DNA of 64,000 nucleotides. Source: Solwaraspora sp. WMMD406. Its GTDB lineage: Bacteria; Actinomycetota; Actinomycetes; Mycobacteriales; Micromonosporaceae. The DNA lies in the NCBI RefSeq assembly GCF_029626025.1, contig NZ_JARUBF010000001.1, positions 3,906,001 through 3,970,000 on the forward strand, in the 5' to 3' direction. Made by a program: the position numbers and the translations under genes. Of the stretch, positions 1 through 64,000 are shown in pieces (position 1 is the stretch's first letter; each line of letters starts with the position of its first letter). Below the pieces are notes generated by a model. It was not told where the DNA came from. It saw only the letters and a list, made by a program, of their open reading frames with translations, and did no database searches.

Positions 1-185
1 GTCCAGGTGTTCTTGATCGCGTCACGGAACCGGTCGAAGAACCGTGGATACCGCATCGGTCGCAGGGTCAGGTCCATGCCGGGGTCGAGCAGCAGGTGCC
101 GCTCGCCCGGGGCGGCACCGGCGGCGGCACCCGCGGTGGTACGGGCGTCGGAGGCAGCGGTACGGGTGTCGGGAATCGTGGTCAC
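1..185 (-). CDS. nrdB: Ribonucleoside-diphosphate reductase beta subunit (partial, N-terminus)
   Basis: Only the first 61 codons are inside the window; the gene runs off the left edge. Translation gives a low-complexity Ala/Thr-rich lead followed by LLLDPGMDLTLRPMRYP and FFDRFRDAIKNTW, the characteristic start of actinobacterial NrdB, the ferritin-like subunit that carries the di-iron/tyrosyl-radical cofactor of class Ia RNR. The GTG start (185-183) overlaps the nrdA stop in a GTGA arrangement, so the two subunits are probably translationally coupled and made in stoichiometric amounts. The radical-site Tyr and iron ligands lie outside the window and cannot be checked. Identification is strong because of the adjacent nrdA. 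Confidence 0.9.
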   Translation of the reverse strand, partial: MTTIPDTRTAASDARTTAGAAAGAAPGERHLLLDPGMDLTLRPMRYPRFFDRFRDAIKNTW

Positions 186-2650
186 TGGCAGGCCTCGCAG
201 CTTTCGGGGTTTTCCAGGGAGCAGGCCAGCGCGTCATCGTCGCCGACCGCGATGGTCGGGGTGACGCCCGGGGTGGCGATGGCGACGGTGGCCTGCTGGA
301 TCCGGGTCGCGGGACGCGACCGCAGGTAGTAGGTGGTCTTCAGCCCGGATTTCCAGGCGTACAGGTACATCGACGACAGCTTGCCGATGGTGGGGGCGCT
401 CATGAACAGGTTCAACGACTGCGATTGGTCGATGAACGGGGTCCGGGCGGCGGCCAGGTCGATCAGCGCCCGCTGCGGCAGCTCCCAGGCGGTACGGAAC
501 AGCTCCCGTACCTGCGGGGGAAGCTCCGCGATGCCCTGCACCGATCCCTCGGCCCGCTTGATCTGGTCGCGGATCGCCGCCGTCCACAGCCCGCGCGCCT
601 TGAGCTCGCCGACCAGGTAGGTGTTGATCTGCAGGAACTCCCCGGACATGGTCTCGCGCTTGAACAGGTTGGACACCTGCGGCTCGATGCACTCGTAGCA
701 GCCGGCGATCGAGGCGATCGTGGCGGTCGGCGCGATCGCGACCAGCAACGAGTTCCGCAGGCCGTGCGCGGCGATCGTCGCGCGCAGCGCGGCCCATCGT
801 TGCACCTGCGCCGGCTCGGCACCCCACAGGTCCGGGTGCAGCTCGCCGCGCGCCGCCCGGGTCTCGGCGTACGCCGGATGCGGGCCGAACCGTTCGGCGA
901 GTCCGGCCGAGGTCTCCAGCGCGGTGAGGAAGATTTCCTCCTGTACGCGGGTGGACAGTTCCCGGGCCCGCGGTGAGTCGAACGGCAGTCGCAGGGTGAA
1001 GAAGGCGTCCTGCAGGCCCATCAGTCCGAGCCCGACCGGCCGCCAGCGGGGGTTCGAGGCCGCCGCCTGCGGGGCGGGGTAGTAGTTGATGTCGATGACC
1101 CGGTCGAGGAACACCACCGCCGTACGGACCGTGTCGCGCAGCTTGTCCCAGTCGACGCCGTCGGCGGTGACGTGCGCGCCGAGGTTGACCGAACCCAGGT
1201 TGCACACCGCGGTCTCGGTGTCGTCGTTGACCTCCAGGATCTCGGTGCACAGGTTCGACAGGTGGATCGTGTTGCCGGGCATCCCGGTCTGGTTGGACAG
1301 CCGGTTGGCGGCGTCCTTGAACGTCATCCAGCCGTTGCCGGTCTGCGCCAGGGTCCGCATCATCCGCCCGTACAGGTCGCGGGCCTTGACCGTGCGGACC
1401 GCCTTCTTCTCCGCCGCGCGGTACGCCTCGTCGAACGCCTCACCGAACAGGTCGGGCAGTTCGGGTGCGTCCGACGGGTCGATCAGGGACCAGTCGGCGT
1501 CGGCCTCGACCCGGCGCATGAACTCGTCGGGGATCCAGTTGGCCAGGTTGAGGTTGTGCGTACGTCGGGCGTCCTCACCGGTGTTGTCCCGCAGTTCCAG
1601 GAACTCTTCGATGTCCGGGTGCCACGGCTCCAGGTAGACGCAGGCCGCGCCCTTGCGCCGGCCGCCCTGGTTGACCGCCGCGACCCCGGCGTCCAGGGTC
1701 TTGAGGAACGGGACGATCCCGTTGGACCGACCGTTGGTGCCCCGGATCAACGCGCCGCGTCCGCGCACCCGGGACCAGGAGATGCCGATTCCGCCGGAGA
1801 ACTTCGACAGTCGCGCCACCTGGTGGTACCGCTCGTAGATCGAGTCCAGTTCGTCGCGGGGCGAGTCGACCAGGAAGCAGGACGACATCTGGGTGTGCCG
1901 GGTGCCGGAGTTGAACAGGGTGGGCGAGCTCGGCAGGTAGGCCAGGCTGGACATCAGCCGGTAGAAGCCGATCGCGTCGCCCGGTGTCTGGGACAGCCCG
2001 CAGGCCACCCGGAGCAGCCAGTACTGCGGGGTCTCGACCACCAGCCGGGACTGCGGATGCCGCAGTAGATATCGGTCGGCGACGGTCCGTAATCCGAAGT
2101 ACTCGAAGCGTCGGTCGCCGTCGAGGTCGATGGCATCGTCGAGCTTACGGGCGTGGCGGGCCACGAACGCCGCGGTGTCGTCGCCGACCAGTCCGAGGCC
2201 GTGGGCGTAGCGGATCGACTGGCTGAAGCTGGCGACGCCCTGTCCCCGGACTTCCTTGTCCACGAACGCGGCCAGCAGCCGGGCGGCGAGTTTCGAGTAC
2301 TGCGGCTCCTCGCCGATCAGCTCGGCGGCCGTCTGGATCGAGAGTTTGTCCAGCTCGGCGGTGGTGGCTCCGTCGTACAGTCCGCTGATCGTCTTGGTCG
2401 CGACCCGGAGTGGGTCGACCTCGTCGAGGTCGGCGACCCACCGCTCCACCGCCTTGACGATCTTGTTGACGTCGACCGGTTCGGTGTCGCCGTCGCGCTT
2501 GCGGACCCGCATCGCGGGCCGGCGCTGCTCGTGCGGGCGCTGCTCGTGCGGGCGCTGCTCGTGCGGGCGCTGCTCCGCCGTGCGCTGCTCCGCCGTGGGC
2601 CGCTCCGTGACGGCTCCGTCCGCAGTGGCCTGTTCGGCTGTCGCGGTCAT
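182..2650 (-). CDS. nrdA: Ribonucleoside-diphosphate reductase alpha subunit, class Ia
   Basis: 822 residues; reduces ribonucleoside diphosphates to deoxyribonucleotides in the cytoplasm with NrdB. An N-terminal ATP-cone (about 50-140, beginning MRVRKRDGD) provides allosteric control. Visible catalytic elements are SSCFLVDS (redox Cys), NLCTEI (radical Cys flanked by Asn and Glu), AVCNLGSVNL (second redox Cys), the radical-transfer segment YAWKSGLKTTYYLR with its double Tyr, and a C-terminal CEAC tail that receives electrons from thioredoxin. The ATG at 2650 is chosen because GAGGAGGGG lies just upstream; an open frame reaches 2902 but would run through the riboswitch. Residues about 10-40 are a run of five-residue repeats of the R/P-x-x-E-Q type, encoded by a 15-bp tandem repeat, probably a flexible extension. 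Control is likely by B12 (riboswitch) and NrdR. Confidence 0.96.
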   Translation of the reverse strand: MTATAEQATADGAVTERPTAEQRTAEQRPHEQRPHEQRPHEQRRPAMRVRKRDGDTEPVDVNKIVKAVERWVADLDEVDPLRVATKTISGLYDGATTAELDKLSIQTAAELIGEEPQYSKLAARLLAAFVDKEVRGQGVASFSQSIRYAHGLGLVGDDTAAFVARHARKLDDAIDLDGDRRFEYFGLRTVADRYLLRHPQSRLVVETPQYWLLRVACGLSQTPGDAIGFYRLMSSLAYLPSSPTLFNSGTRHTQMSSCFLVDSPRDELDSIYERYHQVARLSKFSGGIGISWSRVRGRGALIRGTNGRSNGIVPFLKTLDAGVAAVNQGGRRKGAACVYLEPWHPDIEEFLELRDNTGEDARRTHNLNLANWIPDEFMRRVEADADWSLIDPSDAPELPDLFGEAFDEAYRAAEKKAVRTVKARDLYGRMMRTLAQTGNGWMTFKDAANRLSNQTGMPGNTIHLSNLCTEILEVNDDTETAVCNLGSVNLGAHVTADGVDWDKLRDTVRTAVVFLDRVIDINYYPAPQAAASNPRWRPVGLGLMGLQDAFFTLRLPFDSPRARELSTRVQEEIFLTALETSAGLAERFGPHPAYAETRAARGELHPDLWGAEPAQVQRWAALRATIAAHGLRNSLLVAIAPTATIASIAGCYECIEPQVSNLFKRETMSGEFLQINTYLVGELKARGLWTAAIRDQIKRAEGSVQGIAELPPQVRELFRTAWELPQRALIDLAAARTPFIDQSQSLNLFMSAPTIGKLSSMYLYAWKSGLKTTYYLRSRPATRIQQATVAIATPGVTPTIAVGDDDALACSLENPESCEACQ
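2521..2595. repeat. 15-bp tandem repeat inside nrdA 5' end
   Basis: Three exact copies of a 15-bp unit (2521-2565) and two diverged copies (to 2595), encoding RPHEQ/RTAEQ-type pentapeptides in the N-terminal extension of NrdA before the ATP-cone. Copy number could vary between strains by slippage. Confidence 0.9.
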
Positions 2651-2774
2651 GTCCCCCTCCTCACACCGATCGACAGGTCGACGGGCGCGCAGGGGGAGAC
2701 GCCACCGGTCGCCCTCGGCAGGTCTGCCGACGGGCCCGGCTGATGGCGTCGGCCGTCCCGCGCGGCCTCCGACC

Positions 2775-2795
2775 GCCGCACGCGGCGCGTGCGGC
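2775..2795 (-). terminator. GC hairpin directly after the riboswitch (probable expression platform)
   Basis: Perfect inverted repeat with 9-bp arms GCCGCACGC and GCGTGCGGC around a 3-base loop, immediately downstream of the cobalamin aptamer in the nrdA leader. The position suits a transcription attenuator. There is no U-tract, so regulation could instead act on translation or through Rho. The role is inferred from position. Confidence 0.45.
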
Positions 2796-2797
2796 GC

Positions 2798-2960
2798 GCT
2801 GGCAGGTCTTCGGACTCGTGGGCGTGACCCGACTGGTCGCCTACTGGCCGTCGCTTCCCAGACCTTGCGGTCCAGTGCTTCGTTGACGGCGGTCGTTCCC
2901 ACTCACCGCTGCGGGGCAGTCCCGGATTCGCACCGGGTTCCCTGTTGCCTCGACCGCGTG
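2798..2960 (-). ncRNA. Cobalamin (B12) riboswitch aptamer upstream of nrdA
   Basis: Read on the minus strand the leader contains the conserved B12-aptamer blocks in order: CAGGGAACCCGGTGCGAATCC, then GGACTGCCC with CGCAGCGGTGAGTGGGAA, then GACGGCCAGTAGG and finally AGTCCGAAGACCTGCC. In Streptomyces coelicolor a B12 riboswitch represses the class Ia nrdABS operon when cobalamin is available, because a B12-dependent class II enzyme (NrdJ) then suffices. The same logic is inferred here. No nrdJ is in the window. Confidence 0.9.
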
Positions 2961-2987
2961 CGACGGCGGTCGAACCAGCTGCGGGAG

Positions 2988-3035
2988 ACACCATATCTGG
3001 GTCTGGTGGTTCTTGTACAACACCAGATGCTGTGT
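2988..3035 (-). promoter_or_regulatory. Two tandem NrdR boxes
   Basis: Two 16-bp elements starting at 2988 (ACACCATATCTGGGTC) and 3020 (ACACCAGATGCTGTGT) each match the NrdR consensus acaCwAtATaTwgtgt at about 12 of 16 positions. Their starts are 32 bp apart, three helical turns, which is the spacing seen for paired NrdR boxes in Streptomyces nrd promoters. NrdR is the ATP/dATP-sensing repressor of RNR genes. The promoter of nrdA is expected here, upstream of the riboswitch; I could not assign a clear -10. Confidence 0.75.
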
Positions 3036-3089
3036 CGCGTGGTGACGGGCGAGATGGTGGCCGCGCGGTGGGACGAGACGACCCCGGGG

Positions 3090-3126
3090 GATCTTTTGTT
3101 TAATTGGGCGAAAGATCGTAACGATC
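3090..3126. promoter_or_regulatory. Nested palindromes in an AT-rich stretch upstream of the 3269 gene
   Basis: GATCTTT (3090-3096) and AAAGATC (3111-3117) form a 7-bp inverted repeat, and GATCGTAACGATC (3114-3126) is a perfect odd palindrome. They lie in the most AT-rich part of the nrdA/3269 divergent intergenic region, so they are a plausible operator/promoter for the secreted-protein gene. No regulator can be assigned. Confidence 0.45.
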
Positions 3127-3268
3127 ACTCAGAAGATCTTGCTACTTCGACGAATGTGGCCCATGATGTGCCGCAGCTGTGATCGAGGATCATCTCGTCC
3201 CCCGAGCAGGTGCACCCCCTCGGCGATGGTTCCGACCGCGGCCCCACCGCACCGCCGAAGGGGAAGGT

Positions 3269-6265
3269 ATGTCTCCACACTCACCACGTACTCGCCGTCC
3301 ACTCACGTTCCTCGCCACCGCCACCATGCTCGGTTCGCTGGCCGCCGTCGCCGGGTCCGCTCCCGCCGCCGCCCAGGCGGCGGAACTCCCGCCACAGGAG
3401 CCGGGCGTCACCTTGCGTACCTACGACGTCCGGGTCCCGCTGTCCGAGATCTGCACCCTCAAGCCCGGACAGACACCGAACGTCGACAAGCTGATGCCGG
3501 TCGTCGACTGGTCCAGCGCCGACAACTTCGGGTTCGAGGACAACTTCGTCACGCACGCCCTCGCCAACCTGCACATCGCCACCGCCGGGACCTACACCTT
3601 CCGGCTGACCAGCGACGACGGTTCCCGGCTCTACATCGACGACGCGGTCGTGGTCGACCACGACGGCCTGCACGGTGCCACCGACATGGACGGTGCCGTC
3701 ACGTTGACCGAAGGCCACCACGCGCTGCGGGTCGAATACTTCGAAGCCGGCGGCGGCCAGCAGCTCACCCTGTCCTGGCAGCCGCCGGGCGCGGCGGACT
3801 TCGTCGTCGTACCCACCTCGGTGCTGAGCACCGACGCTGGCGTGGTCCGGGTGACCGCACCGGGCCGCAAGGAGTGCCAGGGCGTCACCGACACCCCCGG
3901 AGACGGGCTTCCGCTGGACGGCGTGCACCCCGACTACACCCTGACCGACCTGCGTCCGGACGGTTTCCAACCACAGGTGTCCGGGATGGACTGGACCGCC
4001 GACGGTCGGCTGGTCATCGCCACCTGGGGCGGCAGCGAGCAGTTCAGCGGCGAGGTGTACATCGTCGAGAACGTGACCGGGGAGACCGGCCCCGACCAGG
4101 TCACCTACAAGCGCATCGCCAGCGGTTTGAACGAGCCGATGGGTGTGGCCGTCGTCGACGGCGTTATCTACGTGTCGCAGAAGCACGAGCTCACCGAACT
4201 GCGCGACACCAACGGTGACGAGGTCGCCGACGAACAGCGGACCGTCGCCAGGTGGCCGTACGGCGGCAACTTCCACGAGTTCGCCTTCGGCCTGCTCTAC
4301 AAGGGGGGCAACTTCTACCTCAACCTGTCGGTCGCCATCGACTACGGCGGCGCGACGACCAACCCGCAGCCGGTGGCCAACCGGGGGACCAGTGTCGTGG
4401 TGAACCGACGCACCGGCGCGGTCAGCTACGTCGCTGGTGGACTGCGTACCCCCAACGGCATCGGCTGGGGTCCGGAGCAGGAGCTGTTCGTCACCGACAA
4501 CCAAGGTGGCTACCTGCCGGCCAGCAAGCTGGTGCACATCGAGTCCGACCGGTTCTTCAACCACTACACCAACCCCGCCGGGCCGTACGACGCCAACCCG
4601 GTCACTCAGCCCGCCCTCTGGCTGCCGCAGAACGAGATCGCCAACTCGCCCAGCACTCCGGTGCTGCTCAAGAAGGGCCCGTACCGGGGTCAGTTCCTGA
4701 TCGGCGACGTCACCTACGGCGGGCTGCAGCGGGCGTACCTGGAGAAGGTGAAGGACCAGTACCAGGGCGCGGTGTTCCGGCACACCCAGGGCCTGGAGGC
4801 CGGTGTCAACCGGGTCACCCTCGGTCCGGACGGCGCCATCTACGTCGGTGGGCTCGGCGCCGACGGCAACTGGGGTCAGCCCGGCAAGCTGCGGTACGGC
4901 CTGCAGAAGCTCACCCCGAACGACAACCGTACGTTCGACATGAAGTCGATGAGCGCCACCCCGAACGGGTTCAAGATCGAGTACACCCGGCCGTTGTCCA
5001 CCGAGACGATCCAGGACATCGCCGGGCGCTACCAGGTCGAGCAGTGGCGCTACGCGCCGACCCCGACGTACGGCGGCCCGAAGGTCGACGAGGAGTCCCT
5101 GAGCGTCAGCGCGGTCAAGGTCTCCAACGACCGTCGGACGGTCTGGCTGACCATCGACGGACTGCAGCAAGGTCGGGTGGTGCACCTGCGCTCGCCTCGG
5201 TCGTTCACCGCGTCAAACGGCGAACAGCTGTGGAGCACCGAAGCCTGGTACACCCTCAACGCCATTCCCGGCGTCCAGCCCGACCGGGTCTTCTACGAGG
5301 CCGAGGAGGGCCACCGCCAGGGCAGTGCCCGGGTCGACACCGAGCACGTCGGTTTCTCCGGGGTCGGTTTCGTCGCCGGGTTCGGCGACCTCAACGCTTC
5401 GACGACCGTGCACGTGGACGTGAAGCGCAACGGCGAGTACGAGGTGGGGCTGCGCTACAGCAACGGTCCCAACCCGTTCTCCGGCGACAAGACCGTCAGC
5501 GTCTACGTCAACGGCGCCAAGGTGCGTCAGACGGTCCTGCCGTCCACCGTCACGTGGAAGGAGTGGGCCACCAAGACCGAGCTGTTGACGTTGCGTAAGG
5601 GTGTCAACGCCATCGAGTACCGGGTGGAGACCGGCGACACCGGACACGTCAACCTGGATCTCGTGACCGTGCGTCAACCGGGCGAACGGATCGTGCTGTT
5701 CGACGGTGGCAACCTGGCGGAGTGGCAGCACACCGACGGGCGTTCGGCGAGTTGGCCGCGACTGGGCGACGGAGTCATGGAGGTCTGCTGCGGCGACCTG
5801 CGTACCCGTCAGGCGTTCGGTGACTTCCGGTTGCACGTCGAGTTCAAGGTGCCGCAGCTGCCAGCGGACGTGACCGGGCAGAACCGTGGCAACAGCGGCG
5901 TCTACCTGCAGGAACGCTACGAGATCCAGATCCTCGACTCGTACGGTGACCCGACGCTGGACACCAACGAGGCCGGTGCGATCTATCTGCAGAAGGCGCC
6001 GGACGTCAACGCCGCGCGACCGGCGGACACCTGGCAGACGTACGACATCACCTACCGCGCGGCCCGTTACGACAACGCCGGCACCAAGACCGAAGACGCC
6101 CGGGTGACGCTGGTCTGGAACGGCGTGACCGTTCACGACGACGTCGCGATCACCGGTCCGACCGGCGGGAACATCCCCGAGGGTCCGGCCACGGGGTCGA
6201 TCCGGCTGCAGGATCACCAGAACGCCGTGCAGTACCGCAACATCTGGATCGAGCCGCTGAGCTGA
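3269..6265 (+). CDS. Secreted PA14 / sugar-dehydrogenase-like propeller / CBM / DUF1080 (3-keto-disaccharide hydrolase) protein
   Basis: 998 residues, exported. The ATG at 3269 follows GGGGAAGG and gives a Sec signal peptide (Arg-rich start, hydrophobic TFLATATMLGSLAAVAG, AAAQA cleavage). Domains in order: PA14-like beta-barrel about 30-175 (YTFRLTSDDGSRLYIDD); a glucose/sorbosone-dehydrogenase-type beta-propeller about 205-560 (GMDWTADGRLVIATWGG, GLRTPNGIGWGP); a CBM6/35-like module about 670-800 (EAEEG start); and a C-terminal DUF1080/3-keto-disaccharide hydrolase jelly-roll about 805-998 (GNSGVYLQERYEIQILDSYG). The combination suggests extracellular binding and oxidation or cleavage of a glycan or glycoside. 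Substrate and any cofactor are unknown. It stands alone between nrdA and a terminator hairpin. Confidence 0.85.
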   Translation: MSPHSPRTRRPLTFLATATMLGSLAAVAGSAPAAAQAAELPPQEPGVTLRTYDVRVPLSEICTLKPGQTPNVDKLMPVVDWSSADNFGFEDNFVTHALANLHIATAGTYTFRLTSDDGSRLYIDDAVVVDHDGLHGATDMDGAVTLTEGHHALRVEYFEAGGGQQLTLSWQPPGAADFVVVPTSVLSTDAGVVRVTAPGRKECQGVTDTPGDGLPLDGVHPDYTLTDLRPDGFQPQVSGMDWTADGRLVIATWGGSEQFSGEVYIVENVTGETGPDQVTYKRIASGLNEPMGVAVVDGVIYVSQKHELTELRDTNGDEVADEQRTVARWPYGGNFHEFAFGLLYKGGNFYLNLSVAIDYGGATTNPQPVANRGTSVVVNRRTGAVSYVAGGLRTPNGIGWGPEQELFVTDNQGGYLPASKLVHIESDRFFNHYTNPAGPYDANPVTQPALWLPQNEIANSPSTPVLLKKGPYRGQFLIGDVTYGGLQRAYLEKVKDQYQGAVFRHTQGLEAGVNRVTLGPDGAIYVGGLGADGNWGQPGKLRYGLQKLTPNDNRTFDMKSMSATPNGFKIEYTRPLSTETIQDIAGRYQVEQWRYAPTPTYGGPKVDEESLSVSAVKVSNDRRTVWLTIDGLQQGRVVHLRSPRSFTASNGEQLWSTEAWYTLNAIPGVQPDRVFYEAEEGHRQGSARVDTEHVGFSGVGFVAGFGDLNASTTVHVDVKRNGEYEVGLRYSNGPNPFSGDKTVSVYVNGAKVRQTVLPSTVTWKEWATKTELLTLRKGVNAIEYRVETGDTGHVNLDLVTVRQPGERIVLFDGGNLAEWQHTDGRSASWPRLGDGVMEVCCGDLRTRQAFGDFRLHVEFKVPQLPADVTGQNRGNSGVYLQERYEIQILDSYGDPTLDTNEAGAIYLQKAPDVNAARPADTWQTYDITYRAARYDNAGTKTEDARVTLVWNGVTVHDDVAITGPTGGNIPEGPATGSIRLQDHQNAVQYRNIWIEPLS

Positions 6266-6272
6266 TCCGTCC

Positions 6273-6314
6273 GGCGGTGGTGGTGGACCGGGGGACCGGC
6301 CCACCACCACCGCC
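6273..6314 (+). terminator. Stem-loop terminator after the secreted protein gene
   Basis: Perfect 14-bp inverted repeat (GGCGGTGGTGGTGG / CCACCACCACCGCC) with a 14-base loop, starting 7 bases after the stop codon. There is no U-tract, as is common in high-GC actinobacteria. Confidence 0.75.
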
Positions 6315-6369
6315 GCAGCGACGGTCCATCGCGATATTCAATCTATTCGTGACGGGCGACGCGGAATTG

Positions 6370-6402
6370 TTGACATTGGGAGCCATGGTGGTTGACCATG
6401 GC
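6370..6402 (+). promoter_or_regulatory. Promoter -35 and palindromic operator ahead of the ABC importer operon
   Basis: TTGACA at 6370-6375 is followed by an 8-bp inverted repeat GCCATGGT-ggttg-ACCATGGC (6382-6402) that would cover the expected -10 region. It is about 105 bp ahead of the solute-binding-protein start. A repressor site is likely; the PaaX-family regulator downstream is the obvious candidate, by proximity only. Confidence 0.5.
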
Positions 6403-6506
6403 CGGACGGCGGGGTGACCACGCTCACACCGAAACGCACCTGCACTCTGTGTGCACCCGCCGGGATTGACGCACCCCACGATTCCCGTCCCGGAAGGGCC
6501 TCGTCA

Positions 6507-7478
6507 ATGAAGAAGACCCTCACCCTAGGGTTGATCGCCACCATGGCGATCGCCCTGACCGCCTGCACCGACTCGGACGCGACCCCGACCGACCAAATCG
6601 ACGGCGAACTGCGTCAGGTCCGCGTCGCGGCGCTGCCGATCACCGAAACCGCCGCGTTGTGGGGCGGCATCGAGGCCGGCATCTTCGCCGAGCGCGGACT
6701 CGCGGTCGACGTGCTACCCGCGCAGGGTGGCGCCCAGGCGATCCCCGCCCTGATCAACGGCGACATCGACTTCGCCATCGGCCAGCCGTTCGGTCCGTTC
6801 CGCGCCGACCTGCAGGATCTCGGCGTCGTCCTGATCGGCAACTACGCCTCCTCCTACGCCGAGGGCGACGACATCAACGCCGTCGTGGCGTCGGCCCGGT
6901 CCGGCATCACCCGCCCCGCCGAACTCGCCGGTCGCCGGGTGGCGGTCAACAGCCTCGGCGCCGCCGGTGACGTGACGATCATGGCGGCGGTGGAACAGGA
7001 CGGCGGTGACCCGAGCACGATCCAGTTCGTCGAGGTCGCCTTCCCCGACGTTCCCGCCCAACTGGAAGCCGACAACATCGACGCCGCCTGGGTACCGGAG
7101 CCGTTCGTCACCCAGCTGCGCGGTCGCGGCGACGTCCTCGTCGTCGAGCCCTACCAGGCCGTCATCCCCGGCCTGGCCACCCTGACGACGATCACCACCG
7201 CCGAACGCCTCGAATCCGACGCCGACCTGATCGCCGACTTCTCCGCCGCGATGGAGGAGACCCTCCAATGGGCGCGGGATCCCGCCAACGAGGCGGACGT
7301 GCGTCAGTCGATCAAGGACAACCTGGAACTGCCCGAGGCGGTCGCCGACTCGGTGCGGTTGCCGGAGTTCGGTTGGGAAATCGACCGGGCGAGCCTGGAA
7401 ACGCTAGCGACGCTCGCCACGGACTACGCCGTACTGGAGCAGCAGCCGGACTTCGACCGCCTCATCCAGCAGCAGTAG
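6507..7478 (+). CDS. ABC transporter solute-binding lipoprotein (SsuA/NMT1-like)
   Basis: 323 residues. The ATG at 6507 after GGAAGGG gives MKKT, a short hydrophobic stretch and the lipobox LTAC, so the protein is anchored to the outer face of the membrane. The fold markers are those of the nitrate/sulfonate/taurine-binding group (EAGIFAERGLAVDVLPAQGG, then a GDIDFAIGQ segment and a PAELAGRRVAVNS hinge segment). It captures the ligand for the two permeases and ATPase that follow. Neighbouring catabolic genes suggest an aromatic or organic-acid ligand rather than sulfonate; this is inference. A strong stem-loop separates it from the permease gene, which would allow excess binding protein to be made. 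Confidence 0.9.
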   Translation: MKKTLTLGLIATMAIALTACTDSDATPTDQIDGELRQVRVAALPITETAALWGGIEAGIFAERGLAVDVLPAQGGAQAIPALINGDIDFAIGQPFGPFRADLQDLGVVLIGNYASSYAEGDDINAVVASARSGITRPAELAGRRVAVNSLGAAGDVTIMAAVEQDGGDPSTIQFVEVAFPDVPAQLEADNIDAAWVPEPFVTQLRGRGDVLVVEPYQAVIPGLATLTTITTAERLESDADLIADFSAAMEETLQWARDPANEADVRQSIKDNLELPEAVADSVRLPEFGWEIDRASLETLATLATDYAVLEQQPDFDRLIQQQ

Positions 7479-7483
7479 CGGTG

Positions 7484-7526
7484 CGGTCCGGCCCGCCGCG
7501 CCGATACGGCGCGGCGGGCCGGACCG
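7484..7526 (+). terminator. Very stable intercistronic hairpin after the binding-protein gene
   Basis: Perfect 19-bp arms with a 5-base loop (gatac) begin 6 bases after the stop codon and end 17 bases before the permease start. Similar hairpins behind binding-protein genes in other ABC operons stabilise the upstream message or act as partial terminators, giving more binding protein than permease. Confidence 0.75.
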
Positions 7527-7543
7527 CCGACCACGGGAGCGAC

Positions 7544-8344
7544 ATGCACGTTTCGTCCATCCGGCGTCCCCGGTCACCGCGCAAAGTGGTGCTGGGCGCC
7601 GTCGGACTGACCGGGTTCCTGATCGTCTGGCAGCTGATCCCGACCCTCGGCCTGGTGAACTCGCAATACCTGCCGTACGTCACCGATGTGCTCGGACGAC
7701 TCGTCGAAGAGTTCCGTGACCTGGCCTTCTGGCGTCGACTCGGATCCACCATGACCGCCTGGGCGATCGGGCTGGGCGTGGCCACGGTCGCGGCGGTCGC
7801 GCTCGGCACGCTCGTCGGCTTGGTGCCGGTCCTGCGCCGGGCCACCCACACGATGGTCGAGTTCCTGCGGCCGATTCCGTCGGTCGCCCTCATCCCGCTG
7901 GCCGTACTGCTGTTCGGCATCCAGCTGCAAGCGGCTCTGGTCATCATCATCTACGCCTCGTTCTGGCAGGTGTTCGTGCAGATGATCTACGGCGTCGCCG
8001 ACGTCGACACGGTCGCCCGCGACACCGCGCGCAGCTTCGACCTCACCCACCGGGAACGCCTGGTCTACCTGGTGCTGCCGACCGCACTGCCGTACCTGAT
8101 GACCGGGGTCCGGCTGGCCGCAGCGGTCGCGCTCATCCTGGCCATCACCGCCGAGATGGTGATCGGCAACCCCGGCCTCGGCCGCATGATCGAGTTGTCC
8201 CGCTCCGCCGGCGACGCCGTCGGGCTCTACGCCTTCGTCGTGGTCACCGGCCTGCTCGGCCTCAGCGTTAACCTGGTCTTCCGGTTCATCGAGCGCCGGA
8301 CGCTGTCCTGGCACCAGTCGGTACGGGGAGAGGAGGCCCGGTGA
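7544..8344 (+). CDS. ABC transporter permease (SsuC type), subunit 1
   Basis: 266 residues with about six membrane helices (for example VVLGAVGLTGFLIVWQLI, ATVAAVALGTLVGLV, LYAFVVVTGLLGLSVNLVF). The cytoplasmic EAA-like coupling loop is DTARSFDLTHRERLVYLVLP, a form typical of nitrate/taurine/sulfonate permeases. The ATG at 7544 is preceded by GGGAG. Its stop overlaps the GTG start of the second permease, so the pair is translationally coupled and probably forms a heterodimeric channel. Confidence 0.9.
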   Translation: MHVSSIRRPRSPRKVVLGAVGLTGFLIVWQLIPTLGLVNSQYLPYVTDVLGRLVEEFRDLAFWRRLGSTMTAWAIGLGVATVAAVALGTLVGLVPVLRRATHTMVEFLRPIPSVALIPLAVLLFGIQLQAALVIIIYASFWQVFVQMIYGVADVDTVARDTARSFDLTHRERLVYLVLPTALPYLMTGVRLAAAVALILAITAEMVIGNPGLGRMIELSRSAGDAVGLYAFVVVTGLLGLSVNLVFRFIERRTLSWHQSVRGEEAR

Positions 8345-9177
8345 CCGCGTCCGCCGTACCCGCCGACCGGTCCGTCGCGCGACCCCGGCGCCGGCGCTCC
8401 GTCGGTCGGCGGATCGCCGAAAGTCTGCTCTACTCCTTCGGCCTGCCCTTCCTGCTGCTGGTGATCTGGGGGGTGGCGTCGACCTCGTCGTCCAACCGGT
8501 TCTTCCCCGGGCCGGTGGAGATCCTCGACGCCTTCGTCGCCACCTGGGTCGGACCCGCGTTCGTCTCCGACGTCCTGCCCAGCCTGTACCGGCTCGCCCT
8601 GGGCATCGTCGCCTCGATCGTGCTCGGCATCGCCGCCGGTACGCTGATCGGCCTGTTCCGGTCGCTGCGCGAGCTCCTCGAACCGCTGCTGGAGTTCTTC
8701 CGGGCCATCCCGCCGCCGGTGCTGATCCCCATCGCGATGCTGCTGCTGGGCATCACCGACACGATGCGGGTGGTGGTGATCGTCTCCGGGGCGCTGTGGC
8801 CGATCCTGCTGAACACGATCGACGGCGTCCGCTCGACCGACTCCGTCATGTCCGAGACCGCCGACTCGTTCCAGATCACCTGGTGGGAGCGACTGTGGTT
8901 CCTGGTGCTGCCGGCAGCCAGCCCGCGCATCATGGCCGGCGTCCGCCAAGGACTGTCGGTCGCGCTCATCCTGATGGTGATCTCGGAGATGTTCGCGTCC
9001 TCCGCCGGGCTCGGCTACCGAATCGCCTACTTCCAACGCAACTACCTGATCGCCGAGATGTGGAGCGGCATCCTGCTGCTCGGTCTCGTCGGTGTCCTGC
9101 TCGCGGTCACCTTCGGTGTCGTCGAGCGGCGTGTGCTGCGCTGGTACCACGGAGCAAGGGAGATCAATCGTGCCTGA
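8341..9177 (+). CDS. ABC transporter permease (SsuC type), subunit 2
   Basis: 278 residues, GTG start within the GTGA overlap with the preceding permease. An Arg-rich cytoplasmic N-terminus precedes about six helices; the coupling loop is ETADSFQITWWERLWFLVLP. The sequence is clearly paralogous to the neighbouring permease (shared SLYRLALGI, EFFRAIPPPVLIPIAMLLLG-type segments). It overlaps the ATPase gene by 8 bases. Confidence 0.9.
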   Translation: MTASAVPADRSVARPRRRRSVGRRIAESLLYSFGLPFLLLVIWGVASTSSSNRFFPGPVEILDAFVATWVGPAFVSDVLPSLYRLALGIVASIVLGIAAGTLIGLFRSLRELLEPLLEFFRAIPPPVLIPIAMLLLGITDTMRVVVIVSGALWPILLNTIDGVRSTDSVMSETADSFQITWWERLWFLVLPAASPRIMAGVRQGLSVALILMVISEMFASSAGLGYRIAYFQRNYLIAEMWSGILLLGLVGVLLAVTFGVVERRVLRWYHGAREINRA

Positions 9178-9970
9178 GCGGAGCGTCCTGCTGCGGGTCG
9201 AGCACCTGCGTAAGGTCTACGAGTCGGCGAACGGCGATGTCGAGGCCATCGGCGACGTCAGCTTCACGATGCACGCCGGCGAACTCGTCTGCATCGTGGG
9301 TCCGTCGGGCTGCGGCAAGACGACTCTGCTGAAGTGCCTCGCCGGGCTGCTGCGCCCCACCAGCGGCCACATCGAGATGGACGGGGCGCCGGTCACCGGC
9401 CCGAGCCCCGCGATGGCCGTCGTCTTCCAGGAGTACGGCCGCAGTCTTTACCCGTGGTTGACCGTCCGGGGCAACGTCGAACTGCCGCTGCGGCACAAAC
9501 GGCTGTCCCGGGCACAGCGCGGCAAGCTCGTCACCGACGCCCTCGAAGCGGTGGGCCTGGGCCACGCCGCCCGCAACCACCCCTGGCAGTTGTCCGGCGG
9601 CATGCAGCAGCGGGTGGCGATCGCCCGTGCCGTCGCGTACCACCCCGAGGTGCTGATCATGGACGAACCGTTCGCTGCGGTCGACGCCCAGACCCGCGCG
9701 GACCTGGAGGATCTGGTCCGGCAGTTGCACACCGACCGCAAGATCTCGATCGTCTTCGTCACCCACGACATCGACGAATCGGTCTACCTGGGCGAGCGGG
9801 TACTCGTGTTGTCGACGTCGCCGACCTGGGTCCAGGAGGACCTCACGATCGACCTTCCGGCCGAGCGTGATCAGATAACCACACGGGCGCTACCTCGCTT
9901 CACGGAACTCCGGACGCAGATCTACGGCCAGATCCAACGGGCCAAACGTGGCGAGACCGTCACCGGGTGA
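9170..9970 (+). CDS. ABC transporter ATP-binding protein (SsuB type)
   Basis: 266 residues. GTG start at 9170, after AAGGGAG, inside the end of the permease gene. Walker A GPSGCGKT (about 44-51), Q-loop FQEYGRSLYPWLTV, signature LSGGMQQRVAIARA, Walker B VLIMDEPF, and H-loop FVTHDIDE are all intact. It energises the two-permease importer. The EYGRSLYPW sequence after the Q-loop is typical of the nitrate/taurine family of importers. Confidence 0.93.
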   Translation: MPERSVLLRVEHLRKVYESANGDVEAIGDVSFTMHAGELVCIVGPSGCGKTTLLKCLAGLLRPTSGHIEMDGAPVTGPSPAMAVVFQEYGRSLYPWLTVRGNVELPLRHKRLSRAQRGKLVTDALEAVGLGHAARNHPWQLSGGMQQRVAIARAVAYHPEVLIMDEPFAAVDAQTRADLEDLVRQLHTDRKISIVFVTHDIDESVYLGERVLVLSTSPTWVQEDLTIDLPAERDQITTRALPRFTELRTQIYGQIQRAKRGETVTG

Positions 9971-10006
9971 CCGAATCGTCGGACGTCTCGATCGAGGGGG
10001 TGCCCC

Positions 10007-10894
10007 GTGCGCAGCCGTGCACCGAAACAGTTGCTGCTCGCCTTCTTCGGTGAGCACGTCGTCGACGAAGACCCGGGGCCGATCCGGGCCAGCGTCCTGA
10101 TCGGTGTGCTCGACGGTGCCGGCGTCGCCGCCCCGGCGACCCGGGCCACCCTGGACCGACTCGTGCAGACCGGCGTCCTGGCTCGCAGCAAGCGCGGTAG
10201 GGAGATCCTGTTCTCGCTGACCAGGCACGGCGCGGCGGTGCTGCGCGAGGCGACCGAACGGGTCCGGGGACCACGGCCCTTCGACCCGCAGGGCACCGGA
10301 TGGACGCTGGTCACCTTCACGATCCCCGAGGGCCAACGGACCCTGCGCCACCGGCTGCGATCCACGCTGACCTGGGAAGGATTCGCGCCACTGCGCGACG
10401 GGCTGTGGCTCGCCCCCGGCGAGGTCGACCTGGCCGGCTCGCTGGAGCCGCTGCGCCGGGACCTGCCGGCCGGCACCGTCGTCGCCTTCCACGCGCGGGA
10501 ACTGCCGGAGTTCCCGATTGCCGACAGTGTCCGGTCGGCCTGGGACATCGAGGCCATCCGCCGCGAACATGTCACCTTCATCGACATGTGGGACGACCCG
10601 GCGGCGGTGACCGAGGCGGCGAGCGCGCTGACCGTGCGCACCATGCTGGTGGCCGACTGGCTCGCGCTGCTACGGGCGGACCCGAGACTGCCCCGCGAGT
10701 TCATGGACGAGCAGTGGCCCGCCGTACGGTCGACCCAGGTCTACCGTCGGATGCACGAACGGCTCGCCGAGTCGTCGGCGGCGGAGTTCGCCAGGCTGGT
10801 CGGCGGCTCCGTCACACCTGACCGCCGAACCGGGCCCGCAGATCGGCCTTCCGCACCTTCCCAGATGCGGTCCTCGGCAGCTCGTCGACGATGA
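10007..10894 (+). CDS. PaaX-family transcriptional regulator
   Basis: 295 residues, GTG start after GAGGGGG. An N-terminal winged helix (about 5-75: LLLAFFGEHVV, ATLDRLVQTGVLAR, FSLTRHG) is followed by the PaaX central and C-terminal domains (GTGWTLVTFTIPEGQRTLRHR, EGFAPLRDGLWLAP). PaaX proteins repress phenylacetate and related aromatic-acid genes and respond to CoA thioesters. Beside an importer and an acyl-CoA ligase, a CoA-ester-sensing role is plausible. Its last 83 bases overlap, tail to tail, the end of the acyl-CoA ligase gene, so convergent transcripts would be complementary there. Confidence 0.85.
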   Translation: MRSRAPKQLLLAFFGEHVVDEDPGPIRASVLIGVLDGAGVAAPATRATLDRLVQTGVLARSKRGREILFSLTRHGAAVLREATERVRGPRPFDPQGTGWTLVTFTIPEGQRTLRHRLRSTLTWEGFAPLRDGLWLAPGEVDLAGSLEPLRRDLPAGTVVAFHARELPEFPIADSVRSAWDIEAIRREHVTFIDMWDDPAAVTEAASALTVRTMLVADWLALLRADPRLPREFMDEQWPAVRSTQVYRRMHERLAESSAAEFARLVGGSVTPDRRTGPADRPSAPSQMRSSAARRR

Positions 10895-12356
10895 CCACGT
10901 TCTTCGGCATCTTGTAACGCGCGATCCGGCCGTCGAGCTGGCCGCGTACCACGTCGACGTCGATCGTCGCGCCGTCACGGACGGTGAGCACCGCCCACGG
11001 AATCTCGCCCCACCGGGGGTCGGGCACCCCGATGACGGCGGCCCCCGTCACCCCGTCGATCTCGGCGAGCAGCAGTTCGAGCTCCGGCGGGTAGATGTTC
11101 TCCCCACCCGAGATGATCATGTCCTTGAGGCGGCCGGCGATGTACAGGTAGCCGTCGTCGTCCAGATAGCCGAGGTCGCCGGAGCGGAACCAGCCGTCCG
11201 CGCTGAACGCCGCCGCCGTCGCGTCCGGCAGCCGGTGGTAGCCGGCGAACACGTTCGGCCCGGCGATCTCGATCTCGCCGATCGTGCCGGCCGGCGCCGG
11301 CGAGCCGTCGCTGTCGCGGATCCGCACGTCGGTGAAGAAGTGCGGCAGCCCGACGCTGCCCTGCTTGGCGGAAGTCATCGCCGGCGGCAGCGCGGTCGCG
11401 CCCGGCGACGCCTCGGTCATGCCGTACCCCTGCGAGAAAGACAACCCCCGCTGCTCGTACGCGTCGAGGATCCGTACCGGCACCGCCGATCCGCCGCAGG
11501 TGAGCTTCGTCAACGACGACAGATCGGTCGACGACCAGTCCGGATGCTCGGCCATCATCTGGTACGTCGTCGGCACCCCGCTGAGCATCGTCACGCCGTG
11601 CCGCTCGATCTGCGCCAGCGCCCGGCCTGGTTCGAAGCCCTTCTCCAGCACGAGCGTCCCGCCCTTGAGGATCACCGGCAACGCACCCATGCCGAGGGAT
11701 GCGACGTGGAACAGCGGGGAGATCATCAGCGCGACGTCACCGGAGACCACGTCGTAGTCGATGACGCAGTTGATCGCCACCCAGGTCAGGTTGGCGTGGG
11801 TCAGCACGGCGCCCTTGGCCCGGCCGGTCGTACCCGAGGTGTAGATGATCGCGGCGGGGTCGTCCATGCCCGCCGGGCACGGTCCGATCTCGCCCGCGTC
11901 GCCGGTACCGGCGGCCGAGTCCAGCAACGTCCGCAGTCCCGGTTGGTCGGTGGCGTCCGTCCCGGTGACCACGATCCGCAGCGCCGGCACGCCTCCGGTG
12001 GCGGCGGCCACCCGGGGGGTGAACTCCGGATCGTGGATCAGCACCCGCGCGCCACAGTCGGTGAGCACGTGGGCGATCTCCGGGGGCGCCAGTCGGGTGT
12101 TGACCGGGACGAAGGCGGCACCGAGCCGCGCCGTACCGAACATCACCAGAAGAAAGTCGGGACTGTTCTCGCCCAGGTAGGCGACGGAGCCGCCGGTACC
12201 GACGCCGAGACCTCGCAGCATCGCCGCGACGCGGTCAGCGCCGTCGGCGAATTCGCGGTACGTCATGGTCGACTGGTCGCCCCAGACGAGGGCGGTCCGG
12301 TCGGGCGAGGTGAGTCGGCGCTTGGCCAACCAGGCACCAATCCCGTTCTGGTGCAT
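10812..12356 (-). CDS. AMP-forming acyl-CoA synthetase / fatty-acid- or aryl-CoA ligase
   Basis: 514 residues, class I adenylate-forming enzyme. The P-loop-like A3 motif IIYTSGTTGRAKGA is at about 170, the A5-type motif QGYGMTEASPG at about 320, the A7/A8 hinge GDLGYLDDDGYLYIAGRLKDMI at about 400, and the catalytic Lys in PRTASGKVRKADLR near the C-terminus. It activates a carboxylic acid to its CoA thioester. It is last in a minus-strand operon after SDR, amidohydrolase and MaoC genes, suggesting one degradation route for a cyclic or aromatic acid brought in by the importer. The substrate cannot be read from sequence. Confidence 0.9.
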   Translation of the reverse strand: MHQNGIGAWLAKRRLTSPDRTALVWGDQSTMTYREFADGADRVAAMLRGLGVGTGGSVAYLGENSPDFLLVMFGTARLGAAFVPVNTRLAPPEIAHVLTDCGARVLIHDPEFTPRVAAATGGVPALRIVVTGTDATDQPGLRTLLDSAAGTGDAGEIGPCPAGMDDPAAIIYTSGTTGRAKGAVLTHANLTWVAINCVIDYDVVSGDVALMISPLFHVASLGMGALPVILKGGTLVLEKGFEPGRALAQIERHGVTMLSGVPTTYQMMAEHPDWSSTDLSSLTKLTCGGSAVPVRILDAYEQRGLSFSQGYGMTEASPGATALPPAMTSAKQGSVGLPHFFTDVRIRDSDGSPAPAGTIGEIEIAGPNVFAGYHRLPDATAAAFSADGWFRSGDLGYLDDDGYLYIAGRLKDMIISGGENIYPPELELLLAEIDGVTGAAVIGVPDPRWGEIPWAVLTVRDGATIDVDVVRGQLDGRIARYKMPKNVVIVDELPRTASGKVRKADLRARFGGQV

Positions 12357-12420
12357 CAGCGTTCTCCTGGTCGTGAAAACGAATCTCCTGGTCAGGGCTG
12401 ATCTGGTCAGCGGTGTCCGC

Positions 12421-12882
12421 TCACGCGAGGAAGCGGTACAGGCCGCGCGCGACGACCGCCGGCTTCACGCCGCCCTCGATCTCGACGGTCTGGTCGACCA
12501 CCAGCTGGTACCCGCCCCGGACCTCGGCGACCTCGGCGACCTCGGCGACGACGGCACGCATCCGCACGCGTGACCCGACGGCGACCGGGGCGGGGAAGCG
12601 CACCTTGTCGAGGCCGTAGTTCAGCTTCGTCGCCACACCGGTCACGTCGAGCAACTCCGTCCAGAACGGGACGGTCAGCGAGAGGCTGAGGAACCCGTGG
12701 GCGATCGGCCCGCCGAACGGCCCGTCCTTCGCCCGTACGGGATCGACGTGGATCCACTGGTGGTCGTCGGTCGCGTCGGCGAACAGGTTCACCTGTTCCT
12801 GGGTGACCGTCCGGTACTCGGTGTAACCGAGGTCGGTGCCGGCGAGACCGGCGAGCTGGTCGTAGGCGATGGTCGTGGTCAT
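12421..12882 (-). CDS. MaoC-like (R)-enoyl-CoA hydratase
   Basis: 153 residues, hot-dog fold. The hydratase motif region YRTVTQEQVNLFADATDDHQWIHVD contains the catalytic Asp/His pair, and GGPIAHGFLSLSL is the conserved substrate-cradle segment. It hydrates an enoyl-CoA. A 9-bp tandem repeat (GGCGACCTC, about 12521-12549) encodes an AEV-AEV-AEV stretch in a surface loop. It is cotranscribed with the acyl-CoA ligase downstream. Confidence 0.9.
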   Translation of the reverse strand: MTTTIAYDQLAGLAGTDLGYTEYRTVTQEQVNLFADATDDHQWIHVDPVRAKDGPFGGPIAHGFLSLSLTVPFWTELLDVTGVATKLNYGLDKVRFPAPVAVGSRVRMRAVVAEVAEVAEVRGGYQLVVDQTVEIEGGVKPAVVARGLYRFLA

Positions 12883-12931
12883 GGCGTTCCTTTCTCTCGC
12901 CGCCCGGTCGTCTGGTCGCCCGGTGTTCCCG

Positions 12932-13813
12932 TCACCCGGCCAGGCGCAGAAGGCGGACGGCGTTGTGCTTGACGATCCCGGGGAGCACCTCGGGCTTGAG
13001 ATCGGTGCTCTCGACGTCACGCAGCCAGCGGTCCGGGGTGAGCAGCGGGTAGTCGGTGCCGAACAGCACCCGGTCCTTCAGCATCGAGTTGGCGTAACGC
13101 ACCAGCTCGGCGGGGAAGTACTTCGGGCTCCAGCCGGACAGGTCGATCCAGGTGTTGGGTTTGTGGGTCGCCACCGACAGCGCCTCGTCCTGCCAGGGCA
13201 CCGACGGGTGGGCCATGATGATCTGCAGGTCCGGGAAGCTGGCGGCGATCGGGTCGAGCCGCATCGGGTTGGACAGGTCCAGACGCAGTCCGTAGCCGCC
13301 GGGCAGCCCCGCCCCGATCCCGGTCTGGCCGGTGTGGAAAAGGGCCGGCACGCCGGCCTTGGCGATCAGGCCCCACAGCGGCGCGTACCGCTCGTCGCCG
13401 GGATCGAAGCCCTGCACCGTCGGATGGAACTTGAATCCGCGTACGCCCTCGTCGTCGACCAGCCGGGCGGCGGCCTCCAGGGCCGCGTCGCCGGTGCGCG
13501 GGTCGACCGAGCCGAACGGGATGAGCACGTCGGCGTGGTCGGCGGCGGCCCGGGCGATCTCGACGCTGGACAACGGCGGATGCCGCAGCTGGGTACGCGC
13601 GTCGACGGTGAACACGACGGCCGCCATCCGCCGTTCGCGGTAGTACCCCGCGATCGCGTCGATCGCCGGCCGGGGACCGTCGGTGCGGAAGTACTTGGAC
13701 GCGGCGGCCACCAGCGGCTCCGGTAGCGACGCGTGGCCGTGGTCGTCGACTTCGATGTGGACGTGGACGTCGATCGCGGTGATCGCGTCGACGTCGATCG
13801 CGGACTGGTACAT
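12932..13813 (-). CDS. Amidohydrolase-2 family metal-dependent hydrolase/decarboxylase
   Basis: 293 residues, TIM-barrel. IDVHVHIE near residue 16 is the HxH metal site, GFKFHPTVQGFDPGD, LFHTGQTG and IIMAHPSVPW supply further His ligands, and LFGTDYPLL holds the catalytic Asp. The family (ACMSD/gamma-resorcylate-decarboxylase superfamily) includes C-C hydrolases and non-oxidative decarboxylases of aromatic or ring-cleaved acids, which fits the catabolic operon. The reaction is not determinable here. Confidence 0.85.
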   Translation of the reverse strand: MYQSAIDVDAITAIDVHVHIEVDDHGHASLPEPLVAAASKYFRTDGPRPAIDAIAGYYRERRMAAVVFTVDARTQLRHPPLSSVEIARAAADHADVLIPFGSVDPRTGDAALEAAARLVDDEGVRGFKFHPTVQGFDPGDERYAPLWGLIAKAGVPALFHTGQTGIGAGLPGGYGLRLDLSNPMRLDPIAASFPDLQIIMAHPSVPWQDEALSVATHKPNTWIDLSGWSPKYFPAELVRYANSMLKDRVLFGTDYPLLTPDRWLRDVESTDLKPEVLPGIVKHNAVRLLRLAG

Positions 13814-13858
13814 GTGGGGTGACCTCGGGCTAGCGGTTCAGGAGGTGGCCGGCGGGGA

Positions 13859-14785
13859 TCACGAGGCAGCCGGCTGGAACTCCTCGGGGAGTTCCGGAAA
13901 GCGCTCACCGACGCTCTGCAACGCACCAGCGAACTCGGTCGGCCAGTCGGCGACCAGCGCCTCGTAGGTCCAGCCCCCCTCGCGGTAGGCGGTCGTCGCG
14001 GCCTCCGGGTGGGTCCAGATCTGGATCCGGTCACCCCCGACCCCGATCACCTGACCGGTCACCTCGGCGGCCGCGTCGGAGCCGAGGAAGGCGACGAGGC
14101 CGGCCACGTCGTCGGCGGTGCCGAAACCGAGGTCGTGCCGGAAGAAGGCCGGCATCGGCCCGCCCTGCGCGTCGGCGCGCACCGCTGCGGCGAAGTAGGG
14201 CACGGTGGCCGTCATCGCGGTCGCCGCGACGGGTACGACCGTGTTGGCGGTGATGCCGGCCCGCTTCAACTCCAGCGCCCAGGTCCGGACCATTCCGACG
14301 ATGCCCGCCTTGGCCGCCGCGTAGTTGGTCTGTCCGAAGTTGCCCCGCTGGCCGGTGGGGGAGCCGACGCAGATGATCCGGCCGCCGTCGCCGGCCTGAC
14401 GCATGTGCCGTACCGCCTCGCGCACGGTGGTGAAGGTGCCGCGCAGGTGCACGTCGATGACGGTGTCGAAGTCGTCGTCGCTCATCTTCCAGAGCACCGT
14501 GTCGCGTAGGACGCCGGCGTTGGTGACTACGATGTCGAGCCGACCGAAGCTGTCGACCGCCGCGGTGACCAGAGCCTGCGCGGTCTCGGTGGGACCGACC
14601 GGCGCCACCACCGCGACGGCCCGTCCACCGGCGGCCTCGATCGCCGCGACCGCTTGGGCGGCCGTGTCGGCGTCGACGTCGTTGACCACGACGCTGGCGC
14701 CCTGGCGGGCCAACTGCTGGGCGTAGGCCAGGCCGAGACCTCGCCCGGAGCCGGTGACGATGGCGACTTTGCCGTCCAGAGACAT
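13859..14785 (-). CDS. Short-chain dehydrogenase (multifunctional 3-hydroxyacyl-CoA dehydrogenase-like)
   Basis: 308 residues; start ATG at 14785 preceded by AAGGAG. Cofactor motif TGSGRGLG (about 11-18), NAG motif VVTNAGVLRD, catalytic YxxxK as YAAAKAG. Length and the C-terminal tail (about 245-308) beyond the SDR core resemble the dehydrogenase half of peroxisomal-type multifunctional enzymes, which work with MaoC hydratases in beta-oxidation. It is the first gene of the minus operon and sits divergent to a MarR regulator across an 84-bp region. Confidence 0.85.
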   Translation of the reverse strand: MSLDGKVAIVTGSGRGLGLAYAQQLARQGASVVVNDVDADTAAQAVAAIEAAGGRAVAVVAPVGPTETAQALVTAAVDSFGRLDIVVTNAGVLRDTVLWKMSDDDFDTVIDVHLRGTFTTVREAVRHMRQAGDGGRIICVGSPTGQRGNFGQTNYAAAKAGIVGMVRTWALELKRAGITANTVVPVAATAMTATVPYFAAAVRADAQGGPMPAFFRHDLGFGTADDVAGLVAFLGSDAAAEVTGQVIGVGGDRIQIWTHPEAATTAYREGGWTYEALVADWPTEFAGALQSVGERFPELPEEFQPAAS

Positions 14786-14826
14786 CGGGAACTCCTTCGC
14801 GTCGAAGCCGATCGGACCATGAACCG

Positions 14827-14846
14827 TTGATAATGTCAATTATTGG
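14827..14846. promoter_or_regulatory. Probable MarR operator between SDR and marR genes
   Basis: An AT-rich imperfect palindrome (TTGATAATGTCAATTATTGG, halves ATAAT/ATTAT) lies in the divergent intergenic region. MarR proteins bind such sites and typically control both flanking promoters. Confidence 0.55.
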
Positions 14847-14869
14847 CGTTGCCTGCTACCATCGTCGCC

Positions 14870-15337
14870 ATGCCTGCGAGCGAGAAGCCCCGGCACGCCG
14901 GTGCCGGCGGCCTGCGGGACAGCGTTCTCGGCGCGGATCTCGTCTTTCTGCTCGCCCGGGCCAACGCGCTCACCCTCGCCGCGGCGAACACCGCGCTGGC
15001 CGAGCACGGGCTCAAAGCCCGGTCCTACTCGGTGCTCGCGCTGGCCGCCGACGACGCCCGCCCCACCCAACGGGAGCTGGCCGAATTTCTCCGGCTCGAC
15101 CCGAGCCAGGTGGTCGCCGTGATCGACGACCTGGAACGGCGCCGGTTGGTCGCCCGCCACACTGATCCGGCCGACCGGCGGGCCAACGTCCTGGTGGCGA
15201 CCGACGCCGGCCGGGCCCTGTTCGCCCGGGCCCAGGAGTCCGCCCGTGCCGTGGAACGTGGGCTGCTCGCACCCGTGACCCCCGAGGACCATCAGCGGCT
15301 TGCCGAGTTCCTCCGACTGCTGGCCTTTCCCTCCTGA
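14870..15337 (+). CDS. MarR-family transcriptional regulator
   Basis: 155 residues, winged helix-turn-helix with recognition region PTQRELAEFLRLDPSQVVAVIDDLERRRLV and wing HTDPADRRANVLVATDAG. Divergent to the SDR-amidohydrolase-MaoC-ligase operon, which it probably represses until a phenolic or CoA-linked ligand appears. The start at 14870 aligns best with family length; an upstream in-frame GTG is possible. Confidence 0.88.
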   Translation: MPASEKPRHAGAGGLRDSVLGADLVFLLARANALTLAAANTALAEHGLKARSYSVLALAADDARPTQRELAEFLRLDPSQVVAVIDDLERRRLVARHTDPADRRANVLVATDAGRALFARAQESARAVERGLLAPVTPEDHQRLAEFLRLLAFPS

Positions 15338-15373
15338 CGCACCGCCTTTCCCGCCTGACGCACCGGCCCCGTC

Positions 15374-15727
15374 TCAGCGCCGTCCGGCGTACCGGCCGAC
15401 CGGCCCGGTCACCGCCCGGGAGATCGCCCGTCCCGCCGCCTGCACCAGCGGAGCCAGCGCCACCGGATCGGCCCGGTCGTACGCCACCACCAGGGAGATC
15501 GCCGCCAGCACGCCCTCCGACAGCCGCAGACCGATCCGGTCGCCGTCGAGTCGGCTCTGCGACAGTGGGAACCGCCGGTGTACGCACCGGTCGGCCAGGG
15601 CCACAGCCGTCCCGGCCTCGGTGCGGTAGAGCACGAGCGGCTCGCCGAGCACGGTACGGGCGAGCAGGTGCCGGCCGACCTCGTCGTTGTACGCGGCCAC
15701 GTACCACTGGTTGCGCGCGAACGGCAT
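15374..15727 (-). pseudogene. Truncated Rieske oxygenase N-terminus joined to a foreign C-terminus
   Basis: The first about 65 residues (MPFARNQWYVAAYNDEVG, LGEPLVLYRTEAG, ALADRCVHRRFPLSQSRLDGDRI) are a VanA-type Rieske oxygenase N-terminus holding the first Cys-x-His pair. Homology stops at GDRI, before the second Cys-x-x-His pair, so no [2Fe-2S] cluster can form. The remaining 50 residues (LSEGVLAAISLV, PLVQAAGRAISRAV) look like the end of an IclR-family regulator. The simplest reading is a deletion that fused two once-adjacent genes at about 15560. The frame is open, so a product may be made, but it cannot be an oxygenase. Confidence 0.65.
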
Positions 15728-15795
15728 GCGACTGACCTCCTGACGGTGATGGATGACAGCGGTGGGGTGGTCGCATGGTCCCGCGCCACTAACGA

Positions 15796-15855
15796 GACCG
15801 GGACCCTGGCTTTCACTCAGTGGAACGTCACTGAGCGGGAGCCAGGGTCCCGGTC
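15796..15855. terminator. Long stem-loop, probable terminator of the sugar operon
   Basis: Perfect 16-bp outer arms (15796-15811 and 15840-15855) enclose a second 7-bp perfect inverted repeat (CTCAGTG / CACTGAG). It lies 68 bp beyond the stop of the GH3 gene and upstream of the Rieske remnant, so it can isolate the two minus-strand units. Confidence 0.75.
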
Positions 15856-15923
15856 GTCGTCCGCCGTCGGCGAGGTGTCGCGGCGAGGTGTCGAAGCGCT
15901 ATCGACGGAATCGGGTCGATCCG

Positions 15924-18266
15924 CTATCTGATCTCAGTGGTGGTCCACCGCCGCGAAGCGTTGGTGACCGGTACGGTCGGCCCGACCAGGGTGGTCCGTC
16001 CCTGCGCCAACCGGTGCTCGCTGGTACCCACCCAGATGTCCACCTCACCCGGCTCGACCACCCGGGTCATGGTGCGGTCGGCGAAGGCCAGCCGGGTGGT
16101 CGGCACCGTCAACTCGACCGTGACCGACTGACCCGGCGCGAGGTGCACCCGGCGGTAGCCGAGGAGCTGCGCCACCGGGCGGGTCACCGAGGCGACCAGG
16201 TCGTGGCCGTAGAGCTGGACCACCTCGTCACCGGCCACCGACCCGGTGTTCGTCACCCGTACGGTCGCCACCAGTGCCCCGTCGCTGGGCACCGTCGCCG
16301 GCACGGTCAGCTCCGCGTAGGCGAACGTGGTGTACGACAGGCCGTGGCCGAACGCCGCCGGTGGGGTCACCGACAGGTTGGTGACCTCGTTCCCCTCGCC
16401 GAGGGCCGGGTGCAGGTAGGAGTACGGTTGGGCGCCTGCCGACCGGGGCAGGCTGACCGGCAGCCGCCCGGACGGGTTGATCCGCCCGGAAAGCACTCCG
16501 GCGACCGCCCCGGCACCTTCCTCACCGGGGAAGAACGCCTGCACCACGGCGGCGCACCCGTCGAGCGCCCAGCCGATCGCGTAGGGCCGACCGGTGAGCA
16601 GCACCAGCACCACGGGAGTGCCGGTCGCCAGCACGGCCTCGACGAGGTCGCGCTGCACTCCGGGCAGCTCCAGGTCGTCGGTGTCGCAGCCCTCGCCGAC
16701 GGTGCCGCGCCCGAACAGGCCGGCCTGGTCACCGACGACCAGTACGGCGACGTCGGCGGCGGAAGCGGTGGCGACGGCGTCGGCGAAGCCGGACCGGTCG
16801 GGGTCGTCGACGCCGCAGCCGCGCGCCCAGCTGACCCGGTCGGTGCCGAACTCGGCCCGCACCGCGTCGAGAACGGTCGGTACCTCGATCCCGGCTTCCA
16901 CCCCCGGATGCTGCGGCAGCACGTGGTTGACGAACGAGTAGCAGCCGAACATGGCGTTGACCAGGTCGGCGTTGGGTCCGATCACGGCAATCGCGCGACC
17001 GGCGGGCAGCGGGAGGGTGTCACGGTTGGTGACCAGAACGACGGACCGTTCCGCGAGGCGGCGGGCGATCGCCCGGTGTTCGGCCGAGTCGAGGTCGATG
17101 TCGCGGGGCGGCTCGTCGGTGAAGGTGGCGTCGAGCAGCCCGAGGTCCTGCTTCTGGCGCAGGAGCCGCAGCACCGCCCGGTCGAGGAGCGCCTCGTCGA
17201 CCCTTCCGGCGCGCACCGCCGCCGGCAGCCGCAGATAGGCGTCGCCGGTCGGCAGTTCGATGTCGACCCCGGCGGTCAGCGCCTGAACCGCCGCGTCGGT
17301 ATGGTCCTCGGCGACGTGGTGCAGCAGGTGGAGGAACGCCACCCCGAAGTAGTCCGCCACGACCACCCCGTCGAAGCCCCAACGGTCCCGCAGCAGGCCG
17401 GTGAGCATCGCCGGGTCGGCGGCGACCGGGACCCCGTCGATCTCGGCGTACGAGTGCATCACCGAGCGGGCGCCGCCGTCGAGCAGTGCCATCTCGAACG
17501 GGGTCAGCAGCACGTCGGCGACCTCCCGGGGGCCTGCGTGCACCGGGGCGAAGTTACGGCCCGCGCGCGAGGCGGAGTAGCCGACGAAGTGTTTCAGGGT
17601 GGCGTGCACACCCTGCGACTGCAGCCCCCGGATGTACGCGGTGCCGATGGTGCCGACCAGATAGGGATCTTCGGAGATGCACTCCTCGACCCGGCCCCAG
17701 CGCGGGTCGCGGATCACGTCGAGCACCGGCGCGAGGCCCTGGTGCACGCCGAGCGCGCGCATCGACGCGCCGATCGCCTGCGCCATCTCGGTGACCAGGT
17801 CGGGATCGAAGGCGGCCCCCCACGCCAGTGGTGTCGGGTAGGAGGCAGCCTGCCACGCGGAGAGACCGGTCAGGCACTCCTCGTGGACGATCGCCGGGAT
17901 GCCGAGCCTGGTTCTCGCCACCAGTTCGGACTGGAAGTTCCACAGCCAGGCGGCGCGTGCCGCCGGGTCGACGGGACGGGTGCCGTACACCCGGGTGAGG
18001 TGGCCGAGGCCGTGCCGGGAGAAGTCCTCCAGACCGAAGCTTTCGCCGAACTCGCCCTGCAGCGGGGCGACGGCCTCGCCGTCCTCCTTCTCCCAGAACC
18101 CGACCAGCTGCGCGATCTTCTCCTCGACCGTCATCCGGTCGAGCAGGTCCCGCACGCGCGCCTCGCCGTCGAGCCCGTCAGGCCGGTCGGGTCCTCCGGG
18201 CTGGTCGTGGCGCGGACCAGCCTGTCCCGGCGCGCCCCCGTCCACCGTCGCGCGGACCTCAGTCAT
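15924..18266 (-). CDS. Glycoside hydrolase family 3 beta-xylosidase/beta-glucosidase
   Basis: 780 residues, no signal peptide, so likely cytoplasmic. GH3 N-terminal barrel about 40-380 (LDRMTVEEKIAQLVGF, APVLDVIRDPRWGRVEE, ATLKHFVGYS), nucleophile region FDGVVVADYFG with Asp in the usual place, then the GH3 C-terminal alpha/beta sandwich (VLVVGDQAGLFGRGTVGEGCD) and fibronectin III-like tail. The operon (binding protein, two permeases, GH3, divergent LacI) and the roughly 770-residue size match intracellular BxlA beta-xylosidases of Streptomyces, which hydrolyse imported xylobiose. Beta-glucosidase activity is the alternative. Confidence 0.88.
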   Translation of the reverse strand: MTEVRATVDGGAPGQAGPRHDQPGGPDRPDGLDGEARVRDLLDRMTVEEKIAQLVGFWEKEDGEAVAPLQGEFGESFGLEDFSRHGLGHLTRVYGTRPVDPAARAAWLWNFQSELVARTRLGIPAIVHEECLTGLSAWQAASYPTPLAWGAAFDPDLVTEMAQAIGASMRALGVHQGLAPVLDVIRDPRWGRVEECISEDPYLVGTIGTAYIRGLQSQGVHATLKHFVGYSASRAGRNFAPVHAGPREVADVLLTPFEMALLDGGARSVMHSYAEIDGVPVAADPAMLTGLLRDRWGFDGVVVADYFGVAFLHLLHHVAEDHTDAAVQALTAGVDIELPTGDAYLRLPAAVRAGRVDEALLDRAVLRLLRQKQDLGLLDATFTDEPPRDIDLDSAEHRAIARRLAERSVVLVTNRDTLPLPAGRAIAVIGPNADLVNAMFGCYSFVNHVLPQHPGVEAGIEVPTVLDAVRAEFGTDRVSWARGCGVDDPDRSGFADAVATASAADVAVLVVGDQAGLFGRGTVGEGCDTDDLELPGVQRDLVEAVLATGTPVVLVLLTGRPYAIGWALDGCAAVVQAFFPGEEGAGAVAGVLSGRINPSGRLPVSLPRSAGAQPYSYLHPALGEGNEVTNLSVTPPAAFGHGLSYTTFAYAELTVPATVPSDGALVATVRVTNTGSVAGDEVVQLYGHDLVASVTRPVAQLLGYRRVHLAPGQSVTVELTVPTTRLAFADRTMTRVVEPGEVDIWVGTSEHRLAQGRTTLVGPTVPVTNASRRWTTTEIR

Positions 18267-18335
18267 CCTGTGCCTTCCCTTGTTGTGCGTGTGCCACGTT
18301 CGTCGCGCGCACGCCGCGTCGTCGTACCGAAGGGG

Positions 18336-19199
18336 TCAGCCCTTGACGGCACCCTGCAGGCCCCCGACGATCTGCTTCTCCGCGATCGTGAAGAAGATCA
18401 ACGCCGGCAGCATCGCCATCGAGGTGAAGGCGAGGATTCCGGCGGTGTCGGAGGTGTACTGGCTGGAGAAATTCTGCACGCCCAGCGGCAGGGTGTGCAG
18501 GTTGGCGTCACCGAGGACGAGCAGGGGCAGGAGGAACGCGTTCCAGCTGGTCACGAACGCGAGGATCCCGACCGTGACGAGCGCCGGACGCGACAGCGGC
18601 AGCATGATGCGCCACAGGAAACCGAGCCGGCCGGTGCCGTCGATCGCCGCCGCGTCTTCCAACTCCCGGGGTACGGCGGTCAGGAAGGGCCGCAGGATCA
18701 CGATCGTCAGGGGTAGCGCGAAGGCGATCTGCGGGAGGATCACCGCGAAATAGGAGTTGATCAGGTTCATGTCGCGCAACATCAGGTAGAGCGGCAGGAT
18801 CGCCGCACCAGCCGGGAAGAGCAGCCCGAGGGTGAAGAAGGTGTACAGCACCTCCCGGCCACGGAAGGTGTACCGCGCGAGTACGAACGCGGCGCACAGT
18901 CCCAACGTCACGACCCCGAACGTCGTACCGAAGGCGACCACCGCGCTGTTGAACACCTGCTGCCAGAAGCCACTCTGGGTGAGTACCCGGACGTAGTTGT
19001 CGGCGACCCACGGATCGGGCAGCGCGGCCGGGTCGGCGATGATCTGCGGGGTGGTACGGAAGCCGCCGATGATCACGTAGATCACGGGGGCGATCGATGC
19101 CCCGGCCACCACGAGAGCCAGGGCGTAGGTCAGCGGATTGCCCCACGACGAGTCCCGGCGGCGCTTGCGGGACGCGGCGGCGATGGCGGTTGTGGTCAC
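18336..19199 (-). CDS. Sugar ABC transporter permease (MalG/BxlG type)
   Basis: 287 residues, GTG start at 19199 with AAGGAG upstream. Six predicted helices and the EAA loop ELEDAAAIDGTGRLGFLWRIMLPLS define a carbohydrate-uptake permease of the MalG type. Translation starts just after the MalF-type permease ends. The C-terminus IVGGLQGAVKG is typical of MalG-like subunits. Confidence 0.92.
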   Translation of the reverse strand: MTTTAIAAASRKRRRDSSWGNPLTYALALVVAGASIAPVIYVIIGGFRTTPQIIADPAALPDPWVADNYVRVLTQSGFWQQVFNSAVVAFGTTFGVVTLGLCAAFVLARYTFRGREVLYTFFTLGLLFPAGAAILPLYLMLRDMNLINSYFAVILPQIAFALPLTIVILRPFLTAVPRELEDAAAIDGTGRLGFLWRIMLPLSRPALVTVGILAFVTSWNAFLLPLLVLGDANLHTLPLGVQNFSSQYTSDTAGILAFTSMAMLPALIFFTIAEKQIVGGLQGAVKG

Positions 19200-19201
19200 G
19201 G

Positions 19202-20203
19202 TCAGTTTCTCCTTCCGGTCACTGCGCCCTCGATGTCCCGACGGAGGAGGAACCGCTGGAACAGCAGCGCCGCGATGAACGAGATCACGAAGAGGATCAC
19301 GGCGATCGCGTTGCCGTAGCCCCACAGCCGGGCGAAGAAGCCATTGTCGACCATGTAGGTCGCCATGGTCGCCGAGGCACCCAACGACCGTACCGCCGGC
19401 ACCGAGGTCACCCAGATCACGTCGAAGACCTGCAACGATCCGATCATCGACAGGAACATCCAGATCCGGATCGTCGGCCCCAGCAGCGGCAGGGTGATGT
19501 GGCGTTGGATCTGCCACCAGCCGGCGCCGTCGATCTCGGCCGCCTCGGTCAACTCGGGAGGCACATTGGATAGACCGGCGAGCAGGAGGATGATCGCGAA
19601 GCCGACGTACTTCCAGGTGAGGACGAACAGCAGGGTCCAGATCACCAGGTCGAGATCGGCGAGCCACGGCCGGACGAGGGCGCCGAGGCCGATCGATTGC
19701 AGGAAGGCGTCGGTGGTGCCGCCGTCGGTCAGCAGCAGCTTCCACATGATGCCCGCCGTCACCTCGGCGAGCACGTAGGGTACGAAGACCAGCAGCCGGA
19801 ACACCGTACGGCCGCGGAAGGGCCGGTTGAGCAGCAGTGCGATGCCCAGCGCGATCGGACCCTGGATCAGCAGCGATCCGACCACGATGAACGCGTTGTT
19901 GCGCAACGCGTCGCGGAAGATCGGGTCCTGGAAGGCGAGGATGTAGTTGTTGAGGCCCACGAAGTCGGTGGGCGGCCCGACTCCGCGCCAACGGAACAGG
20001 CTGTAGTAGAACGCGAAGCCCATCGGGACCAGGACGAACACCACGTAGACGATGATCGCGGGTGTGGTGAGTCCGATGATCTCGTACCACTTGCGTCGGG
20101 TCTCGGTCGCGCGGGAGGAACGCTGCCTCCTCGCGTGCCGGACCCCCGCCGGTGGCGCGGTCGCGCCGCCGGCGGGGTTCTGGTTGTGGCTGATCGTCGT
20201 CAC
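19202..20203 (-). CDS. Sugar ABC transporter permease (MalF/BxlF type)
   Basis: 333 residues. A charged cytoplasmic N-terminus (about 1-38) precedes six helices; the coupling loop is ELTEAAEIDGAGWWQIQRHITLP. The GTG start at 20203 overlaps the stop of the binding-protein gene (GTGA), indicating translational coupling. It pairs with the MalG-type subunit; the ATPase is not in the operon and is probably a shared MsiK-type protein encoded elsewhere. Confidence 0.92.
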   Translation of the reverse strand: MTTISHNQNPAGGATAPPAGVRHARRQRSSRATETRRKWYEIIGLTTPAIIVYVVFVLVPMGFAFYYSLFRWRGVGPPTDFVGLNNYILAFQDPIFRDALRNNAFIVVGSLLIQGPIALGIALLLNRPFRGRTVFRLLVFVPYVLAEVTAGIMWKLLLTDGGTTDAFLQSIGLGALVRPWLADLDLVIWTLLFVLTWKYVGFAIILLLAGLSNVPPELTEAAEIDGAGWWQIQRHITLPLLGPTIRIWMFLSMIGSLQVFDVIWVTSVPAVRSLGASATMATYMVDNGFFARLWGYGNAIAVILFVISFIAALLFQRFLLRRDIEGAVTGRRN

Positions 20204-21507
20204 TTGCTTGCGGCCGCCTTCATTGCCGTGACGACGTCTTCAGGCGAGCCGTTGCCCGCGAAGATCGCGACGATCGCGTCGTTCATCGCGTTGCCGACCG
20301 TGCTACCGAAGGCCGTGTCCAACCAGAGCTGGACGTAGCTCGCGTCGGTCGTCGCCTCCAGGATCGACTGGAGCGCGGGGTCGGTCACGGCCGCCGCCGC
20401 CTCGGGAGCCACCGGCAGGCCGGTACCGGTCTCGGCGTAGCCCTGCTGCACCTCGGGGCTGACGATGTACTTGAGGAACTCGACGCACTCGGCCGGGGCC
20501 TGTTCGGCGCAGGCGAAGCCGTCGCCACCGCCGAGGGCCGCCGACGGGTCACCGGCGGAACCGGAGATCGCCGGTACGGGGAACCAGCCGATGAAGCCGG
20601 CGAGCTCCTCCGGATCGGAGGCGACGGTGTCCAAGGTGCCCCGGTTCCAGTCGCCCATCAGCTCCATGGCGGCCAGACCGTTGGCGAGCAGGCCGTTGGC
20701 GCTGGTCGGGTCGTTCTGGCCCGGCGTCGCGATGAAGTTCTCCTGGAAGGGCTCGGTCTCGATGAAGTCCTGCAGGTCCTCACCGGCCTTCACCCAGCAC
20801 GGGTCGTCGAAGTTGAGTTCGGTGGACGCCGCCCGCAAGGTGTCCGGAGAGCAGGCACGCAGGGCGAAGTTGTACCACCAGTGCGCGGCGGGCCACTTGT
20901 CACCGGCACCCAGGGCGATCGGGACGACGTTGATTGCCTTGAGCTTGGTGACGGCGTCGTTGAGCTCGTCGAAGGTGGTCGGTGGCGCGTCGATGCCGGC
21001 CTGTGCGAACAGGTCCTTGTTGTACCAGATGCCTTCGATGCCCATCCGGTACGGCAGACCGTACTGCCGGCCGTCGGCCTGCCAGATCTCCACCGAGGAG
21101 CCGATGTTCTCGACCTCGGCCTGGACCTGGTCGGTGATGTCCTTCAGGTAACCGGCCTCTGCCTGTTCGCGCAGCTCGCCGCCGCCCCAGGCCTGGAAGA
21201 TGTCTGGGGGGTCGTTGCTCAGCAGGGCGGCGGGGAGCCGGGTGCGCTGGAGCTGGTTGGTCTCGATCCCCTCGATCTCGATCGTGACCGTGGGGTGGAG
21301 CGCGGAGAAGTCGGCGGCGACCTTCTCCCAGTAGTCCTTGCCGGGTCCGTCCTGGGAGGCGTTGTGCCACCAGGTGAGGGTCACCGGGTTCTCGTACAGC
21401 TCGCCCTCGGGCTCGCTGCTGTCGCCGCTGGTGCAGCCGGCGGCCAGGAGGGTGCCGGTCATAAAGAGCGCTAGGACGGCGCCTGCGCGGCGCGGAATCG
21501 CCATCAT
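20200..21507 (-). CDS. Sugar ABC transporter solute-binding lipoprotein (BxlE-like)
   Basis: 435 residues. The ATG at 21507, after GAGGAG, gives a lipoprotein signal with lipobox LAAGC. Family 1 extracellular binding-protein features include VTLTWWHNAS at the mature N-terminus, PDIFQAWGGGELREQAEAG, and GIWYNKDLFAQAGI. Several Trp residues in the binding region fit an oligosaccharide ligand. First gene of the operon, directly downstream of a promoter with an adjacent operator. Confidence 0.92.
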   Translation of the reverse strand: MMAIPRRAGAVLALFMTGTLLAAGCTSGDSSEPEGELYENPVTLTWWHNASQDGPGKDYWEKVAADFSALHPTVTIEIEGIETNQLQRTRLPAALLSNDPPDIFQAWGGGELREQAEAGYLKDITDQVQAEVENIGSSVEIWQADGRQYGLPYRMGIEGIWYNKDLFAQAGIDAPPTTFDELNDAVTKLKAINVVPIALGAGDKWPAAHWWYNFALRACSPDTLRAASTELNFDDPCWVKAGEDLQDFIETEPFQENFIATPGQNDPTSANGLLANGLAAMELMGDWNRGTLDTVASDPEELAGFIGWFPVPAISGSAGDPSAALGGGDGFACAEQAPAECVEFLKYIVSPEVQQGYAETGTGLPVAPEAAAAVTDPALQSILEATTDASYVQLWLDTAFGSTVGNAMNDAIVAIFAGNGSPEDVVTAMKAAASK

Positions 21508-21551
21508 GTTTCTCCTCGACTACTCAGTCGCGGTGCTTGGCCTGACGGCGA

Positions 21552-21594
21552 GTTTTACAGCCATGTAACGCGGTGTCAATCGGTATCGATAACG
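21552..21594 (-). promoter_or_regulatory. Promoter and LacI-type operator of the sugar operon
   Basis: On the minus strand TTGACA (21579-21574) and TAAAAC (21557-21552) are spaced 16 bp apart. A palindromic TATCGATA within CGGTATCGATAACG (21581-21594) lies just upstream of the -35 and resembles LacI/GalR-family operators with a central CG. The divergent lacI gene starts about 50 bp away, so one site could control both. Confidence 0.65.
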
Positions 21595-21645
21595 TTTTCG
21601 GCTCGGCCCTGCCGGGTCGCCACGGCGCCCTCTATCATCGTCGAC

Positions 21646-22794
21646 GTGGCGTTCCCGCAGCGTGTCAAGATGTCGGACGTGGCCCGCGCGGCCGGCGTCT
21701 CGGTGGCGACTGTATCGAAGGTCGTCAACGGTCGGTACGGGGTGGCTCAGGCGACCGTCGACCGGGTGCGCGACGTCATCCGCCAGCTCGGGTACGAGGC
21801 GAGTCTGGGTGCGCAGAGCCTGCGCAGCCACCGGACGAACGTCCTGGGCATCCTCGTGGCCGAGTTCGAGCCCTTCTCCACCGAGCTGCTCAAAGGCGCC
21901 TCCAAGGAGGTAGCCGGTACCGGCTACCAGTTGCTCGCGTACTCCGGCGGAGACGGTGACGGCGCGGCCATCGGCTGGGAACGCCGATCGCTGGCCCGGC
22001 TCTCCGGCACCCTCATCGACGGGGCCGTGATCGTGACACCGACGGTGGTCGAGACGAAGCAGGGCTTCCACGTGGTGGCGGTCGACCCGCACACCGGACC
22101 CTCCGGCCTGCCGACCGTCGACTCCGACAACTACGCCGGTGCCATCCTCGCGACCAACTACCTGCTCTCCCTCGGCCACCGCCGGATCGCGCACATCAGC
22201 GGCCGGACCGACCTGGAATCGTCCCGGCTACGGGAGGCGGGCTTCCGCCAGGCGATGGCCGACGCCGGCGTACCGGTGAACGAGACCCTCGTGCGCGTCG
22301 GTGGATTCCGGATCGAGAGCGCCGCCGGCACCGCCGCCGAACTACTCACCCTGCCCGAGCCGCCGACCGCCATCTTCGCCGGTAACGACCTCTCGGCGAT
22401 CTCCACGCTGACCGTCGCCCGGGAGATGGGTCTGACGGTGCCCGACGACCTTTCCGTGATCGGATTCGACAACATCCCGGAGTCGGCACTGGTCAACCCG
22501 CCGTTGACCACGATCATGCAGCCCCTGCAGCAGATGGGCGCCGAGGCGTTGCGCCTGCTCGTCGACCTGATCGCCGGAGTCGACCGGGACACCCACATCC
22601 GGCTGCCGACCGAACTGGTCGTCCGCGCCTCGTGCCGTCCGCTGCACCGACCGATCGGCGAGAACCTGTCCGCTCCGCCCGCCGTACCGGTTTCCCCCGC
22701 CGTACCCGCTCCGGCCGCACCCGAACCGACCGGCACGCCGGTGTCCGCCGCGGCGACCGCTCCGGCCGCCGCCACCCCGATCACGACGACCTGA
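21646..22794 (+). CDS. LacI-family transcriptional repressor (BxlR-like)
   Basis: 382 residues. LacI HTH at the N-terminus (VKMSDVARAAGVSVATVSKVVNGRYGV) with hinge helix, then the periplasmic-binding-like core (LGHRRIAHISGR, PTAIFAGNDLSAI, VIGFDNIPESALVNPPLTTI). It starts with GTG. An unusual Pro/Ala/Thr-rich tail of about 40 residues (about 343-382) extends past the normal LacI end (ELVVRASC). Divergent from, and very likely repressing, the GH3/ABC operon. Confidence 0.92.
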   Translation: MAFPQRVKMSDVARAAGVSVATVSKVVNGRYGVAQATVDRVRDVIRQLGYEASLGAQSLRSHRTNVLGILVAEFEPFSTELLKGASKEVAGTGYQLLAYSGGDGDGAAIGWERRSLARLSGTLIDGAVIVTPTVVETKQGFHVVAVDPHTGPSGLPTVDSDNYAGAILATNYLLSLGHRRIAHISGRTDLESSRLREAGFRQAMADAGVPVNETLVRVGGFRIESAAGTAAELLTLPEPPTAIFAGNDLSAISTLTVAREMGLTVPDDLSVIGFDNIPESALVNPPLTTIMQPLQQMGAEALRLLVDLIAGVDRDTHIRLPTELVVRASCRPLHRPIGENLSAPPAVPVSPAVPAPAAPEPTGTPVSAAATAPAAATPITTT

Positions 22795-22799
22795 GCGCC

Positions 22800-22842
22800 G
22801 GCCCGCGCGGCGATGGCGTGATCCGCTCTGTCGGCGCGGGCC
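22800..22842. terminator. Bidirectional terminator between lacI and the 22875 gene
   Basis: 9-bp perfect arms GGCCCGCGC and GCGCGGGCC lie in an 80-bp gap between two convergent genes. Confidence 0.6.
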
Positions 22843-22874
22843 GCCGGGGTAACTGGTCGAACGTGGACAGCAGG

Positions 22875-23819
22875 CTAGATCGGGAAGCGGCCGCGGCGCC
22901 ACTGCCAGTGGCGGCCGGCGGTCAGGTGGTCGACGACCGCGCGTTGCAGCACGGTGCGCCGAGGCAGCTCATCGAGGGGCGTGGTCAGGGTCCGGAACAC
23001 GAACCGCAGCACCTCGACGTCGGCGTCCAACCCGTCCGGCTCCTCGTACGGCTCCAACTCGAACCGGCGCTGGAACCGCACGATGTTGGAGTCCTCGGGC
23101 AGGTACTCCCGCAGTTGCGGGTCGAGCAGCCAGGACCCACAGGCGAACGCCGTGTACGGTTCGTCGGGGAAGTGGCGGGGAAAGAACGCGCGTGCCGTGT
23201 CGAGTGACGCGGTGACGGCTTCCGGGGTTAGCGGCCCCGTGTCGGGGATGTGCAGGTCGATGGCGGTGCCACCGCGGTGGTGCTGCAGCCGGCCCAGCTC
23301 GTAGAGGCCGCCGCGTACGTGTAGCGTCAGCCAGGCCTGCATCACCGGCCAGCCCTCGCCGTGCATCCGTCGGTCGACGGCGAGGTTGCGGCCGAGGTCC
23401 GCGAGGGTCGTCCACGACACGGTGTCGGCGATGCCGTGGGCGCGGTGGTACGGCCGGACGACGTCGACCAGCGCCAGGTACGCGTACGTGTAGAGGTGTC
23501 GCCAGGCGGGACCCCGCTCGCGCGGCAGCTCCGGGCCGGGCGTCAGCCAGCCGTGGCCACCGAGATCGGCCCGGACCAGTGCGATCGTACGGTCCAGCAG
23601 CCAGCGCAGCTCCGGGGTCCACAGCGGCGAGTCGGGGTCGGGCCAACCGGCCATGATCTCGGCGGCGTCGTCCGCCGGCACGGCGAGCCGGTGCAGGATC
23701 GCCGGTGCGTCGGCCCGGGCCGGTAGCGGAGCCGAGGGCCGGTCACCGGCGAGCTGGTGTACCCGCTCGACGTCCGCGACGGGCACCCCGAGCCGGGCGG
23801 CGGTCGCGTCCAGATCCAC
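22875..23819 (-). CDS. Acyltransferase domain-containing protein (DUF5596-like)
   Basis: 314 residues, GTG start. The N-terminal part (MDLDATAARLGVPVADVERV, LHRLAVPADDAAEIMAGWPDPD) and the C-terminal part with FACGSWLLDPQLREYLP and NIVRFQRRFEL match a widespread actinobacterial family annotated as GNAT-related acyltransferase. I rely on memory of that family; no catalytic residue can be named. It stands between terminators, so is probably monocistronic. Natural role unknown. Confidence 0.6.
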   Translation of the reverse strand: MDLDATAARLGVPVADVERVHQLAGDRPSAPLPARADAPAILHRLAVPADDAAEIMAGWPDPDSPLWTPELRWLLDRTIALVRADLGGHGWLTPGPELPRERGPAWRHLYTYAYLALVDVVRPYHRAHGIADTVSWTTLADLGRNLAVDRRMHGEGWPVMQAWLTLHVRGGLYELGRLQHHRGGTAIDLHIPDTGPLTPEAVTASLDTARAFFPRHFPDEPYTAFACGSWLLDPQLREYLPEDSNIVRFQRRFELEPYEEPDGLDADVEVLRFVFRTLTTPLDELPRRTVLQRAVVDHLTAGRHWQWRRGRFPI

Positions 23820-23870
23820 CCGAACGACGCTACCGGATGCCGTGACGACATCTCACGAACAACGGAGCCA

Positions 23871-23916
23871 CGCGTCTCGGCGGGCAGGCTGCCAACTGCC
23901 GGCCCGCCGAGACGCG
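23871..23916. terminator. Terminator after the nitrate reductase gene
   Basis: Perfect 15-bp inverted repeat (CGCGTCTCGGCGGGC / GCCCGCCGAGACGCG) with a 16-base loop, starting 4 bases beyond the stop codon of the minus-strand gene. Confidence 0.8.
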
Positions 23917-23920
23917 CGAC

Positions 23921-26900
23921 TCAGTACACGTCGCGGACGTAGCGTTTCTCGGCCGCTAGCTGCTTGAGCCAGGCCTGGGCGGCGTCTGGCTCGAGCCGCC
24001 CGTGGGCCGTGGCGATGTCGCGCAGGACGTCGTCGACGTCGCGGGCCATCCGGCGGGCGTCGCCACACACGTACAGGTGTGCCCCGTCCCGCAACCATCT
24101 CCACAACTGGGCACCGTGTTCCCGCATCCGGTCCTGCACGTAGACCTTGGTGCGCTGGTCGCGGGGGAACGCCAGGTCGAGGCGGGTGAGTACACCGTCG
24201 GCACGCAACGCGGCGAGTTCGTCCGCGTAGTAGAAGTCGGTGGCCTGGCGTTGTTCACCGAAGAACAACCAGTTGTCGCCGGTGGCACCAACAGCCTGCC
24301 GTTCCTGCAGGAAGCCGAGAAACGGGGCGATTCCGGTGCCCGGCCCGGCCATGATCATCGCGGTGGCGGGATCCGCAGGGGGCCGGAAGTGTGGTGTCCG
24401 CGCGACGAAGACTCGGACGGGGGTGTCGGGTGCGGCGTCGGCGAGGAAGGCGGAGCAGACGCCTTTGCGTGGGCGCCCGTGGTGGTTGTCGAAGCGGACG
24501 ACGGAGACGGTGAGGCTGACCGCCGCAGGGCTGGTCAGTGGGGTGGAGGAAATCGAATACCGGCGAGGCTGGAGGCGGCTGAGGACGGTAGCCCACTCGG
24601 TGGCGGTGGCGCGGACGGGCCACTCGGCGACGACGTCGATGGCTTGTCGTCCCCACGTCCACTTGGCGAGCTCACCGGTGTTGTCGGGGCGCAGCAGCGT
24701 TTTCAGCTGGGGGTCGCCGGTGTGTTCGGCGACGAATCGCAGCAGGCCGCCGGTGATCCGGGTGATGTCGAGATGCTGACGCAGTGCTTCGGCGAGCGGG
24801 GTGGGTCCGAGGTCGGGTATCTCGATCGGGTCGTCGGGTCGCAAGCCTGTGATGGCGAGCCATTCGTCGACCAGGCCGGGGCCGTTGGTGGGCCAGACGC
24901 CGAGTGCGTCGCCGACCTGGTATGCCAGCTCGCCGCCGGTGTCGAAGGTGAACCGGCGAACGTCCTTGGCAGAGCCGGGCCGACTCAGCCGGTGGTTTCC
25001 GGTGAGGACGGCGGTGAGCGGGTGCGTCTTCGTCGCGGCGATCGGTGTGCCGGCCCGCGTCGGCCGCTGGCCGGTCGCCGAACCGGAACGGGGTACGGCC
25101 GAACCGGAACGGGGTACGGTCGCCGGTGTGGTGGTGGGCCGGGGCGGGGTGGTCAGCGCGGCGAGGACTTGGTCGAGCCAGGCGTTGGCGGTGGATTCGT
25201 AGTCGGGTTCGCAGTCGGCGCGGTCGTTGAGGCGGATGCCGCCGAGCTCGGCGAGGCGGGCGTCGAGTCGGCGGCCGTGACCGCAGAAGTCGGCGTAGCT
25301 GGAATCACCGAAGGCGAGTACCGCGTAGCGACGCCCGTCCAGCCGGGGCGGGCTGTCGCCGGTGAGCGACCGCCAGAAGGCGTCGCCGTTGTCGGGGGCG
25401 TCCCCGTCGCCGAAGGTGCTGGTGACCAGGAGCAGATCCGCCGCGGCTCCGAGCGCGTCGGTGGCGGTGGTGTCCATGGCGCGCAGGACGGGTCGCAGGC
25501 CGGCGTCGGTGAGTCGGGCGGCGACGGTTCGGGCGAACTCCTCGGCGGTGCCGGTCTGCGATGCCCACAGCACGTGGACCTCACGGGCGTCCCGGGTGGT
25601 CGGCTGGTCGATGATCGACGCGGCTGAATCCCTGCCGGCCAGTGGCGTGGTCTGGGCGTACGTCGCGGCCAGCAGACCGTTGAGCCAGTGTCGGGTGTCG
25701 GCGTCGAACGGTGCCGTCGGCGGGAGCACCGGTGCCGTACCTGCGGGTGGTGTGGCGAGCGCCGTCAGGAAGCCGGCCAGGTAGTGGCGCTGCCCGTCGG
25801 ACAGTGGTGGTGGGGTGAGGTCGAGTCCGAGGATGCCACGTACCGCCGCCGCCGGTGTCGTCTCGGCCGGTGTCGTCTCGGCCGGCGGGAGCGCCCTGGT
25901 CGGGACGGGCACCGGCGCGGGTACGGCGGGCGCGGCGACCCGGCTCAGCGTGACGGCGCAGACCTTCAGCTCCGGTTGGAAGGAGATCGGGTCGACGGCG
26001 TCGTTGGTGACGGCGTTGATGCTGAGATATTCGCCGAACAGGTCGTTCCAGTGGAACGGGGCGAAGCAGCCGCCCGCCATCACCCGGTCGGTGACCACTG
26101 CGGGCAGCACGGCGCGGCCCCGGCGGGAGGCGACCTCGACGTGGTCGCCGTCGACGATCGCCAGCGCCCGTGCGTCGACCGGGCTGATTTCGACGAACGG
26201 GCGGGGGTTGAGCTTGTTCAGCTTCGCCAGCTTGCCGGTCTTGGTCATCGTGTGCCACTGATGCTGCAGACGGCCGGCGTTGAGCACGAACGGGAAGTCG
26301 TCGTCGGGCAGTTCGGCGGCGGGCAGATGCGGGCGGGCGAAGAACACCGCCCGGCCGTTTGCCGTAGCGAAATTCAACCGTGGTCGGGTGCCGTCTGGGC
26401 GGATCCGTACGGGCTGGTTGACGCCGTCGTTGAGGTAGCGGATCGGATTGCGGCGGTGGCAACCGGCCGGGGCCGGCCACTGCACGGGGCCGTCGGCGAG
26501 CCGTTCGTAGCTGACGCCGCGTAGGTCGTACCCGGTCTGCGGGTTGGCGAACTGCTGGATCTCGGCGAAGATCTCGGCGGCACTGGTGTAGGTGAACGCG
26601 TCGGCGTACCCCATCTCACAGGCGACTCTGGCGATCAACTCCCAGTCCGGCAGCGCCTGTCCCGGCGGGTCGACGACGGGGCGGACCTGGGTGAGGTTCC
26701 GCTCCGAGTTGATCATGATGCCGTCGGTCTCCGACCACATCGCCGCCGGCAGCACGATGTCGGCGTACGCGTTGGTCTCGGTGTCGGCGAACGCGTCCTG
26801 GGTGACGACGAACTCGGCCGTCTCGAGCGCTTGGATGACGATCTTCCGGTTGCCCACCGAGGCCACCGGGTTGGTGCAGATGATCCAGCAGGCCTTGATC

Positions 26901-28090
26901 CGGCCCTCCGCCATCTGGGAGAACAGGTCCACGGTGCCCGTGCCGACCTCGGTTCGCAGTGTTCCGGCGGGTATGCCCCAGGCGTTCTCGACGAACGCGC
27001 GGTCCGGCGCGACGAGCACCGAGCGTTGGCCGGGCAGGCCGGGACCCATGTAGCCCATCTCCCGGCCGCCCATGGCGTTGGGCTGCCCGGTGAGCGAGAA
27101 CGGGCCCGAGCCGGGTCGGCAGATCGCGCCGGTGGCCAGGTGCAGGTTGATCAGTGCGTTGGTGTTCCAGGTGCCGTGGGTGGACTGGTTGAGGCCCATC
27201 GTCCAGCAACTCATCCAGTTCTCGGCCGACCCGATCAGTTCGGCGGCCCGCCGCAGGTCGGCCTCGGGGACACCGGTGATCTCGGCGACCCTGTCCGGCG
27301 GATAGTCGGCCAGGAACTCCGGCATCGCCTCCCAACCGTCGGTGTGCTCGGCGATGAACTCCTCGTCGAGGCGTCCGGCGGAGGCGATCAGGTGCAGCAG
27401 ACCGTTGAGCAGAGCCAGGTCGGTGCCGGGGCGGACCGGCAGGTACAGGTCGGCCTTGTCAGCGGTGGCGGTACGGCGCGGATCGACGACAATCAACGTC
27501 GCGCCGGCCTTGACCCGGTCGAGCAGGCGCAGGAACAGGATCGGATGGCAGTCGGCCATGTTCGCGCCGATGACGAGGAACACGTCGGCGTGATCGAAGT
27601 CGTCGTACGAGCCGGGCGGGCCGTCCGCGCCGAGCGACAGCTTGTAGCCGGTGCCGGCGCTGGCCATGCACAGCCGCGAGTTCGACTCGATCTGGTTGGT
27701 CCCGATGAACCCCTTGGCGAGCTTGTTGCTGAGGTACTGCGCCTCGAGGGTCATCTGCCCGGAGACGTAGAGGGCGACCGCGTCCGGGCCGTGGGTGTCG
27801 ACGACCGCCCGTAGCCGCCGGGCGGTCTCGGTGATCGCGGTGTCCACGTCCCGATCCACCGGTGTCGCGCCGCGCTCCTCGCGGACCTTGGCGGTCGCCA
27901 GCCGGCCTGCGGCGGCGAGCAGATCCGCGCTGGTCGCACCCTTGGTGCACAACCGGCCCGCGTTCGCGGGATGGGCCCGGTCACCGCTGGCCCGGACGAC
28001 CTTGCGGTTGCCGTCCGGGCCACGGCCGATGTCCAGGACGATGCCGCAACCGACACCACAGTACGAGCAGACGGTCCGGACCTGCGTCAC
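23921..28090 (-). CDS. Bifunctional assimilatory nitrate reductase / CysJ-type flavoprotein reductase
   Basis: 1389 residues using the GTG at 28090 (GAGGGCG upstream; an in-frame GTG at 28108 is an alternative). N-terminal [4Fe-4S] motif CSYCGVGCG, then the molybdopterin oxidoreductase core (about 60-560: [47 protein letters not shown]), and a molydopterin-dinucleotide domain (about 600-715). After a Pro/Ala-rich linker come a flavodoxin-like FMN domain ([30 protein letters not shown]), a CysJ-type FAD domain (RRYSISSTP) and an NADPH domain ([19 protein letters not shown]-terminal EKRYVRDVY). The chain can therefore pass electrons from NADPH to the Mo site alone. Known in actinobacteria as a fused nitrate/sulfite-reductase-flavoprotein type. 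Confidence 0.92.
25078..25119. repeat. 21-bp exact tandem duplication in the reductase linker
   Basis: Two identical 21-bp units (25078-25098, 25099-25119) encode a doubled VPRSGSA heptapeptide in the linker between the FMN and FAD domains. A similar short doubling (TTPAE) occurs near 25857-25885 in the Mo/FMN linker. Both sit in unstructured linkers where length drift is tolerated. Confidence 0.9.
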
Positions 28091-28401
28091 GTCGCCCTCG
28101 CCGGTCACCCGCACCCCCGACAAATTCGGCCTACGCCGACGGTCACGGTGGCGGCGCGTCCCCGACGCTAGAACCACGTGGTTACCGCGGGATCACAGAC
28201 CCTGGACGTACCGCGTTACCGCACTCCCACATCGCGGCGACGCCGGGATGTGAGGCGGGGACCAAAGGCCAGGCGTACTCGTGACCTTCGCCGGCGGTGG
28301 CCGCTGGCGTCCTGGCGGAGAGTAGCTGACATCGACCAGTACGGCGGTGTCGGCGCCGGACCGCCCCACCGCCGTCCCCGTGGCGACCACACGAGCGGAC
28401 A

Positions 28402-28936
28402 GTGGGCAAGCAGAGCCGGGACAGGGCTCGCGCGCTGCGCGACGCGCGGACCGCGATCGCCGCTCAGCGCAGGCGCGGGCGCGGGCACCGGTGGGCGTAC
28501 GCGGGCGGCGGTGTGGTGATCGCCGCGCTGGTCGTGGCGATCGCGGTGACCCCTGGTGAACGCGGCGAGCCGCGACTCAGGCAGCGTCCCGGCGGACGCG
28601 TCGCAGCGGCCGGCGCTCGCCACCACGGCGGGCTCGCTGTCCGCCGGTGACCCGGCGGCCGAGGTCGAACTCGAGGTGTTCCTGGACTACATGTGCCCGT
28701 TCTGCGGCCGCTTCGAGCGGGCCAACGGCGACGAGATCGCCCGGCTGGTCCGGGCGGGCACCGTACGCCTGGAGCTGTATCCACTGTCGTTCCTGAATGG
28801 AGTATCCGCCGGCAGTGAATACTCCACCCGGGCGGCGAACGCGGTGGCGACCGTGGCGGACCGCGCACCGGACCAGTTCCTCGCGTTCCACCAGGCGCTG
28901 TTCGAGCAGCAGCCCGACGAGGGCACCGAGCGGTGA
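28402..28936 (+). pseudogene. DsbA-type thioredoxin-fold protein, frameshifted and 3'-truncated
   Basis: The first frame encodes a basic N-terminus and a membrane anchor (WAYAGGGVVIAALVVAIAV). At about 28550 the reading continues in the next frame with EVELEVFLDYMCPFCGRFE, containing the CPFC active site, and a DsbA helical segment ending FHQALFEQQPDEGTE. The rest of the DsbA domain (about 80-100 residues) is missing and homology passes directly into a VKOR sequence. An intact ancestor would have been a membrane-anchored disulfide oxidase. One base change plus a deletion are needed, so it is called a pseudogene. Confidence 0.75.
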
Positions 28937-29384
28937 TCAGCTGTGGCACGGTGGGCGGTTCGTGGCAGGCGCAGCTGTTCGGCTTTCCGAACGCATTCCT
29001 CGGGCTGGTCGCGGAACCGGTGGTGATCACCATTTCGGTCGCCGCGCTGGCCGGGGGTCCGGTTCCCGCGATGGTTCATGTTCACGGCGCAGGCCGTCTA
29101 CACCCTGGGCGTGATCTTCGCCTACTGGCTGTTCCAGCAGTCCATGTTCGTCATCGGCGCGCTCTGCCCGTGGTGCCTGTTGGTGACCGTCTCCCACCAC
29201 CTTCGTGTTCGTCACCCTGACACACGTCAACATCCGCGACGGCAACCTCTATCTGCCGCCGCGCTGGCAACGCTTCGCGATCCGGTTCATCGATGCCGAT
29301 CTCGACGTGTTGGCGGTGACCATCTGGATCCTCGTCCTGATCCTGGCCGTGGTGTCGACGTACGGCAGCACGCTGCTGTCGTAG
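28931..29384 (+). pseudogene. Vitamin K epoxide reductase (VKOR) family protein, 5'-truncated, two frameshifts
   Basis: ISCGTVGGSWQAQLFGFPNAFLG is the conserved VKOR loop-Cys and helix region; the N-terminal helix pair is missing. Frame changes at about 29058 and 29197 restore MFTAQAVYTLGVIFAYWLF, GALCPWCLLVTVS (CxxC active site) and a C-terminal THVNIRDGNLYLPPRWQR tail with a last membrane helix, stop at 29384. VKOR normally reoxidises the adjacent DsbA; here both partners were damaged by what looks like one deletion at about 28930. Sequencing errors could explain the single-base shifts but not the missing halves. Confidence 0.75.
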
Positions 29385-29423
29385 CCGCGCCCGCCGGTGC
29401 CCGGTCTCCGCCGGTGCCCGGTC

Positions 29424-30209
29424 TCACCGTCGCGGGTCGGCGGTGCGGGGTCGGGCGCCGGCGACGAACCCGTCGAGTGCCGGGCCGTGCAGCACACCAC
29501 CGGGTACGGGATCGCGCAGCGCCCGTACCGCCAGGCGTGCGACGGGCAGCCGATCCGGCTGTCGTGCCGCGACGAGCACCACGTTGCCGTACCGCCGGCC
29601 ACGGAGCATCCGTCGGTCGGCGACGACGCACACGTCGGCGTAGACCGCCCGCAGGGTCGCCACCTGCACCCGGGTGGCGACCAGCGGCGGCAGGTCGGTG
29701 ACGTTGACCAGGTGGACGCCGTCCGGTCGGAGTACCCGGCCCACCTCGGCGGCGAAGTCGACGGTGGCCACGTGCGTCGGCATCCGAGCGGCCTGGTAGA
29801 TGTCGGCGAGCACCAGGTCGTACGCGTCGGCGGGTGCGGCGGCGACCGCCTCCCGTGCGTCGGCGACGTGAACCTCGACTCCGGCTGGTCGGGGTGGCAG
29901 GTCGCGGGCCGCCAGGTCGACCACGGCCGGGTCCCGTTCCACCACGACCTGCGCCGAGCCCGGCCGGGTCGCGGCGACGTAGCGCGGCAGCGTCAGCGCG
30001 CCGCCACCCAGATGCAGCACATCCAGCGGAGCGCCGGCCGGTGCCGCGACATCGATGACCACGGCCATCCGGCGGACGTATTCGAAATGCAGATAGGTGG
30101 GATCGGCGACATCGACGTACGACTGCTCGACCCCGCCGGCGAGCAGCGTACGGCCGGTGGGCCGGGCCGGGTCGACGACCAGCTCGATCCGGTCGGCGGG
30201 CGTCCGCAT
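29424..30209 (-). CDS. Spermidine-synthase-like SAM-dependent protein
   Basis: 261 residues using the ATG at 30209. The Rossmann motif is LDVLHLGGGALTLPRYVA, followed by VVVERDPAVVDLA and a DAYDLVLADIYQA segment in the place of the polyamine-synthase active-site loop. The family (short SpeE-like or fused-MFS-type proteins) is common in actinobacteria; true spermidine synthase function is uncertain because the DSTDP-type catalytic signature appears as LADIYQ. It lies alone between the VKOR remnant and a response-regulator gene. Confidence 0.75.
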   Translation of the reverse strand: MRTPADRIELVVDPARPTGRTLLAGGVEQSYVDVADPTYLHFEYVRRMAVVIDVAAPAGAPLDVLHLGGGALTLPRYVAATRPGSAQVVVERDPAVVDLAARDLPPRPAGVEVHVADAREAVAAAPADAYDLVLADIYQAARMPTHVATVDFAAEVGRVLRPDGVHLVNVTDLPPLVATRVQVATLRAVYADVCVVADRRMLRGRRYGNVVLVAARQPDRLPVARLAVRALRDPVPGGVLHGPALDGFVAGARPRTADPRR

Positions 30210-30290
30210 GGCCAGCAGGGTAGCCAACCGACACCGGTTGGCGGTGCTCGGCCAGTGCGGCGAGTCCGATTGACGCGTCGACCAAGACCG

Positions 30291-30307
30291 GTCACCGAGT
30301 CGGTGAC
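30291..30307. promoter_or_regulatory. Perfect 17-bp palindrome upstream of the spermidine-synthase-like gene
   Basis: GTCACCGAgTCGGTGAC, 8-bp arms around one base, lies about 85 bp upstream of the 30209 start and downstream of the response-regulator stop. It could be an operator or the stem of a terminator. Confidence 0.4.
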
Positions 30308-30396
30308 GCGCTGAGGTGGTTCGTGAGCCGGTAGCTGCGGTGTGCCGTCGCGGGACACGCGCCTTTCGACCAGACCATGACATTTCGGTTCTCGCC

Positions 30397-31110
30397 TCAA
30401 GACGATTCGGCGCGGTCGAAGCGAAATCCGACACCACGTACGGTGGTGATCCAGTGCTTGTGACCGAGTTTGGCGCGAAGGCTGCTGATGTGGGTATCGA
30501 GCGTTCGTCGGGACCACACATCGCCCCAAACCTGGTTCATGATCTGGGTGCGTGGGATGAGCTTGCCAGGTTGGGAAGCGAGGAGGTGTAGGAGTTGAAA
30601 CTCCTTGCGGGTAAGTTCGACGCATTTGCCGTTGATCTGGACCTGGTTGGCGCTGGGGTCGATGTGGAGGGACCCGTGGGTGATGGTGGCGGGTTTGGTG
30701 TTGGGATGCGTACGCCGCATGACGGCGTGGATGCGGGCCATCAGTTCCGGCATCCCGTACGGTTTGACGAGGTAGTCGTCGGCTCCAGCGTGGAGACCTA
30801 GGACGCGGTCGAGTTCGGTGCCACGGTGAGTGACGGCGATGAGTGGGGTGTCGTGGTGTGTGCGGATGGTACGACAGACTTCGAGGCCGTCGAGGTCAGG
30901 CAGGTCGAGGTCGATGAGGATGAGGTCGGCCTCGGTGTAGGTGTGCAGGGCGTCGGTGGCGGTAGCGACATGGTGGACATCGTGGGCGTGGCGGCGAAGG
31001 GCGGTGACGAGAGTCTCGGCGTCCTGGGTGTGATGCTCGACCACTAGCACACGCCAGCCGTTGGGTCGCGGAGATGCGGTGAGTGAGGCCGTCTCGGGTG
31101 ATTCGGTCAT
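30397..31110 (-). CDS. Orphan OmpR-family response regulator with altered acidic pocket
   Basis: 237 residues. The receiver domain (about 18-130) keeps the phospho-acceptor region LILIDLDLPDLDGLE, the Thr in LIAVTHRG and the Lys in DDYLVKPYG. The acidic pair that coordinates Mg2+ (usually DD after VLVV) is replaced by Glu-His (RVLVVEHHTQD). The C-terminal winged helix (about 140-232) has LTRKEFQLLHLLASQPGKLI and LGHKHWITTVRGVGFRF. No histidine kinase is adjacent. It is divergent to the aldo/keto reductase that opens the polyketide region. Atypical response regulators of the JadR1 type control angucycline clusters, so it is a candidate pathway activator; that link is inference. Confidence 0.85.
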   Translation of the reverse strand: MTESPETASLTASPRPNGWRVLVVEHHTQDAETLVTALRRHAHDVHHVATATDALHTYTEADLILIDLDLPDLDGLEVCRTIRTHHDTPLIAVTHRGTELDRVLGLHAGADDYLVKPYGMPELMARIHAVMRRTHPNTKPATITHGSLHIDPSANQVQINGKCVELTRKEFQLLHLLASQPGKLIPRTQIMNQVWGDVWSRRTLDTHISSLRAKLGHKHWITTVRGVGFRFDRAESS

Positions 31111-31531
31111 GGCTTGAGGATCCCTTTCGACTGGAACGGTGCACACCATCGGTCGGTCTGCTCAGGGGAGCGCACCCTTGCCGATGCCTGTGCCGGTGGC
31201 TGTCCGGTCGGGACGAAGAGCCGCTGCTGGTCCTCGAATCGAGGCGAAGTGGCAGCTTCGCGGCGCGTGAGCGTGGGGAGACGTAGCCGTGTGAAGCCCA
31301 TGATCTACTTGAACACCCCCGTGTGTTCGGTATGCCGAGTCGGCCGGTCTGCGGCCTGCGCGCCGATGATGATAACCGCTTACTGTCACGTCTCAGTTAC
31401 GTTGCGCCCGGCCTGGTGTCCTAGTTGGTCGATCCGCTGCCGCTTGGGGTGATATTGACGAGGAAGAATCCAATAGGCCGGATGGAGGATGTCGGAAGAT
31501 CGACACAGTGGGTCCCGTAGGGTTGGTCGTC
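31111..31531. promoter_or_regulatory. Divergent intergenic region between response regulator and polyketide region
   Basis: 421 bp with no convincing gene. It contains the inverted repeat GAACAC-n6-GTGTTC at 31311-31328, a plausible operator, and locally lower GC around 31290-31500 where promoters for the aldo/keto reductase are expected. No clear -35/-10 pair was assigned. Confidence 0.45.
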
Positions 31532-32524
31532 ATGGAGTACACCCGTCTTGGCCGAAGTGGCCTCTCTGTGTCCCGGCTCGTACTTGGCACAATGAACTTT
31601 GGGCCGGAAACGTCCGAGAAGGACAGTCATCTGATCATGGATCGAGCTCTCGACCTCGGCATAAACTTTTTCGACACCGCCAACGTCTACGGCGCTCGTC
31701 TCGGCGAGGGCGTGACCGAACAGATCATCGGCCGCTGGTTCGCTGGCGGCGACGGCCGGCGCGAGAGGACCATCCTGGCTACGAAGGCCTACCTGCCGAC
31801 TGGCGACTGGCCCAACGACAGTCGACTCTCCGCGCTGCACATCCGCCGTGCGTGTGACGCGTCGTTGCGGCGGCTGGGGACCGACTATATCGACCTCTAC
31901 CAGATGCACCACGTCGATCGAGACACGCCCTGGGACGAGATCTGGGAGGCGTTCCAGGTCCTACGTCAGCAGGGGAAGGTGATCTACTTCGGCTCGTCCA
32001 ACTTCGCCGGCTGGCACCTCGCGCAGGCTCAGGAGGCTGCCCGGTCGCGTCACTTCCTCGGCCTGATCAGCGAGCAGTCCATCTACAACCTCATGACTCG
32101 CTGGATCGAGCTGGAGGTGCTGCCGGCCGCCCGGCACTACGGCCTCGGCGTGATCCCTTGGTCGCCGCTGCATGGCGGCGTGCTCGGCGGAGTCTTGCGC
32201 AAGCAGCGCGAGGGCGGCGCGTCCCGTGGCAACTCCGGCCGGTCGGTCGACGTCCTCGCGAAGAACGGCGAGACCATCGAAGCGTACGAGAATCTGTGCG
32301 CCGACCTCGGCGAACACCCTGCTCACGTCGGTCTCGCGTGGCTGCTCGCGCAGGAGGGCGTGACCGGACCGATCATCGGGCCACGCACGGTAGCGCAGTT
32401 GGAAGGTGCGCTCCGCGCGCTGAACGTCAGCCTCGACCCGGCGACTCTGGCCCGGCTTGACGAGCTGTTCCCGCCGCCTGGGACGAACGGCGGACGGCCG
32501 GCTCCGGAGGCCTACGCATGGTGA
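31532..32524 (+). CDS. NADPH-dependent aldo/keto reductase
   Basis: 330 residues. AKR signature positions: VLGTMNFG, the Asp-Tyr catalytic region INFFDTANVYG, Lys in RTILATKAYLP, His in LYQMHHVDRDTPWDE, and the cofactor-binding LGVIPWSPLHGGVLGG and GPIIGPRTVAQLEGAL. It reduces a carbonyl, perhaps on a polyketide intermediate; it is the first gene on the plus strand of the cluster region but is cut off from the PKS genes by a strong hairpin and about 580 bp, so membership is uncertain. ATG at 31532 is favoured; a GTG at 31508 is in frame. Confidence 0.9.
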   Translation: MEYTRLGRSGLSVSRLVLGTMNFGPETSEKDSHLIMDRALDLGINFFDTANVYGARLGEGVTEQIIGRWFAGGDGRRERTILATKAYLPTGDWPNDSRLSALHIRRACDASLRRLGTDYIDLYQMHHVDRDTPWDEIWEAFQVLRQQGKVIYFGSSNFAGWHLAQAQEAARSRHFLGLISEQSIYNLMTRWIELEVLPAARHYGLGVIPWSPLHGGVLGGVLRKQREGGASRGNSGRSVDVLAKNGETIEAYENLCADLGEHPAHVGLAWLLAQEGVTGPIIGPRTVAQLEGALRALNVSLDPATLARLDELFPPPGTNGGRPAPEAYAW

Positions 32525-32535
32525 CGTGATCCGAT

Positions 32536-32586
32536 GCGCGGCCCGGTTGGGCTCCACGCACCGCGTGGAGCCCAACCGGGCCGCGC
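32536..32586 (+). terminator. Exceptionally long perfect hairpin after the aldo/keto reductase
   Basis: Two 24-bp arms match perfectly around a 3-base loop (acc), beginning 12 bases after the stop codon. A stem this long and GC-rich will block readthrough toward the PKS genes on this strand. Confidence 0.85.
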
Positions 32587-32638
32587 GGCCCGCGGCGTGG
32601 TTCCCGTCGCCGGTGTCGACCCGCCGCCGGGTGTGACG

Positions 32639-32866
32639 ATGACGCACGTGCCTCGGGCATCGGTTCCTGGTGGTGCCAGAAGCATGGGCCGACGCGTGGA
32701 CGAGGCCTTGAACACCTTCCGCCTCGCCGGACAGGCCAACATCGCCCACGTCCGCCGTGACCTCCTCGACCGCGCCGACACCTTCGCCGTCTACGACATC
32801 GACCAAACGAGGATCAAGTCAGACATACAGGAGAACGCCGGACCGCAGGATTTAACCTGTCTCTGA
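32639..32866 (+). CDS. Small hypothetical protein
   Basis: A possible 75-residue product starting MTHVPRASVPGG and containing RRVDEALNTFRLAGQANIAHVRRDLLDRADTF, which could form helices. I recognise no family. There is no obvious ribosome binding site, and it may be a relic of a longer gene. Included because the codon usage is coding-like and no overlapping gene explains it. Confidence 0.3.
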   Translation: MTHVPRASVPGGARSMGRRVDEALNTFRLAGQANIAHVRRDLLDRADTFAVYDIDQTRIKSDIQENAGPQDLTCL

Positions 32867-32894
32867 CATTCGTGTGCGATGCCGTAGAGATCTC

Positions 32895-32976
32895 TGTCAA
32901 ACCTCCGAACTGATATTGACAGATATCTAAGATCGAGGAGGTTGACGTGGCTTCTGGATCCGAAGAAGATAGATGA
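32895..32976 (+). promoter_or_regulatory. AT-richer leader with inverted repeat and micro-ORF upstream of the HTH gene
   Basis: CTGTCAA and TTGACAG (within 32895-32922) form an inverted repeat in the least GC-rich stretch of the region. Next come a near-perfect Shine-Dalgarno GAGGAGG (32935-32941) and a 9-codon frame beginning GTG at 32947 and ending TGA at 32976 (VASGSEEDR). This could be a leader peptide or the broken start of a lost gene. Confidence 0.35.
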
Positions 32977-33106
32977 CAAGATCCGGCGCTCTGTCGCCAT
33001 CTCATTCCGGTGCCTTCCGGTTCTGCTGCCATCGTTGTTGTTCAGGGCGCTGCGGCCTGCGCGGAAGTGGTGAGCTGGACGTTATTCGCTTTGAGTGGGG
33101 GACTCT

Positions 33107-33910
33107 ATGAAGCTGAAGCACATCAACGGCAATATCGATCGATGTGTCGAGTGGATGCCCACGGCGGAGTTGTGTCGCACCTGTCGTGAGGGGATAGCGG
33201 GCGACATCCGCGCACTGCCACGGCTGTACGAAGAGTGCGGCACGGTGCTCGGCCGGGCATCACCCGGCGGTCTGCGGGAAAAAGTCAGTGGTGGCCAGCT
33301 GCCCGGCTTCACCATCAACGGCTTCGCGGCGGAGGCTCGAACGACGATCCTCGGGACGCTGGCGCGCTGGAGTGGTCTCGTCGCCGGAGAGCGCGGTATC
33401 ACGCCACCGGCCCGCCGGGTCGCGCCTCTGGCTGCATTCTTGCTGATCCACTTCGACTGGCTGGCCGCCCACCCCGCCGCGCTCGAACTGCGGGCCGAGG
33501 TGGCTGACGCCGCGCGACTCGGGCGGCGGGTCGCGTCACCGGAGTCCGTCAAACGCATCGTTGTCGGCCGTTGCGTGTCGGACGGGTGTGACGGATTGCT
33601 CACCGCGACGGTGCGCGGTGGTCGGGCCGGCGAGCGCACGCAGGTGCGGTGCGAGGCGGACGCCGATCACATCTGGGAAGAGCGGGAGTGGACCGGCCTG
33701 CGTCGGCAGATGCGCGGTACCGCGTCGGCCACCGGTTCGAGATGGCTCACTGCGGCTGACATCGCTCGTCTGTGGAGTACGCCGATTGGCACCGTCTACC
33801 GGCTTGCGAGCGAACAAGGATGGCACAAGGTGACCCGCTCGGGCCGTGCGTACTATGCGGAAAACGAGGTACATCAGACGTTCGCCCGCCGTACCGCGCG
33901 CTCCGTCTGA
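33107..33910 (+). CDS. Hypothetical protein with C-terminal MerR/excisionase-like HTH
   Basis: 267 residues, ATG preceded by GTGGGGG. The N-terminal half (AELCRTCREG Cys pair, RALPRLYEECGTVLG) and a central Cys-containing segment (VVGRCVSDGCDGLLTATV, RCEADADHIW) suggest small metal-binding elements. The C-terminus (about 210-262: WLTAADIARLWSTPIGTVYRLASEQGW) is a winged-HTH of the DNA-binding/excisionase type. Similar proteins are frequent near phage and plasmid genes in actinobacteria. Directly ahead of the PKS operon, it may be a regulator or a footprint of element insertion. Function not known. Confidence 0.6.
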   Translation: MKLKHINGNIDRCVEWMPTAELCRTCREGIAGDIRALPRLYEECGTVLGRASPGGLREKVSGGQLPGFTINGFAAEARTTILGTLARWSGLVAGERGITPPARRVAPLAAFLLIHFDWLAAHPAALELRAEVADAARLGRRVASPESVKRIVVGRCVSDGCDGLLTATVRGGRAGERTQVRCEADADHIWEEREWTGLRRQMRGTASATGSRWLTAADIARLWSTPIGTVYRLASEQGWHKVTRSGRAYYAENEVHQTFARRTARSV

Positions 33911-33987
33911 CAAATCTGCCGTGAACAAAGTTGGCCTCCGTGTCTGCTTCTCGGCACGGTACGGGACGGACTATTGGAGGAGATGCC

Positions 33988-34317
33988 ATGCACAGTACGT
34001 TGATTGTGGCCCGGATGGAATCGTCCGCAAAAGATGATGTGGCAAACCTCTTTCGGGGATTCGATTCGACTGACATGCCGCACCGTATGGGTACTCGGCG
34101 TCGTCAGCTCTTCTACTATCGTGGCCTGTACTTCCACCTGCAAGACTTCGACGAAGACAATGGCAGCGAATTGATCCAGGGAGCGCGTACGGACGCGCGG
34201 TTCGTGCAGATCAGCGAGGATCTCAAGCCCTTCATCCAGGCGTATGATCCGGCGACGTGGCGCTCGCCTGCCGACGCTATGGCCACCCGCTTCTATTCCT
34301 GGAAGGCGGACCGGTGA
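33988..34317 (+). CDS. TcmI-family polyketide cyclase
   Basis: 109 residues, start ATG after GGAGGAG. Ferredoxin-like cyclase of the TcmI/JadI/UrdF family ([43 protein letters not shown], ending ATRFYSWKA). In angucycline pathways this small cyclase helps close the later rings after the bifunctional aromatase/cyclase has formed the first. It overlaps KS-alpha by GTGA, and its position just before KS-alpha equals urdF/lanF placement. Confidence 0.93.
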
Positions 34318-35585
34318 ACGAGCGCCGGGTCGTCATTACAGGTCTTGAGGTGCTAGCTCCCGGTGGGCTCGGCGCCAATGCGTTTTGGTCGCTGATCAGC
34401 GAGGGCTCCACGGCAACGCGGAAGATCACCTTTTTCGACCCGACGCCGTTCCGGTCGAGGGTCGCTGCGGAAATCGACTTCGATCCGGAGGTGCACGGCC
34501 TCACTCCGCATGAGGTCCGGCGAATGGATCGTGCCGCGCAGTTCGCCGTCGTGACGGCCAGAGGCGCGCTGGCCGACAGCGGTCTTGATCTGTCCGCGTG
34601 CGACCCCCACCGCATCGGAGTCACCGTCGGCACGGCGGTTGGTGCGACGACAGGTCTGGATCAAGAGTACCGAGTGGTCAGTGACGGCGGGCGACTCGAC
34701 CTCGTCGACTACCGCTACGCCGTCCGTCACCTCTACAACTACCTGGTACCCAGCTCGTTCGCGGCTGAGGTCGCTTGGGCCGCGGGTGCCGAGGGTCCGA
34801 ACACCGTCGTCTCGACTGGCTGCACATCCGGCATCGACGCGATCGGTTATGCCGCCGAGATTCTGCGTGAAGGCTCGGCCGACGTGATGATCGCCGGGGC
34901 GACCGACGCGCCGATCTCGCCGATCACCATGGCGTGCTTCGACGCGATCAAGGCGACGACGCCGAGGTACGACGAGCCGGAGCGGGCGTCGCGCCCGTTC
35001 GACGGTACCCGCAACGGGTTCGTCCTGGGCGAGGGTTCCGCGTTCTTCGTGCTCGAGGAGTTGGGAAGCGCCCGCCGCCGGGGTGCTCAGATCTATGCCG
35101 AGATCGCCGGGTACGCGACGCGGTCCAACGCGTATCACATGACAGGGCTGCGTCCCGACGGAACGGAGATGGCGGAGGCCATCCGCGTCGCGCTGGACGA
35201 GGCCCGGCTGGATCCGACCGCCATCGATTACATCAACGCGCACGGCTCGGGCACCAAGCAGAACGACCGGCACGAGACCGCAGCCTTCAAGAGGAGCCTG
35301 GGCGAGCACGCGTACGTAACGCCAGTCAGCTCCATCAAGTCGATGGTCGGGCACTCGCTCGGCGCGATCGGTTCGATCGAGATCGCCGCGTCGGTGCTGG
35401 CGATGACCCACCATGTCGTGCCGCCGACCGCGAACCTGCACACCGCCGACCCGGAGTGCGATCTCGACTATGTGCCGATCACCGCACGTGAGCACCGTAC
35501 GGACGCCGTCCTGACGGTCGGCAGCGGGTTCGGCGGGTTCCAAAGCGCCATGGTGCTGGCTCGTCCCGAGAGGAGCACGCTGTGA
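34314..35585 (+). CDS. Type II PKS ketosynthase alpha (KS-alpha)
   Basis: 423 residues. Condenses malonyl-ACP units with the KS-beta partner. Catalytic Cys is in [14 protein letters not shown] (about 170), His in [12 protein letters not shown] (about 308) and [10 protein letters not shown] (about 345). The GTG start at 34314 overlaps the cyclase gene and the stop overlaps KS-beta by GTGA, so cyclase, KS-alpha and KS-beta are translationally coupled. No malonyl-CoA:ACP transferase is encoded nearby, so the fatty-acid-synthase enzyme is presumably shared, as in other type II systems. Confidence 0.97.
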
Positions 35586-36790
35586 GTGTTGTGGTGACGG
35601 GGTTGGGCGTCGTCGCGCCCAATGGACTCGGTGCGCAGAACTACTGGTCCGCGGCGCGGGTCGGCAAGAGCGGCATCGGCCGACTGTCGCGCTTCGACGC
35701 TGCCTCGTACCCGTCACGGCTAGCCGGTGAGATCCACGGCTTCGATCCTGCGGCGCACCTGCCGAATCGACTGCTGCCGCAGACCGATCGGATGACGCAG
35801 CTCGCCCTGGTCGCCGCCGACTGGGCTCTGGCCGACGCCGGGGTGCGTCCGGTGGATCTGCCCGCATTCGAGATGGGCGTGGTCACGGCCAGCGCTTCCG
35901 GCGGTTTCGAGTTCGGCCAGTACGAGCTGCAGCGGTTGTGGAGCAAAGGTAGCGAGTACGTCAGCGCGTACCAGTCGTTCGCGTGGTTCTACGCGGTCAA
36001 CAGTGGGCAGATCTCGATCCGGCACGGGATGCGCGGACCGAGCGGGGTCGTCGTCAGCGACCGCGCCGGCGGGCTGGACGCGGTGGCGCAGGCCCGCCGT
36101 CAGATCCGGAAAGGCACTCACCTGGTGGTCACGGGTGGCGTCGACGCCTCCTTGTGTCCATGGGGATGGGTGGCGCAGATGGCCGGCGGCCGGATGAGCA
36201 CGCGCGACGACCCCGCGACCGCCTATCTGCCCTTCGACCGCCGTGCGGCGGGTCACGTGCCGGGGGAGGGCGGGGCGATCCTCATCCTGGAGCGCGCCGA
36301 GTCGGCCCGGTCCAGGGGCGCCCGAGTCTACGGAGAGATAGCAGGTTACGGAGCTACCTTTGACGCCCGCCCCGGCACCGGGCGTCCACCCGTCCTGGAC
36401 AGGGCGATCGAGCTGGCGATGGCCGAGGCCAGGGTCTCCCCGGCTGACGTGGACGTCGTCTTCGCAGACGGCGCGGCGGTGCCGGAGTTGGACCGGATCG
36501 AGGCCGACGCGGTGACCCGCATCTTCGGCCCGGGCGGAGTGCCGGTGACCGTACCGAAGACGATGACCGGCTGCCTGTACTCGGGCGCCGCCCCGCTCGA
36601 TCTGGCGACTGTCCTGCTGGCGATGGATGAAGGACTGATTCCACCAACCATCCACATCGAGCCATCCGACGGGTACGACTTGGACCTCGTCGTCGATCAA
36701 CCGCGAACCGCGCGGCTGCGCACGGCGCTGGTGTTGGCCTGTGGCTACGGCGGCTTCAACTCCGCGATGGTCGTCCGATCCGAACAATGA
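35582..36790 (+). CDS. Type II PKS ketosynthase beta / chain length factor, with Arg at the pseudo-active site
   Basis: 402 residues, the non-condensing partner that sets chain length. It aligns along its length with KS-alpha ([58 protein letters not shown]). Where KS-alpha has VSTGCTSG, most KS-beta proteins have a Gln in V-x-E-Q-A-G-G; here the codons read [11 protein letters not shown], placing Arg at the Cys/Gln position. The second His-Gly motif is degenerate ([11 protein letters not shown]), as usual. Otherwise intact and in frame. Confidence 0.95.
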
Positions 36791-36806
36791 GCCGGAAAGA
36801 GGCACC

Positions 36807-37064
36807 ATGTCCGTCAACGAATTTACCCTCGACGATCTTAGGCGCGTCCTACGCTCGGCTGCCGGTGCCGACGAGGCTGTCGATCTCGACGGCGACATCC
36901 TCGACGTCGACTTCGACGCGCTCAACTACGACTCGCTCGCCCGACTCGAAACGTGCAGCCGCATCGAGCGCGAGTACGGCGTCTCACTCGACGACGCGCT
37001 CGACATCGCGAACACCCCGCGTTCGCTGATCAAGGTCGTCAACGACCGGCTCGCCTCGACATGA
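36807..37064 (+). CDS. Acyl carrier protein
   Basis: 85 residues, acidic four-helix ACP. The phosphopantetheine Ser is in the DSLARLE motif (LNYDSLA, about residue 47-53). Start ATG 16 bases after KS-beta, with GGAAAGAGG upstream. It carries the growing polyketide; the phosphopantetheinyl transferase is not in the window. Stop overlaps the next gene (ATGA). Confidence 0.96.
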   Translation: MSVNEFTLDDLRRVLRSAAGADEAVDLDGDILDVDFDALNYDSLARLETCSRIEREYGVSLDDALDIANTPRSLIKVVNDRLAST

Positions 37065-37948
37065 ACGACGGTGTGACGACCACCGTGCCGCCGACGGCCG
37101 TGTCCGGCGGAGTGCGGCCCATCCGGCTGGATGTGGCGGGCGTACCACTGTCGGGTCTGCTAGGCGAGCCGGAGTGGACGTCCCCCCGCGGGGTCGTCGT
37201 GGCACTGCACGGAGCGGGTATGACCGCCGGGTACTTTCACGGCCGGGCTCACCCGGACCAGTCCTTGGCCGAGCTCGGCCGCAGCCTCGGTTTCACCGTT
37301 CTGGCGCTTGACCGGCCCGGATACGGTGCGTCCTCCGCGGTGTTGCCACACGGGCAGAGCGTCGCTGAGCAGGCCGCTCTGCTGCGCGGCGTGCTGGCCT
37401 GGTACGCCGACCGGCACGCGGTCGGTGCGGGCTTCTTCCTACTGGCGCACTCCTACGGAGGCAAGGTAGCGCTGACCGCGGCGGCCCAGGAGTCTGGCGA
37501 TGGCCTCATCGGGCTCGACATCTCAGGCTGCGGCCACGAGTACCTGCCTGACCATCCGCTGGCCGGTCCGGGGCACTGGAGACGGCACTGGGGATCGTTG
37601 CGTTGCTATCCGCCGAACACGTTCCGACTCAGTGAACTGACGGTGGCACCGATACCTGAGCGGGAACTGGCGGAGGTGTCGCAGTGGCCCGAGGTCTTCG
37701 CCACGGTCGCGGCCCGAGTGCGGGTGCCGGTGCGGTTTACGTTCGCGCAGTACGAAGGGTGGTGGCGGCACGACGAACCGGCCGTCGCCGATCTCGTGTC
37801 CCGGTTCACCGGGACACCCCGCGTCGTGGTCGACCGGCAGCCCGACAGCGGTCACAACATCAGCTTGGGCTGGGCGGCACGCGCCTACCACCTTCGCGCG
37901 ATCGGATTCCTCGAGGAGTGCCTCGCGGCAGCCCGGTGCAGGCTCTGA
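37061..37948 (+). CDS. Alpha/beta hydrolase inserted between ACP and ketoreductase
   Basis: 295 residues. Alpha/beta hydrolase fold: oxyanion-hole region VVALHGAGMTAGYFHG, nucleophile elbow LLAHSYGGK (Ser, about 133), and His in PDSGHNIS near the C-terminus. Translationally coupled to the ACP (ATGA). Possible roles are release of the polyketide from the ACP, proofreading of stalled acyl-ACP, or a lactone-forming/opening step. A hydrolase is not part of the usual angucycline minimal set, so its position inside the core operon is notable. Confidence 0.85.
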   Translation: MNDGVTTTVPPTAVSGGVRPIRLDVAGVPLSGLLGEPEWTSPRGVVVALHGAGMTAGYFHGRAHPDQSLAELGRSLGFTVLALDRPGYGASSAVLPHGQSVAEQAALLRGVLAWYADRHAVGAGFFLLAHSYGGKVALTAAAQESGDGLIGLDISGCGHEYLPDHPLAGPGHWRRHWGSLRCYPPNTFRLSELTVAPIPERELAEVSQWPEVFATVAARVRVPVRFTFAQYEGWWRHDEPAVADLVSRFTGTPRVVVDRQPDSGHNISLGWAARAYHLRAIGFLEECLAAARCRL

Positions 37949-37980
37949 TCACATCGGCATACCAGGGGAGATGACACGGC

Positions 37981-38763
37981 ATGGCACAGGAGAAGAGGAC
38001 GGCGCTGGTCACCGGCGCCACCAGCGGCATCGGGCTCGCCGTCGCCGAGCTGCTGGGTGCACTGAACCACAAGGTGTACGTCGGCGCACGGAAGGCCGAC
38101 AACGTGGCGGCAACCGTGAAAGCACTGCAGGACAAGGGCTTGGATGCCGCCGGCACCACCGTGGACGTGCGCTCCGGCGATGACGTACGGACGTTCGTGC
38201 AGGCGGCCGTCGACTGCTTCGGCACGGTGGACGTCCTGGTCAACAACGCGGGTCGAAGTGGTGGTGGGGTCACCGCGGACATCACCGACGAGTTGTGGCA
38301 AGACGTCATCGAAACGAACCTCAACAGCGTCTTCCGGATGACCCGCGAGGTCCTGAACGCGGGCGGGATGCGGAAGAAGAACCGGGGACGCATCATCAAC
38401 ATCGCCTCTACGGCGGGGAAGCAGGGTGTGGTGCTCGGCGCGCCCTACTCGGCTTCCAAGCACGGTGTGGTCGGGTTCACCAAGGCACTCGGCAACGAAT
38501 TGGCGCCGACTGGCATCACGGTGAACGCGGTGTGTCCCGGCTACGTCGAGACGCCGATGGCCCAGCGCGTGCGGCAGGGATACGCGGACGCCTGGCAGAC
38601 GACTGAGGAGGCCATCCTCGAGAAGTTCCAGGCCAAGATCCCGCTGGGCCGGTACTCCACCCCGCAGGAGGTCGCCGGTCTCGTCGGCTACCTGGCCTCG
38701 GACACCGCCGCGTCCATCACCTCCCAGGCGCTCAACGTCTGCGGCGGCCTTGGTAACTTCTGA
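37981..38763 (+). CDS. Polyketide C9 ketoreductase (ActIII-like)
   Basis: 260 residues, SDR fold. Cofactor motif TGATSGIG, NNAGRSGGG, catalytic Ser in NIASTAGKQGVV and Tyr-Lys in YSASKHG; C-terminus NVCGGLGNF resembles the ActIII end. The PxGLxAxGxxxDVRS region (GLDAAGTTVDVRSGDD) is typical of the group that reduces the C9 carbonyl of the nascent poly-beta-ketone with NADPH before first-ring cyclisation. Confidence 0.96.
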   Translation: MAQEKRTALVTGATSGIGLAVAELLGALNHKVYVGARKADNVAATVKALQDKGLDAAGTTVDVRSGDDVRTFVQAAVDCFGTVDVLVNNAGRSGGGVTADITDELWQDVIETNLNSVFRMTREVLNAGGMRKKNRGRIINIASTAGKQGVVLGAPYSASKHGVVGFTKALGNELAPTGITVNAVCPGYVETPMAQRVRQGYADAWQTTEEAILEKFQAKIPLGRYSTPQEVAGLVGYLASDTAASITSQALNVCGGLGNF

Positions 38764-38784
38764 CACCTTCAAGGAGCTGACGAC

Positions 38785-39720
38785 ATGACCATTCGCGAGG
38801 TCGAGCACGACATCTCCGTCGACGCGCCAGCCGAGACTGTGTACCGGCTCATCGCCGAGGTAGAGAACTGGCCGCGGATCTTCCCGCCCACCATCTACGT
38901 CGACCATCTGGAGCGCGGCGAGAAGGAGGAGCGCATCCGGATTTGGGCAACGGCGAACGGACAGCCCAAGAGTTGGACGTCGCGACGCCTGCTCGACCCG
39001 GGGAACCTCCAGATCGACTTCCGTCAGGAGGTGTCCGCACCACCGGTTGCGGCGATGGGCGGTTCCTGGCTTATCGAACCGATCTCCGCTACCACGTCGC
39101 GAGTCCGATTGCGGCACGACTACCGTGCGATCGATGACGACCCCGCAGGTCTGAAATGGATCGATGATGCCGTGGATCGGAACTCGCGGTCGGAACTGTC
39201 CGCCCTCAAGTCGAACATCGAGCGCGCGCACGTAGCCGCCGAGGTCACCTTCTCGTTCGAGGACACCGTCCTTGTCGACGGAGCGGCCAAAGACGTCTAT
39301 GCCTTTATCAACGACGCACACCTGTGGAAGGAGCGGCTGCCGCACGTCGCTCGGGTCAGCCTCGTCGAGGAGACGCCCGGCCTGCAGGAGCTGGAGATGG
39401 ACACTCGAGCCAAGGACGGCTCGACGCACACCACGAAGTCGTACCGGGTGACGTATCCGCACCGGCTGATCGCCTACAAGCAGGTGACCCTGCCAGCACT
39501 GATGAATCTGCACACCGGCTACTGGACGTTCACCGAGACGGACAGCGGCGTGACGGCGTCGTCGCAACACACCGTGGTGCTCAACACCGACAACATCGCT
39601 CGAATTCTCGGTGAGGGTGCCACGGTGGCGGACGCGCGCGAGTACGTGCGCACCGCCCTGAGCACCAACAGCCAGGCCACGCTTCACCTCGCCAAGGCGT
39701 ACGCCGAGGGCAGACGCTGA
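38785..39720 (+). CDS. Bifunctional aromatase/cyclase (UrdL/ActVII-like, two SRPBCC domains)
   Basis: 311 residues, two START/SRPBCC-like domains (about 1-150: EVEHDISVDAPAETVYRLIAEVENWPRIFPP; about 155-311: FSFEDTVLVDGAAKDVYAFIND). Didomain aromatase/cyclases of this size act on C9-reduced chains to form and aromatise the first ring. Start ATG with AAGGAG. It ends the core PKS operon; a 274-bp gap follows. Confidence 0.95.
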   Translation: MTIREVEHDISVDAPAETVYRLIAEVENWPRIFPPTIYVDHLERGEKEERIRIWATANGQPKSWTSRRLLDPGNLQIDFRQEVSAPPVAAMGGSWLIEPISATTSRVRLRHDYRAIDDDPAGLKWIDDAVDRNSRSELSALKSNIERAHVAAEVTFSFEDTVLVDGAAKDVYAFINDAHLWKERLPHVARVSLVEETPGLQELEMDTRAKDGSTHTTKSYRVTYPHRLIAYKQVTLPALMNLHTGYWTFTETDSGVTASSQHTVVLNTDNIARILGEGATVADAREYVRTALSTNSQATLHLAKAYAEGRR

Positions 39721-39994
39721 CACCTCGACCAGGTCGGCCGGTACGAGCGTCAGGTCCCATGGCCGTCACGGCCCCGACGCGATGCCGTGGCCCGGCCGGA
39801 AGGGCTGACGCGGTCGGCCCCGTCCGGTTCGGACCTGTTCTCGACGTCGCTGAACGCCGGATCCGGGGAGCGGCTTCGAGCCGACGCGTGGGGGCACCTT
39901 CACACGACGTGGTCTCCGGGCAGGGCACCGCCGAAAGCGGACAGTGATTGAGGCAGGACGGTCTCGATGTAGGGACGAACTTGGGAGACATCAA
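39721..39994 (+). other. Intergenic gap between PKS core and tailoring genes
   Basis: 274 bp without a credible gene. A 62-codon frame (39759-39947) has no family resemblance and no good ribosome binding site. A promoter for the oxygenase operon may lie here, but I see no clear consensus. Confidence 0.5.
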
Positions 39995-41473
39995 ATGGAC
40001 GCTTCAGTGGTTGTTGTGGGTGCCGGCCCGGCTGGTCTGATGCTGGCCGGCGAGCTGCGGCTCGCGGGAGTCGATGTCGTCGTACTCGAGCGGCTCGAAC
40101 GACGCACCGGGGAGTCGCGTGGGATCGGGTTCACCGTCGGCACGATGGAGGTTTTGGACCAGCGCGGGCTGCTGCGCCGTATCGGTGCCTACGAGACAAG
40201 CAACATGGGTCACTTCGGTGGCATCCCGCTCGACATGGGAGTACTCGGTGCGGCCCACGAAGCGGCCCGCACCGTGCCGCAGTCGGTCACCGAGGTGGCG
40301 CTGGAGGGCTGGGCGACGGAGTTGGGTGCCCGAATTCGTCGCGGTCACGAGTTTCTCGGCCTCGCCGACGCCGACGACCGCGTGACAGTCACCGTCCGTG
40401 GCCCCGATGGGCAGTACGAGCTGACTACCCGGTACCTGGTCGGCTGCGACGGTGGCCGCAGCCGGGTCCGCAAGGCGGCTGGCTTCGACTTTCCTGGCAC
40501 GGAGACCACCACTGAGATGTTGCTGGCCGACATCCGTGGGGTGGACCTTCCACCGCGCATGACCGGACAACAGGTCGGTGGTGGCTTCGTCATGGTCGCG
40601 AAGCTGGCCGGGGGAGTCCATCGAGTGATCGTCGGCGAGCGCGGCATCCCGCCCCGGCGGCGTACCGGTCCGCCGGCTTTCACGGAGGTCGCCGACCTCT
40701 GGAAGCGGTTGACCGACATCGACATCTCGCACGCGGAACCGGTCTGGGTCAGCGCGTTTGGCGATGCCACTCGGCAGGTCACCCAGTACCGTCGGGGACG
40801 GGTACTGCTGGCCGGCGACTCCGCCCACGTGCATCTGCCGGCCGGCGGCCAGGGCATGAACACGAGTCTGCAGGACTCGTACAACCTGGGGTGGAAGCTC
40901 GCGGCGGTGGTCAACGGCCACGCGCCGACGTCATTGCTGGACACCTACCACACCGAGCGCTACGAGGTGGGCCGGCGGCTGCTGACCAACACCCGGGCGC
41001 AGAGCCTGCTTGTGCTCGGCGGTGCCGAAGCTCAACCGCTGCGTGACCTGCTCGCCGAGCTTGTTCAGTTCCCGGACGTCGCACGGCATCTCGCCGCCAA
41101 GGTCAGTGGCTTGGACATCCGCTACGACGTGGGCATCGGCGCCAACGCGGTCCTCGGCCAGCGGATGCCGCACCTGCCGATAACAGTCGGCAACCGTGCT
41201 ACCAGCAGCACCGAGTTGCTGCGGTCGGGGCGCGGGGTGCTGATCGACCTCGGCGACAACGCCGTCCTGCGTCGTCGGGCGCAGGCCTGGCGCGACCGGA
41301 TAGACATCGTCACGGCTGTAGGCCAGGCACCCACGCCCGGCTCGCTGGTCGGCACCAGCGCCGTGCTGCTGCGCCCGGACGGATACGTGGCGTGGGCCGC
41401 ACCGGGCAGCCACCAGAACGTGACCACCGCCCTGACCCGCTGGTTCGGCCCGCCCGCGCAAGGTCGGCGATGA
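39995..41473 (+). CDS. FAD-dependent angucycline oxygenase (PgaE/UrdE/JadH-like)
   Basis: 492 residues, aromatic-hydroxylase fold. FAD motifs: GAGPAGLMLAGELRLAG at the N-terminus, VGCDGGRSRVRKAAG (DG motif), GRVLLAGDSAHVHLPAGGQGMN (GD motif), with a thioredoxin-like C-terminal domain (about 390-492). In angucyclines this enzyme hydroxylates C12 (and in some cases C12b) of the tetracyclic prejadomycin/UWM6-type intermediate, using NADPH and O2. Start ATG at 39995 after GGGAG. Stop overlaps the following fusion gene by ATGA, pairing the two enzymes as in pga, urd and jad clusters. Confidence 0.93.
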   Translation: MDASVVVVGAGPAGLMLAGELRLAGVDVVVLERLERRTGESRGIGFTVGTMEVLDQRGLLRRIGAYETSNMGHFGGIPLDMGVLGAAHEAARTVPQSVTEVALEGWATELGARIRRGHEFLGLADADDRVTVTVRGPDGQYELTTRYLVGCDGGRSRVRKAAGFDFPGTETTTEMLLADIRGVDLPPRMTGQQVGGGFVMVAKLAGGVHRVIVGERGIPPRRRTGPPAFTEVADLWKRLTDIDISHAEPVWVSAFGDATRQVTQYRRGRVLLAGDSAHVHLPAGGQGMNTSLQDSYNLGWKLAAVVNGHAPTSLLDTYHTERYEVGRRLLTNTRAQSLLVLGGAEAQPLRDLLAELVQFPDVARHLAAKVSGLDIRYDVGIGANAVLGQRMPHLPITVGNRATSSTELLRSGRGVLIDLGDNAVLRRRAQAWRDRIDIVTAVGQAPTPGSLVGTSAVLLRPDGYVAWAAPGSHQNVTTALTRWFGPPAQGRR

Positions 41474-43407
41474 CGGAGCCCGCCCCGGACGTCGTGATAG
41501 TGGGCGCGGGCCCGGTCGGCCTGTTTCTCGCGATCGAATTGCGCGCTGCCGGGGCGCGCGCCCTTGTCCTCGAGCGGTTGGCCGAGCCGACCGGCGAGTC
41601 CCGGGCATCCATTCTGCACGCACGGACCATGGAGATCCTTGCCGATCGCGGCCTGCTGGCTCGCCTTGGTGACCTGCCGCCGGTAGGCCCCGGGCATTTC
41701 GGCGGATTGCGCCTGGATCTCGCGGCGGCCGACCCAGCCCACCCGTACGCCGGCCAGTGGGAGTGCCTGCAGAGCCACCTGGAGGCCACGTTCGAGAAGC
41801 ACGCCCGGGAGCTCGGCGTCGAGATCCGGCGGGGCCACACGGTCACCGGTCTGCTGCCGTCGACCGACGGGGTCGAGATCGCGGCGAGTGACCCGGCTGG
41901 GCGATGCTATCGAGTGACGGCGGCCTACGCGGTCGGTTGCGACGGCGAGCACAGCCTCGTGCGGCAAGCCGCCGGATTCACCCTGGCTGGTCAACCCGCC
42001 GACAAACGGATGCTGCGCGCCGACATCGCCGGCATCGACATCGAGAACCGGCGCCTGCGCCGCTACCCCAACGGGGTCGCCACCGCCTATCGTCGGCCAA
42101 ACGGGGTGACCCGGCTCATGGTCCACGAGTTCGGCCCGCTCATCGACGCCGACCTCGACGCCGCCCGGATCTTCGAGGTCTGGGCAGTGGTGACGGACGA
42201 GGACATCAGCCACGGCCGAGCGCTGTGGCTCAACGAGTTCGACAACGCCTCCCGGCAGGTCACCCGGTACCGGCAGGGCAGGGTTCTGCTCGCCGGCGAT
42301 GCGGCCCACGTGCAGATGCCCGTCGGCGGTCAAGCGCTCAACCTCGGCCTGCAGGACGCCGCCCACCTTGGCCGCCGACTCGCCCGCGTCGCCACCGGCG
42401 TGGCCCGGCCTGCGCTGCTCGACGCGTACCACACCGAGCGGCACACAGCCGGGTCTCGCACACTCGCCAACATCCGAGCCCAATCGGCGCTCTTGTTCGG
42501 CGCAGACGAGGTCACCGCGCTGCGTGACGTTGTCGGCGAGCTGCTGGAACTCGGCGTCGTCCAGCGTCATCTCGCGGCATCTGTCAGCGGCTTGGACGTA
42601 CCACCGCCCACCATCGACACACCCATCTCGCGGAGGCCCTCAGTGGAGAGACTCATCGACAAGACGGCCCTGGTCACCGGCTCCAGCCGGGGCATCGGCC
42701 GGGCGACCGCGATCCGACTGGCGCGTGAGGGCGCCCTGGTCGCGGTGCACTACGCGGTCAACGACGCAGCCGCCACCGAGACGGTGTCGCTCATCGAGCA
42801 GGAGGGGGGCAGCGCGTTTCCCGTCCGCGCCGAACTGGGCACGCCCGGCGACGTACACGAACTGTTCCTGACGCTGGAGCGAGGTCTCAAGGAGCGTGTC
42901 GGCGAGAGCCGGCTGGACATCCTGGTCAACAACGCTGCGGTGACCAGTACCGGTCAGACTCCGGACGAGTTGACCCCGCAGGAGTTCGACCGGTACTTCG
43001 CCGTGAACGCCCGAGCCCCGTACTTCATCGTGCAGAAGGCGATCGGACTCATGCCCGAGGGCGGGCGCATCATCAACATCTCCTCGGGCGTCACCCGCAC
43101 CGCCGTGCCGGACCAGCTCGCCTACGCCATGACGAAGGGTGCCATCGAGCAGCTCACGTTCCACCTCGCCCGGTTGCTCGCCCCACGCGACATCACCGTC
43201 AACACCGTGGCACCAGGGATCACCGACAACGGCGGCCCGGTCTTCGACAACCCGCAGGCGGTCGAGGCGATGTCCCAGCTGTCCGCGTTCAAGCGAGTCG
43301 GCACGGTTGGCGACGTCGCCGACGTCATCACGTTCCTGACCACCGACGAGGCCCGCTGGATCACCGGAGCCTTCATCGACGCCACCGGCGGCACCCTGCT
43401 CAGCTGA
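41470..43407 (+). CDS. Oxygenase-SDR fusion (PgaM/UrdM/JadF-like)
   Basis: 645 residues. Residues 1-385 are an FAD hydroxylase (VGAGPVGLFLAIELRAAG, VGCDGEHSLVRQAAG, GRVLLAGDAAHVQMPVGGQALN) lacking the thioredoxin-like tail of its PgaE-type neighbour. Residues 392-645 are an SDR reductase (TGSSRGIGRA, NNAAVTSTG, ISSGVTRT, YAMTKGA). In PgaM-type proteins the oxygenase part supports 2,3-dehydration/oxidation and the SDR reduces C6 after oxygenation. An internal GTG at 42643 with its own GGAGG (see separate entry) could yield the free reductase. Confidence 0.92.
   Translation: MTEPAPDVVIVGAGPVGLFLAIELRAAGARALVLERLAEPTGESRASILHARTMEILADRGLLARLGDLPPVGPGHFGGLRLDLAAADPAHPYAGQWECLQSHLEATFEKHARELGVEIRRGHTVTGLLPSTDGVEIAASDPAGRCYRVTAAYAVGCDGEHSLVRQAAGFTLAGQPADKRMLRADIAGIDIENRRLRRYPNGVATAYRRPNGVTRLMVHEFGPLIDADLDAARIFEVWAVVTDEDISHGRALWLNEFDNASRQVTRYRQGRVLLAGDAAHVQMPVGGQALNLGLQDAAHLGRRLARVATGVARPALLDAYHTERHTAGSRTLANIRAQSALLFGADEVTALRDVVGELLELGVVQRHLAASVSGLDVPPPTIDTPISRRPSVERLIDKTALVTGSSRGIGRATAIRLAREGALVAVHYAVNDAAATETVSLIEQEGGSAFPVRAELGTPGDVHELFLTLERGLKERVGESRLDILVNNAAVTSTGQTPDELTPQEFDRYFAVNARAPYFIVQKAIGLMPEGGRIINISSGVTRTAVPDQLAYAMTKGAIEQLTFHLARLLAPRDITVNTVAPGITDNGGPVFDNPQAVEAMSQLSAFKRVGTVGDVADVITFLTTDEARWITGAFIDATGGTLLS
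42643..43407 (+). CDS. Nested frame: free SDR (LanV/PgaMred-type) from an internal start
   Basis: In the same frame as the fusion gene, CGGAGG (42630-42635) lies 7 bases before GTG (42643), exactly at the domain border; the product would be 254 residues beginning VERLIDKTALVTG. In the related pgaM gene an internal start produces a separate reductase that assembles with the full-length protein, so a nested gene is known for this family. Here it is an inference from the ribosome site and position. Confidence 0.55.
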   Translation: MERLIDKTALVTGSSRGIGRATAIRLAREGALVAVHYAVNDAAATETVSLIEQEGGSAFPVRAELGTPGDVHELFLTLERGLKERVGESRLDILVNNAAVTSTGQTPDELTPQEFDRYFAVNARAPYFIVQKAIGLMPEGGRIINISSGVTRTAVPDQLAYAMTKGAIEQLTFHLARLLAPRDITVNTVAPGITDNGGPVFDNPQAVEAMSQLSAFKRVGTVGDVADVITFLTTDEARWITGAFIDATGGTLLS

Positions 43408-43435
43408 GCGCGTGCGTCGATCCCAGGGAGGGAAC

Positions 43436-44200
43436 ATGTCCACCGACCACGCTCAGGTCGCGGTCGTCACCGGGGCCAACAAGGGCATCGGCCGGGAGAT
43501 CACCCGGCAACTCGCCCAGCGCGGCCTCGTCGTCTATCTTGGCGCCCGCGACGAGCAACGCGGTCGCGCCGCCGAGCGCGATCTGCGCGCCGAGGGCCAC
43601 GACGTGCGGTTCCTGCAGCTGGACGTCACCGACGCCGAATCGGTCTCCCGGGCGGCCAAGCGCCTGGACAGCGAGGTAGGCACGGTGCGCGTGCTGGTCA
43701 ACAACGCCGGAATCGGCGGACCGATGCATCCGCCCAGCCAGACTCCGGCCGACCAGGTGCGCACGGTCTACGAGACGAACGTATTCGGCGTCATCACGGT
43801 GACCAACGCGCTACTCCCGCTGCTGCGCCGGTCTGGGTCGGCCCGCATCGTCAACGTCAGCAGCGTGGTCGGCTCACTGACAGCTGCCGCTGAGAACGTC
43901 GATCCATCGGGCGTGCACCCGCCTGGCGCGTTTCCCACCATGCTTTCCTACGCGACATCCAAGTCAGCGCTCAACGCGGTCACACTGACGTACGCCAACG
44001 AGCTCCGCGGCACCGGCATCCTGGTCAACGCCGCGTCCCCCGGTTTCGTGGCCACGGACATCAATTTCCACCACGGGGTACTCACCGTCGAGGAGGGTGC
44101 CCGCGTCCCGGTGCTGCTGGCTACGCTGCCCGACAACGGGCCTACCGGCACGTTCCTCGGCGAGAACGGCACCGCCGAGGGCCAGGTGTTGCCGTGGTGA
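43436..44200 (+). CDS. Short-chain dehydrogenase/reductase (carbonyl-reductase-like)
   Basis: 254 residues; ATG after GGGAGGGA. TGANKGIGREI cofactor motif, NNAGIGGPM, VSSVVGS and YATSKSALNAVT catalytic residues. Closer in style to plant-type carbonyl reductases than to ActIII. Probably reduces a ketone during tailoring; substrate unknown. Overlaps the MFS transporter start. Confidence 0.9.
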   Translation: MSTDHAQVAVVTGANKGIGREITRQLAQRGLVVYLGARDEQRGRAAERDLRAEGHDVRFLQLDVTDAESVSRAAKRLDSEVGTVRVLVNNAGIGGPMHPPSQTPADQVRTVYETNVFGVITVTNALLPLLRRSGSARIVNVSSVVGSLTAAAENVDPSGVHPPGAFPTMLSYATSKSALNAVTLTYANELRGTGILVNAASPGFVATDINFHHGVLTVEEGARVPVLLATLPDNGPTGTFLGENGTAEGQVLPW

Positions 44201-45366
44201 ATGCGCGCCGCGCCGCGCTGCTGTTCGTCCTGTCGGGAAACATGCTGCTCGATGCCATTGAGGTCTCGGTGGTGCTGATCGCCTTGCCTACGATCGCGTC
44301 CCGGCTCGGACTGTCACCGTGGCAGGCGCAGTGGCTGATGAGCGGCTTCGCGCTCGGCTTCGCCGCCCTGCTGGTGGCCGGGCCACGGCTGTCCGCGCGG
44401 CTCGGCCGCCGGCGGACGTACCTGGGCGCCATGGTGGTGTTCGGCCTCGCGTCGCTGGCTGCGGGCGTGGTCGGCGGGCTCGCGGCCCTCGTCGCCATCC
44501 GCGTTGTCAAGGGCGCGTGCGCGGCCCTCACCGCGCCGGCCGGCCTCGCTATCATCAACGACGCGTTTCCTGAGGGACCGCGTCGGCGCCGTGCCGTGTC
44601 GGTCTACGCGTTCTCCGGCGCGACGGGCTTCACCGCAGGCCTGCTGTTCGCCGGGCTGGTGGCCGCCGACCACTGGCGCTGGACCTTCATGTTTCCCGCG
44701 CCGGTGGCGCTCGTTCTGCTGGCGTACGGGTTCTATGCCCTGCCTCCCGACCTCGACGACGAGGGACCACGCCTGCCACGCCCGCTGGTGCGTCACCGCC
44801 CACTGGTACGCGCGGCGCTGGTAGCGGCGTCGCTCAACGGCGACTATCAGAGTCTGCTCGTCCTCATGACCTTCCAGGCGCAAGATGTACTCGGCTGGTC
44901 GCCGTGGCTGACGGCGCTGGCACTGCTGCCCGCGTGTGTCCCACTCGTCGTCGCGGTGCCGTTCGCAGGTCGGCTCATCGCACGGTACGGCACCGGGCGA
45001 CTCGTCGCACTCGGCGCCGTGCTGCCGTTGCTGGGCTACCTGTACTACCTCGCCGCGCCGCACGGGAGACCGTACGCGCTGGGCATGCTGCCGGCGATCT
45101 TGCTGGTCGAAGCGGGTTTCTGCTGCGCGTTCGCGGCGCTGAACGTGCAAGCCACGCTCTCGGTCCCGGCCACTGACCGAGGCCCGGCGGTGTCGCTGTA
45201 CCAGACCTGCGTGCAGCTCGGCGCGGGCCTGCTGCTCCCACTGACCGTCGGCCTCAACGAAATCCACGGCCCACGTGCGGCACTCGCGCTCATCGTGACC
45301 GTAGCGGCCGCCGGTTTGGCTGCCGCCATTACCGGCCTGCCGGTCCGGCAGGCCCGACTCACCTGA
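44197..45366 (+). CDS. MFS drug transporter, probable product exporter
   Basis: 389 residues from the GTG at 44197, which gives a GTGA overlap with the preceding SDR (a GTG at 44194 is equally possible). About 12 membrane helices; the N-terminal NMLLDAIEVSVVLIALPTIA is the DHA-type motif, and RLGRRRTYLGAMVVFG is the loop 2-3 motif. Likely exports the polyketide and gives self-resistance. Confidence 0.88.
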   Translation: MNARRAALLFVLSGNMLLDAIEVSVVLIALPTIASRLGLSPWQAQWLMSGFALGFAALLVAGPRLSARLGRRRTYLGAMVVFGLASLAAGVVGGLAALVAIRVVKGACAALTAPAGLAIINDAFPEGPRRRRAVSVYAFSGATGFTAGLLFAGLVAADHWRWTFMFPAPVALVLLAYGFYALPPDLDDEGPRLPRPLVRHRPLVRAALVAASLNGDYQSLLVLMTFQAQDVLGWSPWLTALALLPACVPLVVAVPFAGRLIARYGTGRLVALGAVLPLLGYLYYLAAPHGRPYALGMLPAILLVEAGFCCAFAALNVQATLSVPATDRGPAVSLYQTCVQLGAGLLLPLTVGLNEIHGPRAALALIVTVAAAGLAAAITGLPVRQARLT

Positions 45367-45397
45367 TCCCACCCCGTCCCACCAAGGAGGTTGCGCC

Positions 45398-46420
45398 ATG
45401 GCACACGACGCATCAGTCAACCCGGGCCCCATCATGGGCATCGCTATCGGGTACTGGCAGTCGAAGATCTTGCTGGCCGCAGTCGAGCACGACATTTTCA
45501 CCACACTGTCCGGTCGATCGGCGACGTCGGCCGAACTGGCCACAGAGCTGGGTCTCGTCCCGATCGGCACCAACGACCTTCTGGTGGGCCTGAGTCATCT
45601 CGGCCTGCTGGAGATGCGAAATGGACGATTCGCCAACGCGCCCGTCGCCGACGCGTTCCTCGTCCGAGGCCGTCCCGCCTACCTGGGCGGTTACCTGCGC
45701 TTTTGCGATCAGGAGCTGAACCCGGCATGGGACGGGCTGGCCACGGCCCTGCGTACCGGTCAACCGCAGAACAGGGCCGCCGTGGTGGGCAACCCGTACG
45801 ACAGCCTGTACCGCGATGCCGACGCGACGGGTGACTTCCTGGACAGCATGGACCTGCTCGCCACCCCGATCGGGCTCGCGCTGAGCCGCTTCGACTGGAG
45901 CCCGTACGCCTCCTTCGTCGACATCGGTGGCGCGCGCGGCCATTTCGCCCATCAGGTCGTCACGGCGAACCCGCACCTCAAGGGTGCGGTGTTCGATCTG
46001 CCTCCGCTGCAGCCGGCGTTCGAGCAGCACATGGCGCGTCTCGGCGGTGTCGGCCCGTCGATCACCTTCCACGGCGGCGACTTCTTCCAAGATCCGCTGC
46101 CCGAGGCGGATGTGCTCGTCTTCGGCCACGTGCTGCACAACTGGGGCGTCGAGGACCGCATCCGTCTGCTGCGCAACGCCTACGACGTGCTCAAGCCAGG
46201 TGGTGCGGTGTTCGTCTACGACCCGATGGCTGGTGGGCAGGCCCCGGCGATGCACGCGGTCCTGGCCGGCCTGGCGATGCTCGTCTGGTCCCGCGGCGGC
46301 CACGAGTACTCGGTGTCTGACCTGCACGGCTGGATGAAGGAAGCCGGCTTCCGGCCCGAGACCGCCGAGGTGCCGGATCTGAACGACGACGTCCTGGTCA
46401 TCGGTCACAAGGACCGCTGA
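45398..46420 (+). CDS. SAM-dependent O-methyltransferase (TcmO/DnrK type)
   Basis: 340 residues, ATG after AAGGAGG. N-terminal dimerisation winged-helix (IFTTLSGRSATSAELATELG), SAM motif FVDIGGARGHFAHQV (a slightly altered VDxGGGxG), and the catalytic His region FGHVLHNWGVEDRI. Methylates a phenolic hydroxyl of an aromatic polyketide; it is the only methyltransferase in the cluster, predicting at least one methoxy group. Confidence 0.92.
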   Translation: MAHDASVNPGPIMGIAIGYWQSKILLAAVEHDIFTTLSGRSATSAELATELGLVPIGTNDLLVGLSHLGLLEMRNGRFANAPVADAFLVRGRPAYLGGYLRFCDQELNPAWDGLATALRTGQPQNRAAVVGNPYDSLYRDADATGDFLDSMDLLATPIGLALSRFDWSPYASFVDIGGARGHFAHQVVTANPHLKGAVFDLPPLQPAFEQHMARLGGVGPSITFHGGDFFQDPLPEADVLVFGHVLHNWGVEDRIRLLRNAYDVLKPGGAVFVYDPMAGGQAPAMHAVLAGLAMLVWSRGGHEYSVSDLHGWMKEAGFRPETAEVPDLNDDVLVIGHKDR

Positions 46421-46446
46421 CCCCGCCCACACCTGAGGAGCCGAGG

Positions 46447-47118
46447 ATGCCCATCGCCAGCAATGTCCGCCCGACCATCGACCGTGACGACGTCGCCGTC
46501 GCGCTGGTGGAGGAGGTTATCACCGACGAGCAGACCCACCAGGAAGCCATCACGGCCATCATCAAGCACTGGGAGACCGCGCCGTGGCCGGCAGGCCTGG
46601 TAGCCCAGTCACTGTTCGTCGGCACCGACGGTGGATCCCTGCTGACGTACGCGCAGTGGCGCGACCATGACGCGCTTGCGGTCGCCATGCGAGGACCGGG
46701 CGGTGCCCAGCGGTTCGACTGGCGCGGCGTGGGTGTGGCGTCCGGCGAGCCGCGCGCCTACGAGTTGTACCGCCGGGTGCAGCCCGCCGTGCTGCCCGAT
46801 CCGGTTCCCCCGGTCGGTTGCTATCCAGCGGCGTACTTCGTCATGGACAGCGCCGACGCGGCTCGCAAGTGGATCGACGGCTTGCTCAACAGCGAGGAGG
46901 AGACCGAGGGCAAGGACCGAGCCTACCCCGGCGCGCTGGCCGCGAACTTCCACGTGGCCTCCGATGGCAGCGGCATCTTCCTGTTGTCCGAGTGGGCCTC
47001 GGAAGCCGAGGCGGTCGCGCACATCGATGAGGTGATCATCCCGCTGCTGGAGTACATGGGTCAGGCACAGGCCGGCCCGGGGCGCCGGTATGCGTTCCTC
47101 GCGTCGGCCGCCGCCTGA
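46447..47118 (+). CDS. Two-domain antibiotic biosynthesis monooxygenase (ABM) protein A
   Basis: 223 residues with two tandem ferredoxin-like ABM repeats. First half: VEEVITDEQTHQEAITAII, LLTYAQWRDHDAL; second half: AAYFVMDSADAARKWIDGLL, FLLSEWASEAEAVAHI. Such proteins oxidise anthrone- or quinone-type polyketides without an obvious cofactor, or with supplied flavin. Ring-B-opening oxygenases of jadomycin, gilvocarcin and kinamycin pathways (JadG, GilOII, AlpJ) belong to this general class, so this gene is one of two candidates for that step. Family is clear, exact reaction is not. Confidence 0.8.
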   Translation: MPIASNVRPTIDRDDVAVALVEEVITDEQTHQEAITAIIKHWETAPWPAGLVAQSLFVGTDGGSLLTYAQWRDHDALAVAMRGPGGAQRFDWRGVGVASGEPRAYELYRRVQPAVLPDPVPPVGCYPAAYFVMDSADAARKWIDGLLNSEEETEGKDRAYPGALAANFHVASDGSGIFLLSEWASEAEAVAHIDEVIIPLLEYMGQAQAGPGRRYAFLASAAA

Positions 47119-47163
47119 GGCGGTCTTCTGTGACAAGCTGGGGAGGATAGTTCGTTCTCCGAA

Positions 47164-48102
47164 ATGAAGGGCAGAACATTGTCTGCACAGGACGTCGTCT
47201 TCGGATTCGGCGCGCACAGCAGCATCAGCGACGGTCCGGAGCTGCTGCGCATGACCGAGCAGGCCGACCGTGACGGGCTCGACCTGTTCTCGCTGTCGGA
47301 CCACCCCTACATCGGCGAGCGGCTGGATGCCTACGCCACTGTGGGGTACATCCTGGGGCGTACGCAGCGGCTGGCGGGCTTCGCCAACGTGACGAACCTG
47401 CCCACCCGGCCGCCGGCCATGCTGGCCCGCGCGGTGACGGCACTGTCGTCGCTGTCGGGCGGCCGTGTCGTGCTCGGCATGGGCGCGGGCGGCCTATGGG
47501 ACCGCATCGCCGACATGGGGGTGCCCCGCCTGACGCCCGGGGCGGCAGTGGATGCATTCGAAGAGGCGATCGTACTGGTGAAAAAGCTTTGCGGCGGTGG
47601 CGCTCCGGTCACCTTCCAGGGCCGGTACTACCAGGTCAACAACTTGGCGCCGGCACCCGTACCCGCGCCGCCGATATGGACCGGTTCGGTCGGTGCCAAG
47701 TCGCTGGCCGCCACGGGCCGGGTTGCCGACGGCTGGATCCCCGGACATGCGGCGGACTGGCTGAGCCCGCGCTATCGCGAGTCGCGGCCCGTCATCGACG
47801 CGGCAGCCGCAGCGGCGGGCCGCGACACGCGGGCCGTCCGCACGGTGTTCAACTTCCCCGGCCACATCACCGCCCGGCCACTGGCTGCCACCCGCGAGCC
47901 GGGCACCGGCCGCTGGGTCGGCGGCTCGGTCGAGCAGTGGATCGAGGAGCTGACCGGCGCGGTCGTGGAGCACGGGGCCGGCGGTTTCATGCTCTTCTCA
48001 CCTGCTGGCGGCACGACGGACCTCGTCTCCCTGGGCCGCTGGGCCAACGAGATCGTTCCGGCCGTCCGCGAGGCGGTCACCAAGGAAACGCACCGCATCT
48101 GA
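47164..48102 (+). CDS. LLM-class flavin/F420-dependent oxidoreductase
   Basis: 312 residues, luciferase-like TIM barrel (FGFGAHSSISDGPELLRMTEQADRDG, TVGYILGRTQRLAGFANVTNLPTRPPAMLARAV, GRVVLGMGAGG, IWTGSVGAKSLAATGRVADGWIP). The pattern is that of actinobacterial F420-dependent reductases. Start may be the ATG at 47164 or a TTG at 47179 that has AAGGG upstream. In aromatic clusters such enzymes reduce quinones or ene-ones, or hydroxylate with FMNH2; no choice can be made. Confidence 0.85.
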   Translation: MKGRTLSAQDVVFGFGAHSSISDGPELLRMTEQADRDGLDLFSLSDHPYIGERLDAYATVGYILGRTQRLAGFANVTNLPTRPPAMLARAVTALSSLSGGRVVLGMGAGGLWDRIADMGVPRLTPGAAVDAFEEAIVLVKKLCGGGAPVTFQGRYYQVNNLAPAPVPAPPIWTGSVGAKSLAATGRVADGWIPGHAADWLSPRYRESRPVIDAAAAAAGRDTRAVRTVFNFPGHITARPLAATREPGTGRWVGGSVEQWIEELTGAVVEHGAGGFMLFSPAGGTTDLVSLGRWANEIVPAVREAVTKETHRI

Positions 48103-48118
48103 CGAAGAAGGGTCAACC

Positions 48119-48886
48119 ATGGGCAGGCTGCAGAACAGAACAGCGCTGGTCACCGGCGCCAGCCGGGGCATCGGACGCGGCATCGCGCAGCGGCTGGCCG
48201 CAGACGGGGCCGTGGTCGCCGTGAACTACGCGACGAACGAGGCCGCGGCCAAGGAGACCGTAGCGATTATCGAGGAGGCTGGTGGCCGGGCCTTCGCCGT
48301 GCCGTCACAGCTGGGCAGGCCCGGTGCGGTAACGGAGCTGCTGACCAGGGTCGAGGCGGGCCTCGTCGAGCTCACCGGTGAGAAGAGGCTCGACATTCTG
48401 GTGAACAACGCGGCGGCCACCGGCTTTGCCGGCGCGGGCCCCGACGCGGTCACCGAGGAGATCATCGACAACTGTTACAACGTCAACGCGAAGGCACCGT
48501 TCTTCCTGATCCAGCAGGCGTTGCGGCTCATCCCGGACGGTGGACGCATCATCAACGTCTCCTCCGGCGTGACGCACTCGACCTTTCCTAGACAGATCGC
48601 GTACGCGATGAGCAAGGCCGCCCTTGAGCAGATCACCCTGCACATGGCCCCGGTCCTGGCGCCGCGCCGGATCACCATCAACACGGTCGCCCCCGGTGTG
48701 ACGAACAACGGTGACCCGGTCTTCAGCGATCCCGAGGCCGTCAAGCACATGTCGGCCCTGTCGGTCTTCAACCGTGTGGGTGAGGTCGACGACGTGGCCG
48801 ACATCGTCGCCTTCGTCGCGTCCGACGACGCGCGCTGGATGACCGGCGCCTTCGTTGACGCGACGGGCGGCACGCTGCTGAGCTGA
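48119..48886 (+). CDS. Stand-alone SDR paralogous to the C-terminal domain of the oxygenase-SDR fusion
   Basis: 255 residues: TGASRGIGRGI, NNAAATGFAG, VSSGVTHS, YAMSKAALEQI. It shares long stretches with residues 392-645 of the fusion protein (PRRITINTVAPGVTNNG, PVFSDPEAV, DARWMTGAFVDATGGTLLS at the same ends). This is a LanV/UrdMred-type 6-ketoreductase copy. Two such reductases in one cluster imply either duplication with specialisation or redundancy. Confidence 0.88.
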   Translation: MGRLQNRTALVTGASRGIGRGIAQRLAADGAVVAVNYATNEAAAKETVAIIEEAGGRAFAVPSQLGRPGAVTELLTRVEAGLVELTGEKRLDILVNNAAATGFAGAGPDAVTEEIIDNCYNVNAKAPFFLIQQALRLIPDGGRIINVSSGVTHSTFPRQIAYAMSKAALEQITLHMAPVLAPRRITINTVAPGVTNNGDPVFSDPEAVKHMSALSVFNRVGEVDDVADIVAFVASDDARWMTGAFVDATGGTLLS

Positions 48887-48897
48887 GGAGGACAACG

Positions 48898-49575
48898 ATG
48901 TCCGAGACCATCCTGTCGGCGGTGGGCTTCGCGCACGCTCGGCCGGAGAAGGCCGCCGAGCTGGGTGCCCTCCTCGTCTCGTTCGCCGAGCGTTCGCGTG
49001 GCGAGCAGGGCTGCCTGCAGAGCAGGATCCACCAGGACCTGACCGACCCCAACCAGTTCGTCTTCTACGAGATGTGGGCTTCCCAGGAGGACCTCACTCG
49101 TCATCTCGACCAGCCGTACATGACGGAGTTCCTAGCCAGCCGCATGGATTACCTGGTGAAGGATCTCGTCGTGCGACAGCTCGGTCTGGTCAGCTCCGGG
49201 CCCGTCGTCGCGGAGCCCACCGACCCGGTGGAGATGAACCAGCGCTACCTGGACGCGTACAACGCCCGCGACATCGAGGCCGTCATGGCCGTGTACGCGC
49301 CCGGCGCCGCTGCCGTCTGGCAACCAGGCAAGGCGGTCAGCGGCCCGGAGCACCGGGCTGCAGTCGCCGATTTCCTGAAGCTCGACCCGAAACTCTCGGC
49401 CGAGGTGCGCGAGAGCTACGTCGCCGGAGACACAGCGGCACTGGTCGTCGACTGGAGCATCGAGGTCCCGGGAGCGCCGGAGATGACGGGCACCGGCCGA
49501 GGCCTCGACGTTCTGCGCCGCGACGCCCGGGGCGAGTGGCGTTACGTGATCACCAACCCGTTCGGGAGTCGGTAA
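48898..49575 (+). CDS. ABM - SnoaL-like fusion protein
   Basis: 225 residues. Residues about 1-100 are an ABM ferredoxin-like domain (SAVGFAHARPEKAAELGALLVSFAERSRGEQGCLQSRI, FVFYEMWASQEDLTRHLDQPYM). Residues about 105-225 are a SnoaL/NTF2-like (nuclear transport factor 2 fold) domain (MNQRYLDAYNARDIEAVMAVYAPGAAAVWQPG, GRGLDVLRRDARGEWRYVITNPFG). NTF2-fold proteins in polyketide pathways act as cyclases or hydroxylases. Joining both catalytic folds in one chain suggests a coupled oxidation and cyclisation/rearrangement. Stop is directly followed by the next ATG. Confidence 0.8.
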   Translation: MSETILSAVGFAHARPEKAAELGALLVSFAERSRGEQGCLQSRIHQDLTDPNQFVFYEMWASQEDLTRHLDQPYMTEFLASRMDYLVKDLVVRQLGLVSSGPVVAEPTDPVEMNQRYLDAYNARDIEAVMAVYAPGAAAVWQPGKAVSGPEHRAAVADFLKLDPKLSAEVRESYVAGDTAALVVDWSIEVPGAPEMTGTGRGLDVLRRDARGEWRYVITNPFGSR

Positions 49576-50364
49576 ATGAAGATCAAGGACAGCGTCGCGG
49601 TCGTCACCGGTGGTGCCAGCGGCATGGGAAAGGCCTTGGCCGAGAAGCTGCGGGACGCCGGGGCACGGGGGATCGTCGTGGCCGATCTCGACGTCGAGGG
49701 CGCCGCGCGAGTCGCTTCCTCGCTCGGCGCCATCGGCCTGGCTGTCCACGCGGACGTCGCCGAAGAGTCGTCGGTCCGTGAGCTCGTGGCACGCGCGCGG
49801 GAGCGGTTCGGATCAATTGATCTGTTCGTGTCGAACGCGGGCCTCACCGTTACCGGGGGCTTCGAGGCACCTGATGAGGATTGGCGGCGGGCCATCGACG
49901 TGAACCTGATGGCACACGTGTACGCCGCGCGGGCGGTCGTGCCGGCGATGCTGGAGGCGGGCCACGGCCACCTCCTACAGAACATCGCCGCCGCCGGCGT
50001 ACTGACCGCGTTCGGGGCCGGGCCCTACACGGTGGCCAAGCATGGCGCCGTGGCGTTCGCCGAGTACCTCGCCGTGCAGTACGGCGGCCGTGGCTTGGGC
50101 GTCTCATGTCTGCTCCCACAAGCCGTGAACACCCCGATGTTGGCGGCCAGCGTTGCCGATCACGAGGAGCTGGCGGTCCTGCGGTCGTTCTCCAACGTGC
50201 TGGAGCCCGAGGAGGTCGCCGAGATCGCTCTCGCCGGCGTCGAGGCCAACCAACTGCACATCTACCCGCATCCGGAGGCTGCCGACTCGTTCCGTCTCCG
50301 AGCTCAGGATCCCGACAAATGGGTGACCGAGATGCGGGCCATGCTGTCGCGCCGAGGCGACTGA
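49576..50364 (+). CDS. Short-chain dehydrogenase/reductase
   Basis: 262 residues; the ATG directly follows the previous stop. TGGASGMGKA, VSNAGLTVTGG, NIAAAGVLTAFG (Ser replaced by Ala in the usual catalytic-Ser stretch, so activity may differ), YTVAKHGAVAF. The long C-terminal part (about 190-262: HIYPHPEAADSFRLRAQDPDKW) is seen in many secondary-metabolite SDRs. Substrate unknown. Confidence 0.88.
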   Translation: MKIKDSVAVVTGGASGMGKALAEKLRDAGARGIVVADLDVEGAARVASSLGAIGLAVHADVAEESSVRELVARARERFGSIDLFVSNAGLTVTGGFEAPDEDWRRAIDVNLMAHVYAARAVVPAMLEAGHGHLLQNIAAAGVLTAFGAGPYTVAKHGAVAFAEYLAVQYGGRGLGVSCLLPQAVNTPMLAASVADHEELAVLRSFSNVLEPEEVAEIALAGVEANQLHIYPHPEAADSFRLRAQDPDKWVTEMRAMLSRRGD

Positions 50365-50413
50365 CCCGCCCTCACCCAGGCCATGATCGCTCGATGTCCA
50401 GGGAAGGAACTCC

Positions 50414-50992
50414 ATGTCCGAGGAACTGCGGCTGACCGTGATAATCGGCTCGGCGCGCGAGGGTCGGTCAGGACCGGCCGTCGCGCGTTGGTTCGTCGAC
50501 GAGGCCAGAGCCTTCGGCTTGTTCGATGTCGACGTGCTCGACCTAGCCGATGTCGAGCTTCCCCTGTCAATGACTCAGCACCCGGCCCCGCAGGACGCTC
50601 AGGTGCTGGCCGATGTAGCGGGGCGGCTGACATCGGCCGACGCGTTCGTTGTGATCACACCGGAGTACAACCACAGCTTCACCGCTCCGCTGAAGAATCT
50701 GATCGACTGGCACCGTACGCAGTGGCAGGCCAAGCCGGTGGCCTTTGTGTCCTACGGTGGGCTGTCCGGTGGCCTCCGGGCGGTGGAACAGCTGCGCCAG
50801 GTGTTCGCGGAGCTGCACGCTGCCACGATCCGTGACACCGTTAGTTTCCACGCGGTATGGGAGCAGTTCGGCCCGGACGGCAACTTACGCACCTCCGACG
50901 CCGCTACTCCCGCCAAGGTGATGCTGGAGAAGCTCATCTGGTGGGCCGCCGCGCTCAAGGACGCTCGTGCCTTGCGTCCCTACTCGGCCTGA
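50414..50992 (+). CDS. NADPH-dependent FMN reductase (flavodoxin-like)
   Basis: 192 residues; GSAREGRSGPAVARWF phosphate-binding loop, ITPEYNHSFTAPLKNLIDW signature, SYGGLSGGLRAVEQL. Supplies reduced FMN to partner oxygenases. Its partners are probably the flanking ABM protein (51016) and acyl-CoA-dehydrogenase-like monooxygenase (51645). Jadomycin and gilvocarcin ring opening also need a flavin reductase (JadY, GilH), but those are of a different fold, so this would be a functional analogue. Confidence 0.9.
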   Translation: MSEELRLTVIIGSAREGRSGPAVARWFVDEARAFGLFDVDVLDLADVELPLSMTQHPAPQDAQVLADVAGRLTSADAFVVITPEYNHSFTAPLKNLIDWHRTQWQAKPVAFVSYGGLSGGLRAVEQLRQVFAELHAATIRDTVSFHAVWEQFGPDGNLRTSDAATPAKVMLEKLIWWAAALKDARALRPYSA

Positions 50993-51015
50993 TGCTCTGG
51001 ACCAGGAGGATCGAC

Positions 51016-51648
51016 ATGAGTGCCATCAGGATAGACGACGGCTACCTGACGCTGTTCAACATGTTCTACACCAACAGCGGCGAGGACCAGGACAAATTGT
51101 TCGACCAGTGGCGCGGCCTGCCGCCCGCGAACGTGCAAAAGGGCCTCATCGCCGGCAACTTCCACCGTGGCCTCGACGGTCGATCCGTGGTCAACTACGC
51201 GCAGTGGGAAAGTCTCGCTGACTACGAGGCATTCCTGGCCGAGGCGGGCACCCGCAGCCGGCTCGGCCAAGCGCTCGCCTTCTCCCACATGGAGAGCATT
51301 CCGACCGAGGTGGTCCACACCTGGGACCCCGCTCCGGAACTGACGATCGACAAGCCGTGGTTCACCGTCGTGATCATCGTCAGGGCGGCACCGGAACACC
51401 AGGCGACGGTGCTCGCCGAAATGACCAACGATCCGCCGGAACTGGGGGACACACCGGGGTACGTCTCGCACGCCGTGCATCGCGGGCTCGCTGGCGAGCA
51501 CGTCATCAAATATGCCCAGTGGGCCGACGAGGAGAGCTTCCGTTCGTTCTTGAGTCGTCCTCAGCAGGAGCAGCACTCCTCGCCTGCCGTCGAAACCACC
51601 GTGGAGCTGCACTTCACCCGACTGGAGTACATCCGGGAGCGCTCATGA
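51016..51648 (+). CDS. Two-domain antibiotic biosynthesis monooxygenase (ABM) protein B
   Basis: 210 residues, two ABM repeats each carrying the same YAQW motif (VVNYAQWESLADYEAFL at about 66; VIKYAQWADEESFRSFL at about 172). Start ATG after AGGAGG. Located between an FMN reductase and an acyl-CoA-dehydrogenase-like monooxygenase and overlapping the latter (ATGA). It is the best positional candidate for a JadG/GilOII/AlpJ-like ring-cleaving oxygenase; the sequence alone gives only the family. Confidence 0.82.
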   Translation: MSAIRIDDGYLTLFNMFYTNSGEDQDKLFDQWRGLPPANVQKGLIAGNFHRGLDGRSVVNYAQWESLADYEAFLAEAGTRSRLGQALAFSHMESIPTEVVHTWDPAPELTIDKPWFTVVIIVRAAPEHQATVLAEMTNDPPELGDTPGYVSHAVHRGLAGEHVIKYAQWADEESFRSFLSRPQQEQHSSPAVETTVELHFTRLEYIRERS

Positions 51649-52763
51649 CCGTGGTGGGGAACTGGCCGGACCCCGACGCGCTCACAGCTGCGGCGGAGCG
51701 GGCGGGCGCCGAGGCGGCGAGCGCGGACGCCACCGGCTGCATCGGCGCGGACGTGGTCGAGGCCCTGACGGCAGCGGGCTTCCCGACGTGCTTCGTGCCA
51801 CGTCGTTGGGGTGGCGCCGAGCTGTCCCTCGATGCGGTGACGCGAGCGGTGGCGCTGGTAGGCGAGCAGAACGCATCGGCTGCCTGGATCGCATCGCTAC
51901 TGGCCTATAACGGACGATTCGGTGCCTACCTGCCAATCGACGGCCAAAAGGAGATCTGGGCCGAAGGTCCTGAGACCCGGCTGGTCAGCTCCATGGTGGC
52001 GGCGGGCGTCACGGCGGAGCAGGTGCACGGCGGCTGGTCGTTGCGCGGAAGGTGGCTCTACGTCAGCGGGGTCGAGTTCGCCGACTGGGCTCTGGTCAGT
52101 TCAGCACCGCCGCGCGAGGGAGACCGATCGATCCTCGTGTTCGCCGTGCACCGCGACGCGTTCACCCACGAGCGGTCGTGGTCGTCCATAGGCATGCATG
52201 GCACCGGCAGCCATACCCTTGTCGTGGACGAGGTTTTCGTGCCGGAGTACCGTACGTTCGTCTGGGACGACATGCGTCAGGGCGTCGTCCCCCTGCCCGC
52301 CACCCACGCCCAGGCCGCTCCGCTGTTCTCGGTGAACGGGCTGACGTTCGCCGCGCCGATTCTCGGCGCGGCGCGCTACGCACTGCGCCTGGCCCATCAG
52401 CACCTCTCTGCGGCGGTGAGCGGGGCACGCGCGGCGTCGCGGCAGTCCAGCCGCGTCGCCTTCACCCGGGCAGCCGGCGAAATCGATGCGGCGGAGCTGC
52501 TGCTCGCACGGGTCGCGGCGACCGCCGACGCCGGACCTGCACGTGACGGCTTGGCCGAACGTAGCCACCGAGACGCCACACTGGCGGTGGAACTGCTCGT
52601 CGAGGCGGTGGACCGGCTGTTCCGGGTCACGGGAACCCGTGGACAGGCAGCCTCGCACGGGATGCAGCGCGTCTGGCGTGACGTTCACGCGGCGGCGTCG
52701 CATGCCGCGCTCCAGTTCGAGCCAGCGGCCCTCGCCTACACGCGGGCGCTCCTGAACGAGTGA
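51645..52763 (+). CDS. Acyl-CoA-dehydrogenase-like flavin-dependent monooxygenase (group D)
   Basis: 372 residues with the acyl-CoA dehydrogenase fold: VEALTAAGFPTCFVPRRWGGAELSLDAVTRAVALVGEQNASAAWI in the N-terminal helical domain, SGVEFADWALVSSAPP in the beta domain, and WSSIGMHGTGSHTLVVDEVFVPE. This is the HsaA/ActVA-ORF5/KijD3 style of two-component hydroxylase that uses free FMNH2, not a fatty-acyl dehydrogenase. It ends the tailoring operon; the FMN reductase two genes upstream would be its flavin source. Confidence 0.85.
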   Translation: MTVVGNWPDPDALTAAAERAGAEAASADATGCIGADVVEALTAAGFPTCFVPRRWGGAELSLDAVTRAVALVGEQNASAAWIASLLAYNGRFGAYLPIDGQKEIWAEGPETRLVSSMVAAGVTAEQVHGGWSLRGRWLYVSGVEFADWALVSSAPPREGDRSILVFAVHRDAFTHERSWSSIGMHGTGSHTLVVDEVFVPEYRTFVWDDMRQGVVPLPATHAQAAPLFSVNGLTFAAPILGAARYALRLAHQHLSAAVSGARAASRQSSRVAFTRAAGEIDAAELLLARVAATADAGPARDGLAERSHRDATLAVELLVEAVDRLFRVTGTRGQAASHGMQRVWRDVHAAASHAALQFEPAALAYTRALLNE

Positions 52764-52977
52764 CACATGGTCCGCGAAGCCCTTGGTGGGATAGGGACGC
52801 GGCCGCTCCAGCACGATCGCCGGCCCGTCGGTGTGCGCGTTCGTGGCCCGGTCGAGTCGTGGAAGTCGCTGTCCGAGATTCGGCTACGCACCTTGGTGAT
52901 CACGATGATCATCGCTGCGACCACTACTCACGGTCATAGTGACCTTGGTCGGCCATCTACGAACGGAAGGCGTGCGG

Positions 52978-53466
52978 ATGTACGCTGGTGAGGTGGTCAA
53001 ACAGGAAGGTCAGATCGGGCTCGTGACCGCCTTGGTACGAACCACGTTCCTCGTTAACGCCGTCTATGCCGATTCGGCCCGGGAGTATGGGCTGACGCCG
53101 CAGCAGGGGCAGCTACTCTGCGTGCTCATGGTGCAGCCTTATGGCATGGGTGAGTTGAGCGCGGTGCTGGGGCTGGCCAAGTCGAGCCTGACTGGCCTGG
53201 TGGACCGCACCGAGCGCAACGGACTCGTCCGGCGCAAACAGGACCCACAGGACACGCGCGGCGTACGGGTCGCGCTCACGGCCGAGGGCAGGCGCCTCGC
53301 GGAGGAGTTCTACACCGAGACCTGCCGGCGCATCGACAAGCTACCGCTCGGATTGAGCACAAAGGAACGCGACGAGCTGAGTGCCTTGTTGAGTCGCGTC
53401 GTCACCGACAACGAGGTTCCGGTCGTCTTCGTGGAAACGGAGGAGGGCGCGATCCGCAAAGCCTAG
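52978..53466 (+). CDS. MarR-family transcriptional regulator of the polyketide cluster
   Basis: 162 residues from the ATG at 52978 with GGAAGG upstream. Winged helix: MGELSAVLGLAKSSLTGLVDRTERNGLV and wing QDPQDTRGVRVALTAEGRRL. Probably senses the product or an intermediate and controls export/oxidation genes. The double palindrome at 53724-53762 ahead of the next gene is a candidate target. Confidence 0.88.
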   Translation: MYAGEVVKQEGQIGLVTALVRTTFLVNAVYADSAREYGLTPQQGQLLCVLMVQPYGMGELSAVLGLAKSSLTGLVDRTERNGLVRRKQDPQDTRGVRVALTAEGRRLAEEFYTETCRRIDKLPLGLSTKERDELSALLSRVVTDNEVPVVFVETEEGAIRKA

Positions 53467-53723
53467 GGCCGTGTGTCGTCGGCGCCCGGTGGTGTGGTAC
53501 GGCAGACGATGATCATGCCGCCCACCACGGAGAAGGCACCGAACGGGCGGGTCGGTCTGCAGATCGGCCTTCCGACCTGACCGCCGCGACCTGTGCCTCC
53601 ATCGACTGCACGACCAACAGTGCAACCTCGCCGTGGACGAGTTCGCTGATCAGACGCCTGTCGCGTCCAACCGCACGCACCTCAGACACGGGACCCAAGG
53701 TCCTGATGCGACCTTAGGCTTGC
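53467..53723. other. Intergenic region with no recognisable gene
   Basis: About 320 bp separate the MarR gene from the next gene. A minus-strand 61-codon frame (53513-53698; RRLISELVHGEVALLVVQ) is open but I recognise no family; it may be a remnant. The last part of the region holds a tandem operator (separate entry). Confidence 0.4.
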
Positions 53724-53762
53724 AGTTCGTGATACGAACTAATATAGTTCGTGCTACGAACT
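53724..53762 (+). promoter_or_regulatory. Two identical-arm 17-bp palindromes (tandem operator)
   Basis: AGTTCGT-gat-ACGAACT (53724-53740) and AGTTCGT-gct-ACGAACT (53746-53762) have perfect 7-bp arms and centres 22 bp apart, about two helical turns. The stretch is AT-rich with aatatag between the sites, so it probably overlaps the promoter of the FAD oxidoreductase 23 bp downstream. It fits binding of two repressor dimers on one DNA face. The adjacent MarR protein is the nearest candidate. Confidence 0.75.
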
Positions 53763-53785
53763 CGACATCTGAGGAGCGTGAAGTC

Positions 53786-54880
53786 ATGAGTCGTGCCGTC
53801 GTGGTAATCGGCGGAGGTTATGGGGGCTCGGCGGTCGCCAAGGCGCTGGACGCCGACGCGGATGTCGTTCTCGTCGACCCCCGGGACGCGTTCGTCAACG
53901 CTGCGGGGTCGCTGCGGGCGCTGACCCAGCCCGAATGGGCCCCCAACATGTTCTTCTCCTTCGACACGCTGCTCAAGCGAGGCCGAGTAATCCGCGACCG
54001 AGCGGCCTCGGTCGACCCGCAGGGCGTTACGCTCGCTTCGGGTGAGCGGATCGATGCGGACTACATCGTGTTGGCCACGGGTTCGAGCTACGCCTATCCG
54101 GCTAAGCCCAACGACAGCTCGACGCTTACCGTCGAGGCGCTCAACGATCTGCGCGAGTCCCACAAGGAACTGCTCAACGCCGATCGAGTGCTGATTCTCG
54201 GTGCCGGTCCGGTTGGCCTGGAGCTGGGCGGCGAAATCAAGGAGGTTTGGCCAAACAAGCAGGTGACGATCGTCGATCCGGCCGAACAACTTCTGCCGGG
54301 TTTCCTGCCTGAGGTCCGCGAGGACCTGCACCGCCAGCTCGACGGGCTCGGCATCGAGGTTCGGCTGGGCACCGGCCTTACCGCGCAGCCGTCGACTCCG
54401 CCCGGCCGCGCCGGCACCTGCACCGTCACCACGACCGCCGGCGACGAGATCGTCGCCGACATCTGGTTCCGCGCCTTCGGCGTGCGGGTGAACAGCGAAT
54501 GCCTCGCTGACGGCAAACTCGTAGGCCGTGATGGACAGGGCGCGGTTCCCGTGACCGAGCACCTCAACGTCGAGGGTTACGCGCACGTCTACGCGCTCGG
54601 TGACGTAACGAACCTGGCGGAGGCCAAGATGGCCGGCTACGCGATGCAGCACGCCGAGGTCGTGGCGAAGAACATCATCGCCCAGCTTAACGGCGAGCAG
54701 CCGTCGGCGACGTACACGCCCGCGCCGGATCCGATGATTTTGCTCCCGCTCGGCCCTCGTGGCGGCGTCGGACAGCTGCCGATGCCCGAGACCACCCCGG
54801 TTGGCTCGGACATCGTCTCGCAGTACAAGGGCGCAGACCTCTTCACCGGCAGGTTCGCGGAACAGTTCCGGGCCGATTGA
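53786..54880 (+). CDS. FAD/NAD(P)-dependent oxidoreductase (FSP1/AIF-2, NDH-2-like)
   Basis: 364 residues, ATG after GAGGAG. VVVIGGGYGGSAVAKAL (FAD), VLILGAGPVGLELGGEI (NAD(P)H), VYALGDVTNLAEAKMAGYA (FAD ribityl contact). The family reduces quinones with NAD(P)H. Placed under a dedicated tandem operator at the end of the cluster, it may reduce the quinone product as a self-protection or final redox step. Confidence 0.87.
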   Translation: MSRAVVVIGGGYGGSAVAKALDADADVVLVDPRDAFVNAAGSLRALTQPEWAPNMFFSFDTLLKRGRVIRDRAASVDPQGVTLASGERIDADYIVLATGSSYAYPAKPNDSSTLTVEALNDLRESHKELLNADRVLILGAGPVGLELGGEIKEVWPNKQVTIVDPAEQLLPGFLPEVREDLHRQLDGLGIEVRLGTGLTAQPSTPPGRAGTCTVTTTAGDEIVADIWFRAFGVRVNSECLADGKLVGRDGQGAVPVTEHLNVEGYAHVYALGDVTNLAEAKMAGYAMQHAEVVAKNIIAQLNGEQPSATYTPAPDPMILLPLGPRGGVGQLPMPETTPVGSDIVSQYKGADLFTGRFAEQFRAD

Positions 54881-54893
54881 CGGAACTCCGTCC

Positions 54894-54945
54894 GGCGCCA
54901 ACAGCCGTAGTACCCGACTCCGTAGGTGCTATGGCTGTTGGCGCC
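54894..54945 (+). terminator. Terminator at the end of the polyketide cluster
   Basis: 13-bp perfect arms GGCGCCAACAGCC / GGCTGTTGGCGCC, with further near-pairing (GTAGTACC / GGTGCTAT) inside, starting 14 bases after the stop. Confidence 0.8.
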
Positions 54946-55213
54946 AGCGGTCATTTGGAGACTTCACAGATTTCCACCCCCTTCGGTCCGGGTCGCGGGT
55001 GCGCGATGCCGCACCCCTGCAGGCCGCCGGCGCTGGTCGTACTGGGTAACCTTCACTGCGACTAGGATCGCGGGCTGCTGGTAACGGTCGACCACACCAG
55101 ATCCCGGCCGGTGGTCGAATCCGTACCACACTCACACGAGCCCTCCGGTCGTTGCGGAGCGGGGTGACGCTCACCCGGTTAGATCGTCGTCCGAGTCCTT
55201 TCCGCTGCTCCGT
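54946..55213. other. Gene-poor spacer between the cluster and the MarR/FAD genes
   Basis: About 270 bp with no convincing coding sequence. Short open frames are arginine-rich shadows. It separates convergent units: plus-strand cluster and minus-strand genes. Confidence 0.5.
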
Positions 55214-55702
55214 TCACGTGCTGTCGCCGCCGTGCAGGCGGTCCAACTCTTCGAGGTACATCGTCTGCATGCGGTCGTAGTGCCGGACCAGCAGTCCGAG
55301 TTCCTCGACGCTGTAGCCCTCGACGAGCAGCTGCGTCCGTTGGGCGAACCGCTCGTACGGTCGCTCCAGGTCGGCGATCCGCTCCGGCCGCAGGGTGACG
55401 ATCACCCGCCGTCGGTCCGCAGGGTCGCGTTCGGCGTGCACGTAGCCGGCCTGTTGCAGCCGGCGGAGCATGCTGGTAACCGCCCCGGTGGTGAGGTTGG
55501 TGCGCTCGGCGACCTGCCCGGCGGTGGCGGATCCGACGTCCGCCAGGTAGTCCAGGCATTCCAGGTCGCTCACGGTGAGCCCCAGCTGCTCGGCGATGGC
55601 GTACCGGAACATCATGGACAGCCGCGATGTTTCCCGCCCGGCGCGCATCAGGTCGGCGATCGCGGAGGCACGGGCCGGCTCGTGGGACATGCCGGTTATC
55701 AT
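55214..55702 (-). CDS. MarR-family transcriptional regulator
   Basis: 162 residues from the ATG at 55702, which overlaps the oxygenase stop (ATGA); an internal ATG at 55690 is possible. Winged helix with TAGQVAERTNLTTGAVTSMLRRLQQAGYV and wing RDPADRRRVIVTL. Cotranscribed with the FAD monooxygenase ahead of it; the perfect palindrome at 56791-56815 upstream of that gene is a likely autoregulatory site. Confidence 0.88.
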   Translation of the reverse strand: MITGMSHEPARASAIADLMRAGRETSRLSMMFRYAIAEQLGLTVSDLECLDYLADVGSATAGQVAERTNLTTGAVTSMLRRLQQAGYVHAERDPADRRRVIVTLRPERIADLERPYERFAQRTQLLVEGYSVEELGLLVRHYDRMQTMYLEELDRLHGGDST

Positions 55703-56788
55703 GCCTCCAGTACGGTGACCCGGTGCAGCCGAGGTAGCACGCGGGTCAGCACCCAGTGTGGTGCGGACGCGCTTCCGGTGAGGCGACGCATCAGCCCGGC
55801 GGCGGTGTCGACGGCTTGGAAGGCGTAGGGCACCGTCTCTTCCTGGTAGGCGGTGATCGCCTGCTCCACCGGCGTGCCGCTCGCGCGGGCCTGGACGAGT
55901 CTGCGGCCGAGCAGGGCGGCGTCGCGTAGCGCGGTGTTGCCGCCGTGGCCGCCGAACGGCGGCATGACGTGCACGGCGTCGCCCATCATCGTCGCCCGGG
56001 GCACCGTCCACCGTCGCGGGCGCCGGCCGGTGGCGAAGACGTTGAGCACCGTGGCGTCCAGTTCGGCTGTGTCGACCAGCCGCTGGATGAGCGGATGGAA
56101 GTCCGTGCTCGTCCGGGCGGCCAGTTCCCACAGCCTCAGCAGGTGCCCACGGATGGTGGTGGGGCACCTCCTCCTGCCGCAGCAGCAGTCCCCACATGAC
56201 GTAGTCGTCGCCGGTGGGGGCGTAGCTTCCCGGGGCCAGGCGGGCGAACGCCTCGGGTGGGCGTTCGCCGAACCGCATGGAGGTGAAGAAGAAGGCGCGG
56301 CCAGGCCGGTCGGCGATGGCCAGGACTCCGCTGGTACGCAGCGTGTCCGGGATGACGCTCGCGCCACCGCGCCACAGCGGCGACCGGCCGTAGATGCCCA
56401 CCATCGGGGTGGTCGTCGGGTCCGCGTTCGGCATGAGTTGGGCGCGCAGCGCCGAGCCGACGCCGTCGGCGCCCACGACGACGGTCGCCGGAGCGGCCCC
56501 GCCGTCGGAGAAGCGTAGCCGCAGCCCGGCCGGGCCGCCGCTGTCCACCGCGACGGCGGCCTTGCCGTAGTGAATGCGCCCGTCCAGCCTGGACCGCAGG
56601 CTCTCCCGCAGTGCCGCCAGCCCGTGCCGGTCGAGGATGATCCGGTAGCCCTGCCGCCTGACGAAGGGTCCGGGGTCCCGTTCGTAGACGTGCACGTCGA
56701 TGCCGGTGCGCGTCAGGTACTGGGCGAGACAGAGGCCGGAGAGGCCGGCGCCGGCGATCGCCACCGAGAAGTCAGTCGATTCGCTCAT
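55699..56788 (-). pseudogene. FAD-dependent monooxygenase with an internal frameshift
   Basis: The N-terminal frame carries GAGLSGLCLAQYL, ERDPGPFVRRQGYRI and VVGADGVGSALRAQL. At about 56150-56168 the coding sense moves to another frame, which carries DFHPLIQRLVDTAEL, ATMMGDAVHVMPPFGGHGGN (GD motif) and a normal C-terminus ending at 55699. One single-base change would restore a roughly 360-residue tetracycline-hydroxylase-like (TetX/RebC-type) oxygenase. It could be a real mutation or a sequencing error. Confidence 0.75.
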
Positions 56789-56790
56789 CC

Positions 56791-56815
56791 AATCATCTTA
56801 ATCATCAAGATGATT
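56791..56815 (-). promoter_or_regulatory. Perfect palindromic operator of the oxygenase/marR operon
   Basis: AATCATCTT and AAGATGATT, 9-bp perfect arms with a 7-bp spacer, directly abut the start codon at 56788, so a bound repressor would block transcription or initiation. A MarR autoregulation site is inferred. Confidence 0.7.
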
Positions 56816-56853
56816 GCGCCAAGGCGACGACGCCCAGCGTCGACAGCGCCGGC

Positions 56854-58089
56854 TCAGCCTTCCGCCGCAGCTCCACGATCGGCGAGCAACAACATGAGCC
56901 CGAGCAGCACCATGATTCCGGCGACGGCGAACGGCAGTGGGTACGACACCGCGTACAGCGCACCGCCGAGTGCCGGTCCGGCGACGAAGGCGAGTCCGTT
57001 GGTGGCGGTCAACAGCCCGGCGGCGGACGCCTGCTCATGTTCCTCGACCACCATCGACGGGGCGGCGGTGTACCCCGGTGTCGCGATCCCCATCCCGGCG
57101 GCGACGACCAGCATGGCGGCGCCGATGCCCCAGACGCCGGGCACCACCGCGATGCCCAGCAGACCCGCCGCGGCGATCGGGGTGCCGACCATCATCAACC
57201 GGCGCGGCTTCCACCGGACCTTCGGCACGAGGACACCCTGGCTGGCGGCGAGCACGAGGCCGCAGGCGAAGATGATCGCGCCGGTCACCCGGGCGGCCGC
57301 GTCGGCGTCGAGGCCACCACGGTCCTGGACGGCGAAGCCGATGGTCAGCAGGACCAGACCCAGTCCGGTGTAGAGCAGGAACCCGACGAGCAGCACCGAG
57401 CGTACTCGTGGATCCCACGGCCGCAGTCTGGCCGGCCCGCCGCCCGGCGGCGGCCCGGCCACGACCGACGGCGGCACCAACACGATCATGAGTAGCAGCG
57501 CGGCCAGCACCGCCGCCGGGGCGGCCCACACCGGGCCGAGCAGCCCGGCGAACGCCACCACGGCCCCGATCGCCGGGCCGAGCACGATCGCCAGCCCTTG
57601 GGCGGCACCCAGCTTGCCGACCGCGCCGGTGCGCTCCTGGGCGGTGGAGCCGGCGACGACGATGGCGAGCGCGGCGACCGGTACTGCGGCCAGGCCAGCC
57701 CCGAACAGCACGCCACGGGTCGCCAGCATGAGCACGAAGGTGAGCGTCGGGTCGATGTCGCCCGCCAGGGCCAGGGTGGCGACGGCACCGAAGGCGGTCA
57801 GGCCGGCCAGTGCGACGGTCAGCCCGGTCACCAGGACAGCGCGCGGCCCGAGCGTGGTGCAGCGGCGTGCCCACCAGGGGGCGGCCAGCACCAGCACCGC
57901 GGCGGCGACGCCGATGGTCAGGCCGAGTTGCGTCTCGGTGAGCCCGGTCTCGCGGGCGAACGGCGCCAACGCCGGCAGCAGCACCTGCTGGGCGCAGAAC
58001 GCGACCAGCACGGCCAGCAGCAGCACCCCGGTACGGGGCTGGTCTGTGCCGGTCGGCTGTCCGGCCGAGGTAGGACTCGTCAACGCCAT
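56854..58089 (-). CDS. MFS transporter (probable siderophore or drug exporter)
   Basis: 411 residues, about 12 helices (LLLAVLVAFCAQQVLLPALAPFA, ATRGVLFGAGLAAVPVAALAIVVAG, TNGLAFVAGPALGGALYAV). It follows a siderophore-interacting-protein gene by 13 bp in an operon preceded by an iron box, so an EntS-like siderophore export role is the best guess. Confidence 0.85.
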   Translation of the reverse strand: MALTSPTSAGQPTGTDQPRTGVLLLAVLVAFCAQQVLLPALAPFARETGLTETQLGLTIGVAAAVLVLAAPWWARRCTTLGPRAVLVTGLTVALAGLTAFGAVATLALAGDIDPTLTFVLMLATRGVLFGAGLAAVPVAALAIVVAGSTAQERTGAVGKLGAAQGLAIVLGPAIGAVVAFAGLLGPVWAAPAAVLAALLLMIVLVPPSVVAGPPPGGGPARLRPWDPRVRSVLLVGFLLYTGLGLVLLTIGFAVQDRGGLDADAAARVTGAIIFACGLVLAASQGVLVPKVRWKPRRLMMVGTPIAAAGLLGIAVVPGVWGIGAAMLVVAAGMGIATPGYTAAPSMVVEEHEQASAAGLLTATNGLAFVAGPALGGALYAVSYPLPFAVAGIMVLLGLMLLLADRGAAAEG

Positions 58090-58102
58090 GCTTCTCTCCT
58101 TG

Positions 58103-58817
58103 TCACAGGCCGGTCTTGCCCGTGGCCCAGTACGCCTTGACCGTGACGTAACGGCGACTCAGGCCCTTGGTCCGTAGCAGTGCGCGGATGCGCTGAGCGG
58201 TCTGCGCATGTCCGGCCAGCCGGACCCGTACCCCTCCGAAGGCGTTGGCCTCGACGCGGTCGGCCCATGCGGTGAGGGCGGCTCCCGCCTCGTCGCCGGT
58301 GTTCAGAACGAACGTCCAGGTCGGGTACCAGTCGCCGGACGGCGTCGCGGTCGTCGGGGTGGGCTTCCACCGCTCCGTACGGGGTCGCGTGCCCGGCCAC
58401 GGCGAGCAGACCGTGGAACAGGCCGACGGTGGTGACGTCGCCCAGCACGATCAGTCGTGCGCCGGGCTCGGGCGGCATGGCACCGACCCCGCCGCCGGGT
58501 CGCATCATGTCCACGGTGTCACCGGGCCGCAGCGCCGCTGCCCATCGGCTGCCCGGCCCGCCGGCCCGGGTGGAGAAGACGACCTCGAGATGGCCCGCCG
58601 CACGGTCGAAGACCGGCGGCGTGTAATGGCGAAAGCCGCCCCCTGAGACGTGGAACTCGACCTCCTGCCCCGGGACCCAGGGTCGACCGCGCAGACCTTC
58701 TCCTTCGAGGGTGACCTTCAGCAGCGCCGGGCTGAGCACGTCGACGGCGGTGACGGTCGCCGGACGGCCGAACCAGCGGGCCGCCGTCACCGCGAGCGCG
58801 ACAGGCATGGTCGGCAT
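58103..58817 (-). pseudogene. Siderophore-interacting protein (FAD, ferric-siderophore reductase), frameshifted
   Basis: First part (MPTMPVALAVTAARWFG, LRGRPWVPGQEVEFHV, RHYTPPVFDRAAGHLEVVF, WAAALRPGDTVDMMRPGGG) is the FAD-binding barrel of the SIP/ViuB family. At about 58325-58345 the frame shifts; the other frame continues with DWYPTWTFVLNTGDEAGAAL, AFGGVRVRLAGHAQTA and KGLSRRYVTVKAYWATGKTGL, stop at 58103. The two parts together make a normal roughly 237-residue SIP. A single-base error or mutation separates them. Its job would be to release iron from the siderophore delivered by the ABC pair. Confidence 0.8.
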
Positions 58818-58832
58818 CGTGGATGTGTCCTC

Positions 58833-60590
58833 TCAGGGGTTGACGGCTGCCGGGGTAGTGGGGGCGAGCCGCCAGCCGCCGGCGCGTTCGCGTTCGCGCC
58901 AGAACGCGGCGTACCGGCCGTCGGCGGCCAGCAGTTCGTCGTGACCACCCTGCTCCGCGACGCTGCCGCTGTCCAGCACGAGGATCTGGTCGGCATTGCG
59001 GACCGTCTGCAGGCGGTGCGCGATGACCAACAGCGTCCTGTTCGCGGTCAACGCGGTCAGCGCCTCCTGAACCGCTGCCTCGTTGGCCGGATCGAGCGCG
59101 GCGGTCGCCTCGTCGAGCAGCACGATCGGGGCGTCCTTGACGATGGCGCGGGCGATGGCGATGCGCTGACGTTCCCCGCCGGACAGCCGGGCCCCGCCTT
59201 CACCGACCCGGGTCCGGTACCCGTCGGGCAGCCGTTCGACGATCTCGTCGACGCGGGCCAGCCGGCCGGCACGTTCGACGTCGTCGTCGGTGGCGTCGGG
59301 GCGGCCGGTACGGATGTTGTCGGCGATCGTGGCGTCGAAGAGGTAGACGTCCTGGAACACCAGTGACAGCTGGGCCATCAGCTGCTCGGTGGTTTGCTCG
59401 CGTACGTCGGTCCCGCCCACCCGGACGATGCCGGCGTCGACGTCGAAGAACCGGGCGACCAGCCGGGTGATGGTGGTCTTGCCGGACCCGGACGCACCGA
59501 CCAGCGCGGTCATGCTGCGGGGCGGCACCCGCAGGCTCACGTCCGTGAGCACCGGTCGGTCGGCCGTGTAGCCGAAGCTGACCCCGGCCAGTTCGACGCT
59601 GCCGTCACCCCGATGGCCGGCGGCGGGGCCGGCCGGTTCCGGCAGGGTCGGCGTACGGAGCAGTTCGTCGACGCGGGCGAGAGAGTTGCGGGCGATCCGC
59701 AACGCGCCGCCAAGGTCGGCCGCCGTGACCAGCGGTTCAGCGAACCGGATCACCAGGACGAGCAGCGCGATCAGCTCGGCCGCGTCGACGTCACCGCCGA
59801 TGGCGAGCGCGACACCGACGACGAGGACGGCGGTGACCGCGATCTGCACGGTGAGCACGAACGCCGCCAGCCCCGGAACAGCGCGGACGAGCTGGGCCCG
59901 TCCGGCGCGTGCCTGCTCCGCCAGGGCCGCGTCGAGCTGGGCGAAGCCGTCGCGGGCGCGGCCGTGGGCCCGTAGCACCGCCTGGGTCTGGGCGTACTCG
60001 ACGACCCGGGCGGCGGCCTCCGCGCCGGCCGCGTCCACAGCATGGTCGCTGGCGGCGACCAGATTGCCGGTCCACCGGTAGACGAGGACCAGGACGGGAA
60101 CGGTGAGCAGGGTGGCCGCCGCCAGTCGCCAGTCGAACACGGCGAGCACAGCGACCACGGTCGCCGGGGTGACCACGGCCGAGACGACCGGCTGCAGCAG
60201 GTGCGCCGGCACACCCATGATGTCGACGACACCCTGACTGGCGAGCCGGGCGACCCGGCCCACCTTCTCACCGGTGAACCAGCCCACCGGCAGCGCGGCG
60301 AGGTGGTCGCCGGTACGGTGGTGCACGGCCCGGGACAACGCCATGCCGACCCGGTAACCGAGTTGCGCCTGCAGGTAGTAGGCGACCGTGGTGGCGGCAA
60401 CCGCCACCGACAGGACACCGAGCCACCGCCAGGCAGTCATGGTGTCACCGGACAACAGCGCCCGCAGCACTGGCACGAGCAGGGTGAACACCACCGCCTG
60501 CAGCACGCTGTAGACGATCATCGCGGCCAGATGCCGGCGGAGCGGGCGGGCATAGTCGGGGCCGAGGACTCGGCCGAGCAGGCCGGTCAT
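58833..60590 (-). CDS. ABC half-transporter, IrtB-like (membrane domain plus ATPase)
   Basis: 585 residues. Six-helix exporter-type membrane domain (about 1-310), then the nucleotide-binding domain: Walker [11 protein letters not shown]-loop [18 protein letters not shown], signature [10 protein letters not shown], Walker [12 protein letters not shown]-loop VIAHRLQTV, all intact. ATG at 60590 overlaps the preceding gene (ATGA). With a partner half it would form a heterodimer; IrtAB of mycobacteria uses this exporter fold to import ferric mycobactin/carboxymycobactin, and the SIP gene next door supports the parallel. Confidence 0.9.
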
Positions 60591-62123
60591 CGCGAGACCT
60601 CCAGCGATTCGACCGTGGTGGTGTGGGGTGCCCATAGGCCGGTGCGCTCGTGGGCCTGCCACAGCTGCTCGTACCGGCCGCCGGCGGACAACAGGTCGGC
60701 GTGCCGGCCGCGTTCGACGACGCGGCCGGCGTCGAGCACGACTATCTGGTCGGCGTCGACGACGGTCGACAGCCGGTGCGCGACGACCAGTAGCGTCCGT
60801 CCGGCGATCAGCGTGGACAACGCGTCCTGGATCGCGGCCTCGGATTGCGGGTCGGCGAACGCGGTGGCTTCGTCGAGCACCAGGATCGGCGTGTCGGCCA
60901 GTAGCGCCCGGGCGATCGACACCCGCTGTGCCTCGCCACCGGAGAGGTGCCCGTCGGCACCGAGGACCGTGTGGTATCCGGCCGGCAGGGCGAGGATCCG
61001 GTTGTGGATCTGCGCGGCTCGGGCGGCGGCGTACACCTGTTCGTCGGTGGCCTCCGGCCGGGCCAGCGCGATGTTGTCCCGTATGCTCGTCGGGCACCCG
61101 CGTCGCCGCCGGCTGCGGCATCGACGGTGTGTCGAGCAGCGCGATCACCCGGCCGGCGGCCTGCCGGGCCAGTCGTAGCTCGTTCGTACCGTAACCCAGG
61201 GTCAGCACGGGCGCGGTCAGGCCGAGACCGAGCAGTACGAACGGCAGCACGTCGGCGGGCCGTACCCAGCCGTTCGCGGTGAACCAGGTGCCCCAGCCGA
61301 GCACCACCAGCAGCATCACCGGCGGCGCGACCAACGCGCTGGCGACCGCCTCCGCGCGGACCATCCCGGTAGCCCAGGCGCCGAAGAAGTCCGCGAAGTC
61401 GTCGGTGGCCTGCCGGAACCTGCGGTGTGCCCGGCGGGCCTGCCCGAACGTCTTGATCACCGCGATGCCCTGTACGAACTCCACCACCGCCGTGTTGATC
61501 CGGGCCAGCGCTGCGGTGTACTGGGCCATCTTCTCGGGATAGCCGCGCATCATCACCGCGTACACCGCCACGAACAGCGGCACCGTCACCAGGGTCAACA
61601 GCGCCAGCCGCCAGTCCACCCACAACAGGTAGCCGAGGGCGACCAGCGGGGTCACCACGGCGGCCGCCAGATCCGTCAGTGCGTGCCCGACGAGGTGGTG
61701 CATCGCGCCCACGTCGTCCTGGGTCGCCTTCTTCACCTGCCCGGCCGACCGGTCGGTGAACCAGCCCAACGGCACGGTCGCCAGGTGGGCGGCCACCCGT
61801 CGACGTACCCGCAACTGCAACCGCACGTCGGCGAAGTGCGTGATCCCACCCGCGGCGGCGAGCGTCACGAACCGTATCAGCAGCCCACCGGCCGCCCCGA
61901 TCACGATGATCCACAGCCGACGCTCGTCGACCGGTCCGTCCGCCAGCAGGGTACGGCCGATCTCGGCGACCGCGACGAACGGCACCAACGACGCCACCGC
62001 CGACACGATCTGCAGCAGCACCGCCAGGACCAGTTGGACCCGGATCGGAGCCAACAGCGCGGCGAGCGCCCTGGGGTCGGACAGCGTCGCCCGTTCGGTG
62101 GTGTCCGTGGTGTTCGTGCTCAT
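60587..62123 (-). pseudogene. ABC half-transporter, IrtA-like, with the Walker A region deleted
   Basis: Membrane domain intact (MSTNTTDTTERATLSDP, LLAPIRVQLVLAVLLQIV through [18 protein letters not shown]). After [10 protein letters not shown] at about 61097 the expected NBD start, Walker A and Q-loop (roughly 75-100 residues) are absent, and the sequence jumps, out of frame, to [19 protein letters not shown], then [24 protein letters not shown] and VVAHRLSTV to the stop at 60587. Without Walker A the half cannot bind ATP. Either a real deletion or an assembly collapse. Confidence 0.8.
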
Positions 62124-62231
62124 GCCGAGGCCTCGGGTATGCCGGTGCCCCGCGTTGGTGGCGGGTCGGCGGGAAGGTTCGGAAAAGCCATGGCCTCTCT
62201 CCGGATCACCATCGCTGCGTACGGTGTAAAC

Positions 62232-62250
62232 AGAGGACAGGCTTACCTAA
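62232..62250 (-). promoter_or_regulatory. Iron box (DmdR/IdeR-type) upstream of the ABC operon
   Basis: On the minus strand TTAGGTAAGCCTGTCCTCT matches the 19-bp IdeR/DmdR consensus (TTAGGTTAGGCTAACCTAA) at 13 positions, with an intact first half. It lies about 110 bp upstream of the first ABC gene in an AT-rich promoter-like stretch. Iron repression of the transporter/SIP/MFS operon is inferred. Confidence 0.65.
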
Positions 62251-62316
62251 TTAACCGGCATCGTCAAGGTCGCATCGGCACGTGGGGCAACAACGGCCGT
62301 ACGGGCGAACCGCCGA

Positions 62317-62964
62317 TCAACCGTTCGGACGGTCGGCGGGCAGCGCACCCCGGATCAACGCGGTGAGTCCCGCCGCGTAGACCGCTTCCGCGTCGAACTC
62401 GGCCAACAGCGGCATGATCGACCGCACCCGGGGAAGCTCGTCCAGCGGTGCCCGGTTGGCCAGCTCGTCACGGCGGGCCCGGACGGCCGGGTCCTTCGGG
62501 TGCGCCGCCGCCAGATGCCCCAGCGTGTACTGCCACAGCGCGGCGTACACCCCCAACGCGTCACGGCCGTGCAGCCCCGCGACGGCCAGTGCCTCCAGCA
62601 CCGCTTCGGTGAACCGCAGCGCCTGCGGCGCGAACAGTTCACCCTCCCGGAGCACGTCGACCACCCATGGAAACCCACCGAGATATTCGTGCAAGGAATC
62701 GAACAGCGCGAACAACCGCCGGCTCGGTGGGCCATCGACGAGCGGCAACGGTAAGCCGGACGCCACATCGTCGAGCACCAGGATCAACAACTCACGCTTG
62801 TCCGACACGTGTCGATACAGCGCCATCGCCGAGCAGCCCAGCTCTGCCGCCACTCTCCGCATCGACACCGCGTCGACGCCCTCGCTCTGCGCCAGCCGCC
62901 GCCCGGCACCGACGATCGTCGTCCGACTCAGGTCCCTGCCGCCCATACCCGCCGACGATGCCAT
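62317..62964 (-). CDS. TetR-family transcriptional regulator
   Basis: About 215 residues from the ATG at 62964 (start uncertain; a GTG at 62979 and an ATG at 62946 are in frame). HTH: TIVGAGRRLAQSEGVDAVSMRRVAAELGCSAMALYRHVSDKRELL. The C-terminal domain (WVVDVLREGELFAPQALRF, LWQYTLGHLAAAHP) is of the TetR_C type seen near drug and siderophore transporters. Same strand as, and upstream of, the ABC operon. Confidence 0.88.
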   Translation of the reverse strand: MASSAGMGGRDLSRTTIVGAGRRLAQSEGVDAVSMRRVAAELGCSAMALYRHVSDKRELLILVLDDVASGLPLPLVDGPPSRRLFALFDSLHEYLGGFPWVVDVLREGELFAPQALRFTEAVLEALAVAGLHGRDALGVYAALWQYTLGHLAAAHPKDPAVRARRDELANRAPLDELPRVRSIMPLLAEFDAEAVYAAGLTALIRGALPADRPNG

Positions 62965-63022
62965 GCCGTCTACCCGCACGCGCGGAGGGAGCGCCGGGAA
63001 CGGTCCGGCGCTCCCTCCGTGG

Positions 63023-64000
63023 TTACCTGCCGAACACTTCGAGGTTGAACAGGGAGTATCCCCATTCGGTGGCGCGGGTGGTGCCGTACATCCGGATGTA
63101 GCGGCCGGTGGCGTCGAGACCGGTGAGGTCGTCGGTGCCGCCGTCGCCGTTGGTGATGGTGCGTGCGGTGGTCCAGGTCTGTCCGTCTGGTGAGACCTGG
63201 ATCTGGTAGGCGGTTCCGTAGGCGGCTTCCCAGGTCAGGCGTACGCGTTCGACGGTGTACGTCTGGCCGAGGTCGATCTGGAGCCATTGTGGGTCGGCGA
63301 ATTGGCTGGACCAGCGGGTGGTGGTGGAGGCGTCGACGGCGGCCGACGCCGGGTAGGCGTCCGCTTCGACGCTCGACGCGGTCGCCGGCTTGCCCGCCGC
63401 GACGTTGCTGAGCGCGGGCGGTGCGTCACCGAACACTTCGAGGTTGAACAGGGAGTATCCCCATTCGGTGGCGCGGGTGGTGCCGTACATCCGGATGTAG
63501 CGGCCGTTGGCGTCGAGACCGGTGAGGTCGTCGGTGCCGCCGTCGCCGTTGGTGATGGTGCGTGCGGTGGTCCAGGTCTGTCCGTCTGGTGAGACCTGGA
63601 TCTGGTAGGCGGTTCCGTAGGCGGCTTCCCAGGTCAGGCGTACGCGTTCGACGGTGTACGTCTGGCCGAGGTCGATCTGGAGCCATTGTGGGTCGGCGAA
63701 TTGGCTGGACCAGCGGGTGGTGGTGGAGGCGTCGACGGCGGCCGACGCCGGGTAGGCGTCCGCTTCGACGCTCGACGCCGTCGCCGGCTTGTTCAGCGCC
63801 AGGTTCGATCCCGTGGGCGGCTGCCCGGAGGTGAGGTGCAACGAGTCGACGTTGAACAGGTTCGACCCCGTACCGCCGGTGAAGACCAGGTAGAGCGGGG
63901 CCGAACCGCCCGGCGGCGCGGTGACGGCACCGGTCACCGTGAGGTACGTGTCGAGCGAGCCGGTTGGCGTGACCGCCGCCGTGCCGACCACTGTGCCGGT
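63023..64000 (-). CDS. Secreted carbohydrate-binding protein, C-terminal part with two F5/8-type C (CBM32) domains (partial)
   Basis: The gene enters from the right edge; the last 325 codons are visible. The first about 55 residues (VTPTGSLDTYLTVTGAV, PLYLVFTGGTGSNLFNVDSLHL) are the end of a CBM6/35 module. Two discoidin-like domains follow (LALNKPATASSVEADAYPA; GKPATASSVEADAYPA), each with WLQIDLGQTYTVERVRLTWE and ending SLFNLEVFG. These domains bind galactose, glucan or similar sugars, so the missing N-terminus is probably a secreted glycosidase or lyase. Confidence 0.88.
   Translation of the reverse strand, partial: TGTVVGTAAVTPTGSLDTYLTVTGAVTAPPGGSAPLYLVFTGGTGSNLFNVDSLHLTSGQPPTGSNLALNKPATASSVEADAYPASAAVDASTTTRWSSQFADPQWLQIDLGQTYTVERVRLTWEAAYGTAYQIQVSPDGQTWTTARTITNGDGGTDDLTGLDANGRYIRMYGTTRATEWGYSLFNLEVFGDAPPALSNVAAGKPATASSVEADAYPASAAVDASTTTRWSSQFADPQWLQIDLGQTYTVERVRLTWEAAYGTAYQIQVSPDGQTWTTARTITNGDGGTDDLTGLDATGRYIRMYGTTRATEWGYSLFNLEVFGR
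63031..63791. repeat. Two almost identical 0.36-kb direct repeats encoding CBM32 domains
   Basis: Copies at 63031-63391 and 63430-63791 (period 399 bp) differ, by eye, at only two positions: GTG versus TTG context in the 'gcgtcgagacc' stretch (Thr/Asn) and a silent C/G near the end. Identity at silent sites shows a recent duplication or gene conversion. Confidence 0.9.

Follow-up and report, generated by a model that had tools for sequence, protein, structure and literature searches.

The described clusters nearest to the subject of this report are those of the hatomarubigin, rubiginone and lugdunomycin (hrb/rub/lug) type. Hatomarubigins are uncleaved angucyclinones. Rubiginones, the products of a cluster with an HrbF homolog, are likewise uncleaved in the excerpts of PMC8487521, so an HrbF-like protein is no proof of cleavage. 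In the lug pathway, cleavage of the C ring has been assigned to a pair of ABM-fold proteins, LugOIII plus LugOV, the second of which prefers 8-methoxy substrates, and the same paper reports that 8-methoxylation blocks cleavage of the B ring (PMC10728087). B-ring opening is the route of the alp/jad/gil pathways and their AlpJ/JadG/GilOII family of tandem ABM proteins.

A type II PKS cluster in Solwaraspora

Positions 33988 to 54880 of the window, by which we mean the whole 64,000-nucleotide stretch of Solwaraspora sp. WMMD406 DNA that was analyzed, hold a type II polyketide synthase (PKS) cluster of 22 genes, all in one direction and with full-length frames.

33988..34317, +, TcmI-type polyketide cyclase (PF04673, 5.8e-41)
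34314..35585, +, ketosynthase alpha, KS-alpha (PF00109/PF02801; TGCTSG active site)
35582..36790, +, ketosynthase beta/chain length factor, KS-beta (PF00109/PF02801)
36807..37064, +, acyl carrier protein, ACP (YDSL motif)
37061..37948, +, alpha/beta-hydrolase, between ACP and KR (AHSYGG motif)
37981..38763, +, C9-type ketoreductase, KR (PF00106, 1.8e-62)
38785..39720, +, didomain aromatase/cyclase, ARO/CYC (PF10604 and PF03364, two stretches each)
39995..41473, +, PgaE-type FAD monooxygenase (PgaE 2qa1, E 5.3e-216)
41470..43407, +, PgaM-type FAD oxygenase fused to a C6-ketoreductase-type SDR (PF01494 plus PF13561)
43436..44200, +, SDRa (78% and 76% identity to Frankia, 69% to Micromonospora sp. 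HM5-17)
44194..45366, +, MFS exporter (PF07690)
45398..46420, +, O-methyltransferase, OMT (PF00891; 75% Frankia, 64% Micromonospora sp. HM5-17)
46447..47118, +, tandem ABM protein ABM1 (HrbF/LugOV-like clade by tree)
47164..48102, +, LLM-class oxidoreductase (PF00296; 76% Frankia, 61% NBC_01768 plasmid locus)
48119..48886, +, second, stand-alone SDR (6ypz, 1.6e-95; 4osp "oxygenase-reductase", 1.4e-92; 81% Frankia)
48898..49575, +, ABM-SnoaL fusion protein (PF03992 plus PF12680)
49576..50364, +, SDRb (75% Frankia; next best 35%)
50414..50992, +, NAD(P)H:FMN reductase, SsuE/MsuE-like (TIGR03566, 2.1e-9, under that model's cut-off)
51016..51648, +, tandem ABM oxygenase ABM2 (9kdp, 2.1e-24; trees)
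51645..52763, +, group D (acyl-CoA-dehydrogenase-fold) flavin monooxygenase (3afe, 3.7e-38; 71% Frankia)
52939..53466, +, MarR-family regulator (PF12802; 70-72% Frankia clusters)
53633..54880, +, FAD/NAD(P)H-dependent reductase of pyridine-nucleotide-disulphide type (PF07992; 67% Frankia, 49% NBC_01768)

The gene set of an angucycline cluster is complete here, with TcmI-type cyclase, KS-alpha, KS-beta, ACP, C9 KR, didomain ARO/CYC and PgaE-type oxygenase, and Pfam, PDB matches and motifs bear out the coordinates and gene order that the initial annotation gave from the cyclase to the PgaE- and PgaM-type oxygenases. Its three ABM proteins, FMN reductase, group D monooxygenase, LLM protein, single OMT and four SDR domains are all found as well; it missed the alpha/beta-hydrolase and did not name the MFS exporter, the MarR regulator or the flavoprotein reductase. 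Its remark that sugar and nitrogen genes are lacking agrees with our Pfam scan of 40 of the window's ORFs, at least two of them out of frame and uninformative (36787-37029 and 50383-50835), which gave no glycosyltransferase, deoxysugar, amidotransferase or N-N genes. The same genome has an NDP-hexose 2,3-dehydratase gene about 350 kb away.

Homologs of the ACP are present in 82 of the 84 other loci compared, those of the alpha/beta-hydrolase in 16 of them, and KR identity reaches 87% against Streptomyces loci. The ACP had no match in an NCBIfam search at E 0.001. Among 84 parsed KS-beta sequences, in which three loci count twice, 73 have Gln at a site where the window's KS-beta has Arg, the sole Arg there, and this leaves it uncertain whether the synthase is active.

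Comparison with other clusters

The nearest relatives are uncharacterized clusters of Frankia sp. QA3 (L085/G530) and Frankia gtarii (L087/G479), both with the same core and with tailoring genes for ABM1, PgaE, PgaM, SDRa, OMT, a LanV-type SDR, ABM-SnoaL, SDRb, ABM2, group D oxygenase, FAD reductase, MarR, LLM and MFS. Most tailoring genes are 59-81% identical to those of the window, with MFS at 55% and ABM1 at 36-37%. From PgaM on, 13 of the 14 window genes recur in both Frankia stretches; the exception is the FMN reductase, which, like the alpha/beta-hydrolase, has no match in either 40-kb stretch. Unlike the window, the Frankia clusters have ABM1 upstream of PgaE, encode FAD reductase, MarR and LLM on the other strand, and between PgaM and MFS carry two further genes that by eye look like a subunit of an acyl-CoA carboxylase and another LLM protein. 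Our literature search found no named product for either cluster; among papers on Frankia and angucyclines none is about these clusters, judging by title and start of abstract, and the excerpts of PMC4383371 do not mention QA3. No near-identical cluster was found whose product is known and ordinary, and the initial annotation's impression of a combination without a known match agrees with the absence of a characterized counterpart among the loci compared. Because two Frankia strains carry nearly the same finishing enzymes, we regard these clusters as a branch, so far undescribed, of a familiar compound class.

The hrb/rub/lug-type clusters, represented by loci L080, L081, L113 and L082, share with the window, in similar order, PgaE, the PgaM fusion, SDRa, MFS, OMT and an HrbF/LugOV-like ABM, and two of the four also have the FMN reductase. 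Loci with the hrb/rub gene order described in the excerpts of PMC8487521 have close counterparts of OMT, SDRa and ABM1. Of the features tested for this type, the PgaM fusion, SDRa, OMT and HrbF/LugOV-like ABM are present and the LugOIII-like ABM is absent. In contrast, ABM2, ABM-SnoaL, the group D oxygenase, LLM, SDRb and the second LanV-type SDR belong to the window and are not seen in the roughly 10 kb around PgaM in those loci.

An AKR gene at 31508-32524 was considered as a cluster member and left out because its identity to a Frankia AKR (35-37%) is no better than to L151 (36%). The adjacent gene at 55214-56788 was likewise rejected as an FAD monooxygenase-MarR fusion, the fusion being an artefact of a frameshift.

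Oxidoreductases and methyltransferase

PgaE is the top PDB match of the PgaE-type protein, at 721.6 bits, and the PgaM-SDR fusion is 65-67% identical to fused proteins of Micromonospora sp. HM5-17 and both Frankia. From gene order, SDRa is probably HrbS/RubB2-like. The stand-alone SDR, which we take to be of LanV/UrdMred type, resembles the SDR domain of PgaM, and the cluster has two C6-ketoreductase-type SDRs. All four tailoring SDR domains (PgaM C-terminus, 43436-44200, 48119-48886 and 49576-50364) have the YxxxK motif. By its relatives, the OMT would be of the C8 type (HrbU/RubM4/LugN-like). The group D monooxygenase has further PDB matches to 3-HSA hydroxylase 2rfq (4.7e-37) and XiaF (7.2e-28).

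The LLM protein scores highest against NCBIfam families of F420-dependent reductases, and F420-type enzymes lead its PDB matches; from its sequence it looks F420-reductase-like, and the "oxidative excess" seen by the initial annotation is overstated to that extent. On the same ground it was rejected as an FMN epoxidase of RslO1 type (excerpts of PMC8093152 and PMC7221717); RslO1 7bip and MsnO8 4us5 are absent among the best 16 PDB matches listed.

ABM-fold proteins

ABM1 gave no match in the Pfam scan. Its AlphaFold model has a pLDDT of 84.7 with 9kdp and 5f9p as top Foldseek matches, and in a tree it is nested within the HrbF/LugOV-like clade, which belongs to the C-ring pathway (support 99/93 and 100/100). 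Asn is absent from both of its active-site motifs.

ABM2 matches 9kdp, which is PenE, and also the tandem structure 5f9p (1.2e-14) by sequence search. It is a distant sister of the AlpJ/JadG-like, B-ring-opening clade, with support of 100/97 in a first tree that was flagged for a possible meeting of long branches and 88/88 in a second. Like the AlpJ/JadG/GilOII family it is a tandem ABM whose domain 1 carries the Asn/Trp pair, kept in 3 of 3 ABM2 and 6 of 6 AlpJ-like sequences, counts that leave out the ungrouped rows L133 and L143. Unlike that family, it falls outside the AlpJ-like clade (23 rows) and has no GTxNxIQWR-type motif, the window reading SVVNYAQWES. Its identity is 27-32% to the four AlpJ-like proteins compared, which are homologs rather than sequences known as AlpJ, JadG or GilOII themselves, and in a family search no other protein outside Frankia exceeded 34%. 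At E 1e-30 it is in none of six other genomes of the same genus.

ABM1 and ABM2 are the only tandem ABMs in the window and the Frankia stretches. A LugOIII-like epoxidase, with Asn/Trp in domain 2, was not found in any of these, so the lug route is incomplete here. The ABM-SnoaL fusion is present, among the 84 other loci, in both Frankia loci alone. The cluster has relatives of the C-ring and B-ring ABM types side by side, together with a fusion enzyme that the remaining loci do not have, and a very similar gene set recurs in a second bacterial order; it therefore offers clean targets for gene deletion.

A LanV-type SDR stands beside the AlpJ-like gene in 0 of 4 loci of one set and 2 of 17 of another (L195 and L197) at a cut-off of 150 bits, with L184 at 137; these 17 stretches have a KS core in 11 only, and L185 repeats the protein of L161, which we take to be a kinamycin-like locus. 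A strict rule that the two never occur together was rejected, as L195 and L197 break it. The cut-off is not robust, because the landomycin-type locus L155, which presumably carries LanV, scores merely 160 bits, and PgaM served as the query that retrieved the named loci, a choice that favors loci with the SDR. Hence, we treat this evidence as soft. The plasmid cluster of Streptomyces sp. NBC_01768 (L160), which we assume to be comparable to jadF-jadG-jadH, resembles the window in its angucycline core, a methyltransferase gene, LLM and FAD reductase. It carries an AlpJ-like ABM and, unlike the window, has no fused PgaM and no LanV-type SDR above 150 bits in the stretch, and its methyltransferase is merely 24% identical to the OMT.

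Expected product and alternatives

From this gene content we infer that the product is probably an unglycosylated, methylated, strongly oxidized aromatic polyketide. With moderate confidence, we expect the cluster to represent an undescribed angucyclinone lineage related to hrb/rub/lug that makes an 8-O-methyl angucyclinone with a ring oxidatively altered and possibly cleaved; a new scaffold from rare actinomycetes is likely. By known pathway logic, a decaketide would be built, reduced, cyclized and aromatized to a benz[a]anthracene core. Judging by family, the PgaE- and PgaM-type enzymes would carry out C12/12b oxygenation, C2-C3 dehydration and C6 reduction; by its relatives, the OMT would methylate O-8. 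Aided by the FMN and FAD reductases, ABM1 and ABM2 would then epoxidize the quinone or hydroquinone, or oxygenate it in a Baeyer-Villiger-type reaction. One ring would thereby be rearranged or cleaved, more likely, by a small margin, the C ring than the B ring. A hydroxyl would come from the group D oxygenase, the LLM and SDR proteins could direct the rearrangement through reductions, and an oxygenation-cyclization may be guided by the ABM-SnoaL fusion. A bolder form of this proposal, which we offer tentatively, is a rearranged angucyclinone made by a route that is neither lug nor alp/jad/gil, where ABM2 would be a third functional class of tandem ABM, with a LugOV-like partner and with ABM-SnoaL coupling oxygenation and ring closure within a single polypeptide, in both Micromonosporaceae and Frankia. 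An auricin-type pyranonaphthoquinone (excerpts of PMC10409956) was considered and dropped, and literature on C-ring-cleaved angucyclinones in Micromonospora, on 9KDP/5F9P, and on angucyclines with ABM and acyl-CoA dehydrogenase gave nothing useful.

An intact angucyclinone like hatomarubigin or rubiginone, with extra hydroxylation and O-methylation and with ABMs that merely oxidize the hydroquinone or are vestigial, is unlikely in our view. The overlap with hrb/rub, whose rubiginones stay intact, and the missing Asn residues of ABM1 speak for it, but four proteins that the hrb-type stretches do not show, namely ABM2, ABM-SnoaL, SDRb and the group D oxygenase, have counterparts of 59-75% identity in two Frankia species, and such conservation implies a function. 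Also unlikely is an opened ring B, as the initial annotation suggested. ABM2 would in that case act on dehydrorabelomycin as AlpJ/JadG/GilOII do, using FMNH2 supplied by the neighboring FMN reductase, and the skeleton would be of lactone, lactam or benzofluorene type. The sister position of ABM2, its PDB matches and its Asn/Trp pair keep part of that suggestion standing, but its place outside the clade and its missing motif do not fit, nor does ABM1 in the clade of the C-ring pathway. The FMN reductase gene adjoins ABM2, yet the Frankia stretches do without it. The known reaction needs the oxygen function at C6, which the two C6-ketoreductase-type SDRs should take away, and such SDRs are scarce beside AlpJ-like genes, although L195 combines one with an AlpJ-like gene, a group D oxygenase and an FMN reductase, and NBC_01768 has LLM and FAD reductase homologs in a cluster with an AlpJ-like gene. 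The WS-5995 paper proposes a methyltransferase acting ahead of a GilOII/JadG homolog, against which stands the reported block by 8-O-methylation (PMC10728087). The two SDRs and the apparent 8-O-methyltransferase argue against ordinary B-ring opening, and the interpretation in the initial annotation is, overall, only partly supported.

We give very little weight to a silent or defective cluster, or to tailoring genes that belong to another pathway. The unique KS-beta Arg, the frameshifted FAD monooxygenase gene next door and the absence of ABM2 from the six other genomes of the genus would be in keeping with it, but the twenty-two co-directional genes have full-length frames, an angucycline core accompanies the tailoring set in two Frankia strains, and the same KS-beta site is His in six and Glu in two other sequences.

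Content of the cluster

The type II polyketide synthase genes at 33988-54880 form a real cluster that is a member of the angucyclinone clusters, and its ABM content, as judged from protein sequence, marks it as a new lineage, intermediate between the hatomarubigin/rubiginone/lugdunomycin (hrb/rub/lug) type and the AlpJ type. The genome collections compared and the literature searched yielded no characterised counterpart, MIBiG lying outside the comparison. Within a 7.16 Mb genome the window occupies C1:3906001-3970000, and all 22 genes of the cluster run in one direction. The angucycline core and tailoring genes named in the initial annotation hold up. Pfam supports the cyclase, KS-alpha, KS-beta, KR, didomain ARO/CYC, PgaE-type and PgaM-type proteins, and also the SDRs, MFS, OMT, LLM, 2 of the 3 ABM proteins, MarR, and the reductase. 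Reading the sequence gave 2 more assignments, the second of which had been overlooked:

36807-37064: true ACP
37061-37948: alpha/beta-hydrolase

Of 84 other angucycline loci, 16 have a homolog of the hydrolase. Also counted as members are the FAD reductase and MarR genes, which are conserved with clusters in Frankia. The group D protein (51645-52763) is by sequence a flavin monooxygenase of the HsaA/XiaF type. The LLM protein, initially counted with the oxidative excess, is by sequence nearest to F420-dependent reductases and cannot clearly be called an oxygenase.

The proposed absence of sugar and nitrogen genes was borne out among the 40 window ORFs scanned with Pfam, a subset in which at least 2 had been picked out of frame. 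The genome does have a two-domain NDP-hexose 2,3-dehydratase gene, some 350 kb upstream of the cluster. Given that gene, and a search for glycosyltransferases that covered those 40 ORFs, glycosylation by distant genes is possible.

The window KS-beta (35582-36790) has the sole Arg at one site among 84 parsed angucycline KS-beta sequences, where Gln is found in 73/84, His in 6, and Glu in 2, in a count that has 3 loci entered twice, locus L103 read at the wrong place, and locus L097 not parsed. The Frankia relatives have Gln there.

Tandem ABM proteins

There are 2 tandem ABM proteins, ABM1 (46447-47118) and ABM2 (51016-51648). A 45-row tree, which drew a tool warning of long branches meeting, puts ABM1 inside the clade holding the second tandem ABM of 3 hrb/rub/lug-type loci (L080, L081, and L113) and of Micromonospora sp. 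HM5-17, and puts ABM2 as sister to the AlpJ-like clade with support of 100/97. The sister grouping was repeated at 88/88, under the program's star threshold, in a 39-row tree that took in another 17 AlpJ-like proteins plus a fragment, with ABM2 on a long branch outside the AlpJ-like clade.

The Asn/Trp pair typical of ActVA-ORF6-type oxygenases is in domain 1 of ABM2 (3/3) and of the AlpJ-like proteins (6/6, 2 of them with the Asn in domain 2 too). LugOIII-like proteins have the pair only in domain 2 (19/19), and the LugOV-like group is missing the Asn from both domains (9/9); loci L133 and L143 fit no group in this comparison. The larger AlpJ-like set has the Asn in 23/23 rows, 2 of which are identical, and the Trp in 22/23. 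ABM1 has no Pfam match; its AlphaFold model, with a pLDDT of 84.7, has its best matches to the oxygenases 9kdp and 5f9p. A further tandem-ABM group, from angucycline loci L095, L123, L146, and L157, has no Asn in domain 1, and its domain 2 carries a motif of the [VI]NYPxW type.

Relatives in Frankia

A search of named genomes with an alignment of 4 PgaM sequences yielded 154 relatives. The best 80 of the 154 were compared with the window proteins, and just 2 of these, Frankia sp. QA3 and Frankia gtarii, have both the ABM-SnoaL fusion (48898-49575) and ABM2 at over 30% identity; at locus L156, ABM2 is matched at 30%. Larger stretches of the 2 Frankia genomes contain nearly the whole window gene set, with these identities to the window proteins:

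LanV-type SDR (48119-48886): 81%
SDRa (43436-44200): 76-78%
LLM: 76%
OMT: 75%
SDRb (49576-50364): 75%
group D oxygenase: 71%
MarR: 70-72%
FAD reductase: 67%
ABM-SnoaL: 64-70%
ABM2: 59-61%
MFS: 55%
ABM1: 36-37%

The FMN reductase and the alpha/beta-hydrolase have no match in these stretches. From SDRa to the FAD reductase, Frankia is closest for 10 of 13 genes, the exceptions being MFS, ABM1, and the FMN reductase, and the window KR is up to 87% identical to Streptomyces loci versus 73% to Frankia. On these identities, the cluster looks like a mosaic.

ABM2 relatives near 60% occur in 2 of 296 genomes of the class, the host's own not counted, and in 2 of 13 of the genus Frankia; the 6 other genomes of the host genus have none, and 300 genomes of the family have no other, the next best being 34%. 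The full-length ABM-SnoaL fusion is in 3 of the 296, namely the host and 2 Frankia, and 8 further genomes match one half only. ABM2 also has matches on 23 plasmid records, 22 from Streptomyces, every one below 60% identity. A linear-plasmid angucycline cluster of Streptomyces sp. NBC_01768 (L160) has an AlpJ-like ABM, and its LLM protein shares 61% identity with that of the window.

Ring B or ring C

An opened ring B was initially put forward as a possibility; we modestly favor attack on ring C, with B-ring opening kept as a serious rival. The window encodes 2 SDRs that by sequence are of the C6-reducing kind, the LanV/UrdMred type. Such SDRs are rare beside AlpJ-like genes, at 0/4 loci and then at 2/17. 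The count is soft: only 11 of the 17 stretches have a KS core, the L185 protein duplicates that of L161, the PgaM query used to fetch the named loci favors those that have the SDR, and the 150-bit cut-off is not robust. The lug paper describes C6 reduction by such SDRs in known pathways, and states that 8-methoxylation stops B-ring cleavage and is present in almost all C-ring-cleaved angucyclinones (PMC10728087). B-ring opening would be the reaction of the AlpJ family, whose substrate is given as dehydrorabelomycin and whose route as passing through a Baeyer-Villiger lactone in PMC11181247, and it draws support from the WS-5995 paper, in which a methyltransferase is proposed to act ahead of a GilOII/JadG homolog. 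Set against that proposal, the 2 C6-type SDRs and the 8-methoxylation reports modestly favor C-ring attack.

Neighboring and other loci

An angucycline-like cluster, L195 (G129:C31), with sugar-type genes by eye, has together an AlpJ-like ABM in which the Trp is Met, an FMN reductase, a group D oxygenase, and a LanV-type SDR. Past the cluster in the window, 55214-56788 on the minus strand seemed to be an FAD monooxygenase-MarR fusion; a true fusion is ruled out, as a frameshifted FAD monooxygenase runs into a MarR gene, the second half of the monooxygenase being in another frame. The opposite end of the window has:

182-2902, minus: ribonucleotide reductase large subunit with ATP cone
2784-2994, minus: cobalamin riboswitch, at the start of the ribonucleotide reductase large-subunit gene

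Elsewhere in the host genome (G000:C1:1177085-1179066), 2 ketosynthase matches again lie side by side, the first open frame having 445 aa, the length of the window KS-alpha, and the second 409 versus 432 aa.
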